A stretch of DNA of 64,000 nt, from contig JAGCOW010000057.1 of NCBI GenBank assembly GCA_017642535.1, positions 1 through 64,000 on the forward strand, read 5' to 3'. Under the pieces are notes generated by a model. The model saw only the letters and a list, made by a program, of their open reading frames with translations, was not told the DNA's origin and searched no databases. Positions 1 through 64,000 of this stretch are shown piece after piece. Both the position numbers and the translations under genes were made by a program. The DNA comes from Bacteroidales bacterium. Its GTDB lineage: Bacteria; Bacteroidota; Bacteroidia; Bacteroidales; UBA1715. Within the stretch, counting starts at the first letter, position 1. Every line of letters starts with the position of its first letter.

Positions 1-168
1 ATTATCGCATCCGTGAGAAGCATTTTCTTCTTTCTTGTCCGACTCCGAAATATCGCTTTGGGCTATGTCGGAAGAGGAAGTTTCGGTTTCTGGAACTTGT
101 TCTGCTTTACCAGAGAATAACTCAGAGAGTTTTGTAAACAGCAAATCGATGATTTTAAATGTTTTCAT
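1..168 (-). CDS. N-terminal fragment of an unidentified acidic protein
   Basis: The reading frame opens with ATG at 168 on the minus strand and runs off the left edge still open, giving 56 residues beginning MKTFKIIDLLFTKLSELFSG followed by a Ser/Glu/Asp-rich, low-complexity stretch. No domain is recognisable in the visible part. The first 20 residues are amphipathic rather than a classical signal peptide. Function unknown. Confidence 0.55.
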   Translation of the reverse strand, partial: MKTFKIIDLLFTKLSELFSGKAEQVPETETSSSDIAQSDISESDKKEENASHGCDN

Positions 169-450
169 AATTCATTTTTTTACGTATATTATTAGGAGAC
201 CAAGTAAATAAAAAAAATAGAATTATAGAAATTTTTTTTAGGTCATTTGCAGGTGTGGTGGTAATAGCATAGTAAAATCAATGTGGAGGAGTAGTTTTAA
301 TAAAGCAAAAATCTTTATGGGAAGAAAAGAAGATAAATGACTGCAAAAAAACAAAACAAATCGTAATTAAAAGGAAATTAGTATATTATGTAAATATTAG
401 CTCGGTCGTAAATCCACCGACAAAACTTCAAATAATGCATAGTTTTATGT

Positions 451-574
451 CAAACTTTACTTTTAAAAGTAAAAAAATAAAAGCAAACTTTACCTTCAAA
501 AGTAAAAACTAAACAAAAAGATTTACTTTCAAAAGTAAAAAACTTATGTAAAATTTTACTTTGTAAAGTTAAAA
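451..574. repeat. Array of four palindromic units upstream of AAA ATPase
   Basis: Four related units of about 20 bases, each close to TTTACTTTTAAAAGTAAA, end at about 473, 506, 539 and 573, a period of about 33 bases. Units 1 and 2 share the prefix CAAACTTTAC; unit 4 is the most degenerate and lies just upstream of the -7 box of the following gene. Each unit is a near-perfect inverted repeat, as expected for a dimeric DNA-binding protein. The position suggests an operator controlling the ATPase gene, possibly by its own product; that role is inference. Confidence 0.75.
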
Positions 575-577
575 TCA

Positions 578-585
578 TATATTTG
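578..585 (+). promoter_or_regulatory. Bacteroidetes -7 promoter element of AAA ATPase
   Basis: TATATTTG matches the Bacteroidetes -7 consensus TAnnTTTG and lies 23 bases before the ATG at 609. The fourth palindrome of the upstream array falls where the -33 region would be, so a protein bound there would compete with RNA polymerase. Confidence 0.6.
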
Positions 586-608
586 CAGAAATATAGAAGT
601 GAAGTGTT

Positions 609-1802
609 ATGGAGAACTTGTACAAAATCTACGGGCGATTGCTGGTGGAAACGGATATGTCGTTTACCCGCTATTTGTACGGAAAAATCAATTGGAATAA
701 CCGATTGATTGTGATTAAGGGTGCAAAAGGAGTGGGGAAGACCACTTTGATTTTGCAGCACATAAAACGCACATTTGAGAATCCCGAGAAGGCGCTGTAT
801 GTGTCGTTGGACAATATGTGGTTTTCAACCCATACTATTTTGGAACTGGCGGAGTATCACTATACGCACGGCGGTACGCACCTTTTCCTTGACGAAGTTC
901 ATAAATATCGTGGGTGGCAGCAGGAAGTAAAGAATATTTACGATTCTTATCCGAAATATAATATTGTGGTTACCGGCTCATCCATTCTTAAACTGAATGA
1001 TTCGTTGGATGCCGACTTGTCGCGGCGATACAGGCAATACACGTTGGAGGGCTTGTCGTTTCGGGAGTATCTGAAATTGGAGAATATTGCCGACTTTGAT
1101 GTCTTGCGGATGGAGGATATTTTGGAAAATCACTTTTCCATTGCTTCAAAAATCACATCGAAAGTGCGGGTGCTTCAGTATTTTGAGAAATACCTCAAGA
1201 TAGGGTATTACCCGTTTTACCGTGAGGTTGGCGACGGTTTCCCCGAACGTTTGCAGCAGGTGGTTGAGAGCATTGTGCTTTCTGAAATTCCTTTTGTGGG
1301 AAATGTGGAATACGATTCTGTGTATAAAGTCAAACGCTTGCTGGGAATTTTGGCGGAATCGGCTCCTTATAAGCTCAATATATCGTCGTTGTGCAACTCG
1401 TTGCAGGCGTCGCGCAACAATGTGCTGAAACTCATTGATCTGATGGACAAGGCGGCGTTGACTCACAGGGTGTATTCCGTAGCCACAGGCATGAATTTGC
1501 TGACGAAACCAGAAAAAATATTGTTTCACAATACTAACCTTATGTATTCGCTTGCTTCTCAAGTCGATGCGGGAACGGCTCGTGAAACGTTTTTTGTGTC
1601 GCAACTTAGCGAAACGCACCAAATGTACATGCCAGAACTAGGTGATTTGGTGGTTGACGGCAAGTGGCTGTTCGAGATTGGTGGCAAAAAGAAACGGTTC
1701 ACTCAAATCAAGGACATTTCCCAAAGTTTCGTTGTTGCCGACAATCTGGAAATCGGACACGGAAATAAAATCCCTTTGTGGTTGTTTGGAATGTTGTATT
1801 AG
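609..1802 (+). CDS. AAA ATPase with DUF4143-type C-terminus
   Basis: This 397-residue protein has a P-loop GAKGVGKTT (residues 38-46), a Walker B segment LFLDEVH (92-98), the sensor-like VVTGSS, a winged-helix-like middle, and a C-terminal region containing DLVVDGKWLFEIGGKKKR, typical of AAA_14/DUF4143 ATPases where this part resembles a degenerate PD-(D/E)XK fold. The molecular role of the family is not established. It lies alone behind a palindrome array and converges with the kinase gene, overlapping it by four bases. A second family member is at 54977, also behind its own, different repeat array. Confidence 0.85.
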   Translation: MENLYKIYGRLLVETDMSFTRYLYGKINWNNRLIVIKGAKGVGKTTLILQHIKRTFENPEKALYVSLDNMWFSTHTILELAEYHYTHGGTHLFLDEVHKYRGWQQEVKNIYDSYPKYNIVVTGSSILKLNDSLDADLSRRYRQYTLEGLSFREYLKLENIADFDVLRMEDILENHFSIASKITSKVRVLQYFEKYLKIGYYPFYREVGDGFPERLQQVVESIVLSEIPFVGNVEYDSVYKVKRLLGILAESAPYKLNISSLCNSLQASRNNVLKLIDLMDKAALTHRVYSVATGMNLLTKPEKILFHNTNLMYSLASQVDAGTARETFFVSQLSETHQMYMPELGDLVVDGKWLFEIGGKKKRFTQIKDISQSFVVADNLEIGHGNKIPLWLFGMLY

Positions 1803-2971
1803 TATCTTTTCACCCCTAACGGAAGTTTTTCGGTGTAAGTCCGGAAGATATTTTGGTAATGGACAAGTAAGTCTAATCCTTTGTCGGTCAATATTTTGTT
1901 AAATAATTCATCGTCGGTTGTGGCATAGTTTCTGACCAACTTATTGGTGCCGACGACAAATGTGGTAATTGGGGGATTTGCCTCGATTTGGCTTGCAAAT
2001 TCTCCTTGTTTCAAGCTCGTAATAATTGGTTCTGCCAAAGCGGCTATGTCTGATTCCATACGGTCGAGAAGTTGCTTTTGTTCGCTTGTGAATTCCTCTT
2101 TTTCTTGAGACTGCACAATGACGGTATCGGGAATCTGTTTCGTGATATTTTGAATGTCGGAATTTTGTTTTATTGACACTGTAAGCAATATGGCAACAAC
2201 CAATAAAGTGGCAAGAAAAGGAATAAGAAACCACAAGAGTGTTCTTGTCCGAAATTGAGCAATGATTTCGTCAGCATTGGAAAAGCGCTTTGTTTTATCA
2301 AATTGCAGACATTTTTGCTTAATGAGCCAATATCTATGCGGAAACATCTGTTGCAGAATTTTCCCGAAAGCATATATATCACATCTTTGGTCGGTTTCTG
2401 CACCGTTTATGATTTGTTCAGGTGCGGCATAGCCGTCGCTTCCCGCCGGTTGTTTGAAAACAGCGTATGTATCGGAGTCGGAAATGCCAAAGTCTATGAT
2501 TTTTACATTGTTGCCGTTTCTGGTTATAATAATGTTGAGCGGTTTCAGGTCGCGGTGAATTATTTGCAAAGAATGGATATAACTCATTGCAGACAGAATT
2601 TCCAAGGCGATTTTCTTACGGATTTTTGCCGAAGGTTTTGTCTTGAGAAACTCGTCAAGTGTCAGTCCGTCAACGTATTCCATCAGGAAACACGGACCAA
2701 AACGCTCGTCGTTTTCCCACGAAACGGCACGGACAACATTGGGATGGTCAAGTCTGACTTCGAGTTCAAACTCTTTCTTGAGGAACTCGTTGTATTGCGT
2801 TAAATTTCGATATTCGGCTTGCAGGGCCTTGAGAAAATACCATTTTCCGTAACGTTTTACCTTACAGAGGCAATAGATTCCTTTATTGACGGGCTCTCCG
2901 TATTCGCTTATGCGATTAAGGTTTTCAGGGGATTCCTGCACATAATATCCAGAGTTTTTTTCGTTTTCCAT
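1799..2971 (-). CDS. Membrane-anchored Ser/Thr protein kinase
   Basis: The 390-residue protein has a Hanks-type kinase domain (about 25-240): lysine in FLKAL (48), HRDLKPLNI (139-147), DFG (160-162) and APE (183-185), all catalytic residues in place. The glycine loop is poorly conserved. One transmembrane helix (about 245-266) follows, then a C-terminal region of about 120 residues outside the membrane with no recognised domain. The topology is that of a bacterial eukaryote-like kinase with a cytoplasmic catalytic head and a periplasmic sensor. It is divergent from the gene at 3176. Confidence 0.88.
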   Translation of the reverse strand: MENEKNSGYYVQESPENLNRISEYGEPVNKGIYCLCKVKRYGKWYFLKALQAEYRNLTQYNEFLKKEFELEVRLDHPNVVRAVSWENDERFGPCFLMEYVDGLTLDEFLKTKPSAKIRKKIALEILSAMSYIHSLQIIHRDLKPLNIIITRNGNNVKIIDFGISDSDTYAVFKQPAGSDGYAAPEQIINGAETDQRCDIYAFGKILQQMFPHRYWLIKQKCLQFDKTKRFSNADEIIAQFRTRTLLWFLIPFLATLLVVAILLTVSIKQNSDIQNITKQIPDTVIVQSQEKEEFTSEQKQLLDRMESDIAALAEPIITSLKQGEFASQIEANPPITTFVVGTNKLVRNYATTDDELFNKILTDKGLDLLVHYQNIFRTYTEKLPLGVKRY

Positions 2972-3175
2972 CGGAATACAAAGATAATTGTTTCAATGAA
3001 AAGAAATGGCTTACGATTATTTTTTCTTTGTCATTTTTTTTTTAGAATCTATGGAAAATATTTTGATATAATAGAAAAAATATGTTTTAATTTTTCGTCG
3101 GTAAAATGAAATGACCTAAAATGACCTTTGGAAATTAGGGGAAAAACATTGACTTTTGTAGAAAATGAGTGAACA

Positions 3176-3748
3176 ATGGAGAAACAGTGTTCAGAAATAG
3201 CATTGCTGAAAGAAAAAATAGAAGTTGCATTGGCAAAAAGGATGAAAGTCCCTGCTGATTTCGATTTTCTGTCGGGGGCGATCTGGGATCGGATTCATGA
3301 AGGGGTGAGCGCTTCAACTTTGAAACGCATTTGGGGATATGTGGGAAAGGACATTGTTGCCCGTGAAAGCACGTTGGATATTTTATCTCGTTTTTTGAAT
3401 TATAAGAATTGGGACGATTTTGTTAAAAATGTGAATATATCCGAAGAACGACAGTCGGCTATCGTACTTGCTTCGTTTGTGCGTACGCAGGATTTGCTCG
3501 TTTCACAGAAAATAGAGGTTGGTTGGAAACCGAATCGCCGTTGCGTGTTTGAGTATCTCGGCGGACTACAATATAAAATCTTGGTGTCGGAAAACTCCCA
3601 ATTGCGCGTAGGGGACACGTTTTGTTGCGGGATATTCGTTCACGACGAGGCGGTAATCTTGGATAATTTGGTGCAGGACGGCGCCGCTCCTGTCAGATAT
3701 GTCATCGGCAGCAAAGATGGTATAGATTTGCTTAGAATTATTAAATAA
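3176..3748 (+). CDS. Uncharacterised protein with Bacteroidetes-specific N-terminal domain
   Basis: This 190-residue protein has an N-terminal helical region (residues 1-85) with the pattern STLKRIWGYV followed by STLDILSRFLNYKNWDDF, which I recall as common in Bacteroidetes hypothetical proteins and which looks like a small helix-turn-helix-type unit. The C-terminal half is beta-rich with no recognised family. It has no signal peptide and is probably cytoplasmic. It is divergent from the kinase gene with about 200 AT-rich bases between them. DNA binding is a guess. Confidence 0.7.
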   Translation: MEKQCSEIALLKEKIEVALAKRMKVPADFDFLSGAIWDRIHEGVSASTLKRIWGYVGKDIVARESTLDILSRFLNYKNWDDFVKNVNISEERQSAIVLASFVRTQDLLVSQKIEVGWKPNRRCVFEYLGGLQYKILVSENSQLRVGDTFCCGIFVHDEAVILDNLVQDGAAPVRYVIGSKDGIDLLRIIK

Positions 3749-3832
3749 GAAGATTGTTATTTTCTGATTATCAAAAAGATTTCTCCCTTTGATCGAAATG
3801 ACGTTTTCTTTTTTGTTACATATACTTTGGGT

Positions 3833-3862
3833 TTTGATAGGAATATTTATTTTCTATCTTTG
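3833..3862 (+). promoter_or_regulatory. Promoter of TSCPD gene
   Basis: A TTTG (-33 element) at 3833-3836 and TATCTTTG (-7 element) at 3855-3862, 18 bases apart, match the Bacteroidetes housekeeping promoter. The ATG of the next gene follows 17 bases later. Confidence 0.65.
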
Positions 3863-3879
3863 TATAAAATCTTTGCATT

Positions 3880-4146
3880 ATGAAATATAGATACAAAACC
3901 GTCGGTACGTGTAGCCAACAAATTGACTTTGAAATAGATAACAATATTTTGAAGAATGTTGTTTTTTATGGTGGATGTAACGGCAATCTGAAAGGAATCA
4001 GTAAATTGGTAGAAGGATTGTCGGTGCAGGAAGTTATAAAGCGTTTGGAAGGCATTCCTTGCGGAATGAAGTCAACCTCGTGTCCCGACCAATTGGCTAC
4101 GGCGTTGAAAAAAGTCTTGGCTAAAAAGGAAAGCGAAGAAAAATAG
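3880..4146 (+). CDS. TSCPD domain protein (TIGR03905 family)
   Basis: At 88 residues the protein is essentially one TSCPD domain, with conserved GGCNGNLKGISKLVEG near the middle and the family's defining TSCPDQLA near the end. The domain also occurs at the C-terminus of some B12-dependent ribonucleotide reductases, where its cysteines probably bind metal. The function of stand-alone versions is unknown. It converges with the WbqC gene, with stop codons almost touching, and has a good promoter of its own. Confidence 0.9.
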   Translation: MKYRYKTVGTCSQQIDFEIDNNILKNVVFYGGCNGNLKGISKLVEGLSVQEVIKRLEGIPCGMKSTSCPDQLATALKKVLAKKESEEK

Positions 4147-4148
4147 TT

Positions 4149-4760
4149 TTATAAAACTACCTTATTCAAATACTCTTTTGATTCTGGACCTTCGTTGCAC
4201 AACAGGTCCAAAATGCTGAGATTGGGAATGAACGCAAACTTGTCCTCAAACACTTGGGTATATGGCGGAAATTCTGCCGAGGACGCTACTTTGGGGGATA
4301 TTGTATAGCGAAAATCGTCATCCGTGTCATTGGGTTTGGCAAAATCTTGCGTAAATTGTATATCACATTGTATATGAAGTAGTTGCAATATACATTGCAG
4401 GATTTCCTGATTGTAGTCAATCAAAAACGTATATTTTTTCGAGAAAAACCGTTCCAGATCTTCTTTGTAATACTCAAAAAAAGGGGAGGAATTGTAGGCG
4501 GAATTGATTGCGTTCCAATGTTCTGCGTTCCAACGGTCGTGGTACGCAATTTTTACGTCCTTTATGAGCGTCTTGCTTCCTTGTGCCTTCTCCAACGGCA
4601 TTATCAAGTCAAGCTTCCCATTGGCGGAAAGTATGGTCATTCGGTTTCTATACGATTGTTTTACATAATGTTCCCATAGTTCAATTTGTGCCGAACCCTT
4701 CTGGTAAAGGAGGGCGACATATTGAACGGGAGGGAAATATGCCGTGGAAAGAATCATCAA
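4149..4760 (-). CDS. WbqC family protein
   Basis: This 203-residue protein matches the WbqC-like family: early YFPPVQYVALL, WEHYVKQSYRNRMTI, and the central WNAEHWNAINSAYNSSPFFE. In many Bacteroidetes the gene lies directly behind lepB, as here, where the coding regions overlap by four bases and translation is probably coupled. Family members occur in polysaccharide gene clusters, but the reaction is not known. Confidence 0.9.
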   Translation of the reverse strand: MMILSTAYFPPVQYVALLYQKGSAQIELWEHYVKQSYRNRMTILSANGKLDLIMPLEKAQGSKTLIKDVKIAYHDRWNAEHWNAINSAYNSSPFFEYYKEDLERFFSKKYTFLIDYNQEILQCILQLLHIQCDIQFTQDFAKPNDTDDDFRYTISPKVASSAEFPPYTQVFEDKFAFIPNLSILDLLCNEGPESKEYLNKVVL

Positions 4761-6175
4761 TCCTTGTGGATTATGTTGAACAACCTACTCCAACGAATGT
4801 TTGACGGGAATGATTTGTTCTGTTCCGACGAGAACCAGATAATCACAGCTTTGCCTACAATATGGTCTTCTGGCACAAAACCCCAGAAACGCGAGTCTTG
4901 GGAATTGTCGCGATTGTCGCCCATCATCCAATAATAATTTTGTTTGAATGTGTATGTCGTTGCAAGCGTGTCGTTTATGTAGATTTTGTCGCCTTCTACA
5001 CGGAGTGTGTTTGTCTCGTACAATTCAATGATTCGCTTGTATAAAGGTAAGTTCTTGATATCCAATGGAATTGTGACGCCTTCTTGTGGAATTACAAGAG
5101 GACCGAAATAGTCTTTGTTCCAATTATAGCGCACATCTTGCGGGAAACATTCTTTGTAACGGAATCCGCTTGGAAACTCGCCTTTGGTGATTTTCTTCAC
5201 TGAAGAGTATTTTCCCAAAGCATCGACTTGTTCTTGATTGAGCAACATAATATAGCCGTTGCGCGTGTAGCCGTATTCGCGAATGTCGAGTTTTTCGAAA
5301 ATTGACGGTTTGAGTGGGGCGGAGGTTTCAATGTCGTAACGGAACTGAATTTTAGGGATATCTTTTTGTGGTTTCCCGTTGACTATGACTTTCCCGCCAA
5401 CAATCTGCAACGTGTCGCCTGCAACGGCAACGCACCGTTTAATATAGTTCTCGCGTTTGTCGAGCGGACGTACCACAATGGAGTCTTTGAAATATTCAAA
5501 GAAACTTTCTTCCAACGTCTTGTTTTGCGAACAGATTTTGTTCAAACGGATGTAATCGCGTTGGGAGATAGGATAGAGCGTGGTATCTTCAAGAAAATCA
5601 CGTTTTATCTGATAATAGCTTTGACTTTGGCGAGTGAGAATCACCGTATCGCCTTCGGGAAAGTTGAATACGACAATATCGTCTTTTTTAATGTAGTCAA
5701 ATCCGCTCATTCGTTCGTATGGACGTTTCCAAACCTCAGAATACGATTTTTTCATTCCATTTGAAAAAGGCATAGAGTGGTGTACGAATGGGAACGAAAT
5801 GGGAGTCATTGGTTTACGGGGACCGTAGTTGCATTTGCTCACGAACAAATAGTCGCCCACTAACATTGAACCTTCCATAGAAGATGTGGGGATTGTGTAT
5901 GCCTCGAAGAAGAAAATTCGGATGAACGAGGCGGCAATTACGGCAAAAATAATCGCATCGACCCAACCCATCAGCCAAATGCCGAATTTACTCTTGGGTT
6001 GATATATTTTCCAAAACGCCCAAGGAACTTTTTTTGTGATACATAAATCAAAAATGACGCCCAATCCGAGTAACCACCAGAAGTTGCCAAGCCAGATTAC
6101 GAATAAAATCCAACAAACGGCTGAGATACCGAATATGAACCATTTGTTTTTGAGAAACTCTACTATTTTTTTCAT
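4757..6175 (-). CDS. lepB: Signal peptidase I
   Basis: Type I signal peptidase removes signal peptides from exported proteins at the outer face of the inner membrane. The 472-residue protein has N-terminal membrane helices, the catalytic serine in IPTSSMEGSMLVGDY, the catalytic lysine region YIKRCVAVAGD, and the box D/E motif GDNRDNSQDSRFWGFV. It is longer than the E. coli enzyme because of a large insertion between boxes, usual in Bacteroidetes. It sits between dapB and WbqC on the same strand. Confidence 0.97.
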   Translation of the reverse strand: MKKIVEFLKNKWFIFGISAVCWILFVIWLGNFWWLLGLGVIFDLCITKKVPWAFWKIYQPKSKFGIWLMGWVDAIIFAVIAASFIRIFFFEAYTIPTSSMEGSMLVGDYLFVSKCNYGPRKPMTPISFPFVHHSMPFSNGMKKSYSEVWKRPYERMSGFDYIKKDDIVVFNFPEGDTVILTRQSQSYYQIKRDFLEDTTLYPISQRDYIRLNKICSQNKTLEESFFEYFKDSIVVRPLDKRENYIKRCVAVAGDTLQIVGGKVIVNGKPQKDIPKIQFRYDIETSAPLKPSIFEKLDIREYGYTRNGYIMLLNQEQVDALGKYSSVKKITKGEFPSGFRYKECFPQDVRYNWNKDYFGPLVIPQEGVTIPLDIKNLPLYKRIIELYETNTLRVEGDKIYINDTLATTYTFKQNYYWMMGDNRDNSQDSRFWGFVPEDHIVGKAVIIWFSSEQNKSFPSNIRWSRLFNIIHKD

Positions 6176-6205
6176 TCTGATTATGTATGTTAGTTTGCCT
6201 TTATT

Positions 6206-6922
6206 TTATAGGTTGAGCAAGTCTTTCATGCCGAACACGCCTTTCTTACCTTGTACGAATTCTGCTGCCAAAACGGCACCGAAAGCAAGTCCGCGACGCG
6301 ATTTCGCCATATGTTTGATTTCCAACACGTCTTCTGCCGAATCATACGTAACGACGTGTGTACCAGGAATTGTGCCCAAACGAGTGGAAACAACTTGTAA
6401 TTCGTCGGTTGACTTGAATTCGTTCAAACGCCAGTCTTTTTTACGATCGATATTTGCAAGAATATCTTTTGCAATAGTTATAGCCGTTCCGCTCGGAGCG
6501 TCAAGTTTTTGGTTATGGTGAGCTTCTTCCACGCAAACGTCGTATTGAGGAAATTTGTTCATTATTGCAGCCAGTTTCTTATTCAGTTCAAAGAAGATAT
6601 TGACACCGAGACTGTAATTTGAAGCGTAGAAGAACGTATTTCCCGTTTCTTTGCAGATAGAAGCGATTTCGTCAAATTTATCGGTCCAGCCGGTAGAGCC
6701 GGAAACAACGGGAACTCCCGCCTTGAAACATTGCAGGTAGTTGTTGTAGGCCGTTGCCGGAGTCGTGAACTCAATCACTACGTCGGCTTTTTTAAGGTTC
6801 TCTACTGTAAAATCTTGTTGATTGTTTATGTCAATGGTTAATACGATTGAGTGACCACGTTCAATGGCAATTTTCTCAATTTCTTTTCCCATTTTTCCGT
6901 ATCCTACGAGTGCAATTTTCAT
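6206..6922 (-). CDS. dapB: 4-hydroxy-tetrahydrodipicolinate reductase
   Basis: DapB reduces the dihydrodipicolinate-forming intermediate to tetrahydrodipicolinate in lysine and diaminopimelate synthesis. At 238 residues it has the N-terminal nucleotide-binding MKIALVGYGKMGKEI and the signature VEEAHHNQKLDAPSGTA. I start at the methionine of MKIALVGYG; an extension to 6961 would add 13 residues ahead of the Rossmann strand that the family lacks. It is upstream of lepB, 30 bases apart, in the same direction. Confidence 0.96.
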   Translation of the reverse strand: MKIALVGYGKMGKEIEKIAIERGHSIVLTIDINNQQDFTVENLKKADVVIEFTTPATAYNNYLQCFKAGVPVVSGSTGWTDKFDEIASICKETGNTFFYASNYSLGVNIFFELNKKLAAIMNKFPQYDVCVEEAHHNQKLDAPSGTAITIAKDILANIDRKKDWRLNEFKSTDELQVVSTRLGTIPGTHVVTYDSAEDVLEIKHMAKSRRGLAFGAVLAAEFVQGKKGVFGMKDLLNL

Positions 6923-6996
6923 AACTATTTGTATTGGTTTATAAAAAAAAGGGAAGCACAAAAGACTTCCCTAAAAATAATTGTTTTAAATACTAT

Positions 6997-7341
6997 TTAT
7001 TTAACTGCTTTTACGATAGCTTCGAATGCTTTTGGCTCATTCATTGCTAAATCGGCAAGAACTTTACGGTTCAACGTAATGTTGTTCTTTGCTAATGCAC
7101 CAATAAATTGAGAATAAGTCATTCCGTAAGTGCGAACACCAGCATTGATTCTTTGAATCCACAATGCACGGAAACTTCTCTTTTTAGCTTTTCTATCTCT
7201 GTACGCATATTGCAAACCTTTTTCCAAGGTGTTTTTTGCAACGGTATAGACGTTTTTTCTGTCACCAAAATATCCTTTGGTCTGATTTAAGATTTTTTTT
7301 CTGCGTGCTCTTGACGCAACGTTGTTTACTGATCTAGGCAT
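6997..7341 (-). CDS. rplT: 50S ribosomal protein L20
   Basis: The 114-residue protein begins [18 protein letters not shown], the family's basic N-terminus that binds 23S rRNA early in assembly, and has the usual length. It is last in the order thrS-infC-rpmI-rplT, the arrangement found across many bacteria, about 75 bases after rpmI. Confidence 0.98.
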
Positions 7342-7416
7342 ACCTTTAAATTTTTAACGATTCGCGACTACTTGTTTCATTAGTTCTTAGCTGCTGAATC
7401 ATTGTTACACAATAAA

Positions 7417-7611
7417 TTAAATTGAGAGCATTGATTTTACGCTCTTCTTGTTAGTCTTGTCAACTGTAGTTGAATAACGAAGATTTCTTTTTTGCTTCGT
7501 TTCCTTTTTCGTTAACAAGTGACTTTTAAACGCTTTTTTACGTTTGATTTTACCAGTACCCGTTAATGCAAAACGTTTTTTCGCACTGGATTTTGATTTC
7601 ATTTTTGGCAT
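7417..7611 (-). CDS. rpmI: 50S ribosomal protein L35
   Basis: The 64-residue, strongly basic protein begins [20 protein letters not shown], matching L35, with normal length. It lies 26 bases behind infC and before rplT, the conserved IF3-L35-L20 order. Confidence 0.98.
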
Positions 7612-7637
7612 TTTACTTCACTTATTTAGTTAAACAA

Positions 7638-8168
7638 TTATTTTTTCTTTGACAACGGAGAAAGAAGAATGAACATTCTCTTTCCTTCTAATTTCGGCTC
7701 GTGATCCAACTTCGCTACATCTTCCAAATCTTTGATGAAACGGGTTAGAACGTCGGCACCTTGTTCCTTGTATAAAATCGAACGACCTTTGAAGAACACG
7801 TAAGCCTTAACTTTCGCACCTTCGGCAATGAACTTCTGTGCGTGTTTCAACTTGAACTGATAATCGTGTTCGTCGGTTTGCGGTCCAAAACGAATTTCCT
7901 TGACTTCAACCTTGGCACTGTTGGCCTTCATTTCCTTCTGCTTCTTTTTCATAGAGTAGAGGAACTTCTGGAAGTCGATTACACGACAAACTGGTGGATC
8001 TGCGTTAGGCGAAATCTCAACCAAGTCAAGATTTTGGTCGTCGGCGATTTTGAGTGCGTCGAAAATGGAGTAAACTCCCTGTGTTACATTGTCACCAACT
8101 AACCGCACTTCGCGTGCCCGAATGCTGTGGTTGATTTTGAAATTGTCTGCTAATTCGTTAGCTGCCAT
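7638..8168 (-). CDS. infC: Translation initiation factor IF-3
   Basis: IF-3 binds the 30S subunit and controls start-site fidelity and subunit joining. The 176-residue protein has the N-domain with [16 protein letters not shown] and [19 protein letters not shown], the Lys-rich linker, and the C-domain with [20 protein letters not shown]. The Lys-rich tail KKK is typical. It follows thrS by 28 bases. The ATG at 8168 gives an N-terminus of plausible length. Confidence 0.97.
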
Positions 8169-8196
8169 GAATTCGTTTTATCTCGTTTATACTTTT

Positions 8197-10143
8197 TTAT
8201 TTCAATTCATTCATTTGTTCATTAACTTCGGCAGAGATTTTTGATATGAATTCTTCTATCTTCATCACTTCCGCGTTCGTTCCTTCGCCTTGTTTTCTGA
8301 CAGAAACGGTACCGCCGTTTTGCTCGTTCTCGCCAACAACGATAAGGTATGGAATATGTTTTAACTCGTTGTCACGAATCTTTTTACCTACCTTCTCATT
8401 TCTGTCATCAATGAGCGTGCGAATATCGGAATTATTTAACAAATTCAAAACTTTTTTTGCATAATCATTGTATTTTTCACTTACAGGAATGATTACTGCT
8501 TGGTCTGGAGTCAGCCACAACGGGAATTTTCCGGCTGTATGCTCAATCAACACAGCAACGAATCGTTCCATTGAACCGAATGGTGCTCGGTGAATCATTA
8601 CCGGACGTTCTTTTGTGTTTTCGCTCGTAATGTATTCCAAATCAAAGCGTTTTGGTAGGTTGTAGTCAACTTGGATTGTTCCCAATTGCCATCTTCTGCC
8701 AAGTGCGTCGCGAACCATAAAGTCAAGTTTTGGTCCGTAGAATGCTGCTTCGCCGTATTCCACAATTGTGTTCAGACCTTTTTCGGCAGCAGCTTCAATG
8801 ATTGCCTTTTCTGCACGTTCCCAATCTTCGTCGCTACCTATATATTTAGTAGTATTGGTCTTGTCGCGCAATGAAACTTGTGCCTCGAACTTGTCGAATT
8901 TCAACGCCTTGAAAATAATGTTGATGATGTCGATTACCTTCAAAAACTCGTCTTTCACTTGGTCGGGACGACAGAAAATGTGCGCGTCGTCTTGTGTGAA
9001 CGAACGAACACGGGTAAGTCCATGTAATTCACCACTTTGCTCGTAACGATACACCGTTCCGAATTCTGCACAACGGAATGGCAAATCTTTGTACGAACGG
9101 GGAGCGTTCTTGTAAATCATACAGTGGTGAGGGCAGTTCATAGGTTTCAACAAATACACTTCGCCTTCTTCAGGAGTTGTGATTGGTTGGAAGCTGTCCT
9201 TTCCGTAGTGATCCCAGTGACCAGAGGTTACATATAAATTCTTACCACCAATGTGTGGAGTGATAACTTGCTGATAGCCAAAACGTTTTTGAATTTTCTT
9301 CAACGCATCTTCCAAACGAAGACGTAAATCTGTTCCTTTTGGCAACCAAATCGGAAGACCTTTGCCCACTAAGTCGGAGAACATGAACAATTCCATTTCT
9401 TTTCCGATTTTGCGGTGGTCGCGAAGTTTCGCTTGTTCCAAAAGTTCAAGATACTCGTCAAGCATTTTCTTTTTGGGGTAGGTAATACCATAAATACGAG
9501 TAAGTTGCTTGCGAGTTTCGTCGCCACGCCAATATGCACCAGCAATGCTTGTAAGCTTCACTGCCTTGATTGGCTCAGTGTTTGGCAAGTGCGGACCACG
9601 ACACAAATCTGTGAAAGAACCTTGCGTGTAATACGTGATTTTTCCGTCTTCCAAATCGTTGATTAACTCAACCTTATATATTTCGTTCTTGTCGCTGAAG
9701 TATTTCAATGCATCGGCTTTGGAAACGTCTTTTCTCACGTAATCATTTTTCTGGCGAGCCAATTCAAGCATTTTGTCTTCTATGGCTGACAAATCCTTTT
9801 CGGTTAGGGTAACATCACCAAGGTCAACGTCATAGTAAAAACCGTTTTCAATGGCAGGTCCAATGCCGAATTTCGTATTAGGATATAACGTTTGCAATGC
9901 TTCTGCCAACAAGTGAGCCGAAGAGTGCCAAAATGCGTGTTTACCTTCTTTGTCGTCGAATTTGTGAAGAGCGATAGTGGCATCTTCCTCAATGCCACGT
10001 GTTAAATCCCAATCTGCACCGTTTACCGTTGCCACAACGACTTCGCGAGCCAATTGAGGACTGAGACTTTGTGCTATTTCTAACGGAGTTGTTCCGTTGT
10101 TGAACTCCTTGACGCTACCGTCAGGAAATGTTATTTGTATCAT
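8197..10143 (-). CDS. thrS: Threonyl-tRNA synthetase
   Basis: Charges tRNA-Thr. The 648-residue protein has, in order, an N-terminal TGS domain ([14 protein letters not shown]), the editing domain ([11 protein letters not shown]), the class II catalytic core with motif 2 ([16 protein letters not shown]) and motif 3 ([13 protein letters not shown]), and an anticodon-binding domain. I start at 10143 because the -7 box at 10165-10172 puts the transcript start near 10158, so an alternative ATG at 10167 would lie upstream of the mRNA. It is first in the thrS-infC-rpmI-rplT series. Confidence 0.97.
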
Positions 10144-10164
10144 TCGTTCAAATTTTTTCGAATG

Positions 10165-10172
10165 CAAAATTA
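10165..10172 (-). promoter_or_regulatory. -7 promoter element of thrS
   Basis: On the minus strand the bases read TAATTTTG, matching TAnnTTTG, 21 bases upstream of the thrS start. I saw no T-box-like leader; the transcript leader would be only about 15 bases. Confidence 0.5.
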
Positions 10173-10268
10173 GTAAAGATTTGGAAATGAAGAAAAAATG
10201 AGGGCAAAAACTGTTATTTTATTTCGATAACAAATTAAATCTCTATCTTTACGCCACAATTTTAGAAT

Positions 10269-11594
10269 ATGAAACAATTACATATAGAGACATACGGCTG
10301 CCAGATGAATGTCGCTGATAGCGAGGTTGTTGCGGCAATCATGAAGAAAGTTGGCTTTGAATACACAAAAGACATTAACGAGGCCGATGTGATTCTGCTG
10401 AATACGTGTTCAATTCGCGAACACGCTGAAAATAAGATAGTTCAGCGTTTGAACGAATTGAAAAAACTACGTGCAAGCAAGCCGCAACTGTTGATTGGCG
10501 TGATTGGCTGTATGGCGGAACGTTTGCAGGAACGCTTGTTCGAAAAAAAGGATTTGGTTGACATTGTTGCCGGCCCCGATTCGTATCGTACTCTGCCACA
10601 ATTGATTGAAAAGGCACAAGTGGAACGTCAGGCAATCAATGCGGAATTGTCGCTGACGGAAACCTATGCCGAAATTTATCCGTATCGTTACGACGACAAT
10701 GGCATTTCCGCCTTCGTCTCGATTATGCGCGGCTGCAACAATTTCTGCTCGTACTGCATTGTGCCATACACCCGTGGTCGTGAACGTAGCCGCGATTCTC
10801 AGTCAATCGTTGACGAGGTAAAACAGCTCTATTCCGATGGTTATAAGGAAGTTACGTTGCTCGGTCAAAACGTAAATTCCTATAAATTTGAAAATGACGG
10901 GGAAATGGTTTCGTTTCCGCAACTGCTTGAACAAGTGGCGATAGCCGTACCGCAAATGAGAATCCGTTTCACTACGTCACATCCGAAAGATTTGTCCGAC
11001 GATTTGTTGTACGTGATGGCGAAATACGACAATCTTGCAAAATGGATTCATTTGCCTGTGCAGAGCGGAAGTTCCACGGTTTTGCAGCGAATGAACCGCC
11101 GTTACACCCGTGAATGGTATTTGGACCGAGTTGCCGCAATCCGTAGAATTTTGCCCGAAGCGTCAATTACGACTGACATAATGTGCGGTTTTTCCGACGA
11201 AACCGAAGAGGAGCAGGCGGAAACAATTTCGCTTATGCGTGAAGTTGAATACGACAGCGCGTTTATGTTCAAATACTCCGAACGCGAGGGCACGGTGGCT
11301 TCCAAACGTATGCCCGACAATGTTCCCGACGATGTAAAAGTCCGTCGTTTGAGCGAAATTATTGCCGTGCAGAATGAACTTTCACGAAAAAAGAATGCCG
11401 AAGATGTTGGTAAGACGTTTGAAGTCTTGATTGACGGTGTTTCCAAAAAAGACGAAGGCGAATGGAAAGGACGCACGTCGCAAAACAAAACCGTTGTTTT
11501 CCCTGCTCAAGATGTGAAACTTGGTGATTTTGTGAAGGTTACAATTGTTTCCTCGAGTTCGGCAACGCTGAGGGGAAAGGCAGTGGAGAGTTAA
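10269..11594 (+). CDS. miaB: tRNA-2-methylthio-N6-dimethylallyladenosine synthase
   Basis: MiaB adds the methylthio group to i6A37 of tRNAs using two Fe-S clusters. The 441-residue protein has the N-terminal methylthiotransferase domain with three cysteines (GCQMN, NTCSIR, GCMAE), the radical SAM motif CNNFCSYCIVPYTRG, the LLGQNVNSY segment, and a C-terminal TRAM domain. It is divergent from thrS, with 125 bases between starts. An upstream TATCTTTA is a near-match to the -7 box. Confidence 0.96.
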   Translation: MKQLHIETYGCQMNVADSEVVAAIMKKVGFEYTKDINEADVILLNTCSIREHAENKIVQRLNELKKLRASKPQLLIGVIGCMAERLQERLFEKKDLVDIVAGPDSYRTLPQLIEKAQVERQAINAELSLTETYAEIYPYRYDDNGISAFVSIMRGCNNFCSYCIVPYTRGRERSRDSQSIVDEVKQLYSDGYKEVTLLGQNVNSYKFENDGEMVSFPQLLEQVAIAVPQMRIRFTTSHPKDLSDDLLYVMAKYDNLAKWIHLPVQSGSSTVLQRMNRRYTREWYLDRVAAIRRILPEASITTDIMCGFSDETEEEQAETISLMREVEYDSAFMFKYSEREGTVASKRMPDNVPDDVKVRRLSEIIAVQNELSRKKNAEDVGKTFEVLIDGVSKKDEGEWKGRTSQNKTVVFPAQDVKLGDFVKVTIVSSSSATLRGKAVES

Positions 11595-11677
11595 GAATTA
11601 AGAGGAAGGTAAGATTCAGGGGTTGTGGATTTGACCCGGACTGCGTGAGAAATATGTAAAATTAAAAATAATAAACT

Positions 11678-11878
11678 ATGAAAAAAGAAGAATTCTCATA
11701 CGACAAGGCGATGGCTGAAATGGAGAAAATCGTTCAGAAAATTGAATCTGGCGAGTGTAAAATAGATGAACTTACTGCCGAAGTGAAAAAAGCTGTGGAA
11801 CTTATTGCTTTGTGCAGGAAGAAATTACAAGATGTTGACAATGATGTGAATAAAGCATTTGGGGAAATTGATGGGTGA
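11678..11878 (+). CDS. xseB: Exodeoxyribonuclease VII small subunit
   Basis: The 66-residue protein matches XseB: FSYDKAMAEMEKIVQKIESG followed by an amphipathic helix and a C-terminal VNKAF. It pairs with XseA to degrade single-stranded DNA from both ends. Its usual partner xseA is not adjacent here; it follows miaB by about 80 bases on the same strand. A hairpin terminator follows. Confidence 0.93.
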   Translation: MKKEEFSYDKAMAEMEKIVQKIESGECKIDELTAEVKKAVELIALCRKKLQDVDNDVNKAFGEIDG

Positions 11879-11916
11879 GAGGTGAAAGAGGAATAAAACT
11901 CTGAATGTATGTAATT

Positions 11917-11953
11917 AAAAAAAAGACTGCCATTTCTGACAGTCTTTTTTTTT
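11917..11953. terminator. Bidirectional intrinsic terminator
   Basis: The stem GACTG (11925-11929) pairs with CAGTC (11940-11944), with A-tract on the left and T-tract on the right, so it can stop transcripts from xseB and from the opposite direction. The same stem and nearly the same loop recur at 14509 and 18217. Confidence 0.8.
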
Positions 11954-11959
11954 ATTGTT

Positions 11960-11987
11960 GTAGAGACGCGCCATGGCACGTCTCTAC
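11960..11987. repeat. 28-bp dispersed palindrome
   Basis: A nearly perfect palindrome beginning GTAGAGACGCGCCATGG and ending CACGTCTCTAC. An identical 28-base copy lies at 27035-27062, also between genes. Palindromes built on GTAGAGACG are a known dispersed repeat type in several bacterial groups. Confidence 0.8.
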
Positions 11988-11999
11988 GGTAAATCAAAA

Positions 12000-13613
12000 T
12001 TATTTTTGTTCAAACATCAATGTTTTTGTTGGTTGATCGCAAACTTCCGATGGACCGAAGTATTGGATAGGACCAGGATAAACGTATGATGTTGTCAATG
12101 CCCATTCGTCGCGTTTTGAAGCCAAGAATTTGAATGGAGCGCCGTCCAATTCAACCAATGCCTTGCGGATAACTGGTTTCATGGCACCGTGACGTTTTTC
12201 CATATTCATCATCATTGTGATAGGAACACCGGCTGCAATCCATTGGTCTGCAGGTTTCGTCGTGTTCTTAATCAACGACATATAACCTGATTTGCCAGAT
12301 GCAATCAAATTTGCTGCATTGAAACCAAGCGAGTAGCAGTAGTCAGCGTCGAAGTTCGACGGAGCTGCGCAACGGCCTTCGTAACCGAAGAAGTGGCCAA
12401 GACCAGAGAATTTGCCAACATATTTTCCTTCTGCTTTCATTTTAGCAAGTTTTGTGCGAACCATTTCGATAAGCAATTTTTCTGTTTCAATCAACGAAAC
12501 TTGAACGTTTCCGTGAGGGTCGCGTTCCAAAGTCAATTGTTTTGCAATTGCTTCAGGAAGACTTTCGTACACCGATTTGCTGTTAGCAGAAAGTTTTGAA
12601 ACGGCAACTTTCACGTCTGATTCAACAGCCAAAAGGTCGTTCAATTCCTTAATCAAAACTTTCATTTCAGGAATGAACTCAATCAAACCTTCAGGAATTA
12701 GCACAACGCCGAAATTGTTTCCTTGTGCGGCACGGGCAGCAACAGTGTTTGCAATGTTTTCAACGATGCTTGCCAACGTCATTTTCTTTGCTTCAACTTC
12801 TTCGGAAATGATGCAGATGTTTGGTTGTGTCTGCAAACCGCATTCCAAAGCGATGTGAGAAGCGGAACGACCCATCAATTTGATGAAGTGCCAGTATTTC
12901 TTTGCAGAATTGGCATCACGCATAATGTTACCGATAACTTCTGAATATACTTTACAAGCAGTGTCGAAACCGAATGAAGTTTCAATTTGATCGTTTTTCA
13001 AGTCACCGTCGATTGTTTTTGGACAGCCAATTACTTGAATGCCACATTTCTTTTGCAAGTAGTATTCTGCAAGTACGCAGGCATTTGTGTTGGAATCGTC
13101 ACCACCGATGATTACCAATGCCTTGATACCTAATTTGTTGCAGATTTCGATTCCAGAGTCGAATTGTGAAGTTTCTTCCAATTTCGTACGACCAGAACCA
13201 ATGATGTCGAATCCACCTGTGTTACGATATGCGTCGATGATGTCAGATGTCAATTCAATATATTTATGGTCAATCAATCCGCTTGGACCGCCTAAAAATC
13301 CGTACAATTTTGCATTCTTGTTCATTGACTTGATGCCGTCGAACAAACCAGAAATTACGTTGTGACCACCAGGAGCTTGACCACCTGAAAGAATCACACC
13401 AACGTTGAAATCGCCCATAGCCAATTTTGAAGCAGCTTCTTCAAATGTAACGATAGGCATTCCGTACGTGTTAGGGAACAATTTTTTAATCTCGTCTTGG
13501 TCAGCAACAGATTGAGTCGCTTTACCTTCTTTAAGAACTACGCCACCTTTGAATGCCTTTGGCAATTTAGGTTGATACGCAGCTCTTGCTTTTTGTAATG
13601 CACTAATAGCCAT
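12000..13613 (-). CDS. pfp: Pyrophosphate-dependent 6-phosphofructokinase
   Basis: Interconverts fructose 6-phosphate and fructose 1,6-bisphosphate with pyrophosphate as phosphoryl donor. The 537-residue length fits the long PPi-type family. The motif GGDDSNTNA carries Asp where ATP enzymes have Gly, and [20 protein letters not shown] carries the Lys that favours pyrophosphate. [14 protein letters not shown] is the substrate-binding MGR motif. On the minus strand a TATCTTCG box precedes the gene, close to the -7 consensus. Confidence 0.96.
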
Positions 13614-13710
13614 GTATTTATGTTTTTAAATGATACAATAAATTGACAATGGCGAAGATAAGAAATTTCTTGGAAAAATTTCTTGATACAATATAAATAT
13701 GTGCAGATTT

Positions 13711-14346
13711 TTATGAAAGAACTTCGATTCTTTCAAACTGAGCAAGTCTGTTTTGTACGGAATAACCTCGTTTTGGCGTGAAATTGATTTCTCCGTTCGA
13801 TTCCAAAAATTTTACTACGTTGTTGAAACCCAACATCGAAGCGTTAAGAATTCCCGCTCTCGTAATATACACGTCGTTTACCGTCGTACCCACATATTTT
13901 GCAATGATGTCTTTCAAATAGACTGTTTCCATTCGGTGCATATACCAACGGATAAATCTCTCTTGGTCTTCAGGAGGAAATGTTTCTATGTCGAAGTGAT
14001 AGCGAGCATGTCCTTTCGACGTGTAAACCGTATCGAATGAATCGTAGATTGCTTGCACTTGTTCCTCGCTGTAACCGAACTCGAGTAGGGCGGCCTTGCT
14101 TGCCTGATATTTACCTACAGTTCTTGTCTTGTTTGCTACATCGTAGTTTTGTCTTGATTCGATGTGTGCAATCTTGGTATATAAATCTTTATAATTTATA
14201 TATTCCAATTCGATTTCAATTGTTTCTGGTTCTTCACAGAAATCACGAGACTTGTCGATTGTTGTAAATGGAGTACAAATGAGAAAACCAGACAAAAGTG
14301 CTATTGCTGTCGTTCTTATTGCGTTGATACTGAGCATATTGTGCAT
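13711..14346 (-). CDS. Exported lysozyme-like protein
   Basis: From the ATG at 14346 (or 14337) the protein has about 211 residues, with an N-terminal hydrophobic signal segment (AIRTTAIALLSGFLI). The mature part has IAHIESRQNYDV and then TVGKYQASKAALLEFG, resembling the catalytic Glu region and GxYQ motif of transglycosylase/lysozyme-fold enzymes, so a role in cell-wall cleavage is likely but not proven. An ATG at 14397 would lie at or above the promoter. It is a single gene with a consensus promoter. Confidence 0.7.
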   Translation of the reverse strand: MHNMLSINAIRTTAIALLSGFLICTPFTTIDKSRDFCEEPETIEIELEYINYKDLYTKIAHIESRQNYDVANKTRTVGKYQASKAALLEFGYSEEQVQAIYDSFDTVYTSKGHARYHFDIETFPPEDQERFIRWYMHRMETVYLKDIIAKYVGTTVNDVYITRAGILNASMLGFNNVVKFLESNGEINFTPKRGYSVQNRLAQFERIEVLS

Positions 14347-14368
14347 ATATCTTCTTTTAAAAACGTGG

Positions 14369-14398
14369 CAAAGGTAAAAATTTTTTATAAAAAACAAA
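14369..14398 (-). promoter_or_regulatory. Consensus Bacteroidetes promoter of lysozyme-like gene
   Basis: Read on the minus strand, TTTG (14398-14395) and TACCTTTG (14376-14369) are separated by about 18 bases, matching both promoter elements. The ATG at 14346 is 22 bases downstream. Confidence 0.7.
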
Positions 14399-14508
14399 CT
14401 TTTGTTGAAAAACTTTTATATCTTTACTTTTTTTATCTCTTTGTATCGCCTATGGATATTAGTAAAAAGGAAAATGATGTTTAAAAGGGATTTTTTTATT
14501 AACAATTC

Positions 14509-14545
14509 TATAAAAAAAAAGAGACTGCCATTTCTGACAGTCTCC
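14509..14545 (-). terminator. Intrinsic terminator of nifJ
   Basis: On the minus strand a GAGACTG/CAGTCTC stem is followed by a run of T. It lies 25 bases beyond the nifJ stop and repeats the stem-loop of the terminators at 11917 and 18217. Confidence 0.8.
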
Positions 14546-14569
14546 CAATCATATTATGGAAACAATGTA

Positions 14570-17500
14570 TTAGTATTCCAATTTGCTCATTCTTACATAC
14601 GAAGCGTAGCGTTTCTTTGCCATGTCTTCGGCAGCGTTGAACAATTCTTGTGCTTCGTTCGGGAATTGTTTCATTACTGAAGCATAACGAACTTCGCCTT
14701 TCAAGAAGTCTTGGAAACCGTCCCAAGCTGGTTCTTTGCTGTCCAATGTGAATGGATTCTTGCCTTCAGCTTCCAATTCTGGGTTGAAGCGCCACAAGTG
14801 CCAGTAACCGCAAGCAACTGCTGCTGCTTCTTCGGCTTGTGATTTACCCATACCTTTCTTCAAACCGTGGTTGATACAAGGAGCGTAAGCAATGATGATT
14901 GATGGTCCGTGATATGCTTCTGCTTCGCGGATTGCCTTCAAACATTGTGCTTGGTCGGCACCCATTGCGATTTGAGCAACATATACGTAACCGTAAGTCG
15001 TTGCTATCATACCGATGTCTTTCTTACGAACTCTTTTACCGGCAGCGGCAAATTTAGCGATAGCTCCAAGTGGAGTAGCTTTCGATGCCTGACCACCAGT
15101 GTTAGAGTAAACTTCAGTATCGATTACAAGAATGTTAACGTCTTCGCCCGATGCAATTACGTGGTCAAGACCTCCGTAACCAATATCGTAAGAAGCACCG
15201 TCACCACCGATAATCCATTGAGAACGTTTTACCAAGTAATGGCTCAATTCTTTCAATTGAGAGCAAGTAGAACAGTTGCCTGCTGCTTTTTCAATCATTG
15301 GATTCAATTTAGCCGCTGCTGCTTTCGAAGCTGCTGCATCGTCCATACCGTCAATCCATTCTTGTGCTGCTTGTTTGAATTCTGCTGGAGTCTTGTCTTC
15401 GGCAATTGCACCTTCCAATAATGTCTTGATGCGAGCACGCATTTTCTTGTTTGCAATGTGCATACCCAAACCGAATTCGCAGAAGTCCTCGAACAATGAG
15501 TTAGCCCAAGCCGGACCTTGACCTTTTGCATTCTTCGTGTATGGAGTAGAAGGAACTGAACCAGAGTAGATTGAAGAACATCCAGTTGCGTTTGCAACGA
15601 TTTCGCGGTCGCCGAACAATTGAGAAATCAATTTAACGTAAGGTGTTTCACCGCAACCTGCACACGCTCCAGAGAACTCGAACAATGGTTGAGCGAATTG
15701 TGAATTCTTAACATTTGCAGTAACGTCAACCAAGTCTTGTTTTGATGTAACCTTTTCAACGCAATATTGCCAGTTTGCAGCTTCTTTAGCAGCTGATTCT
15801 GAATTGTCGTCGTAAGGAACCATTGTAAGAGCTTTGCCAGTCTTTGGATTGCCCGGACAAACGTCGGCACAGTTACCACAAGCAAGACAGTCTTTAACGC
15901 CAACTTGCATTGTGAAGAACATTCCCTTCATTGCTGCAGGTGCCTTCATTTCGATAGTCTGACCGTTGAATCCAGCTTTTTCTTCCGCTGTCATAACGAA
16001 CGGACGGATACAAGCGTGAGGGCAGACGTACGCACATTTGTTACATTGGATACAGTTGTCGGCGTTCCAAACTGGTACGAATGCGCCAACACCACGTTTT
16101 TCGAATTTAGCCGTTCCTGCTGCCCAAGTACCGTCTTCAATACCTTTGAATGAAGAAACAGGAAGCAAATCACCATCTTGAGCGTTGATTGGACGAACAA
16201 CTTTGTTGATGAAGTCGTCACCGTCAGAATAAACCTTAGGTTGTTCTGCAAGGTTTGCCCATGCTTTGTCAACAGCCAATTCTTTGTATTCGCCACCACG
16301 GTCGATAGCCGCGTAGTTCATGTTTACAACATCTTCACCTTTCTTTCCGTAAGATTTCAATGCAAAGTGTTTCATTTCGTCAACTGCCTTGTCAACAGGA
16401 ATAACACCTGTGATACGGAAGAATGCCGATTGAAGGATAGTGTTCGTTCTGTTTCCTAATCCAATTTCTTGTGCAATTTTCGTTGCGTTGATGTAGTAAA
16501 CTTTGATGTCGTTCTTTGCAAAGTAAGCTTTTACTTTGTTAGGAATGTTGTGAGCCAATTCTTCGCCGTCCCAAATTGTGTTCAAAAGGAACAAGCCACC
16601 TTTTTGCAAACCACGTGTCACGTCATACATATTTAAATATGCTTGTTGGTGACAAGCCACGAAGTTAGGTGTCGTTACCAAATACGTAGAACGGATTGGC
16701 TCGTCACCGAAACGAAGGTGAGAGCAAGTGAAACCTCCCGATTTCTTAGAATCGTAAGAGAAGTATGCCTGACAATATTTATTTGTCGTTTCACCGATGA
16801 TTTTTACCGAGTTTTTGTTAGCACCAACGGTACCGTCTGCACCAAGACCATAGAATTTAGCTTGGAACATTCCTGCAGGAGCCACAGAAACTTCTTCGCC
16901 AACAGGAAGCGAGGTGAAAGTAACATCATCGTTGATACCAAGAGTGAAGTGGTTCTTTGGTTGAGCCATTGCAAGATTTTCGTAAACTGCAATGATTTGA
17001 GCCGGAGTAGTGTCGTTTGAACCAAGACCGTAACGGCCGCCAACAACTTGAAGTTTCGACAACAAACCAAGTTCTGACAATGCGTCAACAACGTCAAGAT
17101 ATAGAGGTTCGCTGTTTGCTCCCGGTTCTTTTGTTCTGTCAAGAACGCAGATACGTTTTGCAGAAGCAGGGATAGCTTCCTTCAAGTATTTCAATGAGAA
17201 TGGACGATACAAGTGAACAGAAATCAAACCAACTTTCTTACCCTTAGCGTTTTCAAAGTCAACAACTTCTTTGATACATTCTGTTACTGAACCCATTGCA
17301 ATGATGATGTTTTCAGCATCTTTAGCACCGTAGTAGTCGAATGGACGGTATTTGCGGCCTGTAATGGCGCTGATTTTGTCCATATAGTCAGAAACGATGT
17401 CTGCCACAGCGTTGTAATATGGGTTACAAGATTCGCGGTGAGCGAAGAATACATCAGGGTTTTCAGCCATACCACGCATTTCTGGGTGTTCTGGAGAAAG

Positions 17501-18124
17501 AGCTCTGTTTCTGAATTCTTTAAGAGCTTCTTGGTCAACAAGAGGAACCAAGTCTTCTTGGTTAACAACTTCAACTTTCTGATATTCGTGAGACGTGCGG
17601 AATCCGTCGAAGAAGTTCAAGAATGGAACGCGGCTCTTGATAGTAGCCAAGTGAGCTACACCAGCCAAGTCCATAACTTCTTGTACAGAACCTTCAGCCA
17701 ACATTGCGAAACCTGTCTGGCGGCAAGCCAAAACGTCTTGATGGTCACCAAAGATACAAAGTGCATGAGAAGCAAGTGTACGTGCCGAAACGTGGAATAC
17801 GCAAGGAAGCAATTCACCCGCAATCTTGTACATGTTAGGAATCATAAGGAGCAAACCTTGTGAAGCCGTGAACGTAGTTGTCAACGCACCAGCCTGCAAT
17901 GATCCGTGTACTGTACCAGCAGCACCACCTTCAGACTGCATTTCTTGAACCAAAACTGTTTCACCGAACATGTTCTTACGGCCTTGTGCTGCCCATTCGT
18001 CAACATTTTCAGCCATAGGAGATGACGGTGTGATAGGATAGATAGCAGCAACCTCGGTAAACATATAGGCTATGTGAGCCGCAGCTGTGTTACCATCACA
18101 CGTTAGAAATTTTTTATCCGCCAT
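14570..18124 (-). CDS. nifJ: Pyruvate:ferredoxin (flavodoxin) oxidoreductase
   Basis: Oxidatively decarboxylates pyruvate to acetyl-CoA with electron transfer to ferredoxin, central to anaerobic metabolism. The 1184-residue single chain has the usual order: pyrimidine-binding domain with YPITPSSPMAE, gamma domain, two 4Fe-4S motifs (CIQCNKCAYVCPHAC and CLACGNCADVCPGNP), and a C-terminal thiamine diphosphate domain with CAGCGETPYVKL, GDGASYDIGYGGLDH and DTEVYSNTGGQ. Length and motifs are complete. A TACCTTTG box sits 40 bases upstream. Confidence 0.98.
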   Translation of the reverse strand: MADKKFLTCDGNTAAAHIAYMFTEVAAIYPITPSSPMAENVDEWAAQGRKNMFGETVLVQEMQSEGGAAGTVHGSLQAGALTTTFTASQGLLLMIPNMYKIAGELLPCVFHVSARTLASHALCIFGDHQDVLACRQTGFAMLAEGSVQEVMDLAGVAHLATIKSRVPFLNFFDGFRTSHEYQKVEVVNQEDLVPLVDQEALKEFRNRALSPEHPEMRGMAENPDVFFAHRESCNPYYNAVADIVSDYMDKISAITGRKYRPFDYYGAKDAENIIIAMGSVTECIKEVVDFENAKGKKVGLISVHLYRPFSLKYLKEAIPASAKRICVLDRTKEPGANSEPLYLDVVDALSELGLLSKLQVVGGRYGLGSNDTTPAQIIAVYENLAMAQPKNHFTLGINDDVTFTSLPVGEEVSVAPAGMFQAKFYGLGADGTVGANKNSVKIIGETTNKYCQAYFSYDSKKSGGFTCSHLRFGDEPIRSTYLVTTPNFVACHQQAYLNMYDVTRGLQKGGLFLLNTIWDGEELAHNIPNKVKAYFAKNDIKVYYINATKIAQEIGLGNRTNTILQSAFFRITGVIPVDKAVDEMKHFALKSYGKKGEDVVNMNYAAIDRGGEYKELAVDKAWANLAEQPKVYSDGDDFINKVVRPINAQDGDLLPVSSFKGIEDGTWAAGTAKFEKRGVGAFVPVWNADNCIQCNKCAYVCPHACIRPFVMTAEEKAGFNGQTIEMKAPAAMKGMFFTMQVGVKDCLACGNCADVCPGNPKTGKALTMVPYDDNSESAAKEAANWQYCVEKVTSKQDLVDVTANVKNSQFAQPLFEFSGACAGCGETPYVKLISQLFGDREIVANATGCSSIYSGSVPSTPYTKNAKGQGPAWANSLFEDFCEFGLGMHIANKKMRARIKTLLEGAIAEDKTPAEFKQAAQEWIDGMDDAAASKAAAAKLNPMIEKAAGNCSTCSQLKELSHYLVKRSQWIIGGDGASYDIGYGGLDHVIASGEDVNILVIDTEVYSNTGGQASKATPLGAIAKFAAAGKRVRKKDIGMIATTYGYVYVAQIAMGADQAQCLKAIREAEAYHGPSIIIAYAPCINHGLKKGMGKSQAEEAAAVACGYWHLWRFNPELEAEGKNPFTLDSKEPAWDGFQDFLKGEVRYASVMKQFPNEAQELFNAAEDMAKKRYASYVRMSKLEY

Positions 18125-18163
18125 GATTTTATAATTTATTTAAGTTTACTTTTTTATCGTTGG

Positions 18164-18171
18164 CAAAGGTA
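18164..18171 (-). promoter_or_regulatory. -7 promoter element of nifJ
   Basis: On the minus strand TACCTTTG matches TAnnTTTG, 40 bases upstream of the nifJ ATG. I did not find a clear -33 element. Confidence 0.5.
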
Positions 18172-18216
18172 CTAAAAAAATAGTTTCATTGTCATAAAAG
18201 AAGAGACAAATTCATA

Positions 18217-18250
18217 AAAAAAAGACTGCCAATTTTGACAGTCTTTTTTG
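18217..18250. terminator. Bidirectional terminator behind the SPFH/GTPase operon
   Basis: AAGACTG/CAGTCTT stem with A-tract and T-tract on the two sides, 27 bases beyond the stop of the last operon gene at 18277. It shares its stem with the terminators at 11917 and 14509, but the loop differs by a few bases. Confidence 0.8.
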
Positions 18251-18276
18251 TTGTTTTGTACCAGAGATTCTGTAAT

Positions 18277-20259
18277 TTATTTTGCATCTGCCACAAGTCT
18301 ATTCAGCGCATCTATAAACAATTGAGGATCACTTGTACGAGTGTTGCTGTATGAATACATTTCGTTAAACTCGTTTTGATATGAGAACACCGAAGGATCT
18401 CCATTGTTTGGCAAAGCGATATAGACAGGTTCCGATTCTCCTTGAATCTTTATAGATATGGCATCACCTTCCTTGTTCACACTACGAATGTCTCGATAAA
18501 AGATGTTTGTCGTATCGCACGATTCAATCTCATTGCTGACTGTATCCCAATAATTATACAAAATGGTTAGCTTGTCACGTTGCGGAATAGCGATACTATA
18601 GTATATTCGATTCAACATGTCGCTTGGTTCGTCAGACTCGTTTCCATCTGCGTCTTTATCATCGAAATAGTTCACAAACAAAATCTTACCTGCCATATTC
18701 GTTTCGTCAATGTGATTCTCTCGTAACGCTTTGCCAACAGGGTCTCCAGTTCGTGTTAAAACTGGATCGTTGCCGTCTTTTGAAAGATAATGTTCGCAAA
18801 ATTCTACGTAATCGCGAACAGACGCTCGACCTTGCTCCCACATTTTATAATCATCTTTATATTTATTCTGACGATTAACATTTTCAGAGTTAATATAACT
18901 TCGTTCATGAGCGGTTGCAATAAATCTGCCAATGATAATAAGCAAACCAAGAATCAACGGCCAAATTTCAATCAATAAGAATGCATATCCATAAATAGAG
19001 TCTTCTGTCCCGCAAAGTTCCACCACATTCGGCATTTCTTCTTCTGTCGGCTTACCAAAGTGGCTCTTCGTCTTACCTAAGGAATCAAGGGATTTATAGG
19101 CATAAACTACTTTCGTCGCATAAAACAAGCTATCCTTTTCTGCACGTTGGGCCGCTTTAGTAATGCTGTCATTCCGTAATTTTTCCAATAATTCTTTACG
19201 TTGTGCTTTTGTCTTTTTGGTTGTACCATATAATTCTTGATATTCCTGTACAACGGTCACCGTATCGGGGGCTGTTATCTTCAGAACCAATGTAGGGTCC
19301 CAAGATTTTTTCCCGTTGCAACTGATAAACATCTCCCAGATAATCAACACAATCAAAGAAGCAATTCCTATTTTTATAATGCTGAAAATAGGCCAAAACG
19401 GTTTTTCAAGCCATGCAGGCTTCGTAGGTTCATATAAGTTGTCGAAAAACTCTTGTCGTTTTGATTCGTCGGAAAGAGCAAGAATACTGCCTTCAGGGTC
19501 ATTCGGATTAGAATATTCCATGTCGTTTTCCCTACCGATTTTCCCTGGATACCAGTAAAGTGATTGGTTGAAGCGACCTTGTCTGCTTTCGTCACTTTCG
19601 CGTTTTCCCGTCCTAATTTCCTCAAGCCAGTCATAACATTGTCGGTCAACATCGCGATTTATCTTGACGTGTTCTTGTATTTCCTTTACGTCATCGGATT
19701 CCGAAGGCATTTTGCGGATTTTGTCCATTATTTCTACTGGCGATTCACCTTTGAATTGTAATCCCGATGAAGCATAGGATTGACGAAGCATCATAAGAAG
19801 AATAAGGTATTTCCGCTTCGCCTGCATTTTCGACGCAGTATGGAGCCATTGCTCAATTCTGTCAACAACATCTTTCTTTATGTGTCGTGGATTTTCTCCT
19901 TCGAACAAAGATAGAGCATAATAGTAGTAGGTATCGGGTTCAAGCGGATTTTGGTCAACTGCTTGTTTGAAATTTCTTTGTGCCAACTCGTAATTGTTAA
20001 GACTCAAATAGAGTAAGCCCATAGCGTACAATGCGTTGGTGTCTTTCGGATTCTCCTCGGCTTGTTGCTTGAATGCGTCAATATACTCCTTTGCCATTGC
20101 AGGCGAGAAGGAGAGTGGATTGATAGTTTCCTCTTGTACGTTGACAATTTCGTTGACCTGTTTACACTTTGGACATTTTACTCTGCCATCTTCGGCTTTG
20201 GACAAGTCCAGGGCAAATCCACAGTTTCTACACTTTTTTATGGTAACACTTGCTGACAT
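18277..20259 (-). CDS. Zinc-ribbon, TPR and two-helix membrane protein
   Basis: The 660-residue protein begins with a zinc ribbon (Cys 10, 13, 29, 32), then a TPR pair (about 71-125) with NALYAMGLLYLSLNNYELAQ. A long hydrophilic part follows, then a first membrane helix (PIFSIIKIGIASLIVLIIW), a loop of about 130 residues, and a second helix (LIEIWPLILGLLIIIGRFI), ending in a hydrophilic C-terminal domain. It is the last gene of the SPFH-GTPase operon, starting one base after the preceding stop. I recognise no family for the whole protein. The zinc ribbon and TPR suggest a cytoplasmic adaptor face. Confidence 0.85.
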   Translation of the reverse strand: MSASVTIKKCRNCGFALDLSKAEDGRVKCPKCKQVNEIVNVQEETINPLSFSPAMAKEYIDAFKQQAEENPKDTNALYAMGLLYLSLNNYELAQRNFKQAVDQNPLEPDTYYYYALSLFEGENPRHIKKDVVDRIEQWLHTASKMQAKRKYLILLMMLRQSYASSGLQFKGESPVEIMDKIRKMPSESDDVKEIQEHVKINRDVDRQCYDWLEEIRTGKRESDESRQGRFNQSLYWYPGKIGRENDMEYSNPNDPEGSILALSDESKRQEFFDNLYEPTKPAWLEKPFWPIFSIIKIGIASLIVLIIWEMFISCNGKKSWDPTLVLKITAPDTVTVVQEYQELYGTTKKTKAQRKELLEKLRNDSITKAAQRAEKDSLFYATKVVYAYKSLDSLGKTKSHFGKPTEEEMPNVVELCGTEDSIYGYAFLLIEIWPLILGLLIIIGRFIATAHERSYINSENVNRQNKYKDDYKMWEQGRASVRDYVEFCEHYLSKDGNDPVLTRTGDPVGKALRENHIDETNMAGKILFVNYFDDKDADGNESDEPSDMLNRIYYSIAIPQRDKLTILYNYWDTVSNEIESCDTTNIFYRDIRSVNKEGDAISIKIQGESEPVYIALPNNGDPSVFSYQNEFNEMYSYSNTRTSDPQLFIDALNRLVADAK

Positions 20260-20260
20260 A

Positions 20261-20917
20261 TTACATCATCGTTTTTATGTTTTTAATTTCCGTCATTAAA
20301 TAATCATAATCTCGTGAGGGGACAGAGTTGATAAATCCTTGTAGTTGTGCTGCACTTGCGTCGTTTAAGCGAGAAGGTGAAATTGAATCTATCTCCTGTT
20401 GTAAACGTGTTTTTTGCGTTTGAGACAAGTTTTCCGCATTGTTTAATGCTGATTTCATTAAAGCAGAGAAATTCAAGATTTGATGACTATTTTGTTGCAG
20501 ATGTTCCACATTTTGTTTGTGCGTAGAATCGGCTTCTGCAAGGAGTACTGCAGGAATTATCCATACAAGAGTGAGGATAACCAAAAGTGTGATGTACCAA
20601 CGCATTCCGATAGGAACGCCCAATGTTACCAAAACGGAATAAATCACCATAACCGCAACACCAGCAATAATGTAATAGCTACCATACATACCAATAGCAA
20701 TACTTGCCAACGACGAAGTGTCTTTTGTGTCGCCCTTACGGACCCAGATGAGCCATCCGAAGAGCAATGTTTCCAAAAACAACGTGTAAACCAAGTTCAC
20801 CCAAAACAAAGCACCTGCTTCTTCAGGCATAAAAACAAAAAACATTGCTATTGTCACCACGTATATTACGATGGGTAATAGCACTTCAGAAATGAAAGAA
20901 ATACGTTTTGTTGCCAT
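20261..20917 (-). CDS. Four-helix membrane protein with cytosolic tail
   Basis: From ATG at 20917 (MATKRISFISEVLLP) the protein has about 218 residues: four hydrophobic helices in the first 130 residues, then a polar, helix-prone tail of about 85 residues that may form a coiled coil. An ATG further upstream (20992) would run back into the GTPase gene with no sign of coding for this family, so the start four bases after the GTPase stop is preferred. No family is recognised. Its location inside a four-gene operon suggests it is the membrane subunit of the same complex. Confidence 0.82.
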   Translation of the reverse strand: MATKRISFISEVLLPIVIYVVTIAMFFVFMPEEAGALFWVNLVYTLFLETLLFGWLIWVRKGDTKDTSSLASIAIGMYGSYYIIAGVAVMVIYSVLVTLGVPIGMRWYITLLVILTLVWIIPAVLLAEADSTHKQNVEHLQQNSHQILNFSALMKSALNNAENLSQTQKTRLQQEIDSISPSRLNDASAAQLQGFINSVPSRDYDYLMTEIKNIKTMM

Positions 20918-20921
20918 AGTT

Positions 20922-22259
20922 TTATTCGTTAGAAAGTTTATAAGAAGTACCGGTGTCAGCTTGGGCACCCAGATTGCATAGTTTTTCTGCAAGTTTTATT
21001 GTCGCATCACCGCTTTTTGATGAAAAACAAATATGATCATCATTAGGGTTGTTTTCCACATCAGAGATAATTTCGTTCGCCTCTTCTTCGCTTATATGAG
21101 TTGTATTTACTAACTCATCGATTACGCTTTCCTTGCTTGCAGAACCTAAAGAATCCAAGAAACACACAAAGAATGCATCAACATCTTCATCTTGCAATGA
21201 GGTTACATATCTAATCGATACGTTTAAGTCTTTAAGTTCATTGACAAATTTCTCCACATTTTGCTTTGTATCGGAGATGCCTCTATAACAAATTTGAGGC
21301 CCGTTTGGTAAATTTTCAATAATCTTGTTTGCTTCATCAATGCTTCTATTGGTGTTTTCTGCTATAATATTGCAGACTTTCTCTTTATTTGTATTATCCA
21401 TTGAATATAGGATGACAACAAGGTCATATTCCATTGTTAAAAAATTATTTTCTTCTGGAACAGAACCGTTGGTGACGTATGGACTTAAAATTTTAAAGAA
21501 GCTCTCTAAGTCATTATCTCCGTTTATTGCATAAAATGCGGAGTCTTCTATTATAGGTGTATGTTCGTCAAATCCGTTTTCTTTTAATATTTTTCGAATG
21601 TCTCGTCTGAATTGTTCCGTACTGACTTCAGGTGGAATCATATCAATTTTGTTAATAAAAACGATGATTCTTTCAATATTTGCTTTATGAGCAAGCATTA
21701 TTTGTTCTGTTGCTGTGTTTGTATCCAGTTTGGTAGCATCCAAAACTAAAATAGCAGCCTTCATCTTTCGTGCTCCTGCCATCATAGTATTAATATACTC
21801 GGGATCGCCAGGACAATCTAAATGGATGAAATTATTTTCCCCGTCGCTATATTCAATTGTATGGACGTGAATACTCTTCCCCATTGCTTTTTCTTCTGGG
21901 TCACAATCAATTTCATCATACTTTTTTTCTTGAGCAAGTCCTTTTTTTGCAAGAATCTGTGTAATTCCTGCTGTTAACGTGGTTTTCCCACTTGCAGCAG
22001 GGCCGATGGTCCCTATTGTCAAGGCGTTTGCTGCTGGCTGAGCTTGAGGTCTGCTTACGTTCGATTTACTTGAATAACTTTCTTTTTTTGGGGTCGGACT
22101 TGAAAAAGGTTGACTTTCTCCTGCGTGAGACGAAGAGTCACCCTTTTTGTTCAACATTTCCATTAGTTTCTCATATCCTTTTTGCTCACTTCCGTCTTCA
22201 CTTTTAAACTTATGGATAAATAAGAAGTACGCTGCAACTAAAATTATTATTATCGACAT
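20922..22259 (-). CDS. Membrane-anchored EF-Tu-like GTPase with two L7/L12-like repeats
   Basis: The 445-residue protein has an N-terminal membrane helix (residues 2-15), a Ser/Pro-rich linker to about 78, and a translation-factor-type G domain: G1 GPAASGKTT (86-94), G3 DCPGDPEY (148-155), G4 NKID (203-206), G5-like SAFYAINGD (240-248). The segment around FIHLDCPGDPEYINTMMAGA follows EF-Tu closely, but Asp stands where EF-Tu has its catalytic His. EF-Tu domains 2 and 3 are absent. Instead residues about 277-352 and 360-437 each resemble the C-terminal domain of ribosomal protein L7/L12 (for example SIDEANKIIENLP and SEEEANEIISDVE against its LKEAKDLVE helix). It is second in the operon. GTP binding is confident; the role is unknown. 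Confidence 0.85.
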   Translation of the reverse strand: MSIIIILVAAYFLFIHKFKSEDGSEQKGYEKLMEMLNKKGDSSSHAGESQPFSSPTPKKESYSSKSNVSRPQAQPAANALTIGTIGPAASGKTTLTAGITQILAKKGLAQEKKYDEIDCDPEEKAMGKSIHVHTIEYSDGENNFIHLDCPGDPEYINTMMAGARKMKAAILVLDATKLDTNTATEQIMLAHKANIERIIVFINKIDMIPPEVSTEQFRRDIRKILKENGFDEHTPIIEDSAFYAINGDNDLESFFKILSPYVTNGSVPEENNFLTMEYDLVVILYSMDNTNKEKVCNIIAENTNRSIDEANKIIENLPNGPQICYRGISDTKQNVEKFVNELKDLNVSIRYVTSLQDEDVDAFFVCFLDSLGSASKESVIDELVNTTHISEEEANEIISDVENNPNDDHICFSSKSGDATIKLAEKLCNLGAQADTGTSYKLSNE

Positions 22260-22303
22260 ATCTTTATAGTTTTAGGTTATTACACTATTATTTTACAATT
22301 ATT

Positions 22304-23617
22304 TTACATCGCTGGTGGAGTAGGGGGCGTTGGTGGATTTCCCGGCATTGGAGGCGGAACTTGTGCAAATAACGAAGCAAGTTCTGGAACCGTGTTTGCC
22401 GCTGCCCATTGTGGCATTCCTGCTTTCCAAACCATTGTTTGAGGCGTAAGAGTGCCTTGTTGCACCATTTGCTGCAAAACAGGCATATCGAACGGTCCTG
22501 CCTGCTGATTGTTTACAAACACGTACATCTGCAATGGTTGTGGCATTTGAGGAGGAGCTTGCTGAGCGAATTGTTGTCCGGGTTGACCATATTGTTGGGG
22601 TTGTCCGTACGTAGGTTGTGCGTTCATTGCCTGATTTGCCATTCCCGCCATCTGCTGACCGAAAACACCTCCCATACCGAATCCCATTCCGATGCCCATT
22701 CCTGCACCCATCATTTGTCCTGCCGATCCTTCGTTTTGTGCGGCACCTTGCATTACGTCGAACTGACGTTCTTGCTGATACGTGTATCCCTCGCGGGCAC
22801 GTGCACGAGCACGGGCTCTTGATTCAAAATCCATTTCGGAACCAGCCGTTTGTGCAGCAATAATACGTTTGTATTGTTCATCGTCTTCGTCGGGGTTGAT
22901 TGCCTCAACATCAAATTTTGTCAGTTCTATTCCGTAGTCAACAAAATAATCGTTGAGTTTATCCCTTACGAATTGTGCAATATCTGACAAATAATTATTT
23001 GCTTCGGTAATGGAAATTTTTTGTTTGCTGAAATATTGCGACAAGAGTGGTTTTACTTGCTGTGCTACGGCAGAAGTGAATTCATTGCAAAATTCACCCA
23101 ATACTATTTCGTGTTGTGTACCCGAATATTCCTTAATGAAAGCACGTGAATTGCAGATACGGAATTCGTAACTACCATAGGAACCTACTTTTATTGTGAC
23201 GCCTTCGTCGCCATACGTATAGTCACGCACCGTAAGTCCGCAACCCCAGCCACCTTCGTCTCCAGCCAATCGCTGACGTGATGTGCTTATTACGTATAGT
23301 GTGGTTTTGAACGCGCTATTGCCTCCTGTTGGAGCATTCATTAAATTTTGTAAGAATGGTACGTTGTTGGTTGATAGTTGATACGACCCAGGACCGAATG
23401 TGTCGGAATACTGTCCGTCGTTGTAAAATACCATTTCTTGTCCGTCTTGTACCGTTACTTTCGCACGTGTGGAAAGATTGTCGTAAGGAACGCGTTTGAG
23501 CAAGACACCTTTTTCAAGGTTGTAAAACACGTTGTCAATCATTCCAACTCGTTCGTCGCCTTGACCGTCGTATGTGTAACCGTCGGTTCGTTGTTCGTTT
23601 TTATTAAATAGTCCCAT
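22304..23617 (-). CDS. SPFH-domain protein with C-terminal GYF_2 domain
   Basis: This 437-residue protein has an N-terminal SPFH/virion-core-like region (about 15-300), including the early NLEKGVLLKRVPYD and, further on, TKFDVEAINPDEDDEQYKRI. A Gly/Met/Gln-rich linker follows, then a GYF_2-type domain (364-418) with NNQQAGPFDMPVLQQMV and MVWKAGMPQW, and a Pro-rich tail. It has no membrane helix. SPFH proteins oligomerise on membranes, and GYF-like domains bind proline-rich peptides. It is first in the operon, 44 bases before the GTPase gene, and lies just downstream of a terminator-like hairpin. Confidence 0.88.
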   Translation of the reverse strand: MGLFNKNEQRTDGYTYDGQGDERVGMIDNVFYNLEKGVLLKRVPYDNLSTRAKVTVQDGQEMVFYNDGQYSDTFGPGSYQLSTNNVPFLQNLMNAPTGGNSAFKTTLYVISTSRQRLAGDEGGWGCGLTVRDYTYGDEGVTIKVGSYGSYEFRICNSRAFIKEYSGTQHEIVLGEFCNEFTSAVAQQVKPLLSQYFSKQKISITEANNYLSDIAQFVRDKLNDYFVDYGIELTKFDVEAINPDEDDEQYKRIIAAQTAGSEMDFESRARARARAREGYTYQQERQFDVMQGAAQNEGSAGQMMGAGMGIGMGFGMGGVFGQQMAGMANQAMNAQPTYGQPQQYGQPGQQFAQQAPPQMPQPLQMYVFVNNQQAGPFDMPVLQQMVQQGTLTPQTMVWKAGMPQWAAANTVPELASLFAQVPPPMPGNPPTPPTPPAM

Positions 23618-23663
23618 TTTGTATATAAATAAAATTGTTAGCGCTCCGTTTTATGCAAAAAAA

Positions 23664-23702
23664 AAGCATATTCAAAAGGTGTTTAATCTTCTGAATATGC
23701 TT
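23664..23702 (-). terminator. Terminator-like hairpin just upstream of SPFH gene
   Basis: An 11-base stem (23664-23674 with 23692-23702) is followed on the minus strand by nine T. It points leftward and lies only about 47 bases before the SPFH start, so it is either the end of a separate small RNA or a leader terminator (attenuator) of the operon. gdhA, the previous gene, already has its own terminator at 23901. Confidence 0.7.
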
Positions 23703-23734
23703 ATAGTTGATTTTGGATAACTGTAACTTATTGA

Positions 23735-23795
23735 AAATAAGTAATTAACCCTCCCCCTTTTGTGCCGTTGGGGCTGTAAAGCTAAATACTTATTT
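23735..23795 (-). ncRNA. Candidate structured RNA between gdhA and the SPFH operon
   Basis: Between the gdhA terminator and the hairpin at 23664 the minus strand contains a 9-base stem (23787-23795 with 23735-23743) enclosing a G/C-rich core with a CCCC...GGGG pairing, in otherwise AT-rich sequence. There is no reading frame here. A transcript starting near 23830 and stopping at 23657 would be about 170 bases, the size of a small regulatory RNA or riboswitch leader. I do not recognise a known family. Confidence 0.4.
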
Positions 23796-23900
23796 AGTGT
23801 CGTTTCGTGAAAAATCATTACTCATTTTTGAAAGTACAATCTTAATAAAAATTTTCTTTCTTTGAAATTTTTTTAGTTGAAAATAGACGAAATTTAGATA

Positions 23901-23933
23901 AAAAAAAACGCCACTTTCTAGTGGCGTTTTTTC
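23901..23933 (-). terminator. Intrinsic terminator of gdhA
   Basis: ACGCCACT (23909-23916) pairs with AGTGGCGT (23921-23928) around a TTCT loop, flanked by A-tract and T-tract, about 25 bases beyond the gdhA stop. It can act in both directions. Confidence 0.85.
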
Positions 23934-23958
23934 GTATAAGTATAAATTACTTATTTTA

Positions 23959-25314
23959 CTATACAAGACCTTGAGCCATCATTGCATCAGCAACTTTGAT
24001 GAAACCAGCGATGTTAGCACCAGCAACATAGTCGATGTAACCATCAGCTTGTTTACCGTATTTAACGCAGTTTTCGTGGATTGATTTCATAATGCCTTGC
24101 AATTTAGCGTCAACTTCTTCTGATGTCCAAGAAAGACGTGCAGAGTTTTGACACATTTCCAAACCAGAAGTTGCAACACCACCAGCGTTAGATGCTTTAC
24201 CAGGAGCGTAAAGGATTTTTGCATCTTGGAATACTTTTACTGCTTCTGGAGTACTTGGCATGTTAGCACCTTCAGCAACACACATTGTACCGTTTGCAAC
24301 CAATGCCTTAGCATCGCTTTCATCCAATTCGTTTTGTGTAGCACATGGCATAGCAACGTCACATTTAACGTTTTTCCAAGGACGTTGATTTTCGAAGTAT
24401 TTGCAGCCGAATTTTTCTGCATATTCTTTGATACGACCACGTTTAACATTCTTCAATTCGAATACGAATGCTAATTTTTCAGCTGTGATACCTGCTTCAT
24501 CAACGATTGTACCGTTAGAGTCAGACATTGAAACAACTTTTGCACCTAATTGAGTACATTTTTGTACTGCATATTGAGCAACGTTACCAGAACCAGAGAT
24601 TGCAACTGTTTTACCTTGCAATGAAGTTCCCTTAGTTGCCAACATTGATTGTGCGAAGTAAGTTACACCGTAACCAGTAGCTTCAGGACGGATCAATGAA
24701 CCACCGAAAGAAAGACCTTTACCCGTCAAAACGCCTGTGAATTCGTCGCGGATACGTTTGTATTGACCGAACAAGTAACCAACTTCACGACCGCCAACAC
24801 CTATATCACCAGCAGGAACGTCAGTGTCAGGACCGATGTATTTTTGAAGCTCAGTCATGAAGCTTTGGCAGAAACGCATAACTTCATTGTCTGATTTTCC
24901 CTTAGGATCGAAGTCAGAACCACCTTTACCACCACCCATAGGAAGTGTAGTCAAGCTGTTTTTGAATGTTTGTTCGAAAGCCAAGAATTTAAGAATACCC
25001 AAGTTTACAGTAGGGTGGAAACGAAGACCGCCTTTATAAGGACCGATTGCACTGTTCATTTGAACACGGAAACCGCGGTTGATTTGCCATTCACCTTTGT
25101 CGTCAACCCAAGGAACTCTGAAGATGAAAACTCTTTCTGGTTCTACCATTCTTTCCAAAACTTTAGCAGCTTTGTACTTTGGATTTTCATCCAAGAATGG
25201 AAGGATTGAGTGTACTACTTCGTGAACTGCTTGGTGGAATTCTGTCTCACCTGGATTCTTAGCGATTACTTTCGCCATGAAATCGTTCAATTCTTTGTCA
25301 AAATTCTTTGCCAT
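23959..25314 (-). CDS. gdhA: NADP-type glutamate dehydrogenase
   Basis: Converts 2-oxoglutarate and ammonia to glutamate. The 451-residue length and motifs fit the hexameric NADP-type enzyme: substrate-binding lysine region PMGGGKGGSDFDP, GPDTDVPAGDIGVG, and the Rossmann strand VAISGSGNVAQYAVQK. It is transcribed alone, with a TACATTTG -7 box at 25348 and a strong terminator downstream. Confidence 0.97.
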   Translation of the reverse strand: MAKNFDKELNDFMAKVIAKNPGETEFHQAVHEVVHSILPFLDENPKYKAAKVLERMVEPERVFIFRVPWVDDKGEWQINRGFRVQMNSAIGPYKGGLRFHPTVNLGILKFLAFEQTFKNSLTTLPMGGGKGGSDFDPKGKSDNEVMRFCQSFMTELQKYIGPDTDVPAGDIGVGGREVGYLFGQYKRIRDEFTGVLTGKGLSFGGSLIRPEATGYGVTYFAQSMLATKGTSLQGKTVAISGSGNVAQYAVQKCTQLGAKVVSMSDSNGTIVDEAGITAEKLAFVFELKNVKRGRIKEYAEKFGCKYFENQRPWKNVKCDVAMPCATQNELDESDAKALVANGTMCVAEGANMPSTPEAVKVFQDAKILYAPGKASNAGGVATSGLEMCQNSARLSWTSEEVDAKLQGIMKSIHENCVKYGKQADGYIDYVAGANIAGFIKVADAMMAQGLV

Positions 25315-25347
25315 TGTATTGTGTTTTAATAATTATTTTTTCCACTG

Positions 25348-25355
25348 CAAATGTA
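25348..25355 (-). promoter_or_regulatory. -7 promoter element of gdhA
   Basis: On the minus strand TACATTTG matches the Bacteroidetes -7 box and lies 33 bases before the gdhA ATG. Confidence 0.5.
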
Positions 25356-25465
25356 TATAAATTTTTGAATTTGATTCTCGTAAAATACTGATTTTTAGAA
25401 AATTACGTATTTTTCGCAATGTGTTTACGTAAAACACGTAGGAATTTTTCGGGAGTAAAAACAAA

Positions 25466-25496
25466 AAACGCATATAAGAAAACCTTATATGCGTTT
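25466..25496 (-). terminator. Intrinsic terminator of the outer-membrane protein gene
   Basis: A 13-base perfect stem (25466-25478 with 25484-25496), five-base loop, followed on the minus strand by a T-run. It lies 22 bases beyond the stop of the gene at 25518. Confidence 0.85.
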
Positions 25497-25517
25497 GATT
25501 GTGTTGAATTTCAACGA

Positions 25518-26381
25518 TTAGAAGTAGAAATTCATAAATAAGTTTGCACCGATGTTTCCTGTTGCAAGTTCTGTTCTTCTTGATTTGGGTGAAATTAGAT
25601 CGGTGTATGTATCAACTTGGTTTGTTACCACATTGAATCCTTCGTATTCTGCATATCGTTGTGATGTCCATTCGTGAACAAGATATACGTTTACTTCGGC
25701 ACCGATACTTGCTTTTTGACAAAGGAAATATTCTGCACCGAAACTACCTACTAAACCAGCAAGGTGTGAAGGAGCAGCTGTGAAATTCTTTGTAGGACGT
25801 GCATTAGGCATAGATCCTATGGCAGTGTAATTTGCAGGATTTGCAATTGTTGGTGCTTGGTTGATGTCGGTAATGGCATTACCATATTTATATATACTTT
25901 TTGTCGTTGCAAAACCATATACGGCAGAACCACTTACAATACCTTGAATACGACCAGAACCAATGCGTTTTTCCAAACCGACAGCAAAACTACCGCCTCT
26001 ACGTTTCGTAATGTCTGAATCGATTACTTTTGCTTGACTGAATGCGTTTAAGAAAACAGCTTCGTCGTCTTGCACGTACGTTTGGTTATTGTTTTTACTA
26101 AATAAGAAACCGATATTTGCTCTTACGGCAGTGTTGTCGCTCAAGAAATATTTGCCCATAATTGAGAAATTATTCAGAAAAAGACTTTCTCCTTGTAATG
26201 CACCCAAAGCGTTGTTTGCTGTTCCATTGTACATATTGCCAATAAAACTTGCTATAGGGTCAAGTGTTACGCCAAATGCTTTTTCTCCGGCAACGGGACC
26301 AAATTGAGAATCTGTCGATTCTTGTGCTAATGCGGGTATGGCTAATACCCCCAGGAGCAAACTATATAAGTATTTTCTCAT
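25518..26381 (-). CDS. Outer-membrane beta-barrel protein
   Basis: The 287-residue protein has a signal peptide (MRKYLYSLLLGVLAIPALA), alternating hydrophobic strands with aromatic ends, and a C-terminal Phe in MNFYF, the usual signal for outer-membrane insertion. No specific family is recognised. It lies five bases after the lipoprotein gene at 26387 on the same strand, so the two are probably co-transcribed and may form an outer-membrane pair. Confidence 0.8.
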   Translation of the reverse strand: MRKYLYSLLLGVLAIPALAQESTDSQFGPVAGEKAFGVTLDPIASFIGNMYNGTANNALGALQGESLFLNNFSIMGKYFLSDNTAVRANIGFLFSKNNNQTYVQDDEAVFLNAFSQAKVIDSDITKRRGGSFAVGLEKRIGSGRIQGIVSGSAVYGFATTKSIYKYGNAITDINQAPTIANPANYTAIGSMPNARPTKNFTAAPSHLAGLVGSFGAEYFLCQKASIGAEVNVYLVHEWTSQRYAEYEGFNVVTNQVDTYTDLISPKSRRTELATGNIGANLFMNFYF

Positions 26382-26386
26382 TGTCG

Positions 26387-26893
26387 TTAGTCTTTAAATT
26401 GATCTACATTTTCGTAAGAAGTGCTGATAGAAATGAATTTGACATCTTTCTCATTTGCAGTAACAGTCTTTGTTGTCATCTTCATTAAAACGTTGTTGTA
26501 TTCAACGTTCGATTCTCCGTCATATTCTTGCCATTTGCCGTAGAAAGGAAGGTTGTAAACAGTGGCAGTAAGGGAGTTGTACACAGGTACGTCAATTGAG
26601 AATAATCCGTTTTCGTCTGTTTGTGTCTCAAAGTAGAGGAATGAGCCGCCGTCACCGGTATAGTTGTCGTTTTCAACTTTTACCACTACGGTAACGTTGC
26701 TTGCTGCAACATCGCTTAATGAAACGGTTTTTGCCTCTGTCTTGTCGTAATACGAACCACCGTCATAGGTTACTTTACCAGAGATTGTTGCTTTTGCTTT
26801 AACATCGTCAACACTCAATTCAGATTGTTCCTTGCTACAACCTGTAAAAGCAATCGTCGCTAGGGAAGCGGCATACAATAAAAATTTTTTCAT
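26387..26893 (-). CDS. Exported lipoprotein
   Basis: Starting at MKKFLLYAASLATIAFTGCS, the protein has about 168 residues with a lipobox ending in FTGC, so Cys is the lipidated residue. The mature part contains an Ig-like or carboxypeptidase-regulatory-like beta-sandwich pattern (ATISGKVTYDGGSYYD, ENGLFSIDVP). An upstream ATG at 26944 would place 17 extra residues before the signal peptide. It is first gene of the pair with the beta-barrel protein; a TACATTTG box lies at 26956. Confidence 0.8.
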   Translation of the reverse strand: MKKFLLYAASLATIAFTGCSKEQSELSVDDVKAKATISGKVTYDGGSYYDKTEAKTVSLSDVAASNVTVVVKVENDNYTGDGGSFLYFETQTDENGLFSIDVPVYNSLTATVYNLPFYGKWQEYDGESNVEYNNVLMKMTTKTVTANEKDVKFISISTSYENVDQFKD

Positions 26894-26955
26894 AAAAATG
26901 TTTGTTAAGTTATAAAATAGGTTTATTAAAAACGTAGTTTTCAATTATCGTGCCA

Positions 26956-26963
26956 CAAATGTA
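26956..26963 (-). promoter_or_regulatory. -7 promoter element of lipoprotein/barrel operon
   Basis: TACATTTG on the minus strand matches TAnnTTTG, 62 bases before the lipoprotein start at 26893 and just upstream of the alternative ATG at 26944. Confidence 0.45.
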
Positions 26964-27034
26964 TGATTTTTTTGTGGAAAAACAATATGTTTTGATAAGA
27001 ATCTGTTTGGAGGTTGTAGGTGTGTCTTCTACAC

Positions 27035-27062
27035 GTAGAGACGCGCCATGGCACGTCTCTAC
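27035..27062. repeat. Second copy of 28-bp dispersed palindrome
   Basis: Identical over 28 bases to the element at 11960-11987. It lies just past the stop of the phosphatase gene at 27081, in the space before the divergently placed lipoprotein promoter. Confidence 0.8.
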
Positions 27063-27080
27063 TATAATCATCATCTTAAA

Positions 27081-30000
27081 TTATAAACTTTTATTTTTCT
27101 CCAATGCTTCAATATAATTATTGAATTCGAAGCCCATCACGATTACGTCGTCAACTTGTTCCCAATCGCCTTGCCATTGTTGGAATTGTTTCTTGAGTTC
27201 AATTCCTTGTTTCATCATTGGTAGATGTTGCACCGACAGTATATTGTGTTTGAAATGTTTGAATTTCATTTTCTTTCCCGATTCTCCGCCAAATTGGTCG
27301 GCGTAACCGTCGCTGAACATATAGAAACGGTCTCCTTTTTGAACGCGTATGATTGCCGTTGTGAATAAATTGTCTTGTTCGTTGGACAAGCCCACAGGAT
27401 TTTTATCGCCTCGATACGTGATGAATTGATTGTTGCGGACTAAGAGCATTCGTGTCAACGCACCTGAATATTCAAGTACGCCGGTGTCGGTGTGGAATAC
27501 GCAAATGGAAATGTCCATGCCATCTTTCACTGGTGTCTCGTCGTCCAACTCGTTTTTGGTGAACAGTTCTATCAGCGATTTGTTAAGGTAGTCAAGTATT
27601 TCGGATGCCTTATGGATATTTCGTGACGTGGTGATGTTTCGCAGCAAGTTATCGCCAATGATGGACATGAATGCTCCGGGAACGCCGTGTCCCGTGCAGT
27701 CGGAACAGACGATGAAGATTTTTGTGTCGATTTTGGTAATCCAGTAGAAATCGCCGCTCACAATATCTTTCGGCATATACAATATAAAATAGGAGGGAAT
27801 CAGTTGTTTGAACTTTGCACGAGCTGGCATAATGGCCGACTGGATTCGTTTCGCATAGGTAATGCTGTCGAGAATGTTCTTGTTCTTGACTTCCAGTTCT
27901 TCTTGCTGTAATTCGAGTTGCTCCGTCCATTTCTGACGGTCAAGGATACGTTTGTTTTTTTCTTCAAATTTCTTTGAAATGAGTTTGCTCACCAAGAATA
28001 TGATGAGAAGAATTATACCAATATATATTATAAATGCAGTCTTCGTTCTCCAAAACGGGGCGGGGACAGTAATGATGATTGATTTTTCGTTAGACCAGAT
28101 TCCATCGCTGTTTGAGGCCTTTACCTTCAATGTGTATTTTCCGACAGGGAGTTTTATGATGTTTATGTAGTTTTGATTTTCCAAGTCGATCCACGTGTTG
28201 GTCAAGTCGCTGATGTAGTATTTGTACTGATTCATAAGCGGTTGCGTGAATTCAAGCAATGCAAATGAAATGGTTATGTCGGAATTGTTCCAAGGGATTG
28301 AAATCTTCTGATTGTCTTTCAATTGATTGGTAAATATCTTATTATCAATGGTATATTCCAATTGAAGGAATTCGAAATTTGGTTTTATGGAACTTGCCTT
28401 GATTGAATCGGGATGAAAGATGTTGATTCCTTGTGGACCGCCAAAGAACATGTATCCGTTTGATGCCCGAAACGCCGAATGAGGCGAGAAGTCGTAGTCT
28501 TGTAATCCGTCGTGAATGGAGAATTTCTTATATCGTTCTTCCTCGGGCAGGAATGAAGCCAATCCGTTGTCGGTGCCGAGCCATAGTTCGGTGTCGTTGG
28601 TCAGGACGGAGTAAATCTCGTTTGTCGCCAATCCGTCTTTTGTTGTGAAAAACGTACATTCCAGCGTGCCCGGATTACATTTTATAAGCCCTAAGTTGCT
28701 GCCAATCCAGATGTTCCCGAAATTATCCTCGGTAATATCGTAAATGTGCTTGTTGAGTCCAGCAAGTTTTGTGTCCGAAATCTTTATTTCGTGGAAACTG
28801 TCCGTTTTGTGGTCGTAAAACACAACACCATTTTCGGTGCCGATAAATAGTTTGTTTTTATAATTCTCGTAAAAACAGGTGATTTTATTTGACGGCAACA
28901 AATTTTTGTCAAAATGGATGATTTTATCCTGTGCGATATCATACGAGATTATCCCGTAATTTGTACCTATCCATAGTCGTTCCTGTGAATCGAGAAGCAA
29001 AGCACTGATGCGTTTTTTCGTGATGCAAAACGAATGCAAACTCGGATATTTTTTGTCGATGGAATAGAATTGCCTGTTTGTCGTGTTATAAATCGTAAGA
29101 TAGCCGTTACTTCCGATTAAAATCTCGTTGTCGCTCAATTTTATGATTGAGGTGATATGATTTGTCGGGAAATTGCCCATATCGGCGGCAAAGGTTTGCT
29201 TGGTCTTTTTATCCAAGTCGTAAATCTGAACGCCTCCGAATTTTGTTCCGAAGAAGACGAGATTCCTTTCAATATAAATGGCTGTCGTGTAGTTGTATTT
29301 TCTACCAAATTCACCTTCCTCGTTGCCAATAAGTTGAAACCGTTTCGGCTTTACGTCAAGTTTGTTGAGTCCGTTTTGTGAACCTATCCACAAAATGTTG
29401 CCATTGGCCTTTATAATGCAGTTGGTCTGATTGGTCGAGATGCCTTTTTGCTGTGGTGCGTGAGAAAATTGGTAGAATTGTTTTGTGTCGGTGTTGAAAG
29501 CAAAAACGCCATTGCTTTCAGTCGTAATCCACAGAAAATTAGAGTGATAACCCTCGGCAATACCATTGACGATGGTTTTTATTTTTGTGGAATAATAGTA
29601 TGTGGTAAATGTTTTTTTGTTTTTGTCGAACAGATTTAGGCCATTCCGTGTGCCAATCCAAATTCGTTGTTTTGAATCCTCGAAAATAGACAAAACGTGA
29701 TTGTTGCTCAATTTGTGTGACAAGAATTCATCTTCTTTGAAAAAGATAAAATCATCATTTTCAGGTTCATAATACCCCAAACCGTTTTCGCTTCCAATCC
29801 AGAGTATGCCTTGCGAATCTTGAAAAATAGGGTAGGAATATTGTTCGAATTCTTCTTTGAATATATCTGTTTCAATGGTGTACGAACGAAGTTTGTGCGT
29901 TTTTAGATTTCCACGAGTGATGTTTTGATTTGTTTTTATCCAAATATTTCCTTCGCTGTCGCAAAACACGCTTTGAATGGGGATTTTTGAGAATTGTACC

Positions 30001-30392
30001 AGTGAGGTTGAATCAATTGCAGAACGATTGCACTTGTATGTGTCACGCATAATAAGATTGAGTCCGTAATCGGTGGCAACCCAGATGTTGTGATAAATAT
30101 CTTCGCTAATGCCTAAAATACAATTTGACGAAATGGTTTGTGGATTTTGTGGGTCGTGTTTGAAAATGAGGTAGTTTTTCCCGTCGTAACGGTTCAGGCC
30201 CGAATTAGTGCCAATCCACAAAAATCCTTTGGAATCCTGAAAAATGCACCGCACGTTGTTGTGTGAGAGTCCGTCGCTGTTTGTGATTGTTTCGAACGAC
30301 AATAATCTGCTATTGGGAATATCCTCGGCAAAGCAATTAGGAATAATTGTCAGCAGAATTATTGCTACTATGGAAAGAAATTTTTGAATCAT
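27081..30392 (-). CDS. Periplasmic propeller sensor with SpoIIE/PP2C phosphatase
   Basis: About 1103 residues from MIQKFLSIVAIILL. After a signal peptide come two seven-blade propellers of the two-component-regulator type (repeated GLLWIGTxxGL-like blades such as SKGFLWIGTNSGLNRYDG), a Y_Y_Y domain, one membrane helix (FIIYIGIILLIIFLVSKLI), a coiled coil, and a C-terminal SpoIIE-like PP2C domain with SGDFYWI and CSDCTGHGVPGAFMS. It resembles hybrid sensors but ends in a phosphatase instead of a kinase, so an outside ligand probably controls dephosphorylation of a cytoplasmic anti-sigma-type partner. It follows ubiD by 42 bases. Confidence 0.9.
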   Translation of the reverse strand: MIQKFLSIVAIILLTIIPNCFAEDIPNSRLLSFETITNSDGLSHNNVRCIFQDSKGFLWIGTNSGLNRYDGKNYLIFKHDPQNPQTISSNCILGISEDIYHNIWVATDYGLNLIMRDTYKCNRSAIDSTSLVQFSKIPIQSVFCDSEGNIWIKTNQNITRGNLKTHKLRSYTIETDIFKEEFEQYSYPIFQDSQGILWIGSENGLGYYEPENDDFIFFKEDEFLSHKLSNNHVLSIFEDSKQRIWIGTRNGLNLFDKNKKTFTTYYYSTKIKTIVNGIAEGYHSNFLWITTESNGVFAFNTDTKQFYQFSHAPQQKGISTNQTNCIIKANGNILWIGSQNGLNKLDVKPKRFQLIGNEEGEFGRKYNYTTAIYIERNLVFFGTKFGGVQIYDLDKKTKQTFAADMGNFPTNHITSIIKLSDNEILIGSNGYLTIYNTTNRQFYSIDKKYPSLHSFCITKKRISALLLDSQERLWIGTNYGIISYDIAQDKIIHFDKNLLPSNKITCFYENYKNKLFIGTENGVVFYDHKTDSFHEIKISDTKLAGLNKHIYDITEDNFGNIWIGSNLGLIKCNPGTLECTFFTTKDGLATNEIYSVLTNDTELWLGTDNGLASFLPEEERYKKFSIHDGLQDYDFSPHSAFRASNGYMFFGGPQGINIFHPDSIKASSIKPNFEFLQLEYTIDNKIFTNQLKDNQKISIPWNNSDITISFALLEFTQPLMNQYKYYISDLTNTWIDLENQNYINIIKLPVGKYTLKVKASNSDGIWSNEKSIIITVPAPFWRTKTAFIIYIGIILLIIFLVSKLISKKFEEKNKRILDRQKWTEQLELQQEELEVKNKNILDSITYAKRIQSAIMPARAKFKQLIPSYFILYMPKDIVSGDFYWITKIDTKIFIVCSDCTGHGVPGAFMSIIGDNLLRNITTSRNIHKASEILDYLNKSLIELFTKNELDDETPVKDGMDISICVFHTDTGVLEYSGALTRMLLVRNNQFITYRGDKNPVGLSNEQDNLFTTAIIRVQKGDRFYMFSDGYADQFGGESGKKMKFKHFKHNILSVQHLPMMKQGIELKKQFQQWQGDWEQVDDVIVMGFEFNNYIEALEKNKSL

Positions 30393-30434
30393 CGTGCTAA
30401 TGTACAAAAAAACTCTTTCACGATGTTCATTTTT

Positions 30435-32207
30435 TCAAAAATACGTTTTATATCGCCACGCAGAATCTTTGTCAAAAAGTTTGCGATATTGCATTGAGGG
30501 GGACGGAATAAAATCGCCGAGATGTAACGTATTCCATTTTGAGTCAACGAGTTGTATAGTCGCTTCGTCGCTTGTTACAGGCGTTGGCCAGTCGCGGAGT
30601 TGTTCGTCTTGTTGCTTGGTGCTGCCATCGATGATGAGGCAGTTTCGTTCTATGACGCAGTCGTGGCGAGGATTGTAGTTGTTAAGTACGTTCCAAACGA
30701 TAGATTTTTTGTCATTTTCGTCTAATGTGTTGTCATATAATATAAGACAAGAAATTGTCGGCTCGTTGCTTATCTTTTCTTTTGCTAACTGAATTTTTTG
30801 AGTTTGTTTATCTTGTGCGACGGGTAGGAATACGATTTTGTTCTGTCGTCCTTCGCCTTTTGTTGTCGCGTCAATAGCCATTTTGCTTCCGAAGCCGATG
30901 CTTGGACTTGAATGGTCAAGCACGTCGAGTTGTCCTGACATGATAATTGTGTCGTTGGTTGGGTCGAAGTTGTTTTCAATTGCTTGAAAAACGTCGTTTG
31001 GATTTGTTATGTCGCAATTCTCGTCGACGATTATCAATGTTTTGTTGCTTGCCATCTGGCCGGCTCCCCAAAATGCGTTGATGACTTTTTGTGCTTGTCC
31101 TTCGTACGATTTTTTGATTTTTGCTATCACCAAATTGTGCGAAACGCCCTCGAACGGCATAATGTAGTCTATCAATTCTGGACAAAACAGCATTTTTATC
31201 GGGGCAAGGAAAATTCGTTCCGTCGCTTTCCCAATCCATGCGTCTTCCATAGGTGGAATGCCCACGATTGTTGCTGGATAGACGGCGTTTTTCCTGTGCG
31301 TGATGCACGTGATGTGAAATTTGGGATAATAGTCTGGTAATGAGTAAAATCCGGTGTGGTCGCCAAACGGACCTTCAAGAAATTTTTCTTCGGTTGGGTC
31401 AACGTATCCTTCAAGGACGAAATCTGCGTCGGCAGGCACTTCCAAATTGTTGGTGATACATTTTACCAATGTTACAGGTTTTCGTTGCAAGAAACCGCTC
31501 AACATCTGTTCGTCAACATTTTCGGGAAGTGGGGCGGTGGCTGAAAATATGTTGGTCGGGTCGCCACCAAGAGCCACGCTCACGGGCATTCGTTTGCCCA
31601 GTCGTTTGTATGCCTCATAATGATTTGCCCCTGTCTTATTTTTGTGCCAATGCATTCCAGTCGTTTGACCATCAATTACTTGCATACGATACATTCCCAT
31701 GTTTCTCGCACCGGTTTCCGGGTGTTTGGTAATGACCATCGGCAAGGTTATGAATTTGCCTGCGTCGTGTTTCCAACATTGCAGAATCGGCAGTTTCGTC
31801 AGGTCAACGGTTTCTTCAATCACTTCCTGACATGCTCCACGGCCATTTTTGTGTTTGGGCATCCACGATTTTAGTTCTGCAAGAAGCGGCAGTAATGAAA
31901 GTTTTTCTTTGAGCGTGGTTTTGGGCGACGTAGCTTGGGTGAAAATAGTTTCAATGCGTTGCTTGAGGTCGTCCAACTCGTTACAGTTCAACGCCATACA
32001 AATACGTTTTTGACTACCCAAAGCATTGATTAACAATGGAAAATCCGTCCCATTGTTGGTAAATAGTAACGCTTTATTACGATTTTCAGGAGCTTTTGAA
32101 ATTCTGTCGGTAATTTCGGTTATTTCCAAATCGGTGCTCACACGTTCGGAAACGACGATTAGCTCGTTTTCATCTTGTAGTTTTTGTATGAAAGACGAGA
32201 GCCCCAT
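30435..32207 (-). CDS. UbiD family decarboxylase
   Basis: UbiD enzymes are prenyl-FMN-dependent reversible decarboxylases of aromatic or unsaturated acids. The 590-residue protein carries PVSVALGGDP, the diagnostic EGPFGDHTGFYS, and GKATERIFLAPIKM. In Bacteroidetes enzymes of this length are usually annotated as menaquinone-biosynthesis decarboxylases, a likely but unproven role here. No ubiX-like flavin prenyltransferase is in view. It begins two bases after the small lipoprotein gene at 32210. Confidence 0.9.
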   Translation of the reverse strand: MGLSSFIQKLQDENELIVVSERVSTDLEITEITDRISKAPENRNKALLFTNNGTDFPLLINALGSQKRICMALNCNELDDLKQRIETIFTQATSPKTTLKEKLSLLPLLAELKSWMPKHKNGRGACQEVIEETVDLTKLPILQCWKHDAGKFITLPMVITKHPETGARNMGMYRMQVIDGQTTGMHWHKNKTGANHYEAYKRLGKRMPVSVALGGDPTNIFSATAPLPENVDEQMLSGFLQRKPVTLVKCITNNLEVPADADFVLEGYVDPTEEKFLEGPFGDHTGFYSLPDYYPKFHITCITHRKNAVYPATIVGIPPMEDAWIGKATERIFLAPIKMLFCPELIDYIMPFEGVSHNLVIAKIKKSYEGQAQKVINAFWGAGQMASNKTLIIVDENCDITNPNDVFQAIENNFDPTNDTIIMSGQLDVLDHSSPSIGFGSKMAIDATTKGEGRQNKIVFLPVAQDKQTQKIQLAKEKISNEPTISCLILYDNTLDENDKKSIVWNVLNNYNPRHDCVIERNCLIIDGSTKQQDEQLRDWPTPVTSDEATIQLVDSKWNTLHLGDFIPSPSMQYRKLFDKDSAWRYKTYF

Positions 32208-32209
32208 TG

Positions 32210-32608
32210 TTATTTAACCGCAACAGCTTCGTTGTAATCCTTGTCGGTAATAGAGTAGTAATACACCGTATTATTTGCCTTATCGGACTGACCGACCATT
32301 TCAAAATTGCCATATCGCAAAATGTTGTTTCTTTGTGCCGAATCAACATAGAAATTCAAAACTTTCGCGTCGTCAAAATAGATTTTTGCAGAATCGGGAT
32401 AATTGAAATCAAAGATATTGTCATTTTTTTCATAAAACGAATTTGCTGCGACAGTGATCGTGTCGGAAGACGTTTTGTAATAATAGTACACAACCTTTAC
32501 ATTGTGTTCCGTTTTGTTTTTGATAACATACAAATTGTGATACATAGGAGTTTCGGGGCAAGCAACCAATGCGAACAATGCCACGACGAGAATGACTAAT
32601 TTCTTCAT
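32210..32608 (-). CDS. Small lipoprotein
   Basis: The 132-residue protein has a lipoprotein signal (MKKLVILVVALFALVAC) with Cys 17 as the expected lipidated residue, then a short beta-rich mature part with no recognised family. It is first in a probable operon with ubiD and the propeller phosphatase. A TATATTTG box at 32627 precedes it. Confidence 0.75.
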   Translation of the reverse strand: MKKLVILVVALFALVACPETPMYHNLYVIKNKTEHNVKVVYYYYKTSSDTITVAANSFYEKNDNIFDFNYPDSAKIYFDDAKVLNFYVDSAQRNNILRYGNFEMVGQSDKANNTVYYYSITDKDYNEAVAVK

Positions 32609-32626
32609 AATGCTTCTATTTTTTTA

Positions 32627-32634
32627 CAAATATA
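32627..32634 (-). promoter_or_regulatory. -7 promoter element of lipoprotein-ubiD operon
   Basis: TATATTTG on the minus strand, 18 bases upstream of the lipoprotein start. Confidence 0.5.
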
Positions 32635-32677
32635 CTCATTTTATACAAAATTGAATTTCTTGGCGAAAAAAAACTAA

Positions 32678-32746
32678 ATGCACAACACGCACTTTTTGTG
32701 TGCTGTCGGCGTGAAAAAAACGTGTGATAATGAATTGTTAGGATAA
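32678..32746 (+). pseudogene. Relic of a rhuM gene after internal deletion
   Basis: The 69-base frame encodes MHNTHFLCAVGVKK and ends ELLG. Its first 40 bases match the rhuM gene at 48280-48320 (there MNNTHFLRVVGVK) and its last 20 bases, with the bases after the stop, match the 3' end of rhuM (48994-49020) and the promoter that follows it. About 700 bases of rhuM are missing between. It sits directly before a signal-peptide cassette, exactly as the intact rhuM does at 49020. Confidence 0.75.
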
Positions 32747-32754
32747 TTTTTTTC

Positions 32755-32762
32755 TATTTTTG
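32755..32762 (+). promoter_or_regulatory. Cassette promoter, copy 1
   Basis: TATTTTTG fits TAnnTTTG, with a TTG about 19 bases upstream as a weak -33 element. It is followed by GAACTCC and the signal-peptide start 20 bases later. The same arrangement recurs before most genes of the mosaic region. Confidence 0.6.
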
Positions 32763-32782
32763 AACTCCAAACATTTTTGATT

Positions 32783-35700
32783 TTGAAACTTTTCCGTTAC
32801 ATAGTGCCTGTTCTCTTTCTGTTCCTTTCATTTATAGGAGCTGCACAGACGGAATATACCCGTTATTATGACTATTATTGGAAACCTACTACGGAGAAAA
32901 ATGCCAAATATATGCGGAAAATCACCTATGGCAAGGATGGCAAGCCGCAGGGAATAACTCGTGATTATTATTATGATAGAGATTGGCCAAGTGGAAATCC
33001 CGTAATTCGCTTACGTTGGGAGGGACGTGTTCTTGCCGAAAATCTTAAAACAGGCGAACTTGTACTTGATGGGAAATGTGTCGGGTATAATCTTTTTGGG
33101 GAAATTACAAAGATTGCCAATTATAAAAATGGGGTCTTGCATGGATATTACTATAACGGTGAAAAGGAAGATTATTATAAACCTTGGGGTATTACATACG
33201 GTCATTATGTTGACGGGAAAGAGGAAGGCTGGTTTATCAGTAAACAGAAAGAGGATGTAGTGGCAACTTTGTATCGTAATGGAAGGAAAGTCCATAAAAT
33301 AATAGAGAGTTATAATTTCAAGGACATGCGATATACGTACTTCACAAATGGTTCATATCTTGAGATAAATGGCAATGATTCCGTACTCTATTCCAGTGGG
33401 GGCGAACACATCTATACTGACGAGTATATTTACGACACTATTGCGACAGAACATAAAGTTGTGAAAAGAAGAAGGAGTAAACTGGATACGGTTTCATACA
33501 CAATCTATTGGGACAGGGAATTTAAAAATCCTCAATATTCATATAAAAAAACATATTATGGCATAGAGTGTCTGACTTTTGATTTGTCGGGAAAACTGAT
33601 ACAAAAAGATTCTTTTAATAGTAGAGGATTCCATCAGCAAAAAATAATTGATGGAGACACAAGTTTTATCAATACATATGACAGGGATGGAGAGTTGCAG
33701 AGGAAGGAGTTTTCTTATCTTCAACGGTCTTTTAGCATAGTAAAACGTGACGGAGAATGGGTTTTCGATAAATACGACGAAATTCTTGCAAAAAAAATTG
33801 GAACAAAGTGGGAACTTCCGAAAAAATTAGTTGGTAACAGTTATTGTGTATTTTGGACAGGTGATTATTTGGGGCAGGAAAATCAAACGGTGACGAGGCA
33901 ATGTTTCGACCGTGCCGGACTGAAAATATGCGAAGTTCATATTTTGTGTCAAAAGGAGGGTATGGCTCAAGTTACTGTAACATTCTATGAAAAAGGTGAT
34001 CCGTCGAAAGTTCTTGTACAACGTAGTGGTGTTGTTGACTTAACAAGATGCCCTTATATTTATTCAGAATCTATACGTCTTCCTGATGTGTTTTCTGAAG
34101 TCAGTGGAATTTATTACGATTGTGGAAGTTATGACCTGGTTCCTACGCTTTTGCGGATTACAAAGAAGTACCAGGACGGCATTTTATATGGAATTGAAGA
34201 CAAAGAACGGAATGTTTCCATCGAACCAAAATATAAGGAAATCAGCGGTGTTAAAGGAGGGTATATTATTTGCCGGACAGCTGAATATGACGAACTGCTT
34301 GACGTTTCTCTGAAAAAACAGATCTTTTCAGCTCCTTATATTGAGGATGTTTTTGCAGGTGGCATAGTTGTATTTAGCAATCAGAAAGTGGATACCCCAA
34401 ATCAGAAATATGGTTTGGCGACGGTTGACGGAAAAATACTCGCTCCCTGCGAGTTCGATGCCATCATTACGAAAGATTTTGACAAAGGCATATTTTGGGT
34501 GCGGAAGGCGGGCAAATATGGCACTTATTCACATACTGGAGAATTGATAGCGGCTCCGAAATATGACATTCCATACCATGAGCCATACAACGATCCATAC
34601 TATGAGCCATACTATGAGCCATACTATGAGCATTTCACACGAATGAACATTGCGGGTGTCATGCAAAACGGAAAATACGGCATAATGACAACCGACGGAG
34701 ATTCATACACCAAATGCAAGTTCGACGAAATGATATTGATTGACTCCATAACATACGCAAACGAGGAAACCGACATAGTTGCCGTCGTACGAGTCGGTTC
34801 GCAGTGGGGGGCAATCAATCGTTTTGGCAAATATGTCATTTCTCCGCAGTACGACGATTTGATGCCTCTTGTTCAAGAGGTTGAAACTGAACCTGGAAAA
34901 TATGTGCGTGTTTTGGTATTTGCCGCTCAAAAGAAGAAAAAATGGGGCTCTGTTTCCTCTTCCAATCAAGTACTATTACCGTTCGAATACGAATATATGT
35001 CAACCGATGTGTATAACTCAAAACTTCTGTTAGAAAAAGATTCGTATGTGTATTCAATTGGAGTTTCGGACTTATATGATGGGGTTGATTTTTCTCATTT
35101 TGACAAATATAAAGCAACAAGTAGTGACGAAGAGAATCTGTACGATCCTGTCTATTATTTGGGAACATCCTATGTGGATTATCATAGTAAACATGCCTTC
35201 ACTATTATTACAGATAATAATGGGCGTCAAATTATTCCGCCTTCGTATCAGGAAATGGGTTTTCTTAATAATAACACGAATAACACGAGTTTCATACGGA
35301 AATATATGGATATAAATGGTAATTCTATATATAGATATAAAAAAAAGAATACTGACACTCTGTGTTGGATGTTACCAGCAGGGTTCGAGATAACATCGGT
35401 AAATGGGAAATTGGCAGTTGTGCAGACAAATACAGTGAAAAGATGTTACAAGAGCACTACTAGTGGTTCGAGATTTTGTCCGGATAAGAACAATGCGGTT
35501 TTTCGCAAGGTGGGAATATATGATTTGGAAGAAAAGCGTCTGGTGGTTGACACACTTTACGACATGGTTTATAACCCGACTGTGACAGATTCGTTATTTT
35601 GGGTAAGAAACTATCCTTACAAAGAAGATTTTAAAGCGTATATAAAAGAACGAACAACTGGATACGAAAATCCAGTTTTTACGGCTGCCGATAACCCATA

Positions 35701-36784
35701 TCAAAAGAATTGGCGTTTGTTGTCGTATAAAGGGAAACCCGTAAATTCAGTGGAATACGACTATCCTCATCAAATTTGCGGTTCGCTTGCCAAAGTGGGA
35801 ACAAGGGGAAATTATGGCGTAGTTGATTCAAAGGGACGAGAAATTCTTCCGCAGCATTATGACAATGTTGAATTTTTGAATTATAACTATGTGTTGTTTG
35901 GTAATCAAACATGGGGGCTTGCCGACCGCAACGGAAATGTTTTGTACAAAAATCGATGGACAAATGTTACTCCTTTTATCGGGAATTATTTTGTCGGATT
36001 CGCCGATACTGCCCTTGAGTTCGTAAATACTCGTGGGGAAATTGAGGCCTCGGTTCCGATTGGTAAAATACAGTCGCGTGACTATGATTTGAATCAGTAC
36101 ATTCACGCCCTCGATACGGTTTGTTCAATGACGGCAATTCCTGTCGAGGCACGAAATCAGTTGTTGTTTTTGCATGTTTTGTCGAAATCGTATGACAACA
36201 AAAAGTTAACTTGTAAACTGGATGATGTGGATTTCTCTGAGTTTCTAAATATAAGTGCGGATGAGGATTTTCTCCACCCGTCAATTCGGGGTAATTTCTC
36301 CTCGCCTTACAATTTGTCGCTTCGAGGGCAGACAGAACATACGTTGCAGTTTTTATTTAAGACAAGAGAATCTTTCGAAATATCGGGGGAAAGTATAGCA
36401 ACTTCGGTTGACACTTACAACTATGTGTTTGATGAATTTGGCGTGCATACTGTTGCATTAAAAGATTTGTTCAAGAAAAATGTCGATTATGAAAGTGTGT
36501 TGTCGAATCTTCTTCTGAAAAGAGTAAAGGAGAATTTTATGTATGTTAGCGATTATAAAATTTTTGATCATGAATATATAAAAGAATATGGGAATGATAG
36601 GTTGCTTATACCATATTATGAATTAGTAAAAGATTCCTATATGGTCAATAAGTATGGATTGACATTTTATTTATGTAAAAAAATACCTTCGTATTCGCCG
36701 GAAGTTTTATTGGTTATTCCGTATTTTGAACTACAAGAATACCTTGACTATTCTGGTCCGTTGAAATATTTTCTTGAAGAATGA
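32783..36784 (+). CDS. Giant exported WG/MORN-repeat protein 1
   Basis: About 1333 residues. TTG at 32783 is taken as the start because it matches the ATG of the paralogs (KLFRYIVPVLFLFLS signal peptide, cleavage near GAA). Residues about 25-200 carry MORN/YwqK-like repeats (YKNGVLHGYYY). From about 470 on there are WG repeats such as KYGLATVDGKI, QWGAINRFGKYVISP and TWGLADRNGNV. The end reads YLDYSGPLKYFLEE. A 12-base tandem repeat gives five units of the type PYYE near residue 600. Exported, probably periplasmic or surface; function unknown. Paralogs: 40928 and 50230. Confidence 0.88.
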   Translation: MKLFRYIVPVLFLFLSFIGAAQTEYTRYYDYYWKPTTEKNAKYMRKITYGKDGKPQGITRDYYYDRDWPSGNPVIRLRWEGRVLAENLKTGELVLDGKCVGYNLFGEITKIANYKNGVLHGYYYNGEKEDYYKPWGITYGHYVDGKEEGWFISKQKEDVVATLYRNGRKVHKIIESYNFKDMRYTYFTNGSYLEINGNDSVLYSSGGEHIYTDEYIYDTIATEHKVVKRRRSKLDTVSYTIYWDREFKNPQYSYKKTYYGIECLTFDLSGKLIQKDSFNSRGFHQQKIIDGDTSFINTYDRDGELQRKEFSYLQRSFSIVKRDGEWVFDKYDEILAKKIGTKWELPKKLVGNSYCVFWTGDYLGQENQTVTRQCFDRAGLKICEVHILCQKEGMAQVTVTFYEKGDPSKVLVQRSGVVDLTRCPYIYSESIRLPDVFSEVSGIYYDCGSYDLVPTLLRITKKYQDGILYGIEDKERNVSIEPKYKEISGVKGGYIICRTAEYDELLDVSLKKQIFSAPYIEDVFAGGIVVFSNQKVDTPNQKYGLATVDGKILAPCEFDAIITKDFDKGIFWVRKAGKYGTYSHTGELIAAPKYDIPYHEPYNDPYYEPYYEPYYEHFTRMNIAGVMQNGKYGIMTTDGDSYTKCKFDEMILIDSITYANEETDIVAVVRVGSQWGAINRFGKYVISPQYDDLMPLVQEVETEPGKYVRVLVFAAQKKKKWGSVSSSNQVLLPFEYEYMSTDVYNSKLLLEKDSYVYSIGVSDLYDGVDFSHFDKYKATSSDEENLYDPVYYLGTSYVDYHSKHAFTIITDNNGRQIIPPSYQEMGFLNNNTNNTSFIRKYMDINGNSIYRYKKKNTDTLCWMLPAGFEITSVNGKLAVVQTNTVKRCYKSTTSGSRFCPDKNNAVFRKVGIYDLEEKRLVVDTLYDMVYNPTVTDSLFWVRNYPYKEDFKAYIKERTTGYENPVFTAADNPYQKNWRLLSYKGKPVNSVEYDYPHQICGSLAKVGTRGNYGVVDSKGREILPQHYDNVEFLNYNYVLFGNQTWGLADRNGNVLYKNRWTNVTPFIGNYFVGFADTALEFVNTRGEIEASVPIGKIQSRDYDLNQYIHALDTVCSMTAIPVEARNQLLFLHVLSKSYDNKKLTCKLDDVDFSEFLNISADEDFLHPSIRGNFSSPYNLSLRGQTEHTLQFLFKTRESFEISGESIATSVDTYNYVFDEFGVHTVALKDLFKKNVDYESVLSNLLLKRVKENFMYVSDYKIFDHEYIKEYGNDRLLIPYYELVKDSYMVNKYGLTFYLCKKIPSYSPEVLLVIPYFELQEYLDYSGPLKYFLEE
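34571..34630 (+). repeat. 12-bp in-frame tandem repeat
   Basis: Five units of CCATACTATGAG or close variants encode repeated Pro-Tyr-x-Glu/Asp. The three rightmost units are identical. The repeat keeps the frame, so copy-number change would lengthen or shorten the protein without breaking it. Paralog 40928 lacks the array at the matching place. Confidence 0.8.
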
Positions 36785-36884
36785 AACTTTTTCGTTACAT
36801 AGTGCCCATTCTCTTTCTGTTCTGCTCGCTTGCGGGCAAGGCAACCACGAAGCCGACGGTTTCAAAACGTTGAAAGAGTGCTAA
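36781..36884 (+). pseudogene. Deletion relic of a cassette gene
   Basis: ATG at 36781 overlaps the previous stop as ATGA and gives a clean signal peptide start (MKLFRYIVPILFLFCSLAGK), matching the gene at 47416. The sequence then jumps to a copy of that gene's last 40 bases (encoding HEADGFKTLKEC in another frame, against YEADGFKTLKDW at 47982). About 460 bases are missing and the junction is out of frame, so the 30-codon reading frame stops at 36873. Confidence 0.8.
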
Positions 36885-36893
36885 CGCCGTAAC

Positions 36894-38072
36894 TCAGTAG
36901 TCAATGTCCGTTTCGAAATATTCCCTTAAGGGTGGGTATATCTTATATTTGTTGGTCGGCTCAAGCACGTATTTCCCCGTCAAGTCCATTATGCCATAAT
37001 AAAACATGCTATCTTCGACAATAATGTAGTTCCCCACAATAGTGGGAAGGGACAAAATTTGAGGTTTCAATACCCAGTTTCCTGTTCGATCTATGATTCC
37101 CCATTTGCCGTCAATTTTTGCACAAGCAAGATTATTTTTTGTAAAATTAGTTATTTCATCGAATTGAGGTTCAATGACCATGTCCTCAATCGTGTTGATA
37201 GCTCCATATTTATTGTCAATCCGTACCCATGCAAGACCGTTGTCGGCAAAATCAATAGCATCGTCAAATTGTGGTCGTATCACTATTTTTCCTGTTTTGT
37301 CTATATATCCGTATTTGTCATTTTCTAAGACTTTAGCCCTTCCGTTTGAAAAGTTTCCAACCCAATCATAATCAGGTTTTATGACAAGTTTCCCTTTTTT
37401 GTTTATATACCCATATTTATGTTTTATTCTAACGGCAGCTAAACCTTCTGAAAAATCACCCAAGTGTTGATATTTTGAGTTAGGTTTTATTACGATAGTT
37501 CCTGTTGAATCCGCATAACCATATTTCAATTTTTGACTAATTACGGTCAAGCCTTCCGAAAAAAGTGTCATCACGGTAAATGATGTTATCGTTGTGATTT
37601 TTCCTGTGCGTTCATCAACAAATACCGTTGTGTCGGAGTTCCAGTCCTTGTTTAGTACGTGTATGCCATCAAACTTTTGCAACGGTACAGACATGAGGTT
37701 AACATATTGTGGTTCGATGACCATTTTCCCCGTTTTGTCTATAAAACCATATTTGCCATTTATTTCGATGGCTGCCAGTCCGTTTTCGAAATGAAAATCT
37801 TCAGCCCAATCAAATTGTGGTTCAATGACTCTTTTTCCCGTTTTGTCAATATAACCATATTTGTCTTTGATTCTAACCACAGCAAGGTCGTTTGCCGAGA
37901 ATGGTTTTGCGTAATCGAATTGTGGTTCAATAAGATATTCACCATTAGTTTTTATATATCCATAATAGCCGTAACAATTCTCCACCTGAAAAATCACGCT
38001 GTCGCTTGGCGAAGCCCATACGGCAAGGTTGGCAAGGAGGCAGACGAAGAAAATGAAATGTTTCGGAGTCAT
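36894..38072 (-). CDS. Exported WG-repeat protein
   Basis: The 392-residue protein has a signal peptide (MTPKHFIFFVCLLANLAVWA) and about nine WG-type repeats of about 35 residues, for example DKYGYIDKTGKRVIEPQFD and GKWGIIDRTGNWVLKP. Several repeats are nearly identical at the protein level. Unlike its neighbours it lacks the shared signal-peptide cassette and is on the minus strand, downstream of the ATPase gene at 38090 by 17 bases. WG proteins are of unknown function and likely form a repeat scaffold in the periplasm. Confidence 0.88.
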   Translation of the reverse strand: MTPKHFIFFVCLLANLAVWASPSDSVIFQVENCYGYYGYIKTNGEYLIEPQFDYAKPFSANDLAVVRIKDKYGYIDKTGKRVIEPQFDWAEDFHFENGLAAIEINGKYGFIDKTGKMVIEPQYVNLMSVPLQKFDGIHVLNKDWNSDTTVFVDERTGKITTITSFTVMTLFSEGLTVISQKLKYGYADSTGTIVIKPNSKYQHLGDFSEGLAAVRIKHKYGYINKKGKLVIKPDYDWVGNFSNGRAKVLENDKYGYIDKTGKIVIRPQFDDAIDFADNGLAWVRIDNKYGAINTIEDMVIEPQFDEITNFTKNNLACAKIDGKWGIIDRTGNWVLKPQILSLPTIVGNYIIVEDSMFYYGIMDLTGKYVLEPTNKYKIYPPLREYFETDIDY

Positions 38073-38089
38073 TTTTTATCTCAATGTAA

Positions 38090-39211
38090 TTACAGTTCTT
38101 TTAGATATAAGGCAAATAGCACGTCGCTTATAGAGAAAACATTGTCTTGTTCCGTGATTATATCAAGAGCGAGAAGTTTTTTCATTGCGGTCTGTACTGC
38201 GCTACTCGATATGAGTTTGTGGCGGTGGATAAACGAGGAACTCATTATTTTCTCCGCCTTGCCGTCTTTCGCAATCGCAAAAAGGAGTTCCTTTTGACGG
38301 ATAGGAATCATCGACAGTAAATGTTTGTAGATGTCCCTGTTTTCATCTATTATTTTATTGATGATTTGATTTACTTGTTCCAATGTACACGTTTCTCCTT
38401 TGGAAGTTTCCTCAAAAAGTTCGTGCATTGTCTTCTGCAAATAAAACGTGTTGCTTTCCATTGTCGTATAGATGTGTTCCACAATGGAAAATGGAATGTT
38501 TTTGTTTGTCTTTGAGAACCAATAATTTGCAAATTCATAATATTTCTCCAAAGGAATAGGCAGTAACTTCATGGTTGACACGCTGTTGTAGAACGGTCGT
38601 GCCTGAGAATGAAACATTTCCTGTAGCAAATGTCGCGAACTTCCCGAAAAAATGAAATGCGTGTTTTTAAGGTTTTGAATGTGTCCTCGCAGGAGTGCTT
38701 CTATGTTTTTCTCGGTGTAATATGCTATTTGTTGAAATTCGTCGAAGCATACCACGCAAGGTTTGTCGGCTTGTTCCAAGGCGTAAAAGATTTCTTCCAG
38801 CGTGTAGTCGGGACGTTGAAAATCTCCGAGCGACAGGTTAAAAGCTGGCATATTCGTTTGTGCATCGTACGAAAATTGTGCGTTGATTGATTTCAGCGTC
38901 TGTACAAATTTGGTCAACATTGTGTCACTTTTACCTTTCAGTGTGCTAAAAACCTGTTGCCCAAACGAATATACAAATTCTCTCAACGTCGAGGTGTGAT
39001 AAATGTCAATATAGAAACAATAATAGTCGGATTGCAGAGGATTTTGGGAATAACAATAATGTATAAGTTTGGATTTGCCAATTCTTCGAGGGGCAAAAAG
39101 ACAGACATTTTCGCCGCTTGTCAACTTTCGTATCAAGAGTTTGCTTTCTTCCTGACGGTCGCAGAAATACTCTTGCGGTATTTCCCCTGCTATGATAAAA
39201 GGATTTTTCAT
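38090..39211 (-). CDS. AAA ATPase (archaeal-type ATPase family)
   Basis: This 373-residue protein has a P-loop APRRIGKSKL (40-49), Walker B CVVCFDEFQQ (152-161), the sensor segment FIFSGSSRHLL, and a C-terminal winged-helix region. It matches the prokaryotic ATPase_2-like family, distinct from the DUF4143 type at 609 and 54977. The exact role is not established. It has its own promoter (39227) and may be co-transcribed with the WG gene 17 bases downstream. Confidence 0.85.
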   Translation of the reverse strand: MKNPFIIAGEIPQEYFCDRQEESKLLIRKLTSGENVCLFAPRRIGKSKLIHYCYSQNPLQSDYYCFYIDIYHTSTLREFVYSFGQQVFSTLKGKSDTMLTKFVQTLKSINAQFSYDAQTNMPAFNLSLGDFQRPDYTLEEIFYALEQADKPCVVCFDEFQQIAYYTEKNIEALLRGHIQNLKNTHFIFSGSSRHLLQEMFHSQARPFYNSVSTMKLLPIPLEKYYEFANYWFSKTNKNIPFSIVEHIYTTMESNTFYLQKTMHELFEETSKGETCTLEQVNQIINKIIDENRDIYKHLLSMIPIRQKELLFAIAKDGKAEKIMSSSFIHRHKLISSSAVQTAMKKLLALDIITEQDNVFSISDVLFALYLKEL

Positions 39212-39226
39212 TATTTCTATTTTTTA

Positions 39227-39234
39227 CAAAAATA
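39227..39234 (-). promoter_or_regulatory. -7 promoter element of AAA ATPase
   Basis: TATTTTTG on the minus strand, 15 bases upstream of the ATPase start. Confidence 0.5.
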
Positions 39235-39355
39235 ACAATTTTGTTTGAATTATGAAAAAATCATTATGAAAATTTCATAATGGAAAAATCATAATACATT
39301 TAGACGGATTTCTCGCTTTGCCCGACGGACTTTTTATCCTCTTTCTCCCCACCAA

Positions 39356-39403
39356 TGCACCGTCATGTCGAACGGAGCGAAGCGGAGAGAGACATCTCAT
39401 CAC
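39356..39403 (+). repeat. Dispersed repeat, copy 1
   Basis: This copy reads TGCACCGTCATGTCGAACGG, then GAGCGAAGCGGAGAGAGACATCTC. Further copies are at 40825, 54820, 59083 and 63586. It is followed directly by the cassette promoter (39432-39439), but here the promoter serves a different gene start. Confidence 0.85.
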
Positions 39404-39431
39404 AAAAATTATACAATCTTCAAATTTTTCC

Positions 39432-39439
39432 TATCTTTG
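39432..39439 (+). promoter_or_regulatory. Cassette promoter, copy 2
   Basis: TATCTTTG followed by GAACTC. The 40 bases upstream are nearly the same as those before the promoters at 40902 and 63663, all part of the module beginning with the dispersed repeat. Confidence 0.65.
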
Positions 39440-39456
39440 AACTCAACAATGAACGT

Positions 39457-39637
39457 ATGAAAAAAATTATCCCTCATATTGTTTCTTTGTATTGCCTCGC
39501 ACGTTGCTGTGGCACAAGAGGTGTACGACACTGTTTTGTTGAATAATCAAAACGAGGAAAGTATGCAGATATTACAAAAAAGGTATTGTAGATATGCAAA
39601 TCATAAAGTCTCAAGTTGCGGAAACGAGATAATTTGA
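39457..39637 (+). pseudogene. Small exported protein gene, frameshifted in an A7 tract
   Basis: ATG is followed by seven A (39460-39466). As written the frame does not give a usable signal peptide. With six A it would read MKKLSLILFLCIASHVAVAQ, a perfect signal peptide, followed by a mature part of about 40 residues (starting EVYDTVLLNNQNEESM) ending GNEII at 39637. So the gene is out of frame by one base in a homopolymer: either a slippage switch, a pseudogene or a sequencing error. The mature part is very short and may itself be a remnant. Confidence 0.6.
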
Positions 39638-39644
39638 ATGTGAT

Positions 39645-40775
39645 ATGGGAATAAGGAAAACGATAGTAAAAAGTGTTGTGATATTTATCATATCACTGTT
39701 TGTTGTTATGAAACTTGTGGGTCAAACTCGGATTTGTGTGATGAATGATTTGAGTGGCTTTCAGAATAGTTTCTCGTTAAATCTAAAACCTGGTAAAGGA
39801 GAATTTTCTGCATGCACCCCTTGCAAAGCATGTTTTGGGAAAGGAAATTGGAGATTGACAAATAAAGAAAATGAATATCAACTTAGTATTTCTATATTTG
39901 GGTATTATGACACAACAATGACAATAACTGAAAAAGATAGTTTTTTGGTGATTAATTTACAAGAACGAGAAACGTTTAATGAATTAGAGAATAATGAAAT
40001 ACACCAATCGCCGTTGCCTTTTTTGATTTGGATAAAGGACAGTACATATCATAGGCATTGGCTGAAGCATGATAATACATATATACCATATCCTAATGTA
40101 TGTATATCGGAAGATGTGAGACGGTTTGAGGCTTTCTGTAAGCAGAAACGTTTCCAATATGATACATTACACTATAATTATCTGTTATATTTTTGCGAAG
40201 GGAATCTTTATTTAAAGCCGCTTTCAAATCGGGATGGATATAATCCATATACAGAAGATTTAAGATATATACCAATTGAACAACTGAGTCTTATTCCGTA
40301 TGCTTTGAAAACAGTAGGAATAAATGAAAAATTTTCGTACCTTATATTTAAGGATGAAACTTATTTTAAAATAAAGCCTTCGATAGACTTATCTATAAAG
40401 AAAGAAATTACACCAAAAGAATTAAAGAAAGGTTTGCTTTATATTAAAAAGGGGTATCGGACAGTTAAATCGTACGGTTTCAATTATAAATTCAAAATAT
40501 GGAACATCGGTGGATATGGTATGGGATTTAAGGCTATCGGCAGTCCTAAGGAAAATAAACTACTTCACTATAGAAACTTGTCATTCCACTCACAACATTA
40601 TATGAAACAATTTCGTAAGATTAAGAAACTAATAAAATCAGGTGAGTCAAATATTTCATTTGAATTATTATATCCCCAAAACCTATTATATTGGACGGAT
40701 TTGTTTATTGATTCTGGTCTTTTCACATCTGTATATATAGAAAAAGAAGTATTAACATCTGAAATGTTTAGATGA
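39645..40775 (+). CDS. Exported protein with early Cys cluster
   Basis: The 376-residue protein has a signal peptide (KTIVKSVVIFIISLFVVMKL) and, near residue 55, ACTPCKACFGKG. A comparable early Cys motif occurs in the genes at 44959, 47416 and 62195. No known domain. Its first 20 codons and 25 bases before them, including the preceding GNEII tail, are shared with 62195, a second kind of 5' cassette. Seven bases separate it from the frameshifted gene before it. Confidence 0.75.
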   Translation: MGIRKTIVKSVVIFIISLFVVMKLVGQTRICVMNDLSGFQNSFSLNLKPGKGEFSACTPCKACFGKGNWRLTNKENEYQLSISIFGYYDTTMTITEKDSFLVINLQERETFNELENNEIHQSPLPFLIWIKDSTYHRHWLKHDNTYIPYPNVCISEDVRRFEAFCKQKRFQYDTLHYNYLLYFCEGNLYLKPLSNRDGYNPYTEDLRYIPIEQLSLIPYALKTVGINEKFSYLIFKDETYFKIKPSIDLSIKKEITPKELKKGLLYIKKGYRTVKSYGFNYKFKIWNIGGYGMGFKAIGSPKENKLLHYRNLSFHSQHYMKQFRKIKKLIKSGESNISFELLYPQNLLYWTDLFIDSGLFTSVYIEKEVLTSEMFR

Positions 40776-40824
40776 TTTTAGAAAATTATCTAAATCGTTC
40801 AAAGCATGATGTAGAAAAGATGGA

Positions 40825-40872
40825 TGCACCGTCATGTCGAACGGAGCGAAGCGGAGAGAGACATCTCAACAC
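40825..40872 (+). repeat. Dispersed repeat, copy 2
   Basis: Same element as at 39356. It overlaps nothing functional except a fortuitous reading frame that continues into the signal-peptide cassette. The promoter at 40902 follows after 30 bases. Confidence 0.85.
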
Positions 40873-40901
40873 AGAAAATTATACAATCTTCAAATTTTTC
40901 C

Positions 40902-40909
40902 TATCTTTG
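40902..40909 (+). promoter_or_regulatory. Cassette promoter, copy 3
   Basis: TATCTTTG followed by GAACTCTAAAAC and the TTG start at 40928. An in-frame upstream TTG lies inside this -7 box, so it cannot be in the mRNA; that supports 40928 as the true start. Confidence 0.65.
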
Positions 40910-40927
40910 AACTCTAAAACTTTCATT

Positions 40928-43900
40928 TTGAAACTCTTTCGTTACATAGTGCCGATTCTTTTTCTGTTCCTTTCGTTTGTAGGAGCTGCACAGACGGAAT
41001 ATACCCGTTATTATGACAAAAAATGGAAACCGACCACAAAAGACAATGCAAGTTATATGCGAAAAATTACCTACGGCAAAGACGGAAAGCCGAAAGGTGT
41101 CGTCCGCGATTATTATTACGACAGTAACAATAATTCTATTGTGGCTCTGCAATGGGAAGGTTACATTGTTTCCGAAGACTTGGAAACAGGTAGGGACGTT
41201 CTCGATGGAAAATGTATCTGGTATGATGAATGGGGTGGCGTAGAAAAAGTCAGCACCTATAAAAATGGCGTGTTGGATGGATATTATTTTTATGGAAAAG
41301 ATGAAATCTATGGCTGTTACAAGAATGGGGAAAAGAACGGATGGTTTATAGATTACGACACAGAGGGGGTTAATTTGTCTTTCTATGAGGATGGAAAGAT
41401 ACTCTACGAAGTGACAGAAACAGGGACGTACAAGTACAATGAAGCTGTTTATACCTATCATCCCAATGGCACTTATCAAAGGGAGGATCGATATGATGAC
41501 GGCTCTGTTGGTACAAATTTCTATTCCGCCGAGGGAAACAGATTCGACGATCCACAGACACTTGTTCTCTTGTCCGACACGGTGAAAGGGGAATATAAGT
41601 TGATGAAAATAGAAAAGAAAAACTACGACGGAAACGTAAGCATTGATACCTTGTCCTACAAGGTTTATTGGGATAAAGATTTCAAGATTCCCCGATATTC
41701 ATACAAGGTGGTAAAAGATCCGAAACCCATTGAAACAATATATAGGGCGTATGATACGGCTGGCACTCTTGTGAGGGAGGAGAAAATCTTTTTCGACGGA
41801 AAACGAAAAGTGGAGACAATTGATGGCGATTTGACCGTTTGTATTTCCTATGATAAAAACGGTGAAGAAATCAGAAAATCCTATTATAGTGGCCATCACT
41901 ATAACAGATCTTCAGTGGTAGAAAAAATAGGGCAAGAATGGTTTTTTACGAAATATGATGAAAATCTAATCACAAGTATTAAGGATAAATATAATTTTCC
42001 GAAACAAAGATATTGGCCAGGGAAGAATTGGTATGGTTGGAATGGGGATTTTGGATATTGGACGGGTGATTACATGCAGCAGGAAAACAACACATATACG
42101 GGTGTTTATTACGACAAAGCAAATCAGAAAATTTGCGAACTCAGTATTTTGTTCAAAAAGGAAAATAATAAGGAAAAACGAGAGGTTACTATAACATTTT
42201 TCGAAAAGGACAATCCATCGAAAGTGCTTACGCAGCACCGCTTTGAAGGTGGAGAATGGGGATGGTTTGTCAATGGCTTTTTTAGCCATGAGGTGCGCCA
42301 AAACTATTGTAATGTAAAAGGTTGCAGATATTATGATTATGATTTTGACCTTGTTCCTGTGCGTTTGCGAACGACAATGAAGAATGTTCTTTACGGGATG
42401 ATGAACTTGGATAACAATGTTTCTGTGGAACCAAAGTATAACCAGATTCGTGGAACCAATGGCGGATACATTATTTGTGAAACGGACAAGAACTGCGAAT
42501 TGTACGACATTTTTTTGACAAAACAAGCGTTTTCGGCTCCGTACATCAAGCAGGCCTTTGATGGCGGTCTGGTTGTGTATAGCAAACAAAAAAATGAAGT
42601 GCCGGATAGAAAATACGGCCTGGCTCTGGTTAATGGGAAAATAATCACGCCGTGTGAATTCGACTTTGTAGCCACAGACTTAGATAAAGGTTTACTCTGG
42701 GTACGGAAAAACGGGAAATTCGGTGCGTATTCCAAAACGGGCAAAGTATTGATAGCTGTGGAATACGATAAACCAAACTTTGTATTTAAGACGAATTTTA
42801 CTCCATTGAATGTGGTGGATGTAATGAAAAACGGGAAATATGGCATAGCAACCGCCAATGGAGACGCATACACGAGGTGTCAGTTTGACGAAATGATACT
42901 GATTGACTCAGTAACTGCTACAGATTCCGAAAAAGATATTGTCGCTCTCGTGCGTGTGGGAACCTTGTGGGGAGCAGTGAACAGAAAGGGGCGTTACGTC
43001 ATTTCACCGCAATACAACGAGGTGCAGCCTTTTATTTCCGATGTTGATGTTGAGAAAGGAAAAACTGTTCGTCTTTTGCAGATTATTGCCTCGAAAAATG
43101 GAAGATGGGGCGTGGTTTCCTCGTCGAACCAGGTGCTTTTGCCTTTTGAATACGAATACGTGTCCGCTTGTAGTTATAATTCTATGTTGATGATGAAGGA
43201 TTCCAAAGTGTATTGCATTGGAGCACAGGAATTGTATGATGGTTTTGATAAGGTTAATGTTGAGAAATATAGAATATCATCCGATTTTCACTTGGAAGAA
43301 AATAGATATCCGCAAAAGTATTATGTGGGGACGTTGATGAAGGATTATTACAAAAGCGGTTTTATAATTGTGTGCGACGACAATGGTCACCAAATAATTC
43401 CACCGACCTATTCTGTATATCATCATGGGGGTGAGTGGGTTTCTCCCAACATAAAGAAATATATGGACACCGAGGGGAATTCCGCCTATGTGGATTCCGA
43501 GAAAACCTTGATTTATACCTTACCTGCCGGATTTGAGATAGAAAGAATCTTTGGCGATTATGCGGTAGTGCATACCAACACTACCAAAAGACTGCTTCAC
43601 GATTGGAACGGTGTTTATTTCGGCGACAGGAACGATTTTTATAAAATGGGAATATATCATTTGAAAGAAAAACGGCTTGTGGTCGATACGCTGTACGACA
43701 TGGTTTACAAACCCCAAGCGACTGATTCTTTGTTTTGGGCGAAGATTTATCCCGATAAGGAACATTTTGAGGAGTACAAAAGTGCTCATTTGGTAGGATT
43801 TGAAGATCTTTACTTTACTTCTTACGAAAATCCTTACCGTAAAAATTGGCGTTTGTTTTCATATACGGGAAAACCTGTCAATTCGGTTGAATACGAATAT

Positions 43901-44962
43901 CCGCACAAAATCTGTGGCACACTTGCCAAAGTCGGGGGGCAGGAACATTACGGCGTTGTGAATATGGAAAATCGCGAGATTCTTCCTCAAAAATATGCCA
44001 ATGTTGAATTCACAGACAATGGACTGATATTGTTCGGCAACAAAAAATGGGGACTTGCCGACCGAAAAGGGAAAATTCTGTATCAAAACCGTTGGACCGA
44101 TGTTACACCGTTTATAGGAAATCATTTCGTCGGATTTACCAATACGTCCATTGAACTGGTTGATATGCATGGTCACATAGAGCGGACCATTCCATTGAAT
44201 AAGGTTCTGTCGCAGGAATATGATTTGTATCAATATTTACAAGGTCTCGATTCGGTGTATGCAATGAAAGCACTTCCCGTAGAAATTCGTAACCAGATGT
44301 TGTTCTTGTATGCACAGTCGAAATCCTTATTGAATAATAAACGGATTCCTATATCACGATATAGGGATTCGGTAAAAAAAGGAATTGATTATTTGGAGGT
44401 GGAAAATATATACGCCGACGAGAATTTTTTATGCTCGTCGAGTAAGTGGAGGTCTTTTCAACAATCTCCTTTCAATGTGTCGTTTCGAGATCAGACCGCC
44501 CACAGTATGACTTTCTTGACTGCTACACGTGGAGCATTTGACGAATATGGCAAAGGTATATGTACGTCGTTGAACACTTACAATTATGTGTTCGACAAAA
44601 AAAAGTTCCATTCCGTTGAATTGTACGAATTGTTTAAGAAAAGGGTCGATTACGACGGTGTCTTGTCTAATCTCATAAAAAAACAGATTTCCGAAGCTTG
44701 GGGTTATAGAGTCTTGTTTGATGATGATTTTGTGCAAAAATACACGGAATGGGATGAATCCCACGATGATTATGTAAATAAAATTCCATATTATGATTTG
44801 ATGAAAGATAATTTTATTATCAACAAATATGGTATTACCTTTTACTTGTATGAACATATTCGTGATAACTATGCAGAACCATGGCTTTTGGTGATTCCTT
44901 TTTTCGAGATTCAAGACTATCTTGACTATTCTGGTCCGTTGAAATATTTTCTTGAAGAATGA
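40928..44962 (+). CDS. Giant exported WG/MORN-repeat protein 2
   Basis: About 1344 residues from TTG at 40928. Signal peptide KLFRYIVPILFLFLSFVGAA, then the same N-terminal module as 32783 (TEYTRYYD, PTTKDNASYMRKITYGKDGK), MORN-like repeats (YKNGVLDGYYFYG), a central region, and WG repeats (KYGIATANGDAYTRC, LWGAVNRKGRYVISPQY, KWGLADRKGKILYQ). It ends YLDYSGPLKYFLEE, with its stop overlapping the next start as ATGA. DNA identity with 32783 is strongest at the two ends and lower in the middle. Exported; function unknown. Confidence 0.88.
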   Translation: MKLFRYIVPILFLFLSFVGAAQTEYTRYYDKKWKPTTKDNASYMRKITYGKDGKPKGVVRDYYYDSNNNSIVALQWEGYIVSEDLETGRDVLDGKCIWYDEWGGVEKVSTYKNGVLDGYYFYGKDEIYGCYKNGEKNGWFIDYDTEGVNLSFYEDGKILYEVTETGTYKYNEAVYTYHPNGTYQREDRYDDGSVGTNFYSAEGNRFDDPQTLVLLSDTVKGEYKLMKIEKKNYDGNVSIDTLSYKVYWDKDFKIPRYSYKVVKDPKPIETIYRAYDTAGTLVREEKIFFDGKRKVETIDGDLTVCISYDKNGEEIRKSYYSGHHYNRSSVVEKIGQEWFFTKYDENLITSIKDKYNFPKQRYWPGKNWYGWNGDFGYWTGDYMQQENNTYTGVYYDKANQKICELSILFKKENNKEKREVTITFFEKDNPSKVLTQHRFEGGEWGWFVNGFFSHEVRQNYCNVKGCRYYDYDFDLVPVRLRTTMKNVLYGMMNLDNNVSVEPKYNQIRGTNGGYIICETDKNCELYDIFLTKQAFSAPYIKQAFDGGLVVYSKQKNEVPDRKYGLALVNGKIITPCEFDFVATDLDKGLLWVRKNGKFGAYSKTGKVLIAVEYDKPNFVFKTNFTPLNVVDVMKNGKYGIATANGDAYTRCQFDEMILIDSVTATDSEKDIVALVRVGTLWGAVNRKGRYVISPQYNEVQPFISDVDVEKGKTVRLLQIIASKNGRWGVVSSSNQVLLPFEYEYVSACSYNSMLMMKDSKVYCIGAQELYDGFDKVNVEKYRISSDFHLEENRYPQKYYVGTLMKDYYKSGFIIVCDDNGHQIIPPTYSVYHHGGEWVSPNIKKYMDTEGNSAYVDSEKTLIYTLPAGFEIERIFGDYAVVHTNTTKRLLHDWNGVYFGDRNDFYKMGIYHLKEKRLVVDTLYDMVYKPQATDSLFWAKIYPDKEHFEEYKSAHLVGFEDLYFTSYENPYRKNWRLFSYTGKPVNSVEYEYPHKICGTLAKVGGQEHYGVVNMENREILPQKYANVEFTDNGLILFGNKKWGLADRKGKILYQNRWTDVTPFIGNHFVGFTNTSIELVDMHGHIERTIPLNKVLSQEYDLYQYLQGLDSVYAMKALPVEIRNQMLFLYAQSKSLLNNKRIPISRYRDSVKKGIDYLEVENIYADENFLCSSSKWRSFQQSPFNVSFRDQTAHSMTFLTATRGAFDEYGKGICTSLNTYNYVFDKKKFHSVELYELFKKRVDYDGVLSNLIKKQISEAWGYRVLFDDDFVQKYTEWDESHDDYVNKIPYYDLMKDNFIINKYGITFYLYEHIRDNYAEPWLLVIPFFEIQDYLDYSGPLKYFLEE

Positions 44963-46335
44963 AACTCTTTCGTTACATAGTGCCGATTCTCTTTCTGTTC
45001 CTTTCGCTCTGTGTGGTGGGACAAGAGGATAAAAGTAACGATACGTTGGACTTGCGTGGAGAGTTGTATCGGGCTGTCCAGTCGTGGGATGAAATTAACG
45101 ATTCGTTGGTTCTGAACTCGAATCAGTCGCCCTATGACAAGGAAAACATTGATTGTAGAAAATGTAAGTGTATATTGATAATTGTGGCAAAGAAAACGTT
45201 GGTTAATTCTACCATTGAGCAGCCGCATCGCATAGTGTCTTATTCGTGTCCCGAACATACGGTGGAACATTATTCGACTGACATGTGTGATTTCTTCAAA
45301 ATATATTTCAAAAAGTCCCGATATAAAGGACAGATAACGTTTGCTGGAATAAAGGGTGATGAGATGACGTTGAAATTTGCTAAAAGAAAATATGACTATG
45401 TTCAAACAGATGGGATTTCGGCACTTGTATTTAATGCTTATACACACTCAATATATGTAAAACCACAGCCATGCGAGCAAATAGATGCTTTTCTGTATGA
45501 TGCGCTATCCTATGCAGCCCAAGCCCAACCGCCTATAAAGGACGGAGCAATTCTTGCCGAATTTTCGGTGAGCGACAGCACCAAGGTCTATTTCTCGCAA
45601 GGAAACTTGCAATACCAGGCAAGTTCCAAAACATGGCGTTTTGCTGAACACCAATGGGATTTTGTTGGTGATTCCATAAATGGAAACGTGTACGAAAATG
45701 GCGTAAAAAGCGACAATGCAAAAATTTCTTCTACCTACGATGGTTGGATTGATAACTTTGGTTGGGGAACAAGCGGTTACAATGGCAAAAATCCATATAT
45801 GACAAGCATGAATTGTTCCGATTATGGAGATGGCTACAACGACATAGCAGGAACAAATTATGATTGGGGCGTGTACAACGCAATTTCCAACGGCGGAAAC
45901 CAAGCAGGACAATGGCGTACTCTAACCCAATCAGAGTGGTCCTATGTTATTGGAAATAGAACGGACGCCCGTTATTTGCGTGAAAGTGCAACTGTGAATG
46001 GTGTAAACGGATTGATTTTACTGCCCGACAACTGGACATTGCCAACAGGGGTTACATTTACGCATGGAGGAGAACACGGCTGGTCTCAAAACACATATTC
46101 CGCTTCCGACTGGAGCAAGATGGAAGCCAATGGTGCTGTGTTTCTTCCTGCTGCTGGCAGCCGCTACGGTACATACGTGTACGGTGTGGGTTCCTACGGC
46201 GACTACTGGTCGAGTTCGGCTGTCAGCAACCGCCACGCCTACTTTATGTACTTCTACAGCAGCTACGTGACCACGCGCAAACTCGACCGCTTCGTAGGGC
46301 GATCTGTCCGCCTTGTGCAGGATGTGAAGAAATAA
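44959..46335 (+). CDS. Exported protein with C-type-lectin-like/FGE-like C-terminal domain
   Basis: The 458-residue protein has the shared signal peptide (MKLFRYIVPILFLFLSLCVV), an early Cys motif CRKCKC, an unknown middle, and from residue about 195 a domain with VYFSQGNLQYQ, WRTLTQSEWSYVI, LPAAGSRYGTYVYGVGSYG, DYWSSS and GRSVRLVQ. That domain belongs to the formylglycine-enzyme-like/C-type-lectin-fold type common in Bacteroidales and used by diversity-generating retroelements as a variable receptor. Its last 120 bases are much richer in GC than the rest. Start overlaps the previous stop. Confidence 0.82.
   Translation: MKLFRYIVPILFLFLSLCVVGQEDKSNDTLDLRGELYRAVQSWDEINDSLVLNSNQSPYDKENIDCRKCKCILIIVAKKTLVNSTIEQPHRIVSYSCPEHTVEHYSTDMCDFFKIYFKKSRYKGQITFAGIKGDEMTLKFAKRKYDYVQTDGISALVFNAYTHSIYVKPQPCEQIDAFLYDALSYAAQAQPPIKDGAILAEFSVSDSTKVYFSQGNLQYQASSKTWRFAEHQWDFVGDSINGNVYENGVKSDNAKISSTYDGWIDNFGWGTSGYNGKNPYMTSMNCSDYGDGYNDIAGTNYDWGVYNAISNGGNQAGQWRTLTQSEWSYVIGNRTDARYLRESATVNGVNGLILLPDNWTLPTGVTFTHGGEHGWSQNTYSASDWSKMEANGAVFLPAAGSRYGTYVYGVGSYGDYWSSSAVSNRHAYFMYFYSSYVTTRKLDRFVGRSVRLVQDVKK
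46156..46320 (+). other. Variable-region-like segment of lectin-type domain
   Basis: By hand count, bases 46201-46320 are about 57% G+C, against about 33% in 45361-45420 of the same gene. The codons are dominated by the form NNC (AGC, AAC, CGC, CAC, TAC, TTC, CTC, GAC), as expected if AAC codons of a template were mutated at adenines. The translated segment (WSSSAVSNRHAYFMYFYS, then GRSVRLV) has the layout of diversity-generating-retroelement variable regions. No reverse transcriptase or template copy is in this window. Confidence 0.45.
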
Positions 46336-46790
46336 TTATTACTTTTCTCTTGAAAGAAAAGTAATACAAAAGTTCAAGACGGACTTGCTCCGCTAAAAAT
46401 CAACCACATTCCGCTAAAAGAGTTGAAGTGCCGCATCATTGTTTTATAAACTTTCACGTATTAAGGCACCAACTCTTTTCACGCTACACTCCGTTGATTT
46501 TTTTCACGCTTCGCAACTCAGTCGAATGCTCGTGGTGCGAAAACATTATCGTATTCAATAATACTCACCGATTTATGGTCTTCCAACATTCAATGATGGT
46601 TCGACTTCACAGATGAGCGTTAAGAAAATCTTTGAACGGAGCGTCAAAAACTCTCGGCTTGGCAGCGTGGGTTGTGTGTCGGCGCCATTTCGAGAGTTTA
46701 GCGAAGTGAGGAGATTTTTAGCGAAGATGTGGCGTCGACGGCGGTTTTTGTTACTTTTTGTCACTGAAGACAAAAAGTAAAAGAAAACTT
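46336..46790. other. Gene-poor region bounded by two hairpins
   Basis: No convincing gene between 46336 and 46829. At its left edge ATTACTTTTCT/AGAAAAGTAAT forms a hairpin (46338-46365). At its right edge TTACTTTTTGTC/GACAAAAAGTAA forms a 12-base stem (46751-46780). The sequence between is of mixed composition and looks like eroded repeat DNA. Half-copies of the right hairpin also precede the cassettes at 60769 and 62872. Confidence 0.55.
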
Positions 46791-46792
46791 TC

Positions 46793-46800
46793 TATTTTTG
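46793..46800 (+). promoter_or_regulatory. Cassette promoter, copy 4, feeding a non-cassette gene
   Basis: TATTTTTG then GAACTCTAAAACATTT, as in the other copies, but after TTTTGAAACT the sequence changes and the ATG at 46830 of an unrelated signal peptide follows. Confidence 0.6.
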
Positions 46801-46829
46801 AACTCTAAAACATTTATTTTGAAACTAAT

Positions 46830-47378
46830 ATGAAACAAATACTTTTTATTCTATGTTCTTTTGTCGCTGTTACAGGTTTAAAGGCACAGCATTGTGGTTG
46901 GGACCATTCAAAGATTATTATTGTTGACGTGCGTGACATTCAAACGGGGAATATTATTAACGGGCTGGAGCTTATTCTTGCCGATTCGACAGGAAAACCA
47001 TATACAAGTGAATGGAATATAAATGGTAGAGTATCTTTTATTCCACGTTCTGACACTCTCAAATTTGGTCAAAATGTGAGGTCTAAGGGGCAAAAGTTCT
47101 CCAAAGTTTGGGGGCCATTCCCTTTTGGCGAGGGTTATTATATGTTACATGTTTATTATAATAATTATCCTGAATTCAACAAAAAAGGGACTGACCAAAT
47201 TATAATCAGGGATATAGATGGCAACAGAAATTTGGGAGATTTTGAAACGGCGTATGTAACATTTAGTCCGCAAAATATAGTTCCTTTATGTACGGATACT
47301 CCTATATGGCATCGTGAGGGTTTTGTTGATGAGATAAAAATCACTGTTTTTATGAAGTTAAAAGAAAAAAGTGAGTGA
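46830..47378 (+). CDS. Small exported protein
   Basis: The 182-residue protein has a signal peptide (MKQILFILCSFVAVTGLKA) unlike the shared one, and a mature part with a beta-sandwich look (KIIIVDVRDIQTGNIINGL, NGRVSFIPRSD) resembling carboxypeptidase-regulatory-type modules. No family recognised. The leader upstream is the cassette leader up to TTTTGAAACT, then switches, as if the promoter had been joined to a new gene by recombination. Confidence 0.75.
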   Translation: MKQILFILCSFVAVTGLKAQHCGWDHSKIIIVDVRDIQTGNIINGLELILADSTGKPYTSEWNINGRVSFIPRSDTLKFGQNVRSKGQKFSKVWGPFPFGEGYYMLHVYYNNYPEFNKKGTDQIIIRDIDGNRNLGDFETAYVTFSPQNIVPLCTDTPIWHREGFVDEIKITVFMKLKEKSE

Positions 47379-47415
47379 TTTGATTTGTTACCAAATATGC
47401 TGAAATAAATTTTGA

Positions 47416-47982
47416 ATGAAACTCTTTCGTTACATAGTGCCGATTCTTTTTCTGTTCTGCTCGGTTGCGGGCAAGGGGCAAGCATTGCCCGAATCAGGAT
47501 ATGCTTTTGTTGCAATTCCAACTAATTTTTTTAAGTATCATTGTTCCTGTACTCCTTGTCATCATGGTGGCAGACATAAAATTATAAAAGTTAGTTGTCA
47601 CAAGAAAGATAAATATATGGATTATGAATGGTATTCGTCTTCTGATACTGATTATATTTTAATTCGTTTTGATAGAGTTCCTTTTTATTATGAGTTTGAA
47701 ATTAAAAGTACCGCAGGGACTATGACTTTAGTGTTGGATTCTGATAACATCGATAATATTCGTCCAGAATGGATTTCGGGATGTGTATTTGAGCAGGATG
47801 ATCGATATTTTATTCATGAAATTTCTGATGAATCATATGAGAAAGCGTCTCAAAGTTTGCAGAACGAAGGAATTGTAAAGCGATATAGCAGTTCTGAACG
47901 GAGATTTCATTGGGCTAAGAAAATAAATAAAGAATATCCTCGCTACGAAGCCGACGGTTTCAAAACGTTGAAAGATTGGTGA
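47416..47982 (+). CDS. Small exported Cys-motif protein
   Basis: The 188-residue protein has the shared signal peptide (MKLFRYIVPILFLFCSVAGK) and, soon after, CSCTPCHHGGRHK. A later WISGCVF resembles WFKGCRF in the protein at 54190. It ends YEADGFKTLKDW, the same end that survives in the relic at 36884. No canonical -7 box directly precedes it, so it may depend on read-through from 46830. Confidence 0.75.
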   Translation: MKLFRYIVPILFLFCSVAGKGQALPESGYAFVAIPTNFFKYHCSCTPCHHGGRHKIIKVSCHKKDKYMDYEWYSSSDTDYILIRFDRVPFYYEFEIKSTAGTMTLVLDSDNIDNIRPEWISGCVFEQDDRYFIHEISDESYEKASQSLQNEGIVKRYSSSERRFHWAKKINKEYPRYEADGFKTLKDW

Positions 47983-48040
47983 ACTTATTTGTATTGAAGA
48001 AATAGATGTTGCGATTATTCCAAAAATCCTTGTGAATTAG

Positions 48041-48048
48041 TATATTTG
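48041..48048 (+). promoter_or_regulatory. -7 promoter element of rhuM
   Basis: TATATTTG, 15 bases before the ATG at 48064. An in-frame TTG lies within the box and cannot be the start. Confidence 0.55.
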
Positions 48049-48063
48049 GAAAATTTTTCAATC

Positions 48064-49020
48064 ATGCAAGAACAACACAAATTGCCCACTCTGGCAGACA
48101 AGAATTATGGCGAAGTCATTATGTATCAGACTGATGACGGACAAACGCAATTGGACGTGCGTTTGGAAAACGACACCATTTGGTTGACCGCAAATCAAAT
48201 GGCACTATTGTTTGGAAGAGACGAGAAAACAATACGAAAGCACATAAACAATGTGTTTTTAGATGGTGAATTGGTACAAATGAACAACACGCATTTTTTG
48301 CGTGTTGTTGGAGTGAAACAACCTGTGGCATTCTATACGTTAGATGTCATCATCTCTGTTGGTTATCGTGTTAAAAGCATAGCAGGTACAAAATTTAGAA
48401 TATGGGCAAATTCCGTACTCAAAGAGTATCTGCTTAGGGGATATGCGGTGAATGAAAAACGTTCCGCACAATTGGGACAGGTAATTCAGATTTTGAAACG
48501 TTCCGAGAATATGTTGGACAGCAAGCAAGTCCTTTCTGTTGTAGAAAAATTCAACACAGCGCTTAATTTGCTTGATTCCTACGACCATCAGACAATGCGG
48601 CGTCCCAAGGGAAACAAGAGCGTTTATGTGCTGACATACGAGGAGTGTCGTTCTGTGATAGAATCCATGCGGTTTGGCAATGAGTCACCGTTGTTCGGAA
48701 AGGAGAAAGACGACTCGTTTAAGGGCAGTATCGGAAATATTTACCAATCGTTTGACGGTACCGACGTATATCCTTCGTTGGAGGAAAAAGCGGCCAATCT
48801 GCTGTATTTTGTGACCAAAAACCATAGTTTTGTTGATGGGAACAAGCGTATTGCAGCCACTATGTTTCTCTATTTTCTTGACAAAAACGGGGCATTGTTC
48901 GTCAATGGCAGAAAAACGATTGACGACTATACGCTCGTTGCGCTTACCATTATGATTGCTGAATCTCGTAGCGAGGAAAAAGAAATGATGATTAGTGTGA
49001 TAATGAATTGTTTAGGATAA
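48064..49020 (+). CDS. rhuM: RhuM family protein with Fic/Doc-type C-terminus
   Basis: From ATG at 48064 the protein has 318 residues. The N-terminal half is the RhuM (virulence-protein) domain with WLTANQMALLFGRDEKTIRK and HFLRVVGVKQP, which looks like a DNA-binding or Bro-N-like unit. The C-terminal half carries the Fic/Doc core HSFVDGNKRIAA with catalytic His present, so AMPylation or phosphotransfer is plausible. Many family members are found in accessory regions. No antitoxin-like partner is adjacent; a relic of another copy lies at 32678. A signal-peptide cassette follows nine bases after the stop. Confidence 0.88.
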   Translation: MQEQHKLPTLADKNYGEVIMYQTDDGQTQLDVRLENDTIWLTANQMALLFGRDEKTIRKHINNVFLDGELVQMNNTHFLRVVGVKQPVAFYTLDVIISVGYRVKSIAGTKFRIWANSVLKEYLLRGYAVNEKRSAQLGQVIQILKRSENMLDSKQVLSVVEKFNTALNLLDSYDHQTMRRPKGNKSVYVLTYEECRSVIESMRFGNESPLFGKEKDDSFKGSIGNIYQSFDGTDVYPSLEEKAANLLYFVTKNHSFVDGNKRIAATMFLYFLDKNGALFVNGRKTIDDYTLVALTIMIAESRSEEKEMMISVIMNCLG

Positions 49021-49028
49021 AATTTTTC

Positions 49029-49036
49029 TATCTTTG
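49029..49036 (+). promoter_or_regulatory. Cassette promoter, copy 5
   Basis: TATCTTTG directly behind the rhuM stop codon, with GAACTCTAAAAC following. A TTG about 19 bases upstream, inside the rhuM 3' end, may be the -33 element. Confidence 0.65.
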
Positions 49037-49054
49037 AACTCTAAAACATTTATT

Positions 49055-50224
49055 TTGAAACTCTTTCGTTACATAGTGCCGATTGTTTTTCTGTTGCTTT
49101 CGTTTGTAGGAACTGCACAGAATGAATATGCCCGTTATTATGATGCGAGTTGGAAACCAACTACAAAGGACAGTGCGATTTATATGCGGAAAATCACCTA
49201 TGGCAGGAACGGAAAACCCAAGGGACTTGTCCGCGATTATTATTATGACAACATAAATGATTCAATTGTTGCTCTCCAGTGGGAAGGCCACATTGTTTTC
49301 GAAGACCTGGAAACAGGCAGGGACGTTCTCGACGGAAAATGTGTGTGGTACGATAAAAACGGTCAAATAGTAAATGCGGTATATTATAAAGATGGTCAAA
49401 AAACGACACCAAGAAAACTTATAACTCCCGGTCATCCAGATTCACGATTGATTGTGATTTCCGAGACGAAGAATATAGACCATATAATGGTATCGATTGA
49501 CGACCTGAAACCTTTGGCAGGAAAAGAAAATAGCTCTGTTTTTAGATGTGCTTTTCTTTCTCTGCTTACCGCAGATGGTTTATTAGAGCACATGCCATTT
49601 CCCATCAAAATAATACAAGGTGCTGACACAATGTGTCTTTGGGGTATCCCAAGTATTTTTCTCAATTATCATTTGAAGAATCTTGAATTCAGAAAGGGTG
49701 ACTGGTTTGTAAAGACAAGGCCGTGGTTTCAGCAACAGGTTGTGAAAGGGAAAAGTATTCCTATAAAAAGATCCTTTCGTGCAAGGCAGAGAATTAATCA
49801 TTGCCTTTTTATACATAGATATTTTTGTATCAAAGAATGGAAATGTTTCAAAGAAAAAGGCAAATATAGTTATATCCCATATAAAGAACTTGATTTTTTT
49901 GAAATAGATTTTGCGAATACGGACGATGTGGAATTGATATCTGCCGATAGTTGTTTTATAGAGAATTATCTAAAGTGTGAATGGTCTGGTGTTGGTGTAG
50001 AAGATATGAAAGATTACTTGATTTTTGACGAAGAGGCAAAACAATATGTTGATAAAACAAAAAATGAGATTGATTACTATGGTAATAAAAGACAAGTTCC
50101 ATATCATGCACCTTGTTATACCCGAACGGAGTTTGACGATATGGAAAAAAAAGAAAGTATATGGGCATACAAAAGAATGGAACTCAAAAAACTACAACGA
50201 ATGCATAAAAAAAATAAATTCTAA
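49055..50224 (+). CDS. Chimeric exported protein: MORN head, different tail
   Basis: About 389 residues from TTG at 49055. The first 115 residues (KLFRYIVPIVFLLLSFVGTA, then PTTKDSAIYMRKITYGRNGK and DGKCVWYDKNGQI) match the head of the giant proteins at 32783, 40928 and 50230. After YYKDGQK homology ends, and the rest matches the small protein at 53361 (IFLNYHLKNLEFRKGDWF against LLNYHLKNFEFKKGNWF; YVDKTKNEIDYYGNKRQVPY against YVEKIQKEYDYYGSGRRVPY). A direct gene fusion of two families in this locus. Confidence 0.82.
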   Translation: MKLFRYIVPIVFLLLSFVGTAQNEYARYYDASWKPTTKDSAIYMRKITYGRNGKPKGLVRDYYYDNINDSIVALQWEGHIVFEDLETGRDVLDGKCVWYDKNGQIVNAVYYKDGQKTTPRKLITPGHPDSRLIVISETKNIDHIMVSIDDLKPLAGKENSSVFRCAFLSLLTADGLLEHMPFPIKIIQGADTMCLWGIPSIFLNYHLKNLEFRKGDWFVKTRPWFQQQVVKGKSIPIKRSFRARQRINHCLFIHRYFCIKEWKCFKEKGKYSYIPYKELDFFEIDFANTDDVELISADSCFIENYLKCEWSGVGVEDMKDYLIFDEEAKQYVDKTKNEIDYYGNKRQVPYHAPCYTRTEFDDMEKKESIWAYKRMELKKLQRMHKKNKF

Positions 50225-50229
50225 AAAAA

Positions 50230-53200
50230 ATGAAACTTTTCCGTTCCATACTGCCGATTTTCTTTTTCCTCCTCTCGCTGATGGCTACGGCACAGAATGA
50301 ATATACCCGTTATTATGATGCGAATTGGAAACCGACCACGAAGGATAATGCGAGTTATATACGGAAAATCACCTACGGCAAGGATGGGAAACCCCAAGGA
50401 CTTGTCCACGATTATTTTTATGACAAATGGAACGATTCGATACAAGGTCTCCAATGGGAAGGATATATTCTTTCCGAAAATCTTGAAACAGGTAAGGATG
50501 TTTGTGACGGAAAATGTGTCTGGTATAACAGGGAAGGAAAAATAGAGCAAGTCGCAACGTATAAAAACGGTGTGTTGAACGGACCATATTGGCATAGAAG
50601 AGATTTTGATGGAGAAATAAAATTGGGAAATTATAAAGACGGGAAAATTGACGGTTGGTTTTTTAAATACAACGCAGACTATGTTTATGTTTACAAAGAT
50701 GGTTTTGATTATCCATATCAATACGTTTACGGACGTACACCAAAAGTTCTAAGTAAAGATAATGATGAAGATGGAGTGATAACAATTCCTTCGGAACGGA
50801 AAAAGATTTTTTACAATCGTAGCACGCCCAATGTTATTCAATCATATAGGATATATTGGGATACGTCTTATAAAGTGCCTCAATTTGAGTACCTAAATTT
50901 AATATATTGCGACAGATATCTTTATTTAAACAAAGATGGTTGGGATGAAGGTGCTGAATACAAGTTTCACGATGGCATTCACAATAGCAGATATGCATAT
51001 TCGAAGTTTAGGTATTATAAAAGAGGTAGGGAGGTGTTGACAAAAAGTCTGGAAATGCAACAAGACGTATATAAGCGATGGGAAAGGTCTAAAGTGTATG
51101 ATTCGGTTGCATTTACTGATAAAAATCTGTTGTGGGTGCAAAAAGACGGGAAAGTAGGTGCAGTTTCACAGTCCACGGGAAAAATAGTCATAAAACCAAT
51201 ATATTCGGTTCCTCGTTTAGATGGAGGCTACTGTTGTCCGGTGTTTACAAATTTGGATGTCGGGGTTGTTTCGTCAAACAATAAATTCGGTTTGGTTACT
51301 CCTCAAGGCGACGCATACACCAAATGTGTGTTTGATGAATTGACGTTGCTTGACACTTACGATAAAAAAATGGTCAAATCTCCTATAGTTGCAGCAGCTC
51401 GGATAGATAGCTTGTGGGGTGCAGTCGATCGGTATGGGACGTTTGTCATTGCTCCGCAATACAGCGAAATGCAACCGTTTGTACAGCAAGTTACACAAAA
51501 TGGCGTTGAAAAATGCCGGTTTTATTTTGCGGTAAAACGAAATGGGAAGTGGGGTGTTGTTTCAGCCCAAAACAAGGTTGTTGTTCCTTTTGTGTTCGAC
51601 CAAATAAGTGTACTATGCTGTTATGACGTATTCCCTTCGTATATATTTTCTGTAGTGTATCTTGTAAAGGATTTGAAAGCATACGCAGTTGACGCACTTG
51701 AACTGGAAAACAAAAATCTCCTCGCGAATCTCGAAACATATAGAATGGGGAAAAATACCCCAGAGAATTATCTTCTTTTTTATCCGTCACGATATGTGTA
51801 TAGCCGTCATAGTGATTTTAGCAATCACAGGTATCATCTTTCTTTTGAGTTTGATAAAAATGATAATTTACTCTATCCGCCAAACTATTGTATGGGAGGG
51901 GGAATAACCAATGACGACGTGCGGAAAAGAATTGACGCATACGGTAATTCTATCTATCTTGATCAGAAAGATTCGGTGCTTTGTAGTCTTCCCGCAGGAT
52001 TTGAACTTATAACCTGGCAGGGAGACCAAGGTGTTGTGCTGACCAATAAAAACAAACGCAAGGGTGATTTTGGTGATTTTGGATATTCGGTCAACGATAA
52101 TGAATATCAGAAAGTTGGCGTCTATAATATGAAAAAGAAACAATTATTGATAGATACTCTGTACGATATGATTTATGAGCCGAACGCAACCGATTCGTTG
52201 TTTTGGGTGAGAATCCACCCTGACAAGGAACACTTTGCAGACTATAAAAACTCGCATTTAGGTGTAGAGGGAGAATTTTATTACCGCGATTGGCTGGAAA
52301 ATGGCTGGCAACTGATGTCATATACGGGTAAAAAGGTAACGGAACAAACATTCCAATTCCCTCATCAGGTAAACGGTAGTCTTGCGAAAATTGGTGTTTC
52401 GGGCAGTTATGGCGTGATGAATCAGGAAGGGAAAATAATTTTGCCTCAAATATATGAGAAGATATTTTTTCAAAAACATGAGATGATTTTGTTTGGCTCA
52501 CAAAAGTTTGGACTGGCAAACAGAAACGGCGAAATTTTGGTTGAAAACCGTTGGACTTCTGTTTCCCGTTTTTTAGGAGATTATTTCGTCGGTTTTTCCG
52601 AAAATGCAATTGATGTGGTTGACACAACGGGAAAAATCGTTAATACAATAAATATCCAAATGTTGAAAAATCCTAAAATAGATTTGTCGAAGTATCTGGA
52701 ATGTCCCGAGTCGTTATGTGATTTGTCGCCACTTTCGCCAGAAATACGGAATGTTGTGTTGCTGAATTTTGCCCGACAGAATTTAAGCACTTTTAATTAC
52801 TTTCTTGGCCATGAATGGTATAGCGAAGATAAAATGGAACTTTTGGCGTATGTGCAATGTGACAAGTATTTTCGTCCAAGCCATCCTGGGAGATTTAAGA
52901 CGGTACCGAACTATCCTCAAATTGATATTATTCGTCAGTCTCCAACAGTTTTCCAAATGAAGATTGACGATATTTCCGACAATTCGAAGGTAACGCACAA
53001 AACGTACAATTATGTCTTAGAGGACAATTCCCCTCGTCTTGTTGAATTGAAGGATCTGTTTAAAAAGGGTAGCGGTTATGAAAATGTTCTAAACGCCATA
53101 ATACAAAAAAGACTGGAGGAGTTTTCAATTATTCAGCGCGATGCGCAAGGTTTGTATCGGGGTTACTATGTTTCTAATGACAATTATGTCCTAACTCGAA

Positions 53201-53364
53201 TTTCCAGTTTTCATATTCCGGATTTTGTCTCTGAATATGTGATATATCCTTATGGAATAAAATTTTACGCAAAAAGCGACAAATCTGTTGTTATTGTTCC
53301 ATATTTTGAGATAGAGAATTATTTGGACTATTCTGGTCCGTTGAAATATTTTCTTGAAGAATGA
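50230..53364 (+). CDS. Giant exported WG/MORN-repeat protein 3
   Basis: The 1044-residue protein has a variant signal peptide (MKLFRSILPIFFFLLSLMAT), the shared head (NEYTRYYDANWKPTTKD), MORN-like repeats (YKNGVLNGPYWH, YKDGKIDGWFF), and WG repeats (KFGLVTPQGDAYTKC, LWGAVDRYGTFVIAPQY, KWGVVSAQNKVVVPF, KFGLANRNGEILVEN). It ends YLDYSGPLKYFLEE and overlaps the next start as ATGA. It lacks part of the middle region of its two longer paralogs. The start lies five bases after the stop of 49055, so the pair is probably co-transcribed. Confidence 0.88.
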   Translation: MKLFRSILPIFFFLLSLMATAQNEYTRYYDANWKPTTKDNASYIRKITYGKDGKPQGLVHDYFYDKWNDSIQGLQWEGYILSENLETGKDVCDGKCVWYNREGKIEQVATYKNGVLNGPYWHRRDFDGEIKLGNYKDGKIDGWFFKYNADYVYVYKDGFDYPYQYVYGRTPKVLSKDNDEDGVITIPSERKKIFYNRSTPNVIQSYRIYWDTSYKVPQFEYLNLIYCDRYLYLNKDGWDEGAEYKFHDGIHNSRYAYSKFRYYKRGREVLTKSLEMQQDVYKRWERSKVYDSVAFTDKNLLWVQKDGKVGAVSQSTGKIVIKPIYSVPRLDGGYCCPVFTNLDVGVVSSNNKFGLVTPQGDAYTKCVFDELTLLDTYDKKMVKSPIVAAARIDSLWGAVDRYGTFVIAPQYSEMQPFVQQVTQNGVEKCRFYFAVKRNGKWGVVSAQNKVVVPFVFDQISVLCCYDVFPSYIFSVVYLVKDLKAYAVDALELENKNLLANLETYRMGKNTPENYLLFYPSRYVYSRHSDFSNHRYHLSFEFDKNDNLLYPPNYCMGGGITNDDVRKRIDAYGNSIYLDQKDSVLCSLPAGFELITWQGDQGVVLTNKNKRKGDFGDFGYSVNDNEYQKVGVYNMKKKQLLIDTLYDMIYEPNATDSLFWVRIHPDKEHFADYKNSHLGVEGEFYYRDWLENGWQLMSYTGKKVTEQTFQFPHQVNGSLAKIGVSGSYGVMNQEGKIILPQIYEKIFFQKHEMILFGSQKFGLANRNGEILVENRWTSVSRFLGDYFVGFSENAIDVVDTTGKIVNTINIQMLKNPKIDLSKYLECPESLCDLSPLSPEIRNVVLLNFARQNLSTFNYFLGHEWYSEDKMELLAYVQCDKYFRPSHPGRFKTVPNYPQIDIIRQSPTVFQMKIDDISDNSKVTHKTYNYVLEDNSPRLVELKDLFKKGSGYENVLNAIIQKRLEEFSIIQRDAQGLYRGYYVSNDNYVLTRISSFHIPDFVSEYVIYPYGIKFYAKSDKSVVIVPYFEIENYLDYSGPLKYFLEE

Positions 53365-54110
53365 AACTCTTTCGTTACATAGTGCTGATTGTGTTTTTGT
53401 TGCTTACAACAATATCGTTGCAGGCACAAGAAGTCAGTCTTTGTAGTAATACAAGGCTAATATTATTATCGTGTAATGAGAATGATAATTTAGATATTTT
53501 GCGAATGCATAATGGTATTTTAATCACAAAGGACAAAAATAAAATCCTTTTTAGTGAAGAAATGTATCCTACTATAGATGGTATTGTTTTTGATATTCCT
53601 GATATAATATGGATAATTCAAGGCTACGATACGATGAGGGTAGATGGGATTCCCAGTAGTCTCCTTAATTATCATTTGAAAAATTTTGAGTTCAAGAAAG
53701 GGAATTGGTTTATAAAGACAAAACCGTGGTTTCAGCAAAAAGTTGTAACGGGAAGTGAAATTTTTAATCCAACTATGTCGATTGTAAAAGTTCATCAAAG
53801 GGAAAAAATAAGACACGTCAATGATAAATATGAATCTTTCGATGAAATGAGATTCTTTGAAATAGATTTAGCAGATACTAACGAGGTTGAGATGATGTCT
53901 ATGGATAGCAGTTTTAGCAATAAGTATTATAATACACCACGTTCATATTATGATATTTTGGAGTGGCAAGATTACTTATTATTTGACGAAGATGCTAAAC
54001 AATATGTTGAAAAGATACAAAAAGAATATGATTATTACGGTTCAGGTCGAAGAGTTCCGTATATTGCACCTTATTATACAAAAGAGGAATATGAGGAGTC
54101 AATAAAGTAA
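53361..54110 (+). CDS. Small exported protein homologous to the tail of 49055
   Basis: The 249-residue protein starts at an ATG overlapping the preceding stop, with the shared signal peptide (MKLFRYIVLIVFLLLTTISL). The mature part matches residues about 190-370 of the protein at 49055 throughout, for example PWFQQKVV and DYLLFDEDAKQYVEK. No known family. Confidence 0.78.
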   Translation: MKLFRYIVLIVFLLLTTISLQAQEVSLCSNTRLILLSCNENDNLDILRMHNGILITKDKNKILFSEEMYPTIDGIVFDIPDIIWIIQGYDTMRVDGIPSSLLNYHLKNFEFKKGNWFIKTKPWFQQKVVTGSEIFNPTMSIVKVHQREKIRHVNDKYESFDEMRFFEIDLADTNEVEMMSMDSSFSNKYYNTPRSYYDILEWQDYLLFDEDAKQYVEKIQKEYDYYGSGRRVPYIAPYYTKEEYEESIK

Positions 54111-54189
54111 AAAACGATGGCATTGGGGGCAGAAACGATACGACTTAATATAATTTTGAAAAAAAGTAAAATAAATCAAATGTCAGAAT

Positions 54190-54765
54190 ATGCACTCAAA
54201 AAACTTTAGAACGACGATATGTTTTATGATCTCAATAGTATTGTGTTCGTCCATACAAGCACAAATTGGCTGTTTATGTGATGATCAAATAATATATTAT
54301 CAAAGTTTAGAAGATAGTGAGAAATATAATTACGAGTTTTTTTATAGGAAAATAAAAATAGTTGACACATTAGTAGAAGATGAGAAGCAAGGCGAATATA
54401 TATATTCAGGAGTAACGAAGTTAAGGTATAAAAACGCTGACAGTTTCATACACCGTGCTAAAACATATGTAGGAACATCTACAGACAAAAGTTTTAGCAA
54501 ATTCGCTCGTTGGTATAATGTAGAATGTTGTGATAGTCAAATAAAAGGTTATTTGGTTATAACGGAAAAATCTACTAAACAACAACAAATAATAAGTTTT
54601 CCGATATTAGACGAAGTAGATGCGTATTGGTTTAAAGGATGTAGATTTAAAAAAGGTGCATATAAAATTATAAAATATAATTATCCAGACTTATATTATA
54701 GCGACAAGGATTTAGTTCCATGCGAAAACGATTTGCCGCCGAATTTTATTAAAAGAATTAAGTGA
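54190..54765 (+). CDS. Small exported protein
   Basis: The 191-residue protein has its own signal peptide (NFRTTICFMISIVLCSSIQA) followed by GCLCDD. It has WFKGCRFKKGAYKI near the end, similar to 47416. It is very AT-rich, more than its neighbours. No known family. A copy of a dispersed repeat follows the stop. Confidence 0.7.
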   Translation: MHSKNFRTTICFMISIVLCSSIQAQIGCLCDDQIIYYQSLEDSEKYNYEFFYRKIKIVDTLVEDEKQGEYIYSGVTKLRYKNADSFIHRAKTYVGTSTDKSFSKFARWYNVECCDSQIKGYLVITEKSTKQQQIISFPILDEVDAYWFKGCRFKKGAYKIIKYNYPDLYYSDKDLVPCENDLPPNFIKRIK

Positions 54766-54791
54766 GATTTCTCGCTTCGCTCGAAATGACG
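54766..54791. repeat. Short repeat of the GAGATTTCTCGCTTCGCTCG type
   Basis: The sequence is the reverse orientation of the CGTCATTTCGAGCGAAGCGAG-type dispersed repeat; a shorter relative lies near 3776-3800. It lies directly upstream of copy 3 of the element starting at 54820. Confidence 0.55.
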
Positions 54792-54819
54792 GGCGTCTTC
54801 CTCTTTTATTCCCCATCAA

Positions 54820-54867
54820 TGCACCGTCATGTCGAACGGAGCGAAGCGGAGAGAGACATCTCATCAC
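54820..54867 (+). repeat. Dispersed repeat, copy 3
   Basis: Same element as at 39356. Here it leads into the direct-repeat array and promoter of the second DUF4143 ATPase instead of a signal-peptide cassette. Confidence 0.85.
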
Positions 54868-54875
54868 AAAAGAAT

Positions 54876-54944
54876 ACAAAACTTTAGATTTATACCATAT
54901 AAAACTTTAGATTTTCACCATATAAAACTTTAGATTTTTACTAT
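54876..54944 (+). repeat. Three 23-bp direct repeats upstream of AAA ATPase
   Basis: Three units of ATAAAACTTTAGATTTTCACC or close variants, exactly 23 bases apart. The third unit runs into the -7 box of the ATPase. A single copy of the unit with the same left flank occurs at 59134-59160. These are direct repeats, unlike the palindromes before the ATPase at 609, but they occupy the same place and probably act as an operator. Confidence 0.8.
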
Positions 54945-54949
54945 ATTTG
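54942..54949 (+). promoter_or_regulatory. -7 promoter element of AAA ATPase 2
   Basis: TATATTTG, the same octamer as before the ATPase at 609. The TTG within it is in frame with the gene but would lie in the promoter, so the start is taken at 54977. Confidence 0.6.
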
Positions 54950-54976
54950 CATCAAAATGGTAAAAAACGAATTGAT

Positions 54977-56155
54977 ATGTTGATACAGAGAACTGCACGC
55001 GAAGCTTTGTTGAGACTTGCATCTCAATTTCCTGTTGTCGGGCTGACTGGACCTCGCCAAAGCGGAAAGTCAACGTTGGCAAAGATGACGTTTCCCGAAA
55101 AGAAATATTTCACGTTCGATGACAAAAGTCTTCGTGAACTTGCGGCGTCGAACCCAAAGGATTTCTTGTTGTCGTTTCCCGACGGGGCGATTATAGACGA
55201 GGCACAGAAAGTCCCCGAAATTTTTGATGCGGTGAAATACTATGTTGACAATAGGAATACTGCTCCTGGGACATTTATTCTCACAGGTTCCAGCCAGTTT
55301 AAGTTGAAGGAAAATATGACGGATTCCTTGGCGGGACGTGTGGCGTTTCTTAAACTGTTGCCGCTTTCCATTGCGGAACTGAACACTACGGCAGAACAGT
55401 TTGAAACACCATACGACATGATTGTCAAAGGATTTTATCCGCCGTTGCACGATACGCAGAAACATTTTTTCAAGGAAGATTGGTTCGAAAGTTATATCGA
55501 CACCTATTTGGACTACGATGTGAAGGATTTGATAAACGCAAGCAATCTTTCCCTGTTCAGACGGTTTATTCAGATTTGTGCCACTTATAGCGGACAAATG
55601 GTCTCGATGGATAGCATTTCAAAAAATCTGGGAATTTCGGCACCGACGGTAAAAAAATGGCTTTCAATCTTGGAGTCGTCATATATAATTCACTTTTTGG
55701 AACCCGACACGAACAATCTCGGGAAGGCGGTTGTAAAAACTCCGAAACTGTATTTTGTCGATACTGGCTTGTTGTGTCATTTGTTGCGGATAGAAACAAT
55801 CGCCGATTTGAATTTAAATCTCAATAAGGGCGCCATAGTTGAAACATTTGCCGTTTCGGAATTGTTGAAGACCAGATTGAACAAGGCGAAAAAGGCAAAC
55901 TTGACCTATTTCCGTGACAACAAAGGATTTGAGGTTGACATTATTGCCGACTGGAAACATACATTTGCCGTTGAGATAAAGAGTTCGAGCGATGCGGAGA
56001 AGAAGCTGTCAGCAAACGTCAGAAAATACATAGACTTGCGTTCCGACGTGCAATGCGACGGTACTGTATTGTATTTAGGCGATTTTACATGTAGAATCAA
56101 CAATGTTAATTATGTGAGTTGGAAAGACTGGGGAAATTTTTTTGAGAACGTGTAA
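54977..56155 (+). CDS. AAA ATPase with DUF4143 domain 2
   Basis: From ATG at 54977 the protein has 392 residues: P-loop GPRQSGKST (25-33), Walker B GAIIDEAQKVP (70-80), LTGSSQF, a winged-helix-like segment (SAPTVKKWLSILE), then a C-terminal DUF4143 part with YFRDNKGFEVDIIADW and AVEIKSS, which has the outline of a PD-(D/E)XK-like fold with D, E and K. It lies in the mosaic region behind the repeat array. Function of the family is unproven. Confidence 0.88.
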   Translation: MLIQRTAREALLRLASQFPVVGLTGPRQSGKSTLAKMTFPEKKYFTFDDKSLRELAASNPKDFLLSFPDGAIIDEAQKVPEIFDAVKYYVDNRNTAPGTFILTGSSQFKLKENMTDSLAGRVAFLKLLPLSIAELNTTAEQFETPYDMIVKGFYPPLHDTQKHFFKEDWFESYIDTYLDYDVKDLINASNLSLFRRFIQICATYSGQMVSMDSISKNLGISAPTVKKWLSILESSYIIHFLEPDTNNLGKAVVKTPKLYFVDTGLLCHLLRIETIADLNLNLNKGAIVETFAVSELLKTRLNKAKKANLTYFRDNKGFEVDIIADWKHTFAVEIKSSSDAEKKLSANVRKYIDLRSDVQCDGTVLYLGDFTCRINNVNYVSWKDWGNFFENV

Positions 56156-56161
56156 TTTTTC

Positions 56162-56169
56162 TATCTTTG
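56162..56169 (+). promoter_or_regulatory. Cassette promoter, copy 6
   Basis: TATCTTTG followed by GAACTCTAAAA; then the leader departs from the others and leads to the gene at 56199. It begins seven bases after the ATPase stop. Confidence 0.6.
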
Positions 56170-56198
56170 AACTCTAAAAAGAATTTTATGATACAGAG

Positions 56199-57203
56199 AT
56201 GAAATGGTTCCATACCATAGTGTTAAATCTTTTGTTATTGGTGACTTTTTTTCAAAGCTACGCCTATGCCCCATATTATCTGAAACATTATCAAGATATA
56301 GACCCTGAATATGCAGATTCAGTATTGGTTGTTGATTTTATCGAGTTGAAGCACTTGGGGGCGAAAGAGTATTTTCAAAAATACGAGTGGGATATGTCAA
56401 TACTGAAGGAGCAAAAGGTTTTAAGCGTTGAATTTTATTATGGCGATTCTTTAGAGGGACTTCCCGAAATATTTCCAAATCTCAATGCTCTTATTATTAC
56501 AAATGGAATCTGGTTTAATGGCATTGAGAAATTTCGTGAATTGAAATATATACTAATCGACGATTTTCATAATTGTTGGCAGAAATATCTGCCTATAGAT
56601 TTAACTTCGGTATGTCAATGTAAAAATCTTGAAGTACTATATGTTCGTTCTAAAGCGCATAAGATTATCCCGTCAGAGATTGTTAAACTAAAAAAATTAA
56701 AACGTCTTTTGATTCCTGCAACTTTTTATAAGATGTCGGGATGGGAATATTTGTTGCAACGAAAAGACTGGGAAGACATACTCGATAATGGGCTTTATCA
56801 ATATGCTGATCTTAGTGATGTTTTTGAGGTGTTTATGTTATACAAGTTAGGCGGTTTTCCCTATGACTATTACAAGTCTCACTTAGGCAAAAACTATTAT
56901 GGTGATTATTTTGATTATGATTTTAAATTTGACGAAGATTCAAGTTTTATTTGCAAAGCAAATGTAAACTCTAGATACGTAAAAGATTATCCGAAAACGG
57001 CAGAAGATTATGTAAGTGGAAAATATAAAAACGGGAAACGATGTGGAATATGGGAATATAAGATTGAAGGAAAGGACCGCTATATGACAATTGATTATGA
57101 TAAAATGATTGTTCATGGTAAGCACTGGGGCTTTATAGATGAGAAGACTGGAGAATTATATGATATATACCAGGGGCGAAAACTCGGATTGCGTATGTTA
57201 TAA
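56199..57203 (+). CDS. Exported leucine-rich-like protein, possibly frameshifted at 3' end
   Basis: The 334-residue protein has a diverged signal peptide (MKWFHTIVLNLLLLVTFF) and short leucine-rich motifs (FPNLNALIITNGIWF, CKNLEVLYVRSK, LKKLKRLLIPAT). It ends at 57203, but the reading frame shifted by one base stays open from 57164 to 57496 and reads on as ITRGESLTIDLFYFDKAVKA, so the gene may originally have been about 430 residues long. The function is unknown. Confidence 0.7.
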   Translation: MKWFHTIVLNLLLLVTFFQSYAYAPYYLKHYQDIDPEYADSVLVVDFIELKHLGAKEYFQKYEWDMSILKEQKVLSVEFYYGDSLEGLPEIFPNLNALIITNGIWFNGIEKFRELKYILIDDFHNCWQKYLPIDLTSVCQCKNLEVLYVRSKAHKIIPSEIVKLKKLKRLLIPATFYKMSGWEYLLQRKDWEDILDNGLYQYADLSDVFEVFMLYKLGGFPYDYYKSHLGKNYYGDYFDYDFKFDEDSSFICKANVNSRYVKDYPKTAEDYVSGKYKNGKRCGIWEYKIEGKDRYMTIDYDKMIVHGKHWGFIDEKTGELYDIYQGRKLGLRML

Positions 57204-57496
57204 CGCGTGGGGAAAGTTTAACCATTGATTTGTTTTATTTTGATAAAGCGGTAAAGGCTCAGATTACTGTTAATGGCAGTTATACAGGTGTAACAGTAAC
57301 TGATGCTGACGAGCATTATGAGACATATTATACTATGGAGAATGGACACATTTATCGAAGAAAATGCAGTCTTGCAGATTATAGACACGTGAATTCATGG
57401 GGTGAGGAGGAAAAGATAGAAAAGGATACATTCTTGGATACGATATTAATTAGTGTAAATAAAATAATTGAGAGTTATGGCCACAATGACAGATAA
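57164..57496 (+). pseudogene. Possible frameshifted 3' part of the preceding gene
   Basis: This frame has no good start codon of its own (only TTG at 57230) and overlaps the end of the gene at 56199. It encodes about 100 residues including ITVNGSYTGVTVTDADEHYE and a polar C-terminus. The simplest reading is that a one-base change near 57198-57203 split a longer gene; a small independent gene starting at TTG 57230 is the alternative. Confidence 0.4.
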
Positions 57497-57564
57497 CAAT
57501 TGTAATATAGCTGTTGGAATTATTCAGAAAAATTTCAATCTTTGAACTCTAAACAATTTTGATT

Positions 57565-58971
57565 TTGAAACTTTTTCGTTCCATACTGCCCATTTTCTTT
57601 TTCTTCCTCTCGCTCGGGGCAGTGGCGCAGATGGACAAGGACGGCAATTTCCATTGGGACGAGTTGTACACGCCCGACGAGGTTTTGGAGCTTGATATGT
57701 CGTTGCCGAACAAGGTGGATGTTTCTGCAATAAAAAACAGGAAGCGGGTGAAATATGTGAAGTTGAGATACAATCCATGGATGGCAAGTCTTCCATTTGA
57801 TACAACTTGTTTTCCAAACTTGGAAAGTTTGAGCATAGAAACCTCATTGTTAATAGACTTGCAAGGTTTGGAACATTTTACACAATTAAAGCGACTTGCT
57901 TTGATACCAGATAGCACAAGGTGGTGCAGGAATGTATTGCAGGAGCAGTTGCCGTCGGTATATTCAAAAGTATGGAATTTGACAAATTTGGAAGAATTGG
58001 ATTTGAGTATAGCCCCCGTTGCCATAGCAGATTTTTCAAAATTGAAGAATTTGCAAGCGTTAAAAGGTCATTTCGTGTATCCGTATATTGACAAACAGAT
58101 TGAAAATCTGAAGTCCTTACGCCAAGTGTATCGAATTCCATATTTGTATCCTTATGATTCATTTGAAGAAATACAACAAATGCGTGAAAATAAAAAAGAG
58201 GTCATTGTAAAAAGAAGAAATGGTATGGTAGTCGAAAAACAGATTAAACATGTGCCTCGACATGAAGGAAGAGTATATCTGGAATATTATAACTCATATG
58301 GAAATGACACATTGCATTATTGTTTTCTTCATAAGAATCGATATAGTCGTCCGTTATACTTTTTATGTGATAGGTATGAGAAAATCCGTGAAGATATAAG
58401 AGGGATGGAAACACGAGAATATTGTGTGATTTCAGATACGATAAGTATAATTATAGAAGGTCTTGGTTGCATAAAAGATTGGGCTTTGATTGAGCGACAA
58501 CGTCTTTGCGTATATTGTCCAAAGGAACAAAAAGTCGTATTTCTTTTCAGACATGGAGACTCAGATATTGAATTTATTATTCATTTTGCAATAATAGATT
58601 TACAAACTAATGAAATTAAAAGTGATGAGTTTTATATGAGGAATAATGAATATTATAGTAATTATGACAGTTATAGTAATTATGACTATAATCCTTCTGC
58701 CACTTTTTTATGTACCATACTAGAATCAGAACTAACTTGGAAGGATTCTCATTATAAGAAAGGGCACGATAAACAAGGTCATGAGATATACAAGGATATA
58801 TATAAAAATAAAGAAAAAATAAGTCTGGAATTGTTGGAAAAGTACAAAGACCAACTTGCATTCGCTTGTTCTTTGCATTCAGGGGATTATTTGATTAGAA
58901 AATATTATAAAAAGAATTACGATACCTACTATGATAAATATATAAGGACATTACGATACTTACTACGATAA
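57565..58971 (+). CDS. Exported leucine-rich protein A
   Basis: About 468 residues from TTG at 57565 (matching ATG in paralogs). Signal peptide KLFRSILPIFFFFLSLGAVA, then a head shared with 60818 (MDKDGNFHWDELYTPDE, LPNKVDVSAIKN). Leucine-rich motifs follow (FPNLESLSIETSLLIDLQGL, FTQLKRLALIP, LTNLEELDLS). The latter half is of unknown type. The 3' end lies in a 34-base tandem duplication that shifts the frame; without one unit the protein would continue into 58985-59173. The upstream box AATCTTTG is a weakened cassette promoter. Confidence 0.8.
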   Translation: MKLFRSILPIFFFFLSLGAVAQMDKDGNFHWDELYTPDEVLELDMSLPNKVDVSAIKNRKRVKYVKLRYNPWMASLPFDTTCFPNLESLSIETSLLIDLQGLEHFTQLKRLALIPDSTRWCRNVLQEQLPSVYSKVWNLTNLEELDLSIAPVAIADFSKLKNLQALKGHFVYPYIDKQIENLKSLRQVYRIPYLYPYDSFEEIQQMRENKKEVIVKRRNGMVVEKQIKHVPRHEGRVYLEYYNSYGNDTLHYCFLHKNRYSRPLYFLCDRYEKIREDIRGMETREYCVISDTISIIIEGLGCIKDWALIERQRLCVYCPKEQKVVFLFRHGDSDIEFIIHFAIIDLQTNEIKSDEFYMRNNEYYSNYDSYSNYDYNPSATFLCTILESELTWKDSHYKKGHDKQGHEIYKDIYKNKEKISLELLEKYKDQLAFACSLHSGDYLIRKYYKKNYDTYYDKYIRTLRYLLR

Positions 58972-58983
58972 ATATTTAAGAAT
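58916..58983 (+). repeat. 34-bp tandem duplication at gene end
   Basis: Units 58916-58949 and 58950-58983 match at 29 of 34 positions by eye. Since 34 is not a multiple of three, the second copy puts the following sequence out of frame and creates the stop at 58971. Confidence 0.8.
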
Positions 58984-58984
58984 T

Positions 58985-59173
58985 ATGCTCATAAATGATG
59001 TAAAGGCAAAAATAGAAGATGGAGAAGAACCAATTATGTTTAAGTGGGAAAATCTGAAAAATCCTCTTTTATCCTCCACTAATGCACCGTCATGTCGAAC
59101 GGAGCGAAGCGGAGAGAGACATCTCAACACAGAAGAATACAAAACTTTAGATTTTCACCCAAAAACTCTGTAA
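58985..59173 (+). pseudogene. Severed 3' part of leucine-rich gene A running into a repeat
   Basis: In the frame restored by removing one 34-base unit, the gene at 57565 would read on through LRIMLINDVKAKIEDGEE and end in translated dispersed repeat (NAPSCRTERSGERHLN). About 30 residues before the repeat look like real coding sequence; the remainder is repeat. It has an ATG of its own but is more likely a remnant. Confidence 0.45.
59083..59130 (+). repeat. Dispersed repeat, copy 4
   Basis: Same element as at 39356. Its right flank (59134-59160) carries one copy of the 23-base unit found three times before the ATPase at 54977, so a longer segment including repeat and operator unit has been duplicated. 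Confidence 0.85.
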
Positions 59174-59224
59174 GGGTATGTATTGAGTATAATTCATATG
59201 TAAGGTGCATATAATGGAATGATT

Positions 59225-60049
59225 TCAATGGTAAACTATCATATCAGCCAACTGAAGGAAATAATCGTTTGACCAAATGTCAAGTTCGTGTTTGTTGATA
59301 ACATATGGTAACACGTCTGCTTTAACGCTTGCTATGTCGGTTTCGGCAAGACGTTTTTTGAGCAGTTCCGTAAATTGTTCTTTTTCTAAATCAATGCCGT
59401 TGAAATCTTTTGCACGGACTTGTAGATGGTTGAAATCAAGAGCGATGCGATTCCTGACGTACCATTCAAAATCGTACCAGTCGCGTCCCTTGATGCGGTT
59501 TTTCCATTGACGGAACACAAGGGCGTGCATTTTTCCTGCATACAGGTCTGGCAACGTGAAACAACGTGTGGGAAAAGAAAATGGCTGCATCAATATTTTT
59601 TGCTCCGTGTTGAATTGTAATGGCGGATTTGTGTCAACTTCAATTTTTATCTTGAGCGATTTCTCTGTCTGGAATTCCACGTCGTACACGTCGGTATTGT
59701 CTTTGAGAAACGCTGATTCAACTTTGCCGAATGTTTTTTTTTCTTTTTTCGTGATGGAAACATCTCTGCCGAGCAATCGCGCTTCGTCGATTATTGCCTG
59801 AAAATAGTTCTCAAGCTTGAAATCTTTATTTTTTTGCAATAAAGAGAAGTCCAAGTCTTCGGAATATCGCTTGAGTCCGTGAAAGATTCGCAGGCACGTG
59901 CCGCCATAGAAAGCAGCTTCTTTGAAGAATCCGCCACGGTATAGTCCGCCGAGAATTACTTGTTGCATAACCTCATAAATTGCGTTACGCATGTCGGTTT
60001 CGCCTACGACGGAGTGTTGCAGGAGCATTTGTTCAAAAATTTCGTTCAT
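59225..60049 (-). CDS. abiEii: AbiEii-type nucleotidyltransferase toxin
   Basis: The 274-residue protein matches the AbiEii/AbiGii family: GGTCLRIFHGLKRYSEDLDF holds the nucleotidyltransferase Gly and paired Asp, and KIEVDTNPPL follows downstream. Family members transfer nucleotides to RNA and arrest growth, acting in toxin-antitoxin and phage-abortive systems. It overlaps its partner AbiEi by four bases, so translation is coupled. Confidence 0.9.
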   Translation of the reverse strand: MNEIFEQMLLQHSVVGETDMRNAIYEVMQQVILGGLYRGGFFKEAAFYGGTCLRIFHGLKRYSEDLDFSLLQKNKDFKLENYFQAIIDEARLLGRDVSITKKEKKTFGKVESAFLKDNTDVYDVEFQTEKSLKIKIEVDTNPPLQFNTEQKILMQPFSFPTRCFTLPDLYAGKMHALVFRQWKNRIKGRDWYDFEWYVRNRIALDFNHLQVRAKDFNGIDLEKEQFTELLKKRLAETDIASVKADVLPYVINKHELDIWSNDYFLQLADMIVYH

Positions 60050-60666
60050 TTTAGATATTTGATTAACGTGTTGATACTTTGTTGTTTACGACTGGTTCTC
60101 GCACATTGTTCAAGAATGTCGATATTGAAGTTTTTTAGTTCGTCGGTGTCGAAACGAATATCTTCTTCGAGATAGATTTCAACGTCTTTCATAAACCGTA
60201 GATTAAGGTTTTTGCTGAAATTGATGACGTCGCACAATGCCTTTTCCGGCGAGGCAATGAGAAATGTAACGCCGTCGGATTGTTCCATTCTTACGCCGAT
60301 GGAGAAGTATTCGGGTGAACAGTTCTGGTAGGAATAATTCCCCGTGGCATTTTCAAAATCCCTTGAATGTTTGGTGGTTACAGATGTGAGAAGATACACT
60401 CGTTCGGGAATGAGTCCATAATAACGCAAGGCATATTCACGCCCCACATACGAAGGTCCGTACAAGTGGTTGGCTATAAGTTCCTGCGAGATGGGTTTGC
60501 CTGTTTCTTCGGGACTTGCCACATATAATCCCTTTTTGAGCCGAATGATTTTCCCCGATTTTTCCAACGCACGGGCTTTTTCGTTGATATGCTTGTTCTT
60601 TGGAAATAGCGAAGCAAGAATGGTGCTATCGAACGGTATGTTACCAATGTTATTGAACGGAGTCAT
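60046..60666 (-). CDS. abiEi: AbiEi-type antitoxin
   Basis: The 206-residue protein has an N-terminal winged-helix part (NEKARALEKSGKIIRLKKGL then YVASPE) and the antitoxin core with NHLYGPSYVGREYALRYYGL and LIASPEKALCDVI. In the family the antitoxin represses its own operon and neutralises AbiEii. It is first of the pair, with a consensus promoter at 60684. Confidence 0.9.
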   Translation of the reverse strand: MTPFNNIGNIPFDSTILASLFPKNKHINEKARALEKSGKIIRLKKGLYVASPEETGKPISQELIANHLYGPSYVGREYALRYYGLIPERVYLLTSVTTKHSRDFENATGNYSYQNCSPEYFSIGVRMEQSDGVTFLIASPEKALCDVINFSKNLNLRFMKDVEIYLEEDIRFDTDELKNFNIDILEQCARTSRKQQSINTLIKYLK

Positions 60667-60683
60667 TTTCTAAATGATTTTTG

Positions 60684-60715
60684 CAAAAATAGTGATGTTT
60701 TGTATAGAAAACAAA
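60684..60715 (-). promoter_or_regulatory. Promoter of abiEi-abiEii
   Basis: On the minus strand TTTG (60715-60712) and TATTTTTG (60691-60684), about 20 bases apart, match both Bacteroidetes elements, 17 bases before the abiEi ATG. Confidence 0.65.
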
Positions 60716-60791
60716 TAAAATATTGTTTTTCTGTACAAAATGCAACCATTTTATTTTCTCTCGTCGAAGACAAAAAGTAAATAAATTTTCC

Positions 60792-60799
60792 TATCTTTG
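60792..60799 (+). promoter_or_regulatory. Cassette promoter, copy 7
   Basis: TATCTTTG followed by GAACTCTAAAACATTCATTT and the TTG at 60818. Upstream it has a GACAAAAAGTAA half-hairpin (60769-60780) shared with 46769. Confidence 0.65.
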
Positions 60800-60817
60800 A
60801 ACTCTAAAACATTCATT

Positions 60818-62110
60818 TTGAAACTCTTTCGTTACATAGTGCCGATTTTCTTTCTGTTCTACTCGGTTGCGGCAGTGGCGCAGATGGACAAGGACGGCAA
60901 TTTTCATTGGGACGAGTTGTACACGCCCGATGAGATTTTGGAACTTGATATGTCGTTGCCGAACAAGGTGGATGTTTCTGCAATAAAAAACAGGGAGCGG
61001 GTGAAATATGTGAAGTTGAAATGCTACCCGTGGATGGAGCACATACCGTTTACTCCCGAAGATTTCCCGAATATCGAGGCGTTGAGGATAGAGACATATT
61101 TGCTTGTTGATTTAAGGAATCTTGAACTTTTTACGGGGTTGAAACGGTTGGGGGTTACAGAACCAAATTGTATGGAAACCTTTATACGAGTTATACAAAA
61201 TAAATTTCCTCAACCATACGCGAATAGGGTTTGGTCATTGTCCGCTTTGGAAGAAATTGATTTTTCAATAGGCAATGGTCTAATGGTATCAAAGAATTCC
61301 CTTTCTAAATTGTCTAATCTACATTGTTTAAATAATAAATTTTGTGGTGCATACTTATATGATGAAGTTACGAAGTTGCAAAATATGCAGAGGTGTAATT
61401 TTGTTAAAACCATGTTTCCCATTCGTAAAACTGACAGAAAACTTAAACAAGGTAGTTGGAAGATGACATATTATTGTTCTGATCGCTTTAAGTATTATCA
61501 TTATAGCAGTGAATTATTCAAGACGGATTCTATCTATGAATGTGTTTTACATTTATATAATAATAACGAGAAGGATACTATTTATACGTCAGTTTATGGA
61601 TATTGTTGGATTTCTGATACTATTTTAATAACTCAATATGGCTTAATTTCTTGTGAAACAAGGAAATATATAGAAAATAGAACAGCGTGTATCTATAATC
61701 CTTCTGAAGAAAAATTGATTTTGCTTGATTTTGACGCACTGAATAATTATCATCCCTACTATTTCTTGATGATTGACTTTAGAAAAAAGATATTGATAAG
61801 TTATGATACAAAAGATGAATGTAATTATGTGATAGAAGAAAATAAAGTATTTGTTAATAATAAATATAGTTTGGGATATCCAAACTCCTTCTATTGGGGA
61901 GAAGGGGAATGTAAAGAAAAATCAGAGCCAGGTCATGAGTTTGACTATTTTGAGTTGTTTGACGATACTCTCAAAATAAGTGAATTAAAGAAAGTACAGA
62001 TGTTAGACTCATATAAGAAAGAATATGAAAAGCAGATAGAATTTGCGAAAAGCTTGAAAAGTTTAGAATGTATTATTACAAATTATAATAGAAAATGGCG
62101 ACGCTTTTAG
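60818..62110 (+). CDS. Exported leucine-rich protein B
   Basis: About 430 residues from TTG at 60818: signal peptide KLFRYIVPIFFLFYSVAAVA and a head nearly identical in DNA to 57565 for about 150 bases after the signal peptide (ending near VKLKC). After that the two diverge sharply, though the protein still shows leucine-rich motifs (FPNIEALRIETYLLVDL, ELFTGLKRLGV) and a distantly similar C-terminus (YEKQIEFAKSLKS). Function unknown. Confidence 0.82.
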   Translation: MKLFRYIVPIFFLFYSVAAVAQMDKDGNFHWDELYTPDEILELDMSLPNKVDVSAIKNRERVKYVKLKCYPWMEHIPFTPEDFPNIEALRIETYLLVDLRNLELFTGLKRLGVTEPNCMETFIRVIQNKFPQPYANRVWSLSALEEIDFSIGNGLMVSKNSLSKLSNLHCLNNKFCGAYLYDEVTKLQNMQRCNFVKTMFPIRKTDRKLKQGSWKMTYYCSDRFKYYHYSSELFKTDSIYECVLHLYNNNEKDTIYTSVYGYCWISDTILITQYGLISCETRKYIENRTACIYNPSEEKLILLDFDALNNYHPYYFLMIDFRKKILISYDTKDECNYVIEENKVFVNNKYSLGYPNSFYWGEGECKEKSEPGHEFDYFELFDDTLKISELKKVQMLDSYKKEYEKQIEFAKSLKSLECIITNYNRKWRRF

Positions 62111-62194
62111 ACAGTTTGTCACATATTGATGATGGAGATTTAGGGTTCGCCACTGAATTACCTAAGAGTGGAAACGAGATAATTTGAATGTGTT

Positions 62195-62707
62195 ATGGGA
62201 ATAGGGAAAACGATATGGCTGATATTATTTTGTTTTGTTCTGTTGTTTGGTGCAGGATTGAAGGGGTATGGGCAGGATAGAAAAATTGTGATTGATAGTG
62301 TGTTTGAAAAATTTTCTACATCGGATTACACATATTGTAAACCAGTGAAATGTGTCTGTTTAGAAGAAGAAAGATTAAAATGGGAAGAAAGGAAAAAAAA
62401 TTGGGAAAAAGAACATAGGGAAAAAAGTATGGATATATTTGTTATTGGTAATCACATAAGTACAATTACATTTTATTTCTACGATGAAAGAAAAAAATCT
62501 CTTATTTCCGATACGACAGTTAAACAATGCTCTTTGATTGTTACAGAACAAATGTTCAATGATTATAACCGAAACAATGTTTTATTCTTTTACGTTTGCG
62601 ATAATCGTAATAGATGGGAAAGTGGAAAACTGGAAACCAAAGATTTAGAAATACATTTGAATTTATATCCTCAGAATGATGATTTTTTAAAACAACTTAA
62701 AAAGTAA
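62195..62707 (+). CDS. Small exported Cys-motif protein
   Basis: The 170-residue protein has a signal peptide (KTIWLILFCFVLLFGAGL) and, shortly after, CKPVKCVC. The 5' end, from the 25 bases before the start through GIGKTI, matches the gene at 39645 and includes a leftover GNEII tail from a different upstream gene. The rest is Lys/Glu-rich and has no known family. Confidence 0.72.
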   Translation: MGIGKTIWLILFCFVLLFGAGLKGYGQDRKIVIDSVFEKFSTSDYTYCKPVKCVCLEEERLKWEERKKNWEKEHREKSMDIFVIGNHISTITFYFYDERKKSLISDTTVKQCSLIVTEQMFNDYNRNNVLFFYVCDNRNRWESGKLETKDLEIHLNLYPQNDDFLKQLKK

Positions 62708-62898
62708 AAAAACGTAGGTTATGAACAGTTTAAGTAACAAGATGACGCAACCCAGTCGGGGTGGTACAGACAAAATAACTCGTTGAAAAAATGGTCGTTA
62801 TGCTTCTAATACTTTAGATACTACAAAATAGATAGTGTTTTTTATGAATTTTTTCTTTGTCATTTCTCACCGAATACAAAAAGTAAAAGAAATCTTTC

Positions 62899-62906
62899 TA
62901 TCTTTG
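62899..62906 (+). promoter_or_regulatory. Cassette promoter, copy 8
   Basis: TATCTTTG followed by GAACTCC. About 20 bases upstream lies a degenerate TTTGTC...TACAAAAAGTAA hairpin half. Unlike most copies, the start here is ATG (62927). Confidence 0.65.
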
Positions 62907-62926
62907 AACTCCAAACAATTTTGATT

Positions 62927-63478
62927 ATGAAACTTTTCCGTTACATATTGCCTATAGTTTTTCTGTTTCTTTCTTTTTTGGTAGTAGGACAGACAATTAC
63001 GACGTATTATCCCAAAGTTGATAGACAAAGTCGTGATTACATACATATTATGAAAGTTGTTGTGGAGCCAAACCAGGTCTATGTGGTATTCAGATACAAC
63101 GTGTTGGGAAACGACAAAGTCGGAATGGGTTCGCAAACCAGTTTGCGTTGCGGTTCGTTTATAAGTACCATACAGCAGTTTGGCATACTTTCCGACAGCA
63201 TTCAACGTGAGTTGCCGTTTGATAAATGGATTTCCCTTAATGCTCCAGAAAATGTACAATATGCAAGTAAACCGTTTATTTATGTAGATGAGAATGGTGA
63301 AAAATGGAACGCACGTTCGTATGATTTTTTTATGGTGTTTCCTGGAAAATTACCAGAATATGCACGTAAGATTTCTATATATGAAAATGCGGAGTCGTTT
63401 TATGGAAGCGATGGTTCCAATCCTTTTAATTGGGAAGGAATTCACATAAACAATTTGCATCCAGAAGAAGAATGGTGA
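62927..63478 (+). CDS. Exported protein of unknown function
   Basis: The 183-residue protein from ATG at 62927 has the shared signal peptide (MKLFRYILPIVFLFLSFLVV). The mature part (QSRDYIHIMKVVVEPNQVYV) is beta-rich with no recognised family. Confidence 0.78.
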   Translation: MKLFRYILPIVFLFLSFLVVGQTITTYYPKVDRQSRDYIHIMKVVVEPNQVYVVFRYNVLGNDKVGMGSQTSLRCGSFISTIQQFGILSDSIQRELPFDKWISLNAPENVQYASKPFIYVDENGEKWNARSYDFFMVFPGKLPEYARKISIYENAESFYGSDGSNPFNWEGIHINNLHPEEEW

Positions 63479-63585
63479 CGAAGAAATAACCTATAAAAAA
63501 ATAAATGGAACGGTGAAACGAATTTGCTTTTTCTTCCTATTGGTACTTGCGAATTTCTGTTCTTTCGCTCAAGTTGACTCTTTCC

Positions 63586-63633
63586 TGCACCGTCATGTCG
63601 AACGGAGCGAAGCGGAGAGAGACATCTCATCAC
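63586..63633 (+). repeat. Dispersed repeat, copy 5
   Basis: Same element as at 39356; the following 30 bases up to the promoter match those after copies 1 and 2. Confidence 0.85.
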
Positions 63634-63662
63634 AGAAAATTATACAATCTTCAAATTTTTCC

Positions 63663-63670
63663 TATCTTTG
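63663..63670 (+). promoter_or_regulatory. Cassette promoter, copy 9
   Basis: TATCTTTG followed by GAACTCTAAAACATTCATTT, with the TTG start at 63689. Confidence 0.65.
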
Positions 63671-63688
63671 AACTCTAAAACATTCATT

Positions 63689-64000
63689 TTGAAACTTTTT
63701 CGTTCCATAGTGCCCATTGTTCTTATGCTCTTTGCTATAAAGGGTATGGCACAGCCAATTGCCGATGAGGAATATAGGCAACGGCTTGCCGATTCGCTGA
63801 AAAAAGAGCTATCGCAGTATTATCCAAATGCAAAAATATGGGAATCCTATTCTTGGGGTAGGTACGTGAATATTCAATTAGAAAAAGAGAATGGATGTTC
63901 CGAGAACTGGAAATATTGCTATGATTACCGCAGTAAAAAGTATAATGTAAGTTCTTTTGAGGTGAAAACAGATTCCGTTTCTGTTGAATATTCTTATGGT
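63689..64000 (+). CDS. Cassette-led exported protein, cut off by window edge
   Basis: The frame is open from TTG at 63689 to the window end (104 codons). It has a variant of the shared signal peptide (KLFRSIVPIVLMLFAIKGMA) and a mature part starting QPIADEEYRQRLADSLKKEL, for which I recognise no family and see no homolog in the window. Confidence 0.75.
   Translation, partial: MKLFRSIVPIVLMLFAIKGMAQPIADEEYRQRLADSLKKELSQYYPNAKIWESYSWGRYVNIQLEKENGCSENWKYCYDYRSKKYNVSSFEVKTDSVSVEYSYG

What the first reader, a model, noticed from the sequence alone, without database searches (positions are those of the whole stretch)
32683..64000. Mosaic locus: one promoter plus signal-peptide cassette joined to many unrelated exported proteins
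Twelve near-identical DNA copies of the segment encoding about MKLFRYIVPILFLFLS, most with the same TAnnTTTG leader, start genes at 32783, 36781, 40928, 44959, 47416, 49055, 50230, 53361, 57565, 60818, 62927 and 63689. The mature proteins belong to several unrelated types. Constant 5' DNA with changing bodies, conserved 3' ends, chimeras and deletion scars together suggest recombination that swaps expressed secreted proteins, as in cassette or antigenic-variation loci.
Basis: partly seen in the sequence, partly recalled or inferred. Interest (0 to 1): 0.85.

Follow-up and report, generated by a model that had tools for sequence, protein, structure and literature searches.

The report
Shared signal-peptide segment joins swapped modules
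In a ruminant-gut type bacterium, one short DNA segment carrying a promoter and an export signal heads many unrelated exported proteins, and comparison with two sister species shows that gene blocks have been swapped between species with many of the joints falling inside that segment.

Summary
All 12 starts carry the same signal-peptide (SP) DNA, all on the + strand. Seven also carry the same promoter leader; five are joined to other upstream DNA. Behind them lie about seven unrelated body types (WG-repeat, LRR, FISUMP-like, orphans).

Two congeneric MAGs, from sheep rectum and water-buffalo rumen, decide the interpretation. Core genes tested are only 73-76% identical to this genome's. Yet their SP arrays contain blocks 97-99% identical to window blocks, in different order and with different neighbours. 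Block ends coincide with SP/promoter/repeat segments: 10 of 18 ends against 2.6 expected, never reached in 20,000 placements. One crossover maps to a few bases inside the SP codons. Modules differ in age (dS 0 to 0.27), so exchange was stepwise.

No tyrosine or serine recombinase gene lies on the array contigs, all copies are direct repeats, and several genes have their own promoter. The best reading is homologous recombination between short shared 5' segments, exchanging whole modules between species, much like 'terminal reassortment' of secreted effectors. Programmed antigenic variation is not shown. Within-species switching could not be tested, and all three genomes are draft assemblies (the two sisters are MAGs).

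The parts
32668..32824 (+). left edge of the array: promoter leader + SP segment, 90% identical to the left edge of the G001 array, where it carries a different body
32783..36784 (+). SP + WG-repeat exported protein 1 (promoter type)
36714..36841 (+). constant 3' end of WG gene (LDYSGPLKYFLEE) overlapping the next SP (stop/start ATGA)
36781..36873 (+). SP stub: SP fused to the last codons of the 47416-type gene (body deleted)
36782..38072 (+). module (SP stub + convergent WG-repeat gene on the - strand) 99.1% identical to G001 C20, where it sits behind a promoter-type leader
39360..39398 (+). REP-like intergenic repeat; further copies at 40829, 54824, 59087, 63590, all same orientation
40928..44962 (+). 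SP + WG-repeat protein 2 (promoter type)
44959..46335 (+). SP + unique region + FISUMP-like tail, overlapping the WG2 stop codon
46370..46829 (+). FISUMP-family upstream region and promoter plus the first 8 bases of the SP, now in front of an unrelated gene at 46830
47416..47982 (+). SP + orphan body
48046..49020 (+). RhuM/Fic-type gene (PADLOC candidate PDC-S23), passenger
49055..50224 (+). SP + WG-type N-terminus fused to 53361-type body (chimera)
50230..53364 (+). SP + WG-repeat protein 3; about 99% identical to G001 after the first ~160 bp, 5' part replaced
53361..54110 (+). SP + orphan body, overlapping the WG3 stop codon
54820..57621 (+). module (REP, DUF4143 AAA ATPase, LRR-like gene, next promoter/SP) 98.4% identical to G001; ATPase part 98.9% to G003; ATPase protein identical in all three
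57565..58971 (+). SP + LRR protein 1
59225..60666 (-). AbiEii/AbiEi toxin-antitoxin pair inside the array, passenger
60818..62110 (+). SP + LRR-related protein 2; first ~250 bp match 57565, then diverge
62810..63572 (+). module around SP gene 62927, 97.4% identical to G003; differences clustered in the promoter, 1 in the gene
63689..64000 (+). SP + body (gene continues to 64951 on the contig); last SP gene of the array

Best explanation
The locus is an accessory array of exported-protein genes that share a roughly 30-150 bp 5' segment: a promoter leader plus the signal-peptide codons, probably derived from a dispersed FISUMP-like gene family. Because that segment is repeated in direct orientation in this array and in sister species, it works as a homology arm. 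Ordinary homologous recombination between an incoming DNA module and the resident array, or between array copies, resolves within the shared segment, so a whole module (body plus following genes up to the next shared segment) is exchanged, gained or lost and stays joined to a promoter and a Sec-type export signal. Shown: near-identical modules in different contexts and species, junctions in the segment, one crossover mapped inside the SP, different module ages, stubs and chimeras. Inferred: that RecA-type recombination does it, that DNA arrives by transfer between species, that the proteins are expressed and exported, and that the benefit is rapid change of the exported repertoire.
For: Blocks 97-99% identical between G000 and G001/G003 are reordered with sharp edges, while core genes are 73-76% identical with dS about 1.5 or more. 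Block ends lie in SP/promoter/REP elements for 10 of 18, in both genomes for 9; random means 2.6 and 0.19, never reached in 20,000. Separate count: 11 of 39 edges in SP segments against 2.2 expected, 0 of 10,000. Adjacent blocks in G001 overlap by 57 and 40 bp exactly in the SP. The crossover at G001:19100 lies between about +17 and +22 of the start codon. The same body has a TTG start behind a promoter in one species and an ATG start behind a WG 3' end in another. Inside otherwise near-identical modules, differences cluster in the shared segment. Module dS ranges from 0 to 0.27. SP stubs occur next to opposite-strand genes. Tyrosine recombinases lie on other contigs only, and no serine recombinase was found in G000 or G001.
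Against: The sister genomes are MAGs, the window genome is a 96-contig draft, and no reads were available. One genome per species, so rates within a species are unknown. Edge counts are not fully independent (the same junction can be seen in two comparisons), and the promoter and REP classes were added after looking. 8 of 18 block ends are not in a recognised shared element. Exact matches between copies are short (median 17 bp, maximum 60 bp), near or below what is usually considered enough for efficient RecA recombination, so a helper process may be needed. Expression and export are predicted only.
Confidence: 0.72

Rival explanations
1. Programmed antigenic or phase variation: a recombinase switches which body sits behind an expression site within a population, as in mycoplasma Vpma/Vsa or Bacteroides invertible loci.
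For: Constant 5' DNA with variable exported bodies in tandem; recombination in the locus is real.
Against: No tyrosine or serine recombinase on the array contig. All copies point the same way and there are no long inverted repeats. Seven copies have their own promoter, so no single expression site. Breakpoints differ in position along the segment.
Confidence: 0.1
2. Tandem duplication of one ancestral exported gene followed by divergence; the SP is merely the most constrained part.
For: WG1, WG2 and WG3 are true paralogues along their length, and 57565 and 60818 are related along theirs.
Against: About seven body types show no similarity beyond about 30 residues. Synonymous codons in the SP agree far above expectation. 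Near-identical bodies carry different 5' contexts in different species.
Confidence: 0.05
3. Assembly artefact: short-read assemblers mis-joined contigs at the repeated SP segment.
For: The sister genomes are MAGs and the window genome is a draft; G001 contig C20 ends inside its array.
Against: Longest exact word between copies is 60 bp in G000, 29 in G001 and 36 in G003, shorter than ordinary reads. The sister MAGs come from different animals by their titles. One arrangement is shared by G001 and G003. Open frames of over 1000 codons start in the segment and run on intact.
Confidence: 0.07
4. A cassette system with a dedicated site, integron-like, in which the SP segment is an attachment site for a recombinase encoded elsewhere.
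For: Modules of different content in one orientation, with defence-type passengers.
Against: Only 2-3 tyrosine recombinases per genome, none near the arrays. Crossover positions vary and replaced tracts extend up to 300 bp into coding sequence.
Confidence: 0.06

Closest known systems
Terminal reassortment of type III effectors in Pseudomonas syringae (Stavrinides et al. 2006, cited in PMC6460904)
   Same: A short N-terminal region with the export signal is shared by otherwise unrelated secreted proteins, giving chimeras.
   Different: Here the signal reads as a Sec-type signal peptide in a gut Bacteroidales, the genes sit in one array, and multi-gene modules between shared segments are exchanged between species.
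Mycoplasma Vpma/Vsp/Vsa surface-protein loci (PMC2268961)
   Same: Multigene locus with conserved DNA in front of each start codon serving as recombination site.
   Different: Those use a linked tyrosine recombinase, inversions and a unique promoter; here there is no linked recombinase, only direct copies, and several promoters.
Phytoplasma sequence-variable mosaics / potential mobile units (PMC3743221)
   Same: Clusters of diverse genes in mosaic order.
   Different: Those are repeated units with replication and transposition genes, interpreted as composite transposons; no such genes were recognised among the array proteins here.
Integron gene-cassette arrays (own knowledge)
   Same: Direct-oriented modular array of mostly orphan genes with toxin-antitoxin and defence-type passengers.
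   Different: No integrase on the array contig; the shared element is at the 5' coding end; modules carry promoter and signal peptide; junctions are not at one point.

Membership tests
Terminal reassortment of secreted proteins | shared N-terminus with export signal on unrelated C-terminal bodies | tested here: met
Terminal reassortment of secreted proteins | joined by recombination rather than common descent along the gene | tested here: met
Terminal reassortment of secreted proteins | proteins are injected effectors of a type III system (original setting) | not tested
   N-termini read as Sec-type signal peptides by eye; no secretion-system search was made
Vpma/Vsa-type antigenic variation | linked site-specific recombinase | tested here: not met
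   none on C75, nor on the array contigs C20 (G001) and C144 (G003)
Vpma/Vsa-type antigenic variation | single expression site, other genes silent | tested here: not met
   promoter motif in front of several genes; expression itself not testable
Vpma/Vsa-type antigenic variation | switching within a clonal population | not testable with these tools
   one genome per species, no reads
Bacteroides invertible promoters / shufflons | inverted repeats flanking an invertible segment, with linked invertase | tested here: not met
Integron array | integrase gene at the array | tested here: not met
Integron array | attC recombination sites | not tested
   no attC fold search was made

The most novel reading that the evidence does not exclude
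The promoter plus signal-peptide segment has become a maintained, recombinase-free docking site. Its repeated copies are kept alike by gene conversion, so that any new open reading frame captured between two copies is at once expressed and exported, making the array a between-species exchange system and a nursery for orphan exported proteins.
Probability: 0.33. Interest if true: 0.82.

Novelty: new variant of a known kind. Interest (0 to 1): 0.62.

Why it matters
It gives a case, with mapped joints, of how bacteria can trade exported proteins between species: the shared export signal itself is where the DNA recombines, so each newly joined body keeps a promoter and a signal. It offers a source for exported orphan proteins in gut Bacteroidales and makes testable whether short 5' homology alone drives module exchange. 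For annotation it warns that N-terminal similarity in such loci does not mean homology of the mature protein.

Tried and rejected
Plasmid similarity search of the segment: no match. Exact scan of viral contigs: none, so no phage carrier was seen. Genome-collection scan: only the two sister MAGs plus a single match in a Flavobacteriales MAG that was not followed. Rfam and tRNA scans of the window: nothing. Empty-site comparison: the two flanks (UbiD and the gene at 65069) are on different contigs or over 50 kb apart in relatives, so no clean empty site could be read. Structure prediction of two bodies gave low-confidence models (mean pLDDT 32 and 52), so no fold search was run. The intergenic repeat as sole driver was rejected: related copies are dispersed elsewhere in sister genomes, and most located junctions lie in the SP or promoter. 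Paper searches for the same arrangement in Bacteroidales found none, within an open-access library only.

Full report
What is there. The shared DNA covers the start codon and about 13-16 codons of a signal peptide (MKLFRYIVPILFLFLS). Mean pairwise identity is 0.90 and 0.87 in the first two 15-bp bins and decays to chance by +90; codon agreement among identical residues is 77% against 40% expected. Seven copies carry the same promoter leader (TATC/TTTTGAACTC about 28 bp before the start; imperfect at 57565). Three copies overlap the constant 3' end of a WG-repeat gene, stop and start sharing ATGA. Two have other upstream DNA. Promoter-type copies mostly start with TTG, the others with ATG. The array continues to 64951 and is followed by genes without the segment, of housekeeping type as read by eye.

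Bodies. By Pfam, NCBIfam and all-against-all blastp the 12 bodies fall into about seven unrelated types: WG-repeat proteins (32783, 40928, 50230), the 53361 type (also the body of chimera 49055), a FISUMP-like tail (44959; TIGR02145 below its cut-off), the 47416 type (and its stub 36781), LRR or LRR-related proteins (57565, 60818), 62927 and 63689. Matches between types cover only the first 20-30 residues. Two bodies searched in 295 Bacteroidales genomes were found essentially only in this genus; the 53361 body had one further weak partial hit, and the matches of the 60818 protein outside this genome cover only the SP. Passengers include a DUF4143 AAA ATPase, an AbiE toxin-antitoxin pair and a RhuM/Fic-type gene.

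Where else the segment occurs. It is found at 17 places in this genome, 12 of them in the window. It is found in two other genomes of the genus; of 57 further relatives one gave a single three-mismatch match. Dispersed copies mostly head FISUMP-like genes, many with the promoter leader, so that family is the likely source of the segment (inference). In G002, which lacks the segment, and at one G001 locus, FISUMP-like bodies carry a different signal peptide.

Cross-species comparison. Two core genes of G000 are 73-76% identical to those of G001 and G003, and synonymous sites are near saturation, dS about 1.5 or more, in UbiD and a gene flanking the array. Yet array blocks are 97-99% identical with sharp edges. 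Window 36782-38072 matches G001 19101-20391. Window 50231-53401 matches G001 20613-23774. Window 54820-57621 matches G001 16354-19157. Window 54820-56179 matches G003 16668-18027. Window 62810-63572 matches G003 25094-25855. (G001 coordinates count from C20:135000; G003 coordinates are on the flipped stretch C144:12000-51999.) Order and neighbours differ. A further 4.1-kb block shared by G000 C34 and G001 C24 begins exactly at an SP segment, behind a promoter in one and behind an ATPase 3' end in the other.

Junctions. In G001 adjacent blocks overlap by 57 and 40 bp, precisely in the SP. At G001:19100 the left part matches window 57565 to about +17 of the start codon and the right part matches window 36781 from about +22. 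Of 18 block ends, 10 lie in an SP, promoter or REP element, 9 of them in both genomes; random placement gives 2.6 and 0.19, never reached in 20,000 trials. A count with SP segments only and unmerged blocks gave 11 of 39 against 2.2. The ends are not all independent. Other junctions fall in the promoter: the same ATPase block runs into two different genes just after TATCTTTGAACTCTAAAA, and at 46830 the FISUMP promoter plus eight SP bases run into an unrelated gene.

Conversion and ages. Within shared modules the remaining differences cluster in the shared segment: 5 in the first 50 bp against 7 in the other 1240 bp of the 36782 module; 14 in about 80 bp before gene 62927 against 1 within it; 52 in the first 300 bp of WG3. 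Module dS ranges from 0 (62927) through 0.004, 0.017, about 0.03, 0.04 and 0.05 to 0.27 (49055 body), so modules moved at different times. The ATPase protein is identical in all three species, with 7-9 synonymous changes only. Stubs with deleted or missing bodies recur, some next to opposite-strand genes, which points to the DNA segment itself, not only its protein product, as the recombination substrate.

Mechanism. Each genome has two or three tyrosine recombinase genes, none on the array contigs; no serine recombinase was found in G000 or G001, and those of G003 lie on another contig. Copies are direct repeats and there are no long inverted repeats. Crossover positions vary. This fits homologous recombination between short shared 5' segments, with module gain, loss and exchange after DNA transfer. 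RecA dependence and the route of transfer are inferred. Exact identity between copies is short (median 17 bp, maximum 60 bp), which is the weakest point of the mechanism.

Limits. The sister genomes are MAGs and the window genome is a draft in 96 contigs. Shared exact words are shorter than ordinary reads, one arrangement is found in two MAGs from different animals, and long frames start in the segments and run on intact, so artefact is unlikely but not excluded. Variation within a species, expression and export could not be tested.

Comparison with known systems. In what it works like, it is nearest to terminal reassortment of effectors (cited in PMC6460904; the original paper was not held). 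It fails the linked-recombinase and single-expression-site features of Vpma/Vsa loci as described in PMC2268961.

Noticed in passing
window 39620-39665 and 62170-62215: A second, smaller 5' segment is shared by two unrelated exported genes (MGIRKTI / MGIGKTI): 46 bp, 96% identical, spanning the start codon.
   Followed up: partly
window 54947-56155; G001 C20; G003 C144: DUF4143 AAA ATPase identical in protein in three species with only synonymous changes; a relative (40% identical) sits in the C34/C24 block, again just before an SP gene.
   Followed up: partly
L054 8292: In G003 C97 an SP is fused directly to the last codons of a FISUMP-like gene, a body-deleted stub.
   Followed up: no
L063 1806-1830: Single exact match to the SP pattern in a Flavobacteriales MAG (NORP269); possibly chance.
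   Followed up: no
window 11916-11962 and 18215-18260: 47-bp direct repeat, 89% identical, outside the array.
   Followed up: no
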